Virus record (IMG/VR): IMGVR_UViG_3300035698_002699 | Location: 1 to 20,050 of that record | DNA: 20,050 nucleotides | Source of the DNA: a virus | Strand: one strand, 5' to 3' | Part shown: positions 1 to 20,050 of the stretch, one piece after another | How positions within the stretch are numbered: the stretch's first letter is position 1 | Layout: each line of letters starts with the position of its first letter | The notes under the pieces: generated by a model | What the model was told of the DNA's origin: nothing | The model's database searches: none | The model's input: the letters and a program-made list of their open reading frames with translations, nothing else | Program-made: the position numbers and the translations under genes

Positions 1-69
1 CCAGGGCTACACATACGTACTGTGGTTCTGACCTTAGAAAACAACGCTTTTATGAAGTTCGACGATTAG
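1..69 (+). CDS. possible 3' end of an upstream gene (uncertain)
   Basis: Frame 1 is open from the window edge to a TAG at 67-69 and would end in ...VVLTLENNAFMKFDD. Frame 3 is also open, to a TAA at 108-110, and frame 2 closes at 29-31. None of the three can be proven from so little sequence. Frame 1 is preferred only because its peptide looks most ordinary. No function can be given. Confidence 0.25.
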   Translation, partial: PGLHIRTVVLTLENNAFMKFDD

Positions 70-117
70 GCTTAGTCCGTAGTGCTTACCGATTTTCGGC
101 GACATACTAAATAGTTG

Positions 118-146
118 TTGACTTAGTAAGTCGACTCAGCCATAAC
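118..146 (+). promoter_or_regulatory. candidate sigma70-type promoter
   Basis: TTGACT (118-123) is followed after 17 bases by CATAAC (141-146), which matches the -10 consensus at four of six positions. It lies upstream of the gene starting at 190 in a gap with no convincing gene. The -35 overlaps an imperfect palindrome, GACTTAGTAAGTC (120-132), with six-base arms around one central base, which could be an operator. This is a pattern match only. Confidence 0.35.
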
Positions 147-189
147 AATAGAAGTCAGCCCAACAACGGCCAAACAGAAAGACAACACC

Positions 190-495
190 ATGACCACCGC
201 TACCCTAGTTCGACCTACCACCGCAACTACCCGCAAGTCTGAAGCACTCGCCGTGACACTAGGCATCCACCCCAAGAGGGTGCAGGCAGTCGCTAAAGCA
301 GCGTTCCCTAAGGCTGTCGAGGCGTCAGGCAGGCCATTCGCCCCGTTCTTCCTTAGCAGGACAGCGCCTCCTGGTAACGCAGGTCTCATGGCCGACTGGG
401 AGTACTTCGCGGTCATCTTCCTGACAAAGGAAATCCTCAAAGCACACACGGAGCTACTGAACCAAGAGCGCCGTGCAGGCACCCTCGACTGCTGA
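190..495 (+). CDS. hypothetical protein, 101 residues
   Basis: A small, probably soluble protein with no signal peptide or membrane segment and no family that I recognise. The first 16 residues are rich in Thr and Ala. The stretch around residues 18-45 (EALAVTLGIHPKRVQAVAKA) looks helical and could be a small helix-turn-helix-like region, but this is weak. The ATG has only a poor purine stretch (AGAAAGA) upstream as a ribosome site. A candidate promoter lies at 118-146. The gene is upstream of the terminase, where a small terminase subunit might be expected, but nothing in the sequence shows that it is one. A coding-like stretch in the -1 frame overlaps its stop codon (see 492-584). Confidence 0.6.
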   Translation: MTTATLVRPTTATTRKSEALAVTLGIHPKRVQAVAKAAFPKAVEASGRPFAPFFLSRTAPPGNAGLMADWEYFAVIFLTKEILKAHTELLNQERRAGTLDC

Positions 496-584
496 ATCTA
501 AGGGCATTACCCGCACAAGAGGCAGTCGACTACGCGAAGTCACGGGCTAAGGACTTCGACTCTCTGGAGTACTGGCTCGCCTAG
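492..584 (+). pseudogene. coding-like stretch without a normal start, -1 frame relative to the preceding gene
   Basis: Reading from CTG at 492 gives 30 residues ending at TAG 582-584. The last part, EAVDYAKSRAKDFDSLEYWLA, reads like a real protein end, with mostly G or C in third codon positions. No ATG, GTG or TTG lies in this frame, and the preceding gene ends at 495 one frame away. It may be the original C-terminus of the 101-residue protein after a frameshift, the product of ribosomal frameshifting, or a fragment of another gene. No classic slippery heptamer is visible. The block after its stop resembles the one after the next gene's stop. Confidence 0.35.
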
Positions 585-585
585 G

Positions 586-595
586 CCGAGAAAAC
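586..595 (+). repeat. 10-base direct repeat, copy 1 (CCGAGAAAAC)
   Basis: CCGAGAAAAC starts two bases after the TAG at 582-584. An identical block starts two bases after the TAA at 1306-1308. The matching placement after two stop codons suggests a shared intergenic element, possibly part of a ribosome site or transcript-processing site. Chance cannot be excluded. Confidence 0.35.
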
Positions 596-609
596 AACTC
601 AAGAAAGAA

Positions 610-1308
610 ATGACCATGATACGCCTACTAAGCGCAGCACTGCTGCTAACTAGCCTAGTCGCCCCTGTAGAGGCGCAAGTAGCTACTAGTTCTGATCCAA
701 TGCTGTACATAGCTATTCACGACATTAATGGGAGCGCACCTGAGGCCGCAGGACAGCGTGTGCTAAGAGCTGCGCAACGTAGAGCGCGCAGTCGGCGTAG
801 CGAGACATCCGTAAGCGTTGCCCGTGATACTTGGCTACTGCTCATGAAAGCTGCCGTCCACTTGGCTAGGGTAGAACTCACGCCTGGGGACGTAAACGGT
901 ATGCTGCGCAGCTGGGATGACCATATGGGAGAGTTCGTACGTAGACAGGGGGACCTGCTACGTACGCGCCCACTCGGGTCAGGAGTCTGCGCAGACCTGG
1001 AAGTAAACCTACTGTTACAAGCGAGCCACTTCGTGAGCCGGGCCCGAGACGGGTTGCTAGCGTCAATACACGGGGAAGACGTGGACGGTAGAGCGGACAT
1101 GCTTAGGTCTTTAGCGCTCGTAAGACTTGCCGCAGACGAAGCGGCAGAGCTTGGTCAATCCGGTTTATCTTGCGAGGCACTCCCGTACGCTGCCGAGGGA
1201 GCCATGCTCAGCGCCGAGCAGCGGCAGATGCTAACAGGTGCGGCTAGCGCTGTAGTGGCGCTACAAGGTGCCGCTGGCTTTGAAGTACTTACGGAAGCAC
1301 GCCACTAA
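610..1308 (+). CDS. putative exported protein with signal peptide, 232 residues
   Basis: Residues 1-22 form a typical Sec signal peptide: MTMIR, a hydrophobic core of Leu/Ala/Val, then APVEA followed by Q, with likely cleavage after Ala22. The mature part is mostly helical, has an Arg-rich patch near residues 52-65, and contains two cysteines (about residues 126 and 196) that could form a disulfide in the periplasm. No known domain is recognised. Two ATG codons lie six bases apart (610 and 616); the first is used here. The ribosome site is weak (AAGAAAG). An exported protein beside packaging genes could be a moron-type gene acting on the host envelope, superinfection or lysis, but that is inference from location and the signal peptide only. 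Confidence 0.7.
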   Translation: MTMIRLLSAALLLTSLVAPVEAQVATSSDPMLYIAIHDINGSAPEAAGQRVLRAAQRRARSRRSETSVSVARDTWLLLMKAAVHLARVELTPGDVNGMLRSWDDHMGEFVRRQGDLLRTRPLGSGVCADLEVNLLLQASHFVSRARDGLLASIHGEDVDGRADMLRSLALVRLAADEAAELGQSGLSCEALPYAAEGAMLSAEQRQMLTGAASAVVALQGAAGFEVLTEARH

Positions 1309-1309
1309 A

Positions 1310-1319
1310 CCGAGAAAAC
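1310..1319 (+). repeat. 10-base direct repeat, copy 2 (CCGAGAAAAC)
   Basis: Identical to the block at 586-595 and again starting two bases after a stop codon (TAA at 1306-1308). It lies in the 55-base gap before the next gene. Confidence 0.35.
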
Positions 1320-1363
1320 GATTCCCATAGTAGGCACTTGCTAAGCTGCTAAACTGCTCAGCA

Positions 1364-1567
1364 ATGGGAAAACAGCATTGGACAGATAAGAAGCATCACG
1401 TAACGCACGCCTGGGCTGTCGACGGGCACTGCCTGGGTTGCGGTATGCACTTCACATGGCCTGGGGCACGTACTGCGTGCACGGGCGAGCCTAAGGCCCG
1501 TGCTAAGCGCAGCGAGGCTACCAAGCTCAAAGTGCTGCTAGCGCTCCCCCGCGAGGAGATCGAATAG
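1364..1567 (+). CDS. small Cys/His-rich protein, 67 residues, coupled to terminase
   Basis: The protein contains HCLGCGMHF (about residues 24-32) followed by a further Cys near residue 41, a spacing that could bind one zinc ion. The N-terminal part is rich in His and Lys and the C-terminal part is basic (EPKARAKRSEATKLK), so nucleic acid binding is possible. No named family is recognised. No clear ribosome site precedes the ATG. The stop codon TAG (1565-1567) is followed directly by the GTG of the terminase, and GAGGAGAT inside this gene (1553-1560) is the terminase ribosome site, so translation of the two is probably coupled. A small terminase partner or packaging accessory role is possible but not shown. 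Confidence 0.6.
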   Translation: MGKQHWTDKKHHVTHAWAVDGHCLGCGMHFTWPGARTACTGEPKARAKRSEATKLKVLLALPREEIE

Positions 1568-4420
1568 GTGGCGGCTTCGGTCGACATCATCGAGGACTCG
1601 CTAGTTGAGATAGCTACAGGGAACAACGACCCGTACTGCCGCGCTATCTACAAGCGCATGCTACAGGCCTCCCTGCCCTTGTTTATGAAGGACATCCTCA
1701 AGATGGAGGTGGGCCCGCATATCTTCGAGTGGGGCGACTTAGTAAATGGCACGCGTAGGCTGGCGCTGAACGCGGCACGTGACCACTGCCAACCCGGCTC
1801 GGCACTTGTTCTAAGTAGCAGTGGCACCCGTGTGCGCCTGGACGAGTGGCAGGGCGGCGAAGTGCTGGCTATGAACGCCAAGGGTCGTCTCGTCCCGAGT
1901 TACGCGGCACCTGCGCAGTCGAATGGAGACAAGCGCTGCCTACGCATCCGGACTCGCACAGGCCGCACTACCGAGGTTACCACCAACCACCCACTGCGGA
2001 CTTTCGAGCGGTGGGTTCCTGCAGGGGAGTTACAAGCTGGCGATAGGATCGCAGTACCTCGTACTCTTCCCGTGGCAGGCACAGTAACGCTACGCGCGTC
2101 CTGGCTCATGGGTTTGCTCATTGGGGATGGCTCGCTCACTTCAGGTCACTGTTCTGTATCTACGGGCGATCCGCTGGTAGTGGCCGAAGTACAACGGGTT
2201 GCTGCCGCTCTTTCTTGGAAAGTAACTCACAATGGCAAGTTCAACTACAGCCTGCACGCCAGCTACCAGCGCCAAGGAAGCCCTCGCAACTGGCTGCGCA
2301 CTTACGGCCTATTAGGCTGCGGATCTTTTACTAGGCGGATTCCGCAAGAGGTGTTTACTGCGACTAATGCCTGTGTGTCGGAGTTGTTAGCGGGTTATTT
2401 TGACGCTGACGGCTGTGTCAACCAGCACGCAGGAGGTAGCCTCTACTACGCGTCAGTGAATCGCGGGCTACTTACTGATGTCCAGCACCTTCTGCTGCGT
2501 TTTGGCGTTGTAGCCGTGATTACGCGCAACCAAAGCACGTATAATGGACAGCCTCACCATTCGTGGATGCTCACCATTCGTGGAGACAGCATTCTAGCCT
2601 TCCACAACGCTATCCCTCTAAAAGGCAGTAGGTGCTCTCAACTAAAAGACTTAGTAGCTGCGTTGACCCAACGTAGTCCTATGTCGGGACGCACGGTAGA
2701 CTCATTCCCACCTAGCGTGTGGTCTCATGTAGAGCACTCCCGCCACTGGTTCGACAAAAACGGGCACACAAGGCCAGGCAGCCCCTCCCAGCAAAGCAGA
2801 GTTACCCGTGCACGAATCCGCCGAGTTGCGAACGCAGAAGGCAACACCAAGCTTTTGGAGATTGCCGATTCCGATGTTCTTTATGATGAAATCGTTTCGA
2901 TTGAGGACATGGGAGTACAGCCTACCTGGTACGTATCAGTGCCTGACTTGGAGAACTACGTAGGGGACGACTTCGTACAACATAATTCTAAGAGCGCCAC
3001 GTTTTCATACGCGTACCCGATCTGGCGTGCCTGGGGAGACCCTGGTCAGGAAGTCTATCTGTTCAGCGCTACGTTAGAGCAGGCTATCGAGTTCCTGGAC
3101 ATCATCATCTACGGGCGTAACAACCTGATGGGGATGCTAGACATTCCGGGGTTAGCGGACCTTGTCCCCGGAAAGAATGACTTCCACTACGACCCGAAGC
3201 TCAAGATCAATAAGACCGACGTACGGATGAAGAACGGCAGTCGTCTTAGGGCTATTGGCTACGGAAAGAAGACCCGAGGTAGGCACCCTAAGTACATCGT
3301 GTTGGACGACGTACTAAACGACGAGGACATGTACTCGGATACCGTGCGGCGGAAGCATATCTCGTACTACGAGTCGGCTATCGTCAATATGGTCACGCCT
3401 GATGGCCAGATCGTAAACGTCGGAACACCGTACCACCAGGGCGACCTGTGGGGCTGGTTCAACGCGAACCCTGTCTATACGTTCAGGCGGTACCCAGGCA
3501 TCTACACGGACAAGAAGGGCGTAGAGCGAGCACTGTTCCCGTGGCGCTGGACGGTCAAGGCGCTCAAGCAGAAGAAGCGCGAGATTGGCCCTGTCGCGTT
3601 CACACGAGAGATTCTCTGTCAGCCGATCTCGGATGACCTGTCGCTGTTCCCTTCAACCCTGTTCCCACCACTGCAGGACAACAAGCTAACTCTCAGGCCT
3701 ACGCGTACGCAGATTCGCGAGAGGAACCTCAGCGTGTACACGGGCGTGGACATCGCGCTCTCCGCTTCGGTAGGCGCCGACTATTTCGTCATCTTCACCA
3801 TTGGTGTCGATCCGAAAGGCAACCACTACATCCTAGATATTTACCGTGCCCGAGGCGTGGGGTTCCAGGACCAGCTAGGCCTGATCGAGAAGCACTGTCG
3901 GCGGTATGGCACGCAGCTGTGTTTCATCGAAGCCAACGCCGCCCAGCGCGTGTGGTCTGACGAGATGAAGCGAACCACTGACGTTCCGGTCAAAGCCTTC
4001 GTCACCACTGCCCAGAACAAGTACCCCCTTGATAAGGGTGTGCCGGGGCTACGAATCCTACTTGAGAACGAGAAGCTGGTTATCCCTACGGGCGACCTGT
4101 ACTCCAAAACGCAGACAGAAGTCTGGCAGATGGAGGCAGCCCAGTTCGGTTTCGTCGACGGCAAGCTCCAGGGTGCTGGTACCCACGATGACACCGTTAT
4201 GGCGTGGTGGTTAGCAACTGAGGCCGCCAAGTTCGGAGGGTTTACGTTTGCCATCGGTGACGACGAGGAGGACGACGCCGATATGGACGAGCTGCTAGGT
4301 GGGGACGTTGACTGGGAGGCTGTCCTGCTTGGCGAGGAGGAGGACCCTATCGACCAGGGCGATACCGACGCAATCGACCTAGCATTTGACGCAAACCCAC
4401 TTGACGCGTTCGGCGTTTAG
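1568..4420 (+). CDS. terL: terminase large subunit precursor, interrupted by an intein
   Basis: ATP-driven DNA-packaging motor and headful/cos nuclease. The 950-residue precursor has a 73-residue N-extein, a 400-residue intein (74-473) and a 477-residue C-extein, giving a 550-residue spliced protein, normal for the family. The ATPase P-loop is split: ARDH (70-73) joins SKSAT (474-478) after splicing. Walker B is YIVLDD (576-581). The C-terminal RNase H-type nuclease shows its acidic residues at D728 (GVDIALS), E788 (CFIEANA) and D874/D875 (THDDTVMAWW). The last ~55 residues are very acidic (EEDDADMDE and EEEDP), which is unusual and may mediate a protein contact. The start is GTG, supported by AGGAG at 1554-1558, nine bases upstream. 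It is the first recognisable packaging gene and is followed by head genes. No obvious small subunit is seen nearby. Confidence 0.95.
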   Translation: MAASVDIIEDSLVEIATGNNDPYCRAIYKRMLQASLPLFMKDILKMEVGPHIFEWGDLVNGTRRLALNAARDHCQPGSALVLSSSGTRVRLDEWQGGEVLAMNAKGRLVPSYAAPAQSNGDKRCLRIRTRTGRTTEVTTNHPLRTFERWVPAGELQAGDRIAVPRTLPVAGTVTLRASWLMGLLIGDGSLTSGHCSVSTGDPLVVAEVQRVAAALSWKVTHNGKFNYSLHASYQRQGSPRNWLRTYGLLGCGSFTRRIPQEVFTATNACVSELLAGYFDADGCVNQHAGGSLYYASVNRGLLTDVQHLLLRFGVVAVITRNQSTYNGQPHHSWMLTIRGDSILAFHNAIPLKGSRCSQLKDLVAALTQRSPMSGRTVDSFPPSVWSHVEHSRHWFDKNGHTRPGSPSQQSRVTRARIRRVANAEGNTKLLEIADSDVLYDEIVSIEDMGVQPTWYVSVPDLENYVGDDFVQHNSKSATFSYAYPIWRAWGDPGQEVYLFSATLEQAIEFLDIIIYGRNNLMGMLDIPGLADLVPGKNDFHYDPKLKINKTDVRMKNGSRLRAIGYGKKTRGRHPKYIVLDDVLNDEDMYSDTVRRKHISYYESAIVNMVTPDGQIVNVGTPYHQGDLWGWFNANPVYTFRRYPGIYTDKKGVERALFPWRWTVKALKQKKREIGPVAFTREILCQPISDDLSLFPSTLFPPLQDNKLTLRPTRTQIRERNLSVYTGVDIALSASVGADYFVIFTIGVDPKGNHYILDIYRARGVGFQDQLGLIEKHCRRYGTQLCFIEANAAQRVWSDEMKRTTDVPVKAFVTTAQNKYPLDKGVPGLRILLENEKLVIPTGDLYSKTQTEVWQMEAAQFGFVDGKLQGAGTHDDTVMAWWLATEAAKFGGFTFAIGDDEEDDADMDELLGGDVDWEAVLLGEEEDPIDQGDTDAIDLAFDANPLDAFGV
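1787..2986 (+). mobile_element. intein with LAGLIDADG homing endonuclease, in-frame in terL
   Basis: This 400-residue self-splicing element begins with Cys74 and ends with His472-Asn473, and the first residue after it is Ser474, as splicing chemistry requires. The block B motif is T138-T-N-H141. The homing endonuclease has two LAGLIDADG-type helices, LMGLLIGDG (ending at D187) and LAGYFDADG (ending at D281), both with the catalytic acid intact. The C-terminal splicing region runs from about YDEIVSIEDMG to FVQHN. All expected splicing and nuclease residues are visible, so both activities are probably intact. The insertion site is the codon junction between His73 and Ser474 in the ATP-binding loop, a highly conserved target. 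Some intein segments (for example around 2340-2400) look more AT-rich than the exteins, fitting separate origin. Confidence 0.95.
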
Positions 4421-4484
4421 ATAGGGTAGTATTCGCCGTAGGCTTGCGCTGGTAGAACCTACCTAGCAGGATTTACATTTACTT

Positions 4485-4498
4485 GGGCATTTTTGCCC
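4485..4498 (+). promoter_or_regulatory. short hairpin in the leader of the 137-residue protein gene
   Basis: GGGCA and TGCCC pair perfectly around a TTTT loop and end four bases before the ribosome site GGAGA (4502-4506). It may protect or tune the message. It lacks a downstream T-run, so it is not a terminator. The rest of the 93-base gap holds only a second small inverted repeat, GGTAG-AAC-CTACC, near 4451-4463. Confidence 0.35.
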
Positions 4499-4513
4499 TA
4501 CGGAGAATACCCA

Positions 4514-4927
4514 ATGAGAGAATCAGCACGAGAACTAGCAGTAGCACCAGCCACCGAAACCGCACTATACCAAGACCAAACCGAGATTGTTCGGGGCCTT
4601 GGCAAGCACCTTACCGAAGCGTTTATCGCTCAGGTTCTGGGAGCAGGCGGAGCAGGCGGAGCAATCCTCAACGTCCCTTTCGAGCCAGCTGTTATCGAAG
4701 TGTCCGAGGCTACCGGACCTACTCTTACTAAGTCGATTCGCGGTGGCGGTATGCCAGCTGCAGTTGAACTCAATATGATTTCGGGCGCTGTCAACGCCAA
4801 CCCTCCTGTGGTGACGCAGGTTGGCCCTGGTGCCTGGACCGTCACCTTGCCTACAGCGCTTGCCCCCGATGGGGATACGGCAACCGTCGTCATGTACGGC
4901 GTGAGCCACGCGGGCGGTAGTCTCTAA
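4514..4927 (+). CDS. putative small structural (decoration-type) protein, 137 residues
   Basis: The chosen start is ATG 4514, with GGAGA seven bases upstream; a TTG at 4493 lies before that ribosome site and is unlikely. The N-terminal third looks helical (QDQTEIVRGLGKHLTEAFIA) with a flexible GAGGAGGA stretch at about residues 43-50. The remainder is beta-rich and ends in WTVTLPTALAPDGDTATVVMYGVSHAGGSL-like strands, a style common in phage head decoration or fibre-attachment proteins, but no family is recognised. It contains one LTKS motif (residues 71-74), the recurring tag of this module. It sits between the terminase and the giant gene, and a head-surface or minor head role is inferred from position only. 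Confidence 0.75.
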   Translation: MRESARELAVAPATETALYQDQTEIVRGLGKHLTEAFIAQVLGAGGAGGAILNVPFEPAVIEVSEATGPTLTKSIRGGGMPAAVELNMISGAVNANPPVVTQVGPGAWTVTLPTALAPDGDTATVVMYGVSHAGGSL

Positions 4928-4951
4928 GACTACGACCGATCTAGGATGTGC

Positions 4952-4991
4952 CGCGACTTTCGCGATGGGAGGTAGCGTTGAGTCGCGCTAC
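4952..4991 (+). promoter_or_regulatory. two adjacent inverted repeats in the leader of the giant gene
   Basis: The first hairpin is CGCGA-CTT-TCGCG (4952-4964), perfectly paired. The second is GTAGCG (4972-4977) with CGCTAC (4986-4991) around eight bases. Neither has a following T-run, so termination is unlikely. They lie in the 106-base gap before the 2299-residue protein and could stabilise or regulate its message. The ribosome site AGGA (4, 6 bases before the ATG) is outside both stems. Confidence 0.35.
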
Positions 4992-5033
4992 TACGTTTAG
5001 AGTCGGTGGGTACTCTGAGCACTAGGATTATCG

Positions 5034-8000
5034 ATGAAAAAGAAGCTTAGTAAGTCTGAAAAAGCACGATGGTCCCCCTCAGAGCGAGGGCATCACCCTA
5101 GCTATTCGAGTGAGAAAGTTAGGCGTCTTGCCGCAAGCGGCATGGGCGAGATGCACGCAGTTGCGCACGCAGCCGAGCGCATGTTCCGCACTGAGAAAGA
5201 AGACCGCACGGGTAAGCTCCCCCGCGTGGCGCACACGCTACAGGACGTCACCCGAGGCCTAGGCCTGGACTCCGCAGCAGAGCAGCAGATTCAGAAGCTA
5301 GTGGGTGAATCGAACCCAGAGTTTCAGCCCAAGGGGCAAACCGTACGCATCTTCCACGCGCGCCAGCGCTTAGTAAGTACGATGCGCGAGAGTTGGAAAC
5401 ACCTCGACAGCATGGTGCGCGCTGAAGTGACACAGCGTGCGATGGCCTACTGGAAACACCACTACAAGACCGACCACTGGCGCAAACCCGCCATCCGTAA
5501 CGAAAGACCACCCATGAGCAAGTCTGATCCAGTCGCTGTCATCACCCTGGCTAAGCTTGAGGAGCTGGAAAAAGCGCAAGCCACGGGAGGTAAGTACTAC
5601 CGCCGAGTAGCTACGGGTAAGCCTAACCGACCTTGGAGGTACTACTACACCAAGGAGGCATATGAAAACGCACAGGGGTCAGACAGTCATTTGCACGGCC
5701 CTGACCTGAAGGAGAAGAACCCCGAGGAGCAGGCAGGCGAAGCCCTAGCGGACGCAATCATCAAGGCCATCCTTTCCGGCAACTCAGACATGATGGCTGG
5801 CTTGGTGGACTCGCTGGCTAACGCGGGCAGCGCAGTCACGGTTGAGGCGTGCATCAAGCGGCTATGGAAGGCGCTGGACGAAGCTAAGCGACAACTTGCT
5901 AACGCCACTAAGGGTGGCAAGAACTCAGGCCCTAAGGGCGGCGGCAAGCGTGGTCCTCGAAAGGCTACCGCTGCCGAACCCAAGAAGGTTAGCAAGTTGG
6001 CTACACTGGTAGCAGGCCTAAAGCTAGCGCTCGGCATGGCAGACAAGGTGCGTAAGCAACTAGGCGGCAAGATCAGCGCGCCAGTAGTAGCACCCCCTCC
6101 GTCTGGACCGTCGGAGTCAGGCACAGTCATGGCTAGCATCGCGGCAGCCAACAAGTTTGGCGTGAGCTTGGGCGTAGGCGACCAGATCAACACGCGCTAT
6201 GGACTCATGACGGTCGCAGGGCCTCCCACAGACCACGGGGGAGGTAGGGGTGTGCGCGTTCCTATGGAGGATAAGAGAGGCCGCCAGACGAACGTAGAAC
6301 TGCTTGTGTACGCCAGCGGCGGCGTGCACATGCTCTGGGGCGATCACGGTAACGGTGATCCAGGTGAGCTATCCCAGGTGAGCACGGGGCCAGCACCAGT
6401 AGAAGCAGTACCTACACCCGTACTAGACACCTACGGGTCTGACTTGAAAGTCCCGCCAGTCATGCTGGGGCTCAAAACGCAGGTTCTAGGCAAGCTCTCT
6501 GTGCTCACTGAGGCCACTCCTGGTACGGTGTCTATCTTGGGGGTGATGCTCGCTGATACCAGCCAGGCAGCAGCGCGCATCCCCGAGGGGACGCCAGCAC
6601 GCGCTTGGTTCGATAGCCAGATCACTACCCCTATTCAGCAGCGGCTGGCCTCCTTGCGGGCAGAGGCTAGCACTGGTGACGTTGAGCAAGACAAGTGGGT
6701 AGCTGCGCGGGCAACACTCGCGGGCAACACACTAGGCATAAACCTAGCGGTAGGGGGTACGTTCCAAACGAACGCAGGTACGTTCAAAGTCGTAGGAGAC
6801 CCGTACGAGCAAGCTAATCAGGGTGCCTCTATCCGGGTAGTGAACACAGACCCCACGAAGGTAGACCGAGCTAACGCGTTTTCCGTGGACAAGGCAGGCA
6901 GTTTGACGCTTACGACGTCATACGAACCTGTAGCTATCGAGTCTGCTAGTGCTGCGCCTGAGCCCAACACAGCGCGATGGGATCAACATAAGCCTATCGC
7001 CGCAGTTGCTAACTTGGAGAACATCGCAGACGAAGCGATTAGTAAGATGTCGCTGCCAACGGAGGAAAACTTAGCTGGTATTCAGCGTATGATCGACCTG
7101 GTGGACGGGGCTGCGAAGGAGATGTCCAGCCCTATGGATCAGAAGTGGGTCAGCAAGGTTGTGGTCTCAAAGCTGTATGACCACCTGCAAGATCTGCGAG
7201 ACAAGAAGGCTAAATACGGGGGTGCCAATCCCGAGGGACGGCCTGGCGTAGCACGGCGTATCAGCATGGCAGCACAGAACAAGTTCGGCGTAGACCTTAC
7301 GCCAGGTTCTAAGGTGACAAACGAGTGGGGTACGTTTGAGGTAGTTGCGGCGCCACAGGACTACAAGGGAGGTAAGGGCATCTTGGTACCAGTGGTCAGC
7401 ACAGGCAGGAACCGGAAACCTGCTGACATCTTGATCTACGCCAAGAGCGGCAACGTTGTCATGCATGGCGGCGGCGAAGGACACGGCGAAACAATCAGAG
7501 GTATGAAGCAGGCGGTAGACGCGCCAGCGCCTGCTGTTGCAGAGCCGACCGCTACGCCTACTGAGACCCCCGAAGAGCGGCAGGCGAAGTGGAAGGCCAG
7601 GCAAGTTCTCAAAGAAGAAGCACTTGCTGCCGAGCTAAAAGCAGAGCGTCTTGCCGCGTTTGCTGAGCGGGGCATCAACCGCGTAGGCCAGCTCGTAAAG
7701 GTGGACGGTAATGACGTACCTTTCGTAGTAGTAGGGCTGCATGACGTCTATCTGTCGCTGCGCTCAACCGAGGGAGGTAAACGTATCAACGTCAACATGG
7801 ACAAAGTGGCAGGACTCACTGGCACTGACCAGGATGTCACACGGGACATGCTCTCTCCTGCGGGGGCTAAGGACTACCTAGACGCGGTAGCCTCGTATGG
7901 GGCGAAGGACGACGGCGTTGCTCAAGCAGCCGCTGAGGCAGGCCGTGCTCGCTTCGAGGCTACTGCCGCTAAGCCCGAAGCAGCCACGCTAGGCGTCACT

Positions 8001-11000
8001 GTGTCAGAGCCAAACCATACTACCATTAGTGTAGCCAGCCCTGCGTCACTCATTACCACAGCGGTTCAGAACTGGCGTAGCGGTAACAAGGAGGCGGCAA
8101 TAGCTGCACTAGCTGCTCCGGAGACACTAGCCGATCTAGCAGCTGTGACTGCCGAGTTAGATAAGCAGGTGAACAAGCTATACGCTGATCCGACAGTAGA
8201 CCGCGCGACATTGACAGGACTTCGCGACGAACTAACAAGGCCCATCCAAGCAAAACAGAAGCAACTCGAAGAAGCTGCTAGCAAGGCTAGGGGCCCTGAG
8301 TTTGTGGGAGATAGCAAGTTCAACTTCAACATAAAAGAGGTGAATGGCCGCTTTGTGTTTGAAGGACTTAGCACTCTAGGCCGTAGGATAGCTTTCAAGA
8401 ACAACATCGCACGCAGAGGTACTGCCAACATAGAGCACGCCAAGCGTATCTATCACCTGATCTACGCTGCAGAGGAAAAGGCGCAACAAGAGAGCATGGA
8501 GCTGATCCATAACAAAAAGGAGCTATCAGAGGCTGATGTCTCCAAGTGGGGAGCACTTATGCGCTCCCCCGAAGGCACAGGGACGCATGTTATCAATAAG
8601 CGCAATAAATGGTATTTCAAGGATACCCCCTTCGCCGTCAAGGATGAGCTAAAGGCAGCTGGGGGCCGCTGGAGCAAGGCAGAGCGCGCTTGGTACTTCA
8701 GTGACAAGAAGTCAGCAGCTTATGCGTACATAAAAATAACGCCGCTGCTTGCCAGCATTGTAGCCGAAACCACCGCTGCCGCTGCGGAAGTAGAAGGGGA
8801 GCTAGATAGTAGGCGCAAGGCAGGCCTATCGATCTTTGGTGATACTAAGCGGTACCACGCAGTTATCGTAGCAGCAGGTGGTAAATGGGATAGCAGCAGC
8901 AAGCAGTGGCTTATGCCTTCGGCAGAGGCAAAGGCTCGTGTAGAACAGGCCATGCGTCCTGAGCCTAGGCTGGTAGTGCCTTTCCCTACTCAGGCACCTA
9001 CCGTGGCAGCTCCTACCGTGGCAGCTCCTACAGGCCCAGCTCGTGGCGAGATTGGCCACACAAGTAACGTTCTCCTTCCTCTAAATGGTGCACCACTCCT
9101 AGGTACCCCTGTACTCTTTAGAGGCAACTGGGTTGTTTTCAAAGCAACAGGTAGGAAGGAGTACATCACAGAGGATCATCCCTCCTATAAAGGCTCGCAC
9201 CTGTTAGGCCATGAGGAGACTATGGGTTTCTACGCTACGGCTACGGTAGTAGCTCCGCCAACTGCTAAGCCCGAAGCAGCCACGCTAGGTGTCACTAAAC
9301 CAGAGCCAAAGCTTATTGTCCCAAAAGCAGGTAACCGCGCGCCGAAGGGCACCCCGCGCGCGGACGCAAAACGAGCTGCACTAGAGTACTCCGCAGACCA
9401 TGAAGCCGTGAATGCTCGTGAGAGCAAGTTCATGCCTTTTGGTAGACACGTAAAGAACTCTGCAAAAGAGAAGGCGTTAGCTTGGAAGGGCGTCAAAGAA
9501 GCCATGCTCGATAAACGAGCAGACAAGCTCTTCACGAAGAAGTTCCTCAGCAAAGAGTTTCCACTAGACCTGGTAGGCGTGGTCCAAAGGGCGCCCGTAC
9601 AGAAGGCCCCTGCGGCGCTGTTAGCACACCTCATTATGGCCAAGTTTCCTGCGAAACCTCCTGAAGTTGTTGCAGGAAAACGTGCGTTTATTCTGCAAGC
9701 GACAGCTGCCTTTCCAATGTCACCTAGTGGGGGCAGGGACCCAGGCTACAACGAGGCACTTACTACCGCGCTAGCTCGTTGGGATGAGCTAGATGCTGCG
9801 GAAATAGAGGCATTTAGGGAGAGTGTAGTTGCTAAGTCCCGCGAAGATTACCTAGAAGCGTACAACGAGACTAAGGATATCATCGCAGAAGCTTTGGCAG
9901 GCTCCTACGAGGGTACTCCTGGTGAGGTTCACGAGTTAGTACGCGAGGAGATCAGAACCAAGTTGCGTAGCGCCGTGAGATTGTCAGGTCGCTGGACAAA
10001 CCCAGCTAAGTTTGAGGCGCTTGCCAAAGTGTCAAAAGCAACAACAGCGACTACTAAGTCAGGTCCTAGGATGACCACCAGACTCGTTGTAGAGACCGTG
10101 AAGAAGCAAGTAGGAAGCACTGCTACCGAGGACGTATCTCCGCGCCTGTCTGACGTTGTTATGGACATACTAGAGGGCAAGAGCGTACCGAAGGCGCTTG
10201 GTATCTCAAAGGAGAGAGCAGGCTACGCAGTCGATATCCGAGACATGTACGAAACGAACGAGCTTGCGCGCGTTGGCCCGGACCACGGCGTGAGCGACCC
10301 TTTCAAAGCAGAGGCTACGCTGGCTAAGGGTAACCTAGGGCTGGGCGGCATTACGTACGGCAACTCAATGACGGATGAGGAGCGTGCGCACCACCTACCA
10401 GAACTTGCTAACTCCATGTACGACCTGATGGACGTACTTGGGCTTCCGCCAGCAATGGCTGGTTACAACAACAAGCTTGCTATTGGCCTAGGTTCGAATG
10501 GTAAGGCAGGCGCACTAGCGCACTACGAGCCTAGTAACAGGTACATCAACTTGACCAGGGCCCAAGGAGCTGGCTCTCTGGCGCACGAGTGGGGTCACTT
10601 CTTTGACTATGAAGTGGGCAAGGCAGGCGGGAGCGATTTACCCATTACCGATAAGGAAAACGTCACCCCTATGGGCGAGGCTACAGCACAACTGTTGGAG
10701 TCTCCGGAGTTCCAGACGTACTTCACACGGCTGCGCAAGGCAGTTGCTTCGGCCAGTGGTATGAGCAGTCCTCAGGCTCGGTACTGGTTGAGCGATGAGG
10801 AGTGTTTTGCGCGCTGCTTTGAGAGGCACGTACAGCGCAAGCTGCACAAAGCAGGTCGTGAAAACACGTACCTAGCTGGTATCAAGCCCCGTGCGTACGG
10901 AGAGCACGGTTTCTGGCCTAACGATGACGAGTCTGACGGACTGGCCTCGCACTTCGAGAACATCATGGAGCAGTTCAAAAGTTCTGACTTGCTAAGAAAA

Positions 11001-11933
11001 GCATTCGGGGGTACCACCTCTACGATTCACGGCCAGCAAGTGAAGGTTAGGTTAGTAACCCTGAGCAAGGGCGAGGGCGGCTGGGAAGCTGGCCCTCGCG
11101 GTGGCGTTCGCAAGAAGGTCAACGGCAAGTGGCTCTACAAGCAGGGCAACGTCACAGCGGGTACTGACTCGAAGGAGAAGATTGAATCTGACAAAGCTGC
11201 GGGAGATACTAAGTCCGAGGGTGAGAATCCGATCACTGAAGAAGCCCAGAAAGTGATTGACGCACTCAAGGAAACCAATCCTGAAGAAGCTGCCAAGATG
11301 GAGGCAGCTGCTAAGGGCATTGTCTCTGCCCAAGCTAAGCTTGGGAACAAGCCAAGGCAGCAGGGTGACGAGCTAACGAACCAAGCTATGGCGTTCGGCC
11401 GCGCGTTCAACCAGGCAGCAGCACCTGCCAGCATCCTGGGACCCGAGCTAGGAGGCTTGCTCACCGAGGTAGGTAAGGAAGCCCAAGGAGCTAAGAAGGA
11501 CCCGAAGCTCACTGTCAAAAAGGATGCACCAGCTGCTAAGGAAAAGACCGACGACAACATTAGCGCGGTGGACGTCAAGAAGAGCCAGGCATCCTACATC
11601 ATGCGGGGACCGTCCAGGCCCGATGCGGATCGGCCATCCATTCCGGACTTCAACGCTATCTACCGACACCCGGAAGGCGACGCGCGGCGTAAGAAGGATG
11701 CTAAGGCTGCCGAGGAGCGGCGTAGGTCCAATAGCCGAAAGACCAAGGAGAACATGGGTTTCTTTGGTTCGGCTATTGTCACCCACAGCCCCGTGCTGCG
11801 TCACGAGCCTATCGAAGACGCGAAGAAGACCAAGAAAAAGAAGAAGAAAACCCGCTTTGTGTTGAAGCCCAAAGTTGCCAAGTCACTAACTATCCAGCAG
11901 CTTCAGGCTGCTTTAGCGCCGAAAGGCAAGTAG
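5034..11933 (+). CDS. giant multidomain polyvalent protein with zinc metallopeptidase domain, 2299 residues
   Basis: Domains in order: a basic N-terminus (1-160) with LSKS at 5-8; MSKS (161-164) and a basic-aromatic stretch GGKYYRRV...WRYYY (185-205); a helical part; then a beta-type module three times (366-442, 555-630, 740-819) with helical spacers; a Lys/Glu-rich helix (about 835-880); two DUF5710-like motifs (1193-1228 and 1266-1300); Pro/Ala linkers; a long helical region (about 1400-1630); and a predicted zincin (about 1745-1985) with HEWGH (1851-1855) and DEECFARCFE (1921-1930), which may supply the third zinc ligand. This zincin resembles what is called LPD1 in polyvalent proteins. 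The tail is Lys-rich and ends after VAKS (2281-2284). Polyvalent proteins of phages and conjugative elements are thought to be delivered with DNA to protect or take over the host. ATG follows AGGA by about six bases. Function as injected cargo is inferred. Confidence 0.9.
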   Translation: MKKKLSKSEKARWSPSERGHHPSYSSEKVRRLAASGMGEMHAVAHAAERMFRTEKEDRTGKLPRVAHTLQDVTRGLGLDSAAEQQIQKLVGESNPEFQPKGQTVRIFHARQRLVSTMRESWKHLDSMVRAEVTQRAMAYWKHHYKTDHWRKPAIRNERPPMSKSDPVAVITLAKLEELEKAQATGGKYYRRVATGKPNRPWRYYYTKEAYENAQGSDSHLHGPDLKEKNPEEQAGEALADAIIKAILSGNSDMMAGLVDSLANAGSAVTVEACIKRLWKALDEAKRQLANATKGGKNSGPKGGGKRGPRKATAAEPKKVSKLATLVAGLKLALGMADKVRKQLGGKISAPVVAPPPSGPSESGTVMASIAAANKFGVSLGVGDQINTRYGLMTVAGPPTDHGGGRGVRVPMEDKRGRQTNVELLVYASGGVHMLWGDHGNGDPGELSQVSTGPAPVEAVPTPVLDTYGSDLKVPPVMLGLKTQVLGKLSVLTEATPGTVSILGVMLADTSQAAARIPEGTPARAWFDSQITTPIQQRLASLRAEASTGDVEQDKWVAARATLAGNTLGINLAVGGTFQTNAGTFKVVGDPYEQANQGASIRVVNTDPTKVDRANAFSVDKAGSLTLTTSYEPVAIESASAAPEPNTARWDQHKPIAAVANLENIADEAISKMSLPTEENLAGIQRMIDLVDGAAKEMSSPMDQKWVSKVVVSKLYDHLQDLRDKKAKYGGANPEGRPGVARRISMAAQNKFGVDLTPGSKVTNEWGTFEVVAAPQDYKGGKGILVPVVSTGRNRKPADILIYAKSGNVVMHGGGEGHGETIRGMKQAVDAPAPAVAEPTATPTETPEERQAKWKARQVLKEEALAAELKAERLAAFAERGINRVGQLVKVDGNDVPFVVVGLHDVYLSLRSTEGGKRINVNMDKVAGLTGTDQDVTRDMLSPAGAKDYLDAVASYGAKDDGVAQAAAEAGRARFEATAAKPEAATLGVTVSEPNHTTISVASPASLITTAVQNWRSGNKEAAIAALAAPETLADLAAVTAELDKQVNKLYADPTVDRATLTGLRDELTRPIQAKQKQLEEAASKARGPEFVGDSKFNFNIKEVNGRFVFEGLSTLGRRIAFKNNIARRGTANIEHAKRIYHLIYAAEEKAQQESMELIHNKKELSEADVSKWGALMRSPEGTGTHVINKRNKWYFKDTPFAVKDELKAAGGRWSKAERAWYFSDKKSAAYAYIKITPLLASIVAETTAAAAEVEGELDSRRKAGLSIFGDTKRYHAVIVAAGGKWDSSSKQWLMPSAEAKARVEQAMRPEPRLVVPFPTQAPTVAAPTVAAPTGPARGEIGHTSNVLLPLNGAPLLGTPVLFRGNWVVFKATGRKEYITEDHPSYKGSHLLGHEETMGFYATATVVAPPTAKPEAATLGVTKPEPKLIVPKAGNRAPKGTPRADAKRAALEYSADHEAVNARESKFMPFGRHVKNSAKEKALAWKGVKEAMLDKRADKLFTKKFLSKEFPLDLVGVVQRAPVQKAPAALLAHLIMAKFPAKPPEVVAGKRAFILQATAAFPMSPSGGRDPGYNEALTTALARWDELDAAEIEAFRESVVAKSREDYLEAYNETKDIIAEALAGSYEGTPGEVHELVREEIRTKLRSAVRLSGRWTNPAKFEALAKVSKATTATTKSGPRMTTRLVVETVKKQVGSTATEDVSPRLSDVVMDILEGKSVPKALGISKERAGYAVDIRDMYETNELARVGPDHGVSDPFKAEATLAKGNLGLGGITYGNSMTDEERAHHLPELANSMYDLMDVLGLPPAMAGYNNKLAIGLGSNGKAGALAHYEPSNRYINLTRAQGAGSLAHEWGHFFDYEVGKAGGSDLPITDKENVTPMGEATAQLLESPEFQTYFTRLRKAVASASGMSSPQARYWLSDEECFARCFERHVQRKLHKAGRENTYLAGIKPRAYGEHGFWPNDDESDGLASHFENIMEQFKSSDLLRKAFGGTTSTIHGQQVKVRLVTLSKGEGGWEAGPRGGVRKKVNGKWLYKQGNVTAGTDSKEKIESDKAAGDTKSEGENPITEEAQKVIDALKETNPEEAAKMEAAAKGIVSAQAKLGNKPRQQGDELTNQAMAFGRAFNQAAAPASILGPELGGLLTEVGKEAQGAKKDPKLTVKKDAPAAKEKTDDNISAVDVKKSQASYIMRGPSRPDADRPSIPDFNAIYRHPEGDARRKKDAKAAEERRRSNSRKTKENMGFFGSAIVTHSPVLRHEPIEDAKKTKKKKKKTRFVLKPKVAKSLTIQQLQAALAPKGK
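6129..6359 (+). repeat. beta-type protein module, copy 1 (residues 366-442)
   Basis: The module begins MASIAAANKFGVSLGVGD and shows the shared pattern NKFGV-x-L-x-x-G, a short G-containing strand turn, a V-x-x-P step, GGGRGVRVP and a final strand ending in WGDHGNGD. It aligns best with copy 3 at 7251-7490. Size and pattern suggest a compact beta barrel, possibly SH3-like. Confidence 0.7.
6696..6923 (+). repeat. beta-type protein module, copy 2 (residues 555-630), diverged
   Basis: The segment ATLAGNTLGINLAVGGTFQT, then GTFKVVGDP, then ASIRVV keeps the spacing of copies 1 and 3 but has lost the GGKG turn. It is the most divergent copy, so its assignment is less certain. It is flanked by helical spacers like those around the other copies. 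Confidence 0.55.
7251..7490 (+). repeat. beta-type protein module, copy 3 (residues 740-819)
   Basis: The module reads RISMAAQNKFGVDLTPGSKV, then WGTFEVVAAPQDYKGGKGI, then LVPV and a closing ILIYAKSGNVVMHGGGEGHGE. It matches copy 1 closely in the NKFGV core, the P-x-D-x-GG-x-G turn and the strand before the Gly/His-rich end. Confidence 0.7.
7968..8000 (+). repeat. 33-base linker repeat in giant gene, copy 1
   Basis: This encodes AKPEAATLGVT. It differs from the copy at 9264-9296 at a single base (GGC versus GGT). Both copies lie in Pro/Ala-rich linkers between domains, suggesting recent duplication or recombination at domain borders. Confidence 0.85.
8610..8717 (+). repeat. DUF5710-like motif, copy 1 (residues 1193-1228)
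   Basis: The pattern WYFKDTPFAVKDELKAAGGRW, followed by SKAERAWYF, matches the familiar order of a beta strand, a helix K-D-x-x-K-A-x-G-G-x-W and a strand with W-Y. This motif is known from DUF5710-type domains in TraC-like primases and polyvalent proteins, where nucleic acid binding is suspected. Confidence 0.65.
8829..8933 (+). repeat. DUF5710-like motif, copy 2 (residues 1266-1300)
   Basis: The pattern SIFGDTKRYHAVIVAAGGKW, followed by DSSSKQWLMP, repeats the AAGG-x-W...W order of the first copy about 70 residues later. The two copies differ greatly outside this core, so the duplication is old. Confidence 0.6.
8997..9026 (+). repeat. 15-base tandem repeat, two perfect copies
   Basis: The unit CCTACCGTGGCAGCT occurs twice in a row and encodes PTVAAPTVAAPT in a flexible linker. 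The perfect match suggests recent slippage. Confidence 0.9.
9264..9296 (+). repeat. 33-base linker repeat in giant gene, copy 2
   Basis: This encodes AKPEAATLGVT with one base difference from 7968-8000. It marks the linker before the long helical region of the protein. Confidence 0.85.
11109..11141 (+). repeat. basic-aromatic module RKKVNGKWLYK (copy in giant gene)
   Basis: Residues 2026-2036 of the giant protein match residues 192-202 of the next protein (12516-12548) at ten of eleven positions, with four base differences in 33. It follows LSKG (2010-2013) and GGWEAGPRGGV. A looser relative, GGKYYRRV...WRYYY, lies at residues 185-205 of the same protein. Confidence 0.75.
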
Positions 11934-11942
11934 AGTCTGATT

Positions 11943-13433
11943 ATGTATGAGAAAATCAAGCCCATCATGCGCGGTGTCGATCTACCCGAGGGTACGTTGA
12001 GCGCCAGCAACTACGTAGGTGATCCCGAAGAGGGCAAGTTCCTCGACTGGGGCACCACCTTTGCGAAGGCCGAGGTAGACGGTACTCCCAGTGAGCTTAG
12101 CAAGGCATACGCTACCGCGGAGCAGTTGCAAAACCACGGAGCTTTGGACATGCAGGCCGCTGTAGGCCCGTACGTGCCACCAAGCACAGAGGCTGTCATG
12201 GGTTCCATGGAGATTACTGGCGAGACTGTGGTGGACCTAGGCGACTCCCCAGTGGCTACAAATCCGCAGGCTGACAGCTGGATTGACTGGGATACGAACC
12301 TAGGCCTAGGCGGCGTGGGTGACGATGGAATGACCGGTTTCATGGAGTCCTCCAGCATGGGCCCTGGCACCGCACGTCCTGCTTTCAACTACGACGAGCA
12401 GGAGCCTGAGGATACTGACGACGAGACCGACGAGACGGCAAAGTCGATCAACGACAGCATCAACGATATGCGTAAGAGCTTCGGGGAGCTGCTTAGTAAG
12501 TCGGAGTATCTCAGCCGCAAAAAGGTCAACGGTAAGTGGCGTTACAAGTATGCGGCCACCAAGGACGAGCCGACTATCAACGCCGCGAAGGGAGTGGCAT
12601 ACAGTAAGCCTGTGCGCATTGGCTCTTCAGAAGGAGACACGCTGTTTGTCCGCAAGGTTTGGAGCGCTAAGGCCTCTAAGCAAAAGCACGGCATGCCTAA
12701 AGGTACTAGCTACGAGGCAATCATCGTAACAGAAGCAGGTCACCACTTTCCGATTGCTTATCGGAAGACTGCCAAGGAAGCGAAGGCACTCCTGATCAAC
12801 GAGTACACGCCCGAAGAAGGGCCAGCGAACATCGAAAAGGCGATGCCCCCATCGGTACAGCAATCAATGTACCAGTCAGACGTGTACGGCCGTGAACTTA
12901 CTAAGAGCCTATCGGTGTATGAGCAGGCGGACGCAGTCATTCCGGATGAACAGCTGGCTTCCTACATGACTACGTTCGTGGAAGTTGCCGCTTCCGAGGG
13001 AGCAGGTGCTCGGGAGATCATGGGCGCACTTGTGAAGAGCATCCCTGGTAATGCCAACCTTGCGCGTGCTGCGGATATGTACAACGTGAGCCTTGGTACC
13101 GTGGAAGGGCTGCTTAGCAAGTCCGACCAGTCAGGCACGTACACTTCGGCTGTTACGGGCTTCGTTCCTGAGCCTGCCCGCACGGTGGGCGCTTCCATGT
13201 CAGCAAGGCCAGACACCAGCGGTGGGGGATTCATCAAGAGTGAAGTACTCGATCATAAGTCAGCACTTACTAACCGTAGGGCGGCAGCCCAGACGGCAGC
13301 CTGGCGAGTTACTACGGGCGATGAGCCTGTAGTTGCTAACGTGTCTAGCAAGTGCCCAATCCACAACGGTTTGGATCTTGGCAAGTCCGCTAACGTTGCC
13401 AACCCATACGCGCCTTGTACGTGTAACCTCTAA
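11943..13433 (+). CDS. unknown head-module protein with many KS tags, 496 residues
   Basis: No known family is recognised. The N-terminal 150 residues are acidic and low in structure (EEPEDTDDETDET-like near 155-165). Residues 184-203 carry LSKSEYLSRKKVNGKWRYKY, shared with the giant protein. A mixed alpha/beta part follows (about 210-290), then helical segments interrupted by LTKS (319-322), LVKS (363-366) and LSKS (391-394). The C-terminus has CPIH...CTC, a possible small zinc site. Nine KS pairs occur, far more than expected for this length. It starts nine bases after the giant gene's stop, with a weak ribosome site, and ends three bases before the portal ATG, so it is part of the same operon. 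A cargo, internal head or portal-associated role is inferred from position and tags. Confidence 0.85.
   Translation: MYEKIKPIMRGVDLPEGTLSASNYVGDPEEGKFLDWGTTFAKAEVDGTPSELSKAYATAEQLQNHGALDMQAAVGPYVPPSTEAVMGSMEITGETVVDLGDSPVATNPQADSWIDWDTNLGLGGVGDDGMTGFMESSSMGPGTARPAFNYDEQEPEDTDDETDETAKSINDSINDMRKSFGELLSKSEYLSRKKVNGKWRYKYAATKDEPTINAAKGVAYSKPVRIGSSEGDTLFVRKVWSAKASKQKHGMPKGTSYEAIIVTEAGHHFPIAYRKTAKEAKALLINEYTPEEGPANIEKAMPPSVQQSMYQSDVYGRELTKSLSVYEQADAVIPDEQLASYMTTFVEVAASEGAGAREIMGALVKSIPGNANLARAADMYNVSLGTVEGLLSKSDQSGTYTSAVTGFVPEPARTVGASMSARPDTSGGGFIKSEVLDHKSALTNRRAAAQTAAWRVTTGDEPVVANVSSKCPIHNGLDLGKSANVANPYAPCTCNL
12516..12548 (+). repeat. basic-aromatic module RKKVNGKWRYK (copy in 496-residue protein)
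   Basis: This is the partner of 11109-11141, ten of eleven residues identical. It directly follows LSKSEYLS (residues 184-191). Sharing between two unrelated proteins suggests a transferable tag rather than part of one fold. Confidence 0.75.
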
Positions 13434-13436
13434 GCC

Positions 13437-15110
13437 ATGACAATCATCAAAAAAGGGCTCGCCGAGACGGCGCGCGGTCTCGCTGAATGGGTATCCAAAA
13501 GTGAGGACGACGTACCGCAGTCGGAGATGATCGACCTGCTATCCAAGTCTGGAATGGCAACGGCGAGTCCAACCACCGAAAAACCCCGAGGCATGTACCA
13601 CGACCCCTACGCGGTTATGGACTGGGGTGGGTGGCGCCAGCGGCCAAGTTCTTTGACGTACGCAACGCTGGCACAGATGAGCGAGGCGAATACGGCCATC
13701 GCCGCGATTATTCAGCTACGTGTGAACCAGGTAGCAGCGTTCTGCCGTCCACAGCAGGGACGTTACGACAAGGGTTTCCGCATCTCCTTGCGTGACCGTC
13801 GCGACAAGAACAAGGGCATGAGCAAGGGTGAGCAGAAGGAAGCCGAGCGTATTGAGCGGTTCCTCGAAACAACTGCGGTACTGCTTCCAGACGAGAGGCC
13901 TGCGGACCGAGACAGCTTTCGGCAGTTCTGTAAGAAGGGCGTGCGGGATACGCTCACCTACGATCAGTGGTGCTATGAGAAGATTCGTGACCGCGCTGGC
14001 AGGCCTTCTCGCTTCCATGCACTGCCTAGTGAGACGATTCGACCTGCGGTCAACGAGATGGAGCACCTGAGCCCGAAGGAGCTTCGGGAGCGTGTCTCTC
14101 ACGTGCAGGTCTACGAGAACTCTGTGATCTCTGAGTTCGCCTCTGACGACATCGCTTGGTGTGTCATGAATCCGCGCTCGGCGTTGCACGTGAACAGCTT
14201 TGGACTGTCCCCCGTGGAGCAGCTCGTGCGACTCGTGACGGCATGGCTCTACGGCTTCACGTACAACCAGAACTTCTTCAGCCAGGGAAGCGCTATCAAG
14301 GGCTTGCTGAACATCAAGGGCACCATCCCTGACAGGCAGCTCCGAAGCTTCCGCCGTATGTGGTACTCGATGATTTCGGGCGTGAACAACGCCTGGAAGA
14401 CTCCGATTCTGAACTCGGAAGAAGTGCAGTGGATTTCCATGCACTCCACTAACCGCGAGATGGAGTACGCACAGTGGATGGATTGGCTTACTAAGTTGAT
14501 CTGTGCGGTGTACGGCGTGGACCCTATTGAGATCAACTTCATCTTCGGAGGTGGGGGCTCTGGTGACGGTGGCAGCATGTTCGACTCACGCCCGAACGCG
14601 GCTGAGGTAACGGAGTCGAAGGACAAGGGGCTCCTACCGCTAATCAACCACATTGAAGACAGCGTGAACTCGCACATGATCTGGGACTTGAATCCAGACT
14701 TTGAGTTCAACTTCTCAGGCTTCGACTCTGCGTCAGAAGCTAAGGAGCGCGAGGGACTTGCTAGGGACGTGACTACGTACCGAACCATCAACGAAGTCAG
14801 AGCATTCATGGATGAGGAGCCACTACCAGGCAAGCTTGGGGACATCATCCTCAACCCTGTCTACCAGCAGATGGCTGCAGCCGGAGCAGCACCTGCTGAA
14901 GAAGGTGGAGGGGGCTTGCCCTTCGACTTTGGTGCTGACGAAGACACAGACAGCGACGACGAGCTAGGCGAGTCAGACACTGCGTTCGACAAGCAACAGG
15001 CTTCGGAGTCAGGGGGTGCAGATGCAACAGAGAAGTCAATCACGAACTCTCTGCAAAAATCACAACGCGTTAGCAACAGGCTAGCCGAAATAGACAACTG
15101 GCTAGTTTAG
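13437..15110 (+). CDS. portal protein, 557 residues
   Basis: Forms the ring at the head vertex through which DNA passes, and is the docking site for the terminase. Length and sequence course fit an HK97-type portal: an N-terminal segment, a core with SEANTAIAAIIQLRVNQVAAF (about 81-101), TYDQWCYEKIRD, the ALPSETIRP strand, NPRS...GLSPVEQLVRLVTAWLYGF (about 243-279), and YGVDPIEINF (359-368) before a Gly-rich loop FGGGGSGDGGSMF. The C-terminus is acidic (GADEDTDSDDELGESD). VSKS (19-22) and LSKS (35-38) lie in the extreme N-terminus and LQKS (539-542) in the extreme C-terminus, outside the core. The ATG follows the previous stop by three bases with no good ribosome site, so translational coupling is likely. 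Confidence 0.9.
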   Translation: MTIIKKGLAETARGLAEWVSKSEDDVPQSEMIDLLSKSGMATASPTTEKPRGMYHDPYAVMDWGGWRQRPSSLTYATLAQMSEANTAIAAIIQLRVNQVAAFCRPQQGRYDKGFRISLRDRRDKNKGMSKGEQKEAERIERFLETTAVLLPDERPADRDSFRQFCKKGVRDTLTYDQWCYEKIRDRAGRPSRFHALPSETIRPAVNEMEHLSPKELRERVSHVQVYENSVISEFASDDIAWCVMNPRSALHVNSFGLSPVEQLVRLVTAWLYGFTYNQNFFSQGSAIKGLLNIKGTIPDRQLRSFRRMWYSMISGVNNAWKTPILNSEEVQWISMHSTNREMEYAQWMDWLTKLICAVYGVDPIEINFIFGGGGSGDGGSMFDSRPNAAEVTESKDKGLLPLINHIEDSVNSHMIWDLNPDFEFNFSGFDSASEAKEREGLARDVTTYRTINEVRAFMDEEPLPGKLGDIILNPVYQQMAAAGAAPAEEGGGGLPFDFGADEDTDSDDELGESDTAFDKQQASESGGADATEKSITNSLQKSQRVSNRLAEIDNWLV

Positions 15111-15120
15111 AGGAGACACC

Positions 15121-15891
15121 ATGGGTATCAGGACAAACATCGACCTGTCGTTCCAGGTTGGACGCAACAACGCACTTAGCAACTTGGCGTTTGACGGCGA
15201 CCTTCAGCTGATTCTGGACACGCTTGAGTTTACGTCGGCAGGTACTGCTGCCCTCGATGCCGGCGAAACAAACTACGTGGTCCCTTTCGGCGACGTGGTG
15301 AACGCACGGTTGATCTATGTGGAGTCCACGGGCCCGTTCTCGCTGACGCCAGGGGGCGGTCTTTCCATTGCTGCCCAAGCGGACGGTGCAGGCGGGAGCT
15401 TCGCTACAGGGTTCGTAGGCGGTGAGACCCTGACACTCGAAGTGAACAACGTTGCTGTTCCTGTCGTGTTCGATGTCCTCGACCAGACCCTGGCGCAGGT
15501 CATCAATCGTATCAACAGCGCAGCCGCACTTGCAGGCGTGACCGATGGTGCGGGCGTGCCTGCTACAGTGGCTCGCGACAACGGATCAGGACAGCTTCGC
15601 TTTGTGGCGCCTACAACAGGCATTGCCTCTGAGATTGATATTCAGAGCGGCACGTCCCTGGCTACGCTAGGTCTCACGGCTGCAGTGACGAACGGTACGG
15701 AAGCCACGGCAGGCCAAGCACCGTTGCGGCTGGCTCTACCTAGCTCTGTCAGAGGTGATAACGTTCGCTCGTTCGCGCTCATGACGTTGCAAACAGGCGG
15801 TCTGACTATCAACAACCTCGATCCTGCTAGCGGTATCGAAGTGACCTACGCGGTCTGCGGTGATCTAGTAACTACACCCGTAGGCTGTTAG
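15121..15891 (+). CDS. beta-rich structural protein with FliD/sheath-like insert, 256 residues
   Basis: A strong ribosome site (GAGGAG, about 15110-15115) precedes the ATG. Residues 1-95 (NIDLSFQVGRNNAL, ETNYVVPFGDVVNARLIYVE) and 198-256 (LRLALPSSVRGDNVRSFALMTLQ...EVTYAVCGD) look like two halves of one beta sandwich. Between them, about 100-195, lies a separate module: GETLTLEVNNVAVPVVFD, then DQTLAQVINRINSA, GQLRFVAPTTG and SLATLGLTA. This order is familiar from hook-associated FliD, tail sheath and related adhesive or surface modules. A head decoration or fibre role is inferred. It is the only head-cluster protein here without any KS pair, so it may not be exposed to the prohead interior. 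The gene sits between the portal and MuF genes. Confidence 0.8.
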   Translation: MGIRTNIDLSFQVGRNNALSNLAFDGDLQLILDTLEFTSAGTAALDAGETNYVVPFGDVVNARLIYVESTGPFSLTPGGGLSIAAQADGAGGSFATGFVGGETLTLEVNNVAVPVVFDVLDQTLAQVINRINSAAALAGVTDGAGVPATVARDNGSGQLRFVAPTTGIASEIDIQSGTSLATLGLTAAVTNGTEATAGQAPLRLALPSSVRGDNVRSFALMTLQTGGLTINNLDPASGIEVTYAVCGDLVTTPVGC

Positions 15892-15928
15892 GCGCGCATT
15901 GACGGCGAAAGCCGCGTAAGCTTCGCGC
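15892..15928 (+). promoter_or_regulatory. structured leader of the MuF gene, start codon next to a stem
   Basis: GCGCG (15892-15896), right after the stop codon, can pair with CGCGC (15924-15928), right before the ATG. Inside, CGGC-GAAA-GCCG (15903-15914) forms a hairpin with a GNRA tetraloop. No Shine-Dalgarno sequence is seen in the gap. The fold would place the start codon at the base of a stem, so translation may depend on coupling or on a factor that opens it. Confidence 0.45.
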
Positions 15929-17698
15929 ATGGCTCAAAAGAAAAGAGGAGCGCCTAAAAAGGCATCACTGGTCCGTCCTGCTAAGGGTACGGGCCATGCC
16001 GTTTTGGATGACTCCCTAGATGCAGTAGACATCGCGTATACAGCGACCATCGACAGGATGTTCAAGGAGCTGCTCAAGTATATCAGCAAGGAAATCGTAC
16101 CAGGGGCCAAACTTAGCAAGTCCACGTACCCAACCGACGAGATGATTGCTTTCGCCACGAAGGACGATGGCAAGTTCCCCTCGGACCCTACGCGCGAGCG
16201 GTTCACGCAGCAGATGAGCCTGCTCACCCCTGCACAGCTTGAGACCGTGAAGCAGATTATCAAGGACTACCATGGAGCCTTCGCGGTGGGCGTCCTTGGA
16301 CCCGACTCCATCCCGAGGGCAGAGCTAGAGCGACTAATAAAGGTGGGTATCATTCCGGGAGACCTGGCCTTTGTGTTTCAAGCGGAACCAGGTGAGAGTG
16401 CTCCCCCTTCGATGGCCATCACGGACTTAGCATTTGAGTACGGTAGGCACCGCGGAGATGCTCGCCAGAAAGGCACCTCTGTAGAGCTGGACATGGCGAA
16501 GTTCCTGGAGCACTTGGAAGCGACCCATAACCCGCTGAGCGAGATGGAGCGCAACGCGATGGCCTGGAGTCGCTACAACGCAGGCGAGCACATGCGTAAC
16601 GCAGGTGACCGTTTCGCTAGCAAGGTAGCAACATCCATTCTGGACGAGGACGGCGAGCAACGCAGGCGCTACGTAGGTGTAGTAACTCGCGAGCTGGAGA
16701 CCAACATCGAGAAGCGTGAGAGCTGGCGCAAGCTCGCCAGCGAGATCGGTCACGCAACAGAGGACTGGTCTAGGGATATGCAGCGGCTAGCTGCCACAGA
16801 GACGCAGTTTGCAGTCGAGGAAGGAGCAATGCGGGCGATTGCTAAGGATCGAGACCCAGAAGACATCCGAGTTGCTAAGATTCCGAATGCAGACGCGTGC
16901 AAGACCTGTATCAAGCTCCACCTAACCGCTGGTGCTGGTTCTCCTCCGCGTATCTTCGGAATGAAGGAGCTTCAAGCGAACGGCACGAACGTTGGTAAGA
17001 AGCAGGCAGACTGGCAGGCCACCGTGGGACCCGTACACCCTTGGTGTTTCTGTACCCTTACAGAGGTGCCCGATGGCTGGGCCTTCGATGAGGAAGGGGA
17101 TCTAGTACCTGAGGTACTACTACAGAAGTCAGGCGACCGATTAGACCACGCAGCGCTACGTCTTGCTAAGTCGAGTGCTACTACGATGACGTTTGGCGCT
17201 TCGGTTCCTCGCAAGGGGGTAGTAGCTCGCGTGTCCGATCCGCGGCTACTTGAAGTAGTGGAGCAAGTCATCGCCGAGACCCCTGACGCCATCTTTGACT
17301 CCAAGGTGGGCGTGACTCTGATTACCGTGGACATGCCTCGCGCACAGAACCCGCTACAGGAGCACGACTACGCGTACTGGACTGCCAACGAGATACGGTT
17401 GAACCAGTCCCTGTCTCCGGAAAAAGCAGCACATGTACTCAAGCATGAGCTAGGGCACTCGCTGAATGTCTACCTCATGAACCAGCTGGGCGGACCCGAG
17501 CCCGTGCGGGCGTGGCATGACAAGCTGTGGGCAGTCTCAGAGCCCGAGGGCTTCGTGAGTGCTTACGCGAAAAAGCTTCCCATCGAGAATGCGGCGGAAG
17601 TGTCACGCATGTACCTTTATGAACGAGCGAAGCTCATGGTCAGTTACCCGCTTCAGTTCGCGTTCGTGCACAAGTACTACCGAGGGATTTTCCAGTGA
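15929..17698 (+). CDS. MuF-type head morphogenesis protein fused to a zinc metallopeptidase, 589 residues
   Basis: A minor head protein of the Mu gpF/SPP1 gp7 family, normally bound to the portal and packaged in few copies. LSKS (62-65) lies in the N-terminal part. The MuF domain (about 245-395) shows RLAATETQFAVEEGAMRAI, ADACKTCIKLH with C324 and C327, GKKQADW, and HPWCFC with H370, C373 and C375, a probable zinc site. A linker with LQKS (398-401) and LAKS (412-415) follows. The C-terminal domain (about 425-589) is a predicted zincin: KHELGHSLN with H506, E507 and H510, and SAYAKKLPIENAAE, where E557 or E553 may be the third ligand. Fusion of toxin-like enzymes to MuF is known in temperate phages. 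No ribosome site is seen. Its stop overlaps the next start. Confidence 0.9.
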   Translation: MAQKKRGAPKKASLVRPAKGTGHAVLDDSLDAVDIAYTATIDRMFKELLKYISKEIVPGAKLSKSTYPTDEMIAFATKDDGKFPSDPTRERFTQQMSLLTPAQLETVKQIIKDYHGAFAVGVLGPDSIPRAELERLIKVGIIPGDLAFVFQAEPGESAPPSMAITDLAFEYGRHRGDARQKGTSVELDMAKFLEHLEATHNPLSEMERNAMAWSRYNAGEHMRNAGDRFASKVATSILDEDGEQRRRYVGVVTRELETNIEKRESWRKLASEIGHATEDWSRDMQRLAATETQFAVEEGAMRAIAKDRDPEDIRVAKIPNADACKTCIKLHLTAGAGSPPRIFGMKELQANGTNVGKKQADWQATVGPVHPWCFCTLTEVPDGWAFDEEGDLVPEVLLQKSGDRLDHAALRLAKSSATTMTFGASVPRKGVVARVSDPRLLEVVEQVIAETPDAIFDSKVGVTLITVDMPRAQNPLQEHDYAYWTANEIRLNQSLSPEKAAHVLKHELGHSLNVYLMNQLGGPEPVRAWHDKLWAVSEPEGFVSAYAKKLPIENAAEVSRMYLYERAKLMVSYPLQFAFVHKYYRGIFQ

Positions 17699-18369
17699 AA
17701 GTGAAACTTGTAAAACCCGCACGTGGCGAGGGCTACTCGGTAGAAGCGTACCCGCTAGGCGAGTACATGCCTTACCAGGGTATGCGTATTGCCATTGAGA
17801 GCCCTGCAGGCAGCAAGCGTTACTGGTACGACTCCAACACCAAGGAGAGCGGCGAGACCGTCATGACGTACCCGTACGGGTTCATCATCGGAACCATGGG
17901 CGCTGACGGTGACGAAATCGACTGCTACGTGGGCCCTTACCGTGGCAGCCGTAAGGTGTTCATCATCAACCAGCGGAAGCTCAAGCGAAAGAACGCATTC
18001 GCCGAGCACAAGGTAATGCTGGGCTTTGAGACCGAGGAACAGGCCCGAGAAGCTTACCTGGGCAACTACAACGAAGTAGGTCCCCAGCTACTAGGCAGCC
18101 TGCGGGAGTGGACCCTTAGCAGGTTCATCAAGTGGGCGTACCGAGGTACTAAGTCCCGTCCAGTCCGTAAATCAGTACCTTACGCCGTGTACCACACTGC
18201 TAGGGACGCACGGTTTGCTAAGTCCCATCTTGCTAACCAATACCCAGAAACGGATCTATTTGACCTGCCATATTCAGAGGTTCCCCAGGAGCTACGTAAA
18301 GCTGGACACCCTACAGAAGGCTGGTACTTGCTAGGTCCCAAGCCGCTCCGACTAGAAGTGGGGCGCTAG
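17695..18369 (+). CDS. inorganic pyrophosphatase-like protein, 224 residues
   Basis: Residues 71-77 read DGDEIDC, an exact match to the soluble inorganic pyrophosphatase signature D-[SGDN]-D-[PE]-[LIVMF]-D-[LIVMGAC], with D71, D73 and D76 as likely metal ligands. The surrounding YPYGFIIGTMGADGDEIDCY, then YVGP and VFIINQRKL, fits a short phage-type pyrophosphatase domain (InPase) known from polyvalent proteins. It continues with FAEHKVMLGFETEEQAREAYLGNY and ends near residue 150. The known enzyme family hydrolyses pyrophosphate to phosphate. VRKS (157-160) and FAKS (174-177) separate this domain from a 50-residue C-terminal part of unknown role. GTG overlaps the preceding TGA by four bases, with GAGGG eight bases upstream. 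The true substrate is not proven. Confidence 0.8.
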   Translation: MKVKLVKPARGEGYSVEAYPLGEYMPYQGMRIAIESPAGSKRYWYDSNTKESGETVMTYPYGFIIGTMGADGDEIDCYVGPYRGSRKVFIINQRKLKRKNAFAEHKVMLGFETEEQAREAYLGNYNEVGPQLLGSLREWTLSRFIKWAYRGTKSRPVRKSVPYAVYHTARDARFAKSHLANQYPETDLFDLPYSEVPQELRKAGHPTEGWYLLGPKPLRLEVGR

Positions 18370-18588
18370 GTGGGTTGTCCACACTGCGGCGCGAACGTAT
18401 TTCGGCCAAATGCTAACGGTAGTAAAATCAAGGCTAGAACCAAGATCTTAGTACTTCACAAATCTGGCGAGGTTGAGATCAACTGCAGCGACTGCGGAAA
18501 AGGTGTGCTTTTACCGCTGACTATCGACAACGGAAGTTTGGAGTTGAAGAAGGCCAGGGAGCCGAAATACCTAGTTCCGAAACCTTGA
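18370..18588 (+). CDS. small zinc-ribbon protein, Com-like, 72 residues
   Basis: Two Cys pairs, CPHC (3-6) and CSDC (about 39-42), with GEVEINCSDCGKGVLLP, form a zinc ribbon. The second half recalls the Com protein of phage Mu, which binds an RNA stem-loop and switches on translation of mom. Similarity is limited to this pattern, so a regulator of translation is only a suggestion; a general nucleic-acid-binding role is as likely. The GTG start follows the previous TAG with no gap, so it is translationally coupled. The TTGACA of a candidate promoter overlaps its stop codon. Confidence 0.75.
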   Translation: MGCPHCGANVFRPNANGSKIKARTKILVLHKSGEVEINCSDCGKGVLLPLTIDNGSLELKKAREPKYLVPKP

Positions 18589-18616
18589 CAGCAGTTTAGG
18601 GCCACGGTCATATCTA
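18585..18616 (+). promoter_or_regulatory. candidate promoter before the protease gene
   Basis: A perfect TTGACA (18585-18590) overlaps the stop of the zinc-ribbon gene. Possible -10 elements are TCATAT (18608-18613, 17-base spacing, three of six matches) or TATCTA (18611-18616, 20-base spacing). The box is good but the -10 is not, so the assignment is tentative. Confidence 0.35.
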
Positions 18617-18647
18617 TACCGAGGCCTAGTCAACTTAGTGACTTTTG

Positions 18648-18684
18648 AGGCGGGAATCCCAGGAATGGGGTCCTCGCCTTTTTT
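18648..18684 (+). terminator. intrinsic terminator or attenuator before the protease gene
   Basis: AGGCGGG (18648-18654) pairs with CCTCGCCT (one G-T pair), and an inner CCC/GGG stem closes around AGGAAT. A run of six T bases (18679-18684) follows directly. This is a good Rho-independent terminator shape and ends only 14 bases before the ATG of the next gene. It probably ends or reduces transcription from the upstream operon, or attenuates transcripts started at the candidate promoter. Confidence 0.7.
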
Positions 18685-18698
18685 CGTTTCTGGAACCC

Positions 18699-19427
18699 AT
18701 GGACAACTTTTCCTTCGATTTTGCGTTTGAAACCTTCGAGAAATCGGAAGCGACGGGGCGTGAGCGCCGTATTGGTGGGATTGTTTCCACAGGTCACCTG
18801 GATAAGCAGCAAGAGCGCTTGATCCAGGAAGGCTTGGACTTCGGTCCATTCCTCAAGTCGGGCTGGTTCAATGACAACCATCTCAAGGCAACAGGTAAGG
18901 CCGTGGGCGAGCCTGAGATGGCGGAGATGCGGACTCTCGCCGACGGCACTAAGGGCTGGTACGTCGAGGGCTACCTGTACTCAGACCATGGTCCTGCCGA
19001 TGAAATCTGGTCCATGGCCAAGAGCCTGGAGCGGTCTGGTAGCGCTAGGCGCCTAGGCTTCAGCGTTGAGGGCCAGATCACTGAGCGCGATAGGGGCGAC
19101 GCCTCGACTGTCCGGAAAGCCATTGTCCGGGAAGTAGCGGTCACTCGCTGTCCTGTGAACGGGGAAACGCGCCTCGACACGCTGGCTAAGTCTTTGTCTG
19201 TAGGCTCTGGAGCGGCCCCTAATGGGACCCCAGGCGATGCTAGCCCCCTCATGCGCGAGTCCCTCGAAGGGATCGACGCTGAGGAAGAGAAACGTCGGAA
19301 GAAGAAAAAGAACCGACTTACTAAGAGCGAGGCTGTGGCCTTTCTCATGACTCGGGACCCACGGGTTACCGAGGAGTTTGCAACTCGGATTATCGAGTTC
19401 ACAGAGCGGCACTACGGCGTCGCGTGA
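18699..19427 (+). CDS. prohead protease, XkdF-like (Peptidase S78-type), 242 residues
   Basis: A serine protease expected to act inside the prohead on scaffold and capsid precursors. The core matches XkdF-type proteins: GRERRIGGIVSTGHLDKQQE, then LDFGPFLKSGWFNDNHLKATGKAVG, LGFSVEG and VREVAVTRCPVNGETRL. H61, S122 and possibly E145 are the candidate catalytic residues. FEKS (13-16) precedes the core, LAKS (162-165) follows it directly, and LTKS (207-210) lies beyond a basic Arg/Lys-rich stretch in the tail, fitting self-removal of both ends. Start ATG 18699 is preferred over TTG 18645, which would place coding sequence inside a terminator hairpin. The ribosome site is weak. A position before the scaffold/capsid gene is standard for this family. 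Confidence 0.85.
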   Translation: MDNFSFDFAFETFEKSEATGRERRIGGIVSTGHLDKQQERLIQEGLDFGPFLKSGWFNDNHLKATGKAVGEPEMAEMRTLADGTKGWYVEGYLYSDHGPADEIWSMAKSLERSGSARRLGFSVEGQITERDRGDASTVRKAIVREVAVTRCPVNGETRLDTLAKSLSVGSGAAPNGTPGDASPLMRESLEGIDAEEEKRRKKKKNRLTKSEAVAFLMTRDPRVTEEFATRIIEFTERHYGVA

Positions 19428-19441
19428 TCAACGGAGAAAAC

Positions 19442-20050
19442 ATGAGTGATAAAAACAAGACCGGGGTCACGGTTGAGAGCATCGACGCTTCTCTACAGGC
19501 CCTCGTAGAAGTAGCGGACGCAACCGACCTGGTGAAAGCCTATGGCGGCGTTTCCATCGACAGGAACGGCCACACTGACGAGCGCGGAGCCACTAGCGGT
19601 GGTTACGCCGAAGCTGGTGACATGGGCGGTATCGACAAGATGATGATCGCCAAGATGAGCGCTTCGCTTATCGACCAAGGCTTCTCAGCTTCCGACATCG
19701 CAGCGTTCATGTCTAAGGACGAGGACGAGGACGAGTACGAGGACGAAGACGAAGAGGAGATGGAAGGAAAGATGAAGGGCAAAAAGCCTGCTTTCCTTGG
19801 GAAGAAGGGCTCCAAGTACGAGTACGAGGACGAGGACGAAGCTGAGAAGAGCCTTGACGCTGCCATGCTCAAGTCCTTCACAGACAACTCTGACATCGCC
19901 GAGGGTTATGACGTCTCGGGCTTTCTCTCCGAGATGGTTGAGACCACTTCCGCTAGCCTTTCGGGCCTTCAGAAGAGCATCAACTCCCACCAGAACAAGC
20001 AGACCAACGTCAACCGACAGATGGCTGCTGCTCTTCATGGTCTCGGCGAG
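19442..20050 (+). CDS. acidic head protein, probable scaffold or capsid precursor, partial (203 residues, no stop in window)
   Basis: ATG 19442 follows GGAG (19433-19436) and the frame stays open to the last base, so the 3' end lies outside the window. The product is very acidic: DEDEDEYEDEDEEE follows FMSK (89-92), and a second block EYEDEDEAEK lies at about 128-137, separated by a Lys/Gly-rich stretch. MLKS (142-145) and LQKS (176-179) follow. The segment after 140 looks helical. A position right behind the prohead protease, high charge and helical content suit a scaffolding protein, or the N-terminal scaffold-like part of a capsid precursor. No conserved capsid fold is visible in the part seen. 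Confidence 0.75.
   Translation, partial: MSDKNKTGVTVESIDASLQALVEVADATDLVKAYGGVSIDRNGHTDERGATSGGYAEAGDMGGIDKMMIAKMSASLIDQGFSASDIAAFMSKDEDEDEYEDEDEEEMEGKMKGKKPAFLGKKGSKYEYEDEDEAEKSLDAAMLKSFTDNSDIAEGYDVSGFLSEMVETTSASLSGLQKSINSHQNKQTNVNRQMAAALHGLGE

Follow-up and report, generated by a model that had tools for sequence, protein, structure and literature searches.

The window, as we call the whole stretch of 20,050 nucleotides analyzed here, carries a viral head-gene cluster in which a hydrophobic-x-Lys-Ser (phi-x-K-S) tetrapeptide recurs. We found 29 [LIVMF]-x-K-S sites between positions 4493 and 20050, and all 18 sites listed in a first-pass annotation, made from the sequence alone, were confirmed at their coordinates. 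The relevant genes and sites are given below; a slash marks the bond of the putative cut, and fractions are homologs retaining the motif.

5034..11933, +, giant polyvalent protein with an LPD1 domain (PF18796, E 2e-12)
5046..5057, +, LSK/S near the N-terminus of the giant protein (K7), just before the first conserved domain; 7 of 8, by eye
5514..5525, +, MSK/S of the giant protein (K163), past the first conserved domain; weak support, 3 of 11
11943..13433, +, g7, an unnamed head-cluster protein; 7 motifs vs 0.58 expected
12492..12503, +, g7 LSK/S (K186); 5 of 5
12897..12908, +, g7 LTK/S (K321); 5 of 5, four of them K/G
13377..13388, +, g7 LGK/S (K481); 5 of 5, local identity 0.50
13437..15110, +, portal protein (PF04860, E 9.7e-24; 38.7% identity to the SPO1 portal)
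13491..13502, +, portal N-terminal VSK/S (K21); 10 of 21 aligned
13539..13550, +, portal N-terminal LSK/S (K37); 11 of 21 aligned
15051..15062, +, portal C-terminal LQK/S (K541 of 557); 22 of 22 (16 K/S), local identity 0.23
15929..17698, +, MuF-like minor head protein (phrog_115, E 7e-7)
16112..16123, +, MuF N-terminal LSK/S (K64); 12 of 12 aligned, local identity 0.22
17695..18369, +, pyrophosphatase-like (InPase) head-cluster protein, g11 (PF18823, E 8e-32)
18163..18174, +, VRK/S directly past the InPase domain (K159); 7 of 8, local identity 0.25
18454..18465, +, LHK/S of a small zinc-ribbon-like protein; identical LHKS in 12 of 12, local identity 0.59
18645..19427, +, XkdF-like prohead (head maturation) protease (phrog_1028, E 1.1e-46), likely ATG at 18699
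18735..18746, +, FEK/S bordering the protease on its N-terminal side (K15, counted from the ATG); 10 of 10, eight of them K/A
19182..19193, +, LAK/S bordering the protease core on its C-terminal side (K164); K/S in 10 of 10
19191..19268, +, protease segment copying the major capsid protein's N-terminal arm (SLSVGSGAAPNGTPGDASPLMRESLE), beginning directly after the putative cut
19317..19328, +, LTK/S preceding the C-terminal helices of the protease; 4 of 10
19424..20050, +, scaffold-like protein truncated by the contig end (phrog_15087 head scaffolding, E 1.3e-3)
19841..19852, +, scaffold AEK/S (K142; Ala at P3); [LIVMFA]xK[SAG] in 9 of 9, local identity 0.11
19967..19978, +, scaffold LQK/S (K184); 8 of 9, local identity 0.23

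Enrichment and specificity of the motif

At the 29 sites, K-S is encoded by 10 different codon pairs, and the 12-mers fall into 27 distinct sequences; therefore, the signal resides at the protein level, as the first-pass annotation had claimed from varied codons, and a nucleotide-level motif is ruled out. That annotation had also counted about 29 KS pairs outside the giant protein, roughly three times the chance level, and had proposed that they reflect a prohead protease code. In the head genes of the window without the giant protein (2,807 residues), 29 KS pairs were present vs 11.3 in shuffled sequences (2.6-fold, z 5.8), and this claim held. For [LIVMF]xKS the count was 24 vs 2.59 in shuffles (z 13.7), which none of 500 shuffles matched, a result favoring the proposed code. 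The giant protein alone showed no clear enrichment (5 vs 2.5 in shuffles), and TerL together with the three genes preceding it contained 0 motifs vs 0.8 by shuffling.

When all gapped residue triples were scanned without bias, L.KS ranked first (15 vs 0.77). Within the window, phi-x-RS, phi-x-KT and phi-x-KG were not enriched (KT, 0 vs 1.95; KG, 3 vs 2.95), phi-x-KA was weakly enriched (7 vs 3.5), and the neighboring patterns KA, KT, RS, SK, phi-KS and phi-xx-KS were unenriched or only weakly so. Sites of the T4 type, phi-x-E, were near or under expectation in the window (observed/expected: ES 5/3.8, EA 4/5.2, EG 4/4.5, ET 4/3.1, ED 1/3.2, EE 3/4.3), which rules out a phi-x-E code in its head proteins. 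As a positive control, [LI]xE was enriched in T4 gp22 (16 vs 5.7); in the unbiased pair scan of T4, I.E ranked second and L.E fourth, neither being first.

Location of many sites at termini or domain borders, also claimed previously, held on average. In five domain-bearing proteins, whose borders we drew from profile and BLAST matches, 11 of 14 sites fell outside conserved domains (binomial p 0.012).

Protease, scaffold and conservation of sites

Presence of an XkdF-like protease, inferred in the first-pass annotation, was supported by the phrog_1028 profile, which covered residues 32-208, and by 38.8% identity to SPO1 gp3.2; no Pfam match was found at E <= 0.1. Alignment of 19 proteases revealed 16 invariant columns, including D35, H61, S122 and K164 (numbering from 18699), and we take H61 and S122 to be the active-site His and Ser. 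The structure model of the protease was poor (pLDDT 56, with low confidence for residues 1-19), gave no Foldseek match at E <= 0.001 and was inadequate for judging the S1 pocket. A related-locus search using the protease yielded 92 stretches, none of which was confirmed.

The protease contained 5 motifs vs 0.25 expected (p 7e-6). The motif was present both before and after its core, with K15 and K164 each kept in 10 of 10 homologs; in the 19 proteases K164 was invariant and S165 nearly invariant. Cleavage at FEK/S is predicted to release the protease's own 15-residue propeptide, which is unproven in this phage. The segment resembling the capsid arm has its counterpart in relatives, whose capsid protein reads LRK/ALVAGSDVNDPGVAPGVGFPLRTESLE. 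In addition, residues 15-67 of the SPO1 capsid protein matched positions 170-227 of phrog_1028, and residues 159-206 of the phiSA012 protease matched the capsid chain (E 1e-6). The incomplete scaffold-like gene contained 2 motifs vs 0.37 (p 0.055). Its homologs (17 stretches in related loci, 9 left after length filtering and duplicate removal) mostly had FQK/S at K142 and IRK/S at K184.

Site conservation was assessed in homologs aligned over >=35% of the window protein, with duplicates removed. Eleven of the 24 motifs outside the giant protein were retained in >=80% of aligned homologs, several of them in linkers that otherwise diverge, whereas 4 were retained in 40-52% and 9 in <=20%. Relative to its surroundings, the motif Lys had a conservation of +0.22 (22 sites), compared with -0.08 for other Lys residues (121; p 6e-4) and +0.02 for Lys preceding S/A/G without the motif (35). 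For MuF K64, K/S itself was found in just 2 of the 12 aligned homologs, and 6 more homologs were gapped; Lys at InPase-like K159 was present in 8 of 8. The LHK/S of the zinc-ribbon-like protein could possibly be kept for folding instead. At K7 of the giant protein, phi-x-K[SAG] was seen by eye in 7 of 8 homologs with the same N-terminus and by automatic alignment in 2 of 7; these homologs were read stop to stop, their start codons being unverified. Internal sites of the giant protein were not conserved in the homolog alignment. The MuF-like protein also had a weak metallopeptidase-like match under the cut-off (PF06114, E 0.018).

Several candidates were rejected as cut sites. Some of the sites listed in the first-pass annotation are probably uncut, as MuF K400 (1 of 18 homologs), MuF K414 (0 of 14) and g5 K80 (0 of 5) were not conserved. 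Protease K126 (0 of 10), scaffold K150 (0 of 9) and g7 K393 (0 of 5) were also excluded, as was protease K71, which was retained in 8 of 10 homologs yet lies within the folded core. KS pairs lacking a hydrophobic P3 were rejected in the portal (K533, 1 of 22), in g7 (K167, 0 of 4; K439, 0 of 5) and in the InPase-like protein (K153, 0 of 8).

The motif in related phages and at capsid N-termini

The Bacillus phage SPO1, Chryseobacterium phage MA9V-3 and a series of contigs (G001 onward) were used as related records. In 5 of 9 such records, the most motif-rich ORF of the whole record was a scaffold or a protease-scaffold fusion beside the protease (p 2.7e-10 in SPO1, 5e-11 in MA9V-3, 6e-6 in G001, 2e-5 in G002 and 2e-4 in G003; Poisson values, uncorrected for 66 to 186 ORFs per record). 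In a panel of 15 phages, scaffolds of 14 Herelleviridae contained 94 motifs vs 9.36, and the proteases 58 vs 6.44 (46 vs 5.66 without the MA9V-3 fusion). Portals were mildly enriched (19 vs 10.45 in 14 phages), and the gene downstream of the capsid gene contained 0 motifs vs 2.59 in 13 panel phages. The panel phages are mutually related and their motif counts are not independent events. In most records, scaffold denotes the ORF between the protease and capsid genes; within the panel, only SPO1 has an annotated scaffold, to which the EalM-132 annotation notes a similarity. For LpeD the scaffold was called by us as an ORF, and for MA9V-3 the sheath was assigned only by a guess from position.

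Head genes were compared with other genes of the same contig. Values were 5.7 v 0 in the window (0.8 expected), 3.9 v 1.0 in G002, 3.5 v 0.85 in G003, 3.4 v 0.56 in G008 and 2.1 v 0.84 in G001; the difference was small in G005 (1.66 v 1.38), and G007 had no head KS excess (1.41 v 1.65). In non-head genes of related contigs the motif was mostly near chance. This contrast and a scan of other phages with XkdF-like proteases had both been suggested in the first-pass annotation; the former supports the code clearly in 5 of 7 records, weakly in G005 and not in G007, and the latter supports it as well. We drew the borders of head clusters on the basis of gene order; the cluster of G005 takes up the greater part of its contig. 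Because our simple ORF caller lost the G007 protease to an antisense ORF, lost both protease and scaffold of G008, and fused an upstream stretch onto the G005 scaffold, the record-wide ranking and the head/non-head contrast are weak for these three contigs. Frame-by-frame reading gave 2 and 4 motifs for the protease and next ORF of G007, and 3 and 4 for those of G008; these numbers were left out of record-wide counts.

In homologous capsid proteins, the mature N-terminus on deposit lies at a Lys/Ser bond. The A511 capsid mat_peptide begins, in the deposited annotation, at S24 after K23, the cut being A-L-K/S with Ala at P3, and staphylococcal capsid chains in PDB entries 9row, 9rox and 9roz begin at S25 of VVK/SFQ. 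The window capsid gene lies beyond the contig; in 6 of 6 related contigs, L-x-K/A was found at the homologous place, and these contigs have a separate scaffold-like gene and a short capsid N-terminus ahead of the site. At P1', Ser can likely give way to Ala or Gly, above all in the capsid protein and among relatives, and Ala is likely accepted at P3, the A511 capsid being an example. The A511 scaffold had just 2 [LIVMF]xKS vs 0.80 expected despite its Lys/Ser capsid cut. Lb338-1 deviates at P3 in both scaffold (A.KS, 4 vs 0.46) and protease (2 vs 0.14); the P3 readings for Lb338-1 and A511 are post hoc. Passages in PMC12886913, PMC12282133 and PMC5923470 were silent on such cuts.

SPO1-type Herelleviridae (SPO1 gp3.2, A511 prohead protease, staphylococcal Pro) share the phrog_1028 protease profile with the window, and the panel and related contigs have the same gene order of protease, scaffold and capsid. 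The same phi-x-K/S in scaffold and protease and the same Lys/Ser (Ala/Gly) capsid site are present in these phages. In contrast to them, in the window the portal and protease genes are separated by MuF, InPase-like and zinc-ribbon genes, and the portal is preceded by g7 and the giant polyvalent gene, all of which carry the motif; P1' in its relatives is often Ala, unlike in the SPO1 type. For cultured SPO1-type phages, the capsid cut was the sole cut in the deposited data that we found. Kinship of the window phage to Herelleviridae rests on the SPO1 portal and protease identities alone.

The established HK97 capsid cut, Lys103/Ser104, reads FNK/S, and the first 106 residues contain 3 motifs vs 0.32 (p 0.002); the motif was not enriched in HK97 gp4 itself (1 vs 0.34). 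The window is not HK97 gp4/gp5-like: its scaffold-like gene is separate, whereas in HK97 the scaffold is fused to the capsid protein as an N-terminal delta domain (PMC9024508). All 5 gp4-type phages examined other than HK97 had no phi-x-KS within capsid residues 1-120; thus, the code is not general for the gp4 group, and its universality across HK97-type phages is rejected. The protease of the gp4-type phage FZ41 contained 3 motifs vs 0.47.

Interpretation and alternatives

We consider it very likely (probability about 0.87) that phi-x-Lys/Ser serves as the code by which the XkdF-like prohead protease recognizes and cleaves its substrates, in the absence of proteolysis data for this phage. The first-pass interpretation is largely supported by indirect tests and capsid N-termini, with cleavage unproven here. 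In the proposed mechanism, sites would have Leu, Val, Ile, Met or Phe, and sometimes Ala, at P3, Lys at P1, and Ser at P1', where Ala or Gly would be tolerated. The protease (18645-19427) would enter the prohead, probably aided by its C-terminal copy of the capsid N-terminal arm, and free itself at one site before and one after its core. It would then shred the scaffold at several sites, trim the N-terminus of the capsid protein, and trim portal, MuF, InPase-like, g7 and giant proteins at termini or between domains, and these cuts would let the scaffold exit and DNA enter. For the giant protein, packaging and trimming of the N-terminus are predicted, again without proof of cleavage in this phage. 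Cutting of the remaining sites, the order of cuts and packaging of each substrate are inferred.

It remains possible that the code is real but that only scaffold, protease and capsid protein are cut, other motifs being mostly uncut or structural. Enrichment in the panel was strongest in scaffold and protease, compared with 19 vs 10.45 in portals, 9 of 24 window sites were unconserved, and the zinc-ribbon LHKS lies in a well conserved stretch. However, portal K541 (22 of 22), MuF K64 (12 of 12), g11 K159 (7 of 8) and g7 K186 and K321 (5 of 5 each) were kept at local identities of 0.22-0.32, and g7 K481 was also kept (local identity 0.50). Short repeated motifs can act as docking sites, and the spread of this one over many different head proteins would fit an uncut docking or packaging tag binding capsid, scaffold or protease. 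Such a tag is unlikely given that deposited mature capsid N-termini lie precisely between Lys and Ser, and that the residue after Lys belongs to the motif as Lys does (phi-x-KT and phi-x-KG showing no excess).

Reading of the motif by a host protease or modification, e.g., phosphorylation of Ser after Lys, would agree with the charged surroundings of panel scaffold and protease sites. This is very improbable, considering the concentration in head genes, the peak that 5 of 9 records show in the gene adjoining the phage protease, and Lb338-1, a lineage in which the altered P3 residue is the same in scaffold and protease. A composition or repeat artefact of Lys- and Ser-rich disordered regions can be all but dismissed: scaffolds are indeed abundant in Lys, Glu and Ser, but shuffling preserves composition, and the triple scan, the lack of more than weak enrichment of neighboring patterns and the diversity of 12-mers (27 among 29 sites) reject it.

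Returning to the protease code, single Lys/Ser capsid cuts were already known, and a lineage-wide phi-x-Lys/Ser code was not found in the open-access literature searched. A bolder joint reading, toward which the balance tips only slightly, combines a Lys-specific code shared by Herelleviridae, Chryseobacterium and Bacteroides phages and the uncultured window clade; trimming, in the window clade, of giant polyvalent proteins and packaged enzymes at N-terminal propeptides as well; and a self-delivering protease that enters by means of its copied capsid arm. With prohead-protease codes, the protein contents of a phage head and the cut positions in them can be predicted from sequence. If true, propeptide trimming of packaged proteins would make the motif a sequence-only detector of in-head proteins. 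The code would also mark proteins that are packaged and ejected. The code would have been easily overlooked in a large family that includes therapy-cocktail phages (PMC5618024): maturation cuts would resemble digestion cuts and, by inference, escape tryptic proteomics because trypsin cleaves the same bond after Lys.

The proteases T4 gp21 and SPN3US gp245 recognize a hydrophobic residue or Ala at P3, any P2 and a fixed P1, and protease, scaffold and internal proteins are processed at many sites, with Ser preferred at P1' by the SPN3US enzyme (PMC10052503, PMC5694885). P1 is Glu in these systems and Lys in the window lineage, whose code likely follows the same logic with Glu swapped for Lys; if so, P1 specificity varies while P3 and P1' preferences persist. 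Pro of phage P1 cuts the capsid precursor before Ser (E120/S121; PMC9024508), its P1-site residue being Glu, unlike the Lys of the window lineage. Phage P1 also packages large Dar proteins, which may be compared with the giant protein of the window.

Hydrophobic-x-Lys-Ser in head and other genes

The head proteins of this phage share a recurrent motif, phi-x-Lys/Ser (phi is Leu, Ile, Val, Met or Phe at P3; the slash marks the proposed cut between P1 Lys and P1' Ser), which very likely represents the code of the XkdF-like prohead protease. This reading, which the first-pass annotation had proposed from sequence alone, is supported by comparative sequence evidence and by deposited mature N-termini of homologs. 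Cutting in this phage and of non-capsid substrates is inferred.

Genes of the window, in order
Three small ORFs, at the start of the window, before the terminase
1568-4420, large terminase subunit (TerL) with intein
g5, small protein, after the terminase
5034-11933, giant protein of 2,299 residues with LPD1 domain, after g5
g7, 496-residue protein, after the giant protein and before the portal
Portal protein, after g7
g9, 256-residue protein, between the portal and the MuF-like protein
MuF-like protein, then pyrophosphatase-like protein, then small zinc-ribbon-like protein, after g9
XkdF-like head maturation protease, after the zinc-ribbon-like protein
Scaffold-like protein, last gene, truncated by the contig end

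The window, an entire IMG/VR record, is 20,050 bases long. Bacillus phage SPO1 (Herelleviridae) showed 38.7% (portal) and 38.8% (protease) identity to the window over matched parts, and 28 uncultured viral loci had portals 57-71% identical to the window portal (best segment). The TerL intein carries a LAGLIDADG endonuclease (PF14890, E 9.5e-12; PF14528, E 1.2e-18), and the splicing-domain match stops at residue 473, where SKSATF begins.

All 18 motif positions listed previously were correct, and 11 further motifs were found. The claimed enrichment was confirmed and was stronger than claimed once the hydrophobic residue was counted in: [LIVMF]-x-K-S occurred 24 times in head genes without the giant protein, whereas shuffling within proteins predicted 2.6 (z 13.7). 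A scan of gapped residue triples with no preset motif ranked L.KS first for over-representation in this set (15 versus 0.77). Ten different codon pairs encoded K-S of the motifs. In window head proteins, no enrichment was detected for phi-x-KT, phi-x-KG or phi-x-RS, and phi-x-KA showed only a slight excess (7 versus 3.5). The giant protein alone was not significantly enriched in phi-x-KS (5 versus 2.5) and was enriched in phi-x-KA (13 versus 5.6). The motif was absent from g9, and from TerL and the three preceding genes (0.8 expected).

The same motif density in tail or replication genes would, according to the first-pass annotation, refute the proposal. Five of seven records were clearly against this condition, one (G005) weakly and one (G007) not. 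Observed/expected ratios of phi-x-KS were 5.7 in head genes and 0 elsewhere in the window (only 0.8 expected there). Among related contigs, ratios for head cluster versus rest were 2.1 versus 0.84 (G001, 101 kb), 3.9 versus 1.0 (G002, 108 kb), 3.5 versus 0.85 (G003), 3.4 versus 0.56 (G008) and, weakly, 1.7 versus 1.4 (G005); G007 had no head excess (1.4 versus 1.65). No motif occurred in the SPO1 genes for sheath, tube and tape measure or in two reductase genes, and tail gene 12.1 had one.

In a blind ORF scan of whole records, the strongest excess was in the scaffold adjoining the protease in 5/9 records (SPO1, Chryseobacterium phage MA9V-3, G001, G002 and G003), including 11 motifs in 244 residues of the SPO1 scaffold (p 2.7e-10) and 12 in the MA9V-3 protease-scaffold fusion (p 5e-11); p values were uncorrected for ORF number. 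The scaffold of A511 was not the top ORF (p 0.19). In G001-G003, scaffolds were assigned by position and 35-39% identity to the window scaffold-like protein; a PHROGs search of two of these ORFs gave a weak match for one and none for the other. The protease/scaffold region of G005, G007 and G008 was garbled by the ORF caller. When protease and scaffold-like ORF were read frame by frame, G007 had 2 and 4 motifs, respectively, and G008 had 3 and 4. Within the terminal 42 residues (first and last), phi-x-K[SA] density per 1,000 residues was 6.5 in head-cluster ORFs (69 in 10,584) versus 1.3 in other ORFs (27 in 20,076); internal densities were 4.1 and 1.2, respectively, all without composition correction.

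Capsid N-termini and cultured relatives

In the A511 record, the mature capsid protein is annotated from residue 24 (...EDALK/SFTTGYG, Lys23 / Ser24), with Ala at P3; the source is reportedly Loessner and Scherer 1995. The capsid chain in PDB 9row, 9rox and 9roz differs at a single position from phiSA012 capsid residues 25-463 and begins at Ser of VVK/SFQTGYG; PDB 5lii and 9vel, also matched, contain full-length capsid chains. MA9V-3 and 14 Herelleviridae made up our 15-phage panel. A pattern for x-x-K-[SAG] with a following Gly located the site in 14/15 of their capsid proteins (Ser in 7, Ala in 6, Gly in 1); P3 was Ala in A511 and Leu, Ile, Val or Met in the other 13. By eye, the site of Lactobacillus phage Lb338-1 was AVK/A. 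Capsid sites were LRK/A or LHK/A in 6/6 related contigs, and LQK/A in Bacteroides phage DAC16.

Panel scaffolds contained 94 motifs versus 9.4 expected (14 phages) and panel proteases 58 versus 6.4 (15 phages; 12 motifs from the MA9V-3 fusion). Counts were 19 versus 10.5 in portals (14 phages), 12 versus 6.7 in capsid proteins (15 phages), 3 versus 2.0 in sheaths (3 phages; all three motifs in an MA9V-3 gene assumed to be sheath) and 0 versus 2.6 in the gene downstream of the capsid gene, called 'tail fiber protein' in many records (13 phages). In MA9V-3 (L032:11989-13587), protease and a motif-rich scaffold-like region are joined in one 532-residue protein.

V.KS was the leading triple in pooled panel scaffolds (51 versus 3.9), and P3 was Leu, Ile, Val, Met or Phe at 151/203 distinct KS sites of panel proteases and scaffolds. 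Applied to T4 as a positive control, this counting method retrieved the known hydrophobic-x-Glu code, with [LI]xE 16 versus 5.7 in gp22 and 7 versus 2.6 in gp21 (protease). When pairs in four T4 core proteins were scanned blindly, I.E ranked second and L.E fourth. Lb338-1 was an apparent exception, with 1 [LIVMF]xKS versus 1.65 in scaffold plus protease; there, the scaffold had 4 A.KS versus 0.46 (p 6e-4) and the protease 2 versus 0.14 (p 0.008). Thr at P3 was commoner in A511 than in others (T.KS 4 versus 0.34), and Semele had A.KS 3 versus 0.54 beside 10 [LIVMF]xKS. These P3 readings are post hoc; the Lb338-1 change, present in both enzyme self-sites and substrate, could fit a shift in protease specificity.

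Site conservation and a capsid-like protease segment

Retention as [LIVMFA]-x-K-[SAG] among aligned homologs was 80% or more for 11 of the 24 motifs that lie outside the giant protein, 40-52% for 4 and at most 20% for 9. Homolog alignments showed that conserved sites stand out within poorly conserved linkers.

Conserved motif Lys in window proteins
Portal K541, kept in 22/22 homologs, local identity 0.23
MuF K64, kept in 12/12 aligned homologs, 6 gapped
Scaffold K184, kept in 8/9 homologs
Scaffold K142, Ala at P3 in the window, kept in 9/9 homologs, local identity 0.11
Protease K15 and K164, each kept in 10/10 homologs, local identity about 0.5
g7 K186, K321 and K481, each kept in 5/5 homologs
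InPase-like K159, kept in 7/8 homologs

The other four KS pairs without hydrophobic P3, an internal control, were kept in 1/22, 0/4, 0/5 and 0/8 homologs. Conservation excess over surroundings was +0.22 at the 22 testable motif Lys and -0.08 at 121 non-motif Lys (Mann-Whitney p 6e-4), and control values were +0.02 for 35 motif-less Lys before S/A/G and -0.02 for 35 Lys with hydrophobic P3 and no Ser. P1' was frequently Ala or Gly in relatives, in agreement with the capsid site.

In the window protease, the C-terminal site is followed directly by a segment (19191-19268; LAK/SLSVGSGAAPNGTPGDASPLMRESLE) that copies the N-terminal arm of the capsid protein, cleavage site included; relatives have LRK/ALVAGSDVNDPGVAPGVGFPLRTESLE at the capsid site. 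The same overlap was found in SPO1, where capsid residues 15-67 matched phrog_1028 170-227 in a profile search, and in staphylococcal phages, where phiSA012 protease 159-206 matched a PDB capsid chain (E 1e-6). Annotators were already aware of this similarity, since the Terranova record remarks on a motif common to capsid and protease. We infer that the capsid-like segment may bring the protease into place as the shell assembles and would afterwards be removed by cutting at the same code. Protease D35 (18801-18803), after the first predicted strand, was invariant in 19/19 proteases; it is a possible candidate for binding P1 Lys, on which the low-quality structure model gives no guidance.

Known protease codes and the giant protein

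The T4 protease cuts at hydrophobic-x-Glu. The SPN3US protease cuts after hydrophobic/Ala-x-Glu with Ser preferred at P1' (PMC10052503), and the phage P1 capsid protein is cut at E120/S121 (PMC9024508). For T4- and SPN3US-type systems, propeptides have been described as targeting sequences (PMC5694885). Compared to T4 and SPN3US, the window code shares P3 and P1', with Lys instead of Glu at P1. The HK97 capsid protein is cut between Lys103 and Ser104. This cut reads FNK/S in sequence, with two more motifs upstream (3 versus 0.32, p 0.002), whereas the HK97 protease gp4 showed no enrichment (1 versus 0.34). Among five other gp4-type phages sampled, phi-x-KS was absent from the first 120 capsid residues in 5/5, and one protease had 3 motifs versus 0.47. 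No description of a general Lys/Ser code was found in the CC-licensed literature searched; an earlier description elsewhere is not excluded.

An earlier proposal holds that polyvalent proteins are packaged and undergo processing, with metallopeptidase domains as the likely agents (PMC5512222); their processing by prohead protease is a possibility that we add here. Internal sites of the giant protein showed no conservation in the homolog alignment. At its N-terminus, phi-x-K-[SAG] lay just ahead of the first shared domain in 7/8 homologs by eye (LSK/S in the window; LSK/A, LHK/A, MHK/G, FRK/A, FVK/S, IRK/A and MLK/A in others); these N-termini come from stop-to-stop reading frames, and automatic alignment credited 2/7 only. 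Short G-K-W-x-Y-rich modules (GGKYYRR..GKPNRPWRY; KKVNGKW twice) are repeated in the giant protein and g7 (5586-5642, 11112-11132 and 12519-12539).

Follow-up and report, generated by a model that had tools for sequence, protein, structure and literature searches.

A giant polyvalent-type protein in a phage head module, with a candidate capsid-targeting leader followed by a putative capsid-type processing motif

Giant head proteins and the gene order of the window

To our knowledge, how giant ejected proteins enter phage heads has been worked out in only a few cases, namely, T4, P1, and SPN3US. The T4 precedent is a leader on internal head proteins that is removed by the prohead protease. In P1, the 250-kDa DarB protein, the product of ORF 10 adjoining the portal (ORF 11) and the protease (ORF 12), is packaged via an N-terminal signal (PMC9024508), and the head protease trims DarA and the capsid protein (PMC9024508, PMC12810830). 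The portal and ejection proteins of SPN3US carry N-terminal propeptides of 111–254 residues, with serine preferred at P1′ (PMC10052503).

The DNA analyzed here (hereinafter, the window) is an IMG/VR virus record of 20050 bases and probably represents a fragment; all genes and protein features of the window given below are on the plus strand. The ORF at positions 5034–11933, with supporting Pfam matches, encodes a 2299-aa polyvalent-type giant protein (LPP). The original prediction of a gene of this type and length, with a zincin, is confirmed: the ORF is intact, with 2299 codons open from ATG, the HEWGH motif is present, and LPD1 scores above the cut-off. With the phage polyvalent proteins, as they are described by Iyer et al. 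2017 (PMC5512222), LPP shares a large multidomain organization, a zincin-like MPTase, LPD1, and a late-gene context; compared with the proteins covered there, LPP has just one recognized enzymatic domain. The zincin/LPD1 assignment is clear, the DUF5710-like stretches remain sub-threshold, and the internal repeats R1–R3 have no assigned role. The P1 DarB/DdrB system resembles the arrangement that we propose for LPP in that a giant internal head protein with an N-terminal capsid-targeting sequence is encoded beside the portal and the protease, whereas DarB differs from LPP in containing helicase/methylase domains and a targeting sequence of under 30 residues (PMC9024508, PMC12810830). Pfam yielded no matches in LPP to helicase or methylase domains of the P1 DarB type or to a T7-like RNA polymerase domain of the N4 virion RNA polymerase type; a PDB sequence search with LPP and a PADLOC run produced no match either.

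The gene order in the window, that is, TerL, g4, LPP, g6, portal, MuF-type protein, InPase, protease, and scaffold, bears out the expectation that LPP belongs to the head module, and LPP is encoded among virion genes, as characteristic of phage-type polyvalent proteins. The predicted placement between terminase and portal holds for the order but not for direct adjacency, g4 preceding LPP and g6 lying between LPP and the portal. The terminase large subunit (1568–4420) contains a LAGLIDADG intein (about residues 73–473) that sits at the ARDH/SKSA junction; in the related contigs L003–L005, both parts of the terminase match almost contiguously, so that these terminases lack the intein. The conserved small gene g4 (4493–4927) has an uncertain start. 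Downstream of LPP, the head-module protein g6 (11943–13433) contains 7 φ-x-KS motifs (0.95 expected) and a KVNGKW mini-module, and the portal (13437–15110) has its best matches in SPO1-type phages. In g9 (15929–17698), a weak match to MuF-type minor head proteins is followed, at the C-terminus, by HELGH (a weak metalloprotease match), the second HExxH motif in the window; HExxH is retained in the relatives G003 and G004. InPase (PF18823) is encoded by a separate gene, g10 (17695–18369), and is fused to the portal and the zincin in another locus, L012 (7325–15583). The prohead protease (18645–19427) has a candidate C-terminal LAK182↓S site followed by an MCP-like peptide. The scaffold gene (19424–20050), incomplete at the window end, encodes 3 φ-x-KS motifs and includes an acidic hexamer repeat (AGGACG) at 19716–19752.

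Domain architecture and relatives of the zincin module

Three internal repeats of LPP, R1 (residues 367–440; 6132–6353), R2 (residues 561–640; 6714–6953), and R3 (residues 739–815; 7248–7478), align with each other better than in all 500 shuffles, and the module at residues 885–949 (7686–7880) is weakly common to L100 (E 7e-4). For the segment at residues 1086–1183 (8289–8582), the search found no relatives, and a pattern-based search of viral contigs detected none for residues 1086–1330 and 361–830. DUF5710-like repeats had been predicted as well: two copies exist, D1 (8583–8741) and D2 (8793–8948, in part common to L105), whose mutual alignment outscores every one of 500 shuffles, but the DUF5710 assignment itself (PF18974) reaches, over two stretches, only 21.9 bits against a cut-off of 26.5. 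The two parts originally described as matching nothing recognizable fared differently: residues 1095–1190 indeed yielded no relatives, whereas the stretch at about 1400–1630 falls mostly within a conserved module.

This zincin module (residues 1435–1989; 9336–11000), delineated from viral relatives and a model with a mean pLDDT of 80, consists of a conserved helical part followed by the zincin proper. Residues 1435–1760, which are conserved together with the zincin in many relatives, are predicted with high confidence to be mostly helical. The zinc motif HEWGH (residues 1851–1855; 10584–10598) is intact, the HExxH residues and the downstream E1923 being invariant across 28 sequences. D1858, three residues after HEXXH, is also invariant, and the histidine of AHYEP, at the end of strand 2, is nearly invariant in set A1 and less so in A4; an aspartate in this position and a conserved histidine before HEXXH are features of the phage-type clade according to Iyer et al. 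(PMC5512222). LPD1 (PF18796; residues 1915–1983; 10776–10982) corresponds to the C-terminal half of the zincin and scores 47.4 bits against a cut-off of 27, whereas CLCA_X (NF041907) reaches only 82 of the 260 bits required by the NCBI cut-off. A Foldseek search of the PDB with the 601-residue model of the zincin region yielded no significant match. In structural alignment (VIA-align), the best matches of the zincin domain were lethal-factor/PPEP-type gluzincins (Z 8.9, rmsd 3.9 over 177 residues; PPEP-3, Z 7.0), with middling Z scores and a sequence identity of 11–16% that indicate only a shared fold. This likeness (Z 7–9) agrees with Iyer et al., who connected the MPTases of polyvalent proteins with lethal factor (PMC5512222).

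A search with the zincin module identified 14 viral loci when the whole protein was used, and profile searching raised the number to 48. Local profiles detected at least one terminase, portal, MuF, or protease gene in 40 of 47 viral loci, although these do not represent 40 independent lineages because many are close copies. In the close group L002–L005, the set of TerL, g4, giant gene(s), portal, g8, MuF, protease, and scaffold is for the most part preserved as far as the contigs extend, and the interval between g4 and the portal is occupied by two or three giant genes that encode other domains, such as ddrB-ParB. One of these giant proteins (L003, 9827–15124) combines the ddrB-ParB domain with another HExxH motif (HELGH at residue 699). 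In L006, L009–L011, and a freshwater group, the zincin module lies between the portal and MuF or beside MuF, the order in the freshwater lineage being TerL-portal-LPP-MuF. In L012, the zincin module is joined to a Mu-type portal and to InPase within a single 2752-aa protein, and in L048, the portal is in the same long frame as the zincin module. The recurrence of this layout across divergent phage contigs, some with the Mu-type portal fusion, supports the polyvalent-type assignment. Phages phi296, phi315, and phi367, virions of which were purified on CsCl for the data set PXD061229 (PMC12502783), likewise encode giant proteins with a zincin region in common with LPP (29–31.5% identity). The homologous giant gene of Stx phages, situated beyond the tail genes, counts against a head-protein reading. 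Among 27 loci from genome contigs, mostly, of Bacteroidota, profiles recognized a head gene in only one, and these loci neither support nor refute the head linkage because they might be too divergent for the profiles used.

The original prediction of packaging would have been contradicted by homologs that always reside in replication or conjugation modules. The neighborhood survey shows no such restriction, although 286 plasmids, including 77 conjugative ones, have the zincin core alone, which hence is not diagnostic of heads. We considered and rejected a conjugative origin of LPP as the main reading: the similarity to plasmids is confined to the zincin core, which amounts to at most 13% of the query among the matches listed.

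The φ-x-K-S motif and the N-terminal domain

In the window, [LIVMFA]xKS is enriched in g6, the protease, the portal, the scaffold, and g9. When the window was pooled with two whole relatives, G003 and G004, [LIVMF]xKS was found 45 times in 17 head proteins against 5.9 expected (7.6-fold), 16 times in six giants against 9.2 (1.75-fold), and 18 times in 200 other genes against 21.9, that is, without enrichment; this test is partly post hoc because the head proteins were grouped by hand after the motif had been seen. After φ-x-K, serine is enriched 7.8-fold and alanine 3.05-fold, and the control motifs xRS, xES, xSK, xKT, xKD, and xKL are flat or barely enriched. Taken by itself, LPP shows no enrichment of the motif (6 against 4.4 expected); the case for this protein rests on motif position and conservation.

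Phages with SPO1-type heads provide independent checks that are not post hoc: the mature capsid chain of phage 812 deposited in the PDB (9row_B) starts at S25, after VVK24, and the GenBank mat_peptide of the A511 capsid starts at residue 24, after ALK23. At the level of sequence, the φ-x-K-S motif of the head proteins corresponds to the site at which capsids of the SPO1 type are processed (812 K24↓S25; A511 residue 23). The scaffolds of SPO1 and 812 contain 11 and 7 motifs against 0.89 and 0.97 expected, respectively, and the tail sheath proteins contain none. The 812 portal is uninformative with regard to portal trimming because the chain was deposited full length. The literature that we searched contained no stated lysine cleavage rule for Herelleviridae. 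With these phages (SPO1, A511, 812), the window shares portal homology, capsid homology in its relatives, and the φ-x-K-S or K-A motif, a putative processing site in the present group, in the MCP, protease, and scaffold; the assignment to the SPO1-type head lineage relies on the portal of the window and on a capsid compared in the relative G003 only, because the window ends before the capsid gene. Unlike in the window, an LPP-type gene is absent from the examined regions of SPO1, A511, and 812. Cleavage of the capsid protein of P1 occurs at E120↓S121 (PMC9024508, PMC12810830) and the SPN3US motif is AXE↓ (PMC10052503), both distinct from φ-x-K↓S; the C-terminal propeptide of the protease comprises 64 residues in SPN3US gp245 (PMC10052503) and a putative 78 here.

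The N-terminal domain of LPP (residues 22–155; 5097–5498) is a candidate capsid-targeting leader. This domain of about 130 residues is conserved, with 30–48% identity, in six other contigs (L100–L105), always in the first giant gene downstream of TerL; among the seven proteins, those of L101 and L102 are close relatives. The cargo behind the domain varies: the window, L100, L104, and L105 have a zincin, L003 has a ParB-type cargo, and L103 has another. AlphaFold2, with the seven sequences as input, models the leader core as helices at residues 64–145 (pLDDT mostly 77–89, with dips to about 61) and residues 150–193, which contain the junction motif, as a linker with very low pLDDT; Foldseek with the N-terminal model (mean pLDDT 56.6) found nothing with E under 0.5. 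Within this linker, M-S-K163↓S164 (5514–5525) is the candidate prohead-protease site. A φ-x-K-[SAG] motif starts 5–26 residues behind the N-terminal domain in all seven proteins, the lysine being followed by serine or alanine in six if threonine is allowed at P3 in L104. The remaining case, L105, has only LEKG, and glycine at P1′ is not enriched in the group, which counts against the cleavage reading. By analogy with SPN3US, P1, and T4, we infer a capsid-targeting role for the N-terminal domain, a leader that the prohead protease would cleave off ahead of ejection. What is new here is a recurrent N-terminal domain on the first giant gene after the terminase, with differing cargo behind it and a φ-x-K-[S/A/G] motif following. 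In the available part of Iyer et al. (PMC5512222), neither a recurrent leader in front of exchanged cargo nor a motif of the prohead-protease type behind such a leader is mentioned.

The giant proteins and g6 additionally contain short modules, GGKYYRR...RYYY, GPxGGKW...W, and KVNGKW, which in the whole called gene sets of G003 and G004 are restricted to giant head-module genes. LPP has one such mini-module at residues 185–223 (GGKYYRRVATGKPNRPWRYYYTKEAY...HLHGP; 5586–5702), with LEK180↓A ahead of it, and another at residues 2012–2040 (LSKGEGGWEAGPRGGVRKKVNGKWLYKQGNV; 11067–11153). φ-x-K-[SAG] occurs within 22 residues ahead of 17 of 19 mini-modules against 3.25 expected, a count that is suggestive because the instances were partly found by eye. 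Two further φ-x-K↓S motifs, at K2183 (11574–11585) and K2283 (11874–11885), lie in the C-terminal tail of LPP.

Candidate route into the head

We favor, with moderate confidence, the possibility that LPP is a packaged and ejected head protein of a phage with an SPO1-type head, the leader of which is cut at φ-x-K↓[S/A] by the prohead protease. By analogy with the known systems, LPP probably travels inside the head and is injected into bacteria along with the DNA. In the proposed scheme, the N-terminal helical domain would bring LPP into the prohead, and during maturation the prohead protease would cut the linker behind the leader, with K163↓S164 as the best candidate; the same specificity would trim the major capsid protein and clear the scaffold. 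The remaining LPP of about 2130 residues, possibly, trimmed at the C-terminal sites, would stay in the head and enter the cell together with the DNA, after which the zincin might separate LPP's own domains or cut a host protein; alternatively, it might act on LPP itself. The computed architecture, the conserved head-module setting, the leader kept in front of exchanged cargo, the motif enrichment, and the agreement with known capsid processing sites speak for this scheme; for the leader and its removal this evidence is indirect, and the part assigned to the zincin is conjectural.

Packaging and ejection might also proceed, as for other polyvalent proteins, with LPP processed by its own zincin or not at all and the φ-x-KS motifs of the giants being incidental. 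Autoprocessing by the zincin was indeed proposed by Iyer et al., with P1 DdrB cited as processed (PMC5512222), the catalytic residues of LPP are intact, and the motif enrichment in the giants is only 1.75-fold; but the recurrence of the junction motif in all seven proteins and its position ahead of the mini-modules speak against an incidental origin, and we consider this alternative unlikely. We find it less plausible still that LPP works in head building, as an assembly factor or an assembly protease, without being ejected: strict linkage to the head module and the portal fusion would fit such a role, but the phage already encodes its own prohead protease homolog, and its size, the exchange of cargo, and the associations with DUF5710-like repeats and InPase suit ejected polyvalent proteins. 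Several copies of φ-x-KS within single proteins could mean that φ-x-KS is a short linear motif for binding the capsid or the scaffold and not a site of cleavage; however, the mature capsid ends of 812 and A511 are located exactly at the motif, and we regard this explanation as equally improbable.

If the favored reading of LPP as a leader-bearing, ejected head protein is true, the leader together with a motif tied to the capsid-processing site would provide a rule for spotting ejected proteins of metagenomic phages from sequence alone, and the cutting signal shared by the leader and the head proteins would make the loading mechanism testable, also in cultivable SPO1-type phages. More tentatively, and perhaps doubtfully, the giants might be polyprotein-like precursors, in which an exchangeable leader delivers the cargo and the protease cuts φ-x-K↓[S/A] linkers before the GG-aromatic hairpin modules, freeing tagged units, with a cut code that would hold across SPO1-type phages.

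The C-terminus of the prohead protease mirrors the N-terminus of the capsid protein in the relative G003 (76408–77145 and 78098–79504) and in SPO1, A511, and 812, the same peptide following the site in both proteins, with a score reached by 0 of 1000 shuffles. For the protease of the window (18645–19427), the comparison with the capsids of its relatives gives marginal scores of 50 and 46, the maxima among the shuffles being 47. This copy of the capsid N-terminus may let the protease compete with the capsid substrate or dock like it.
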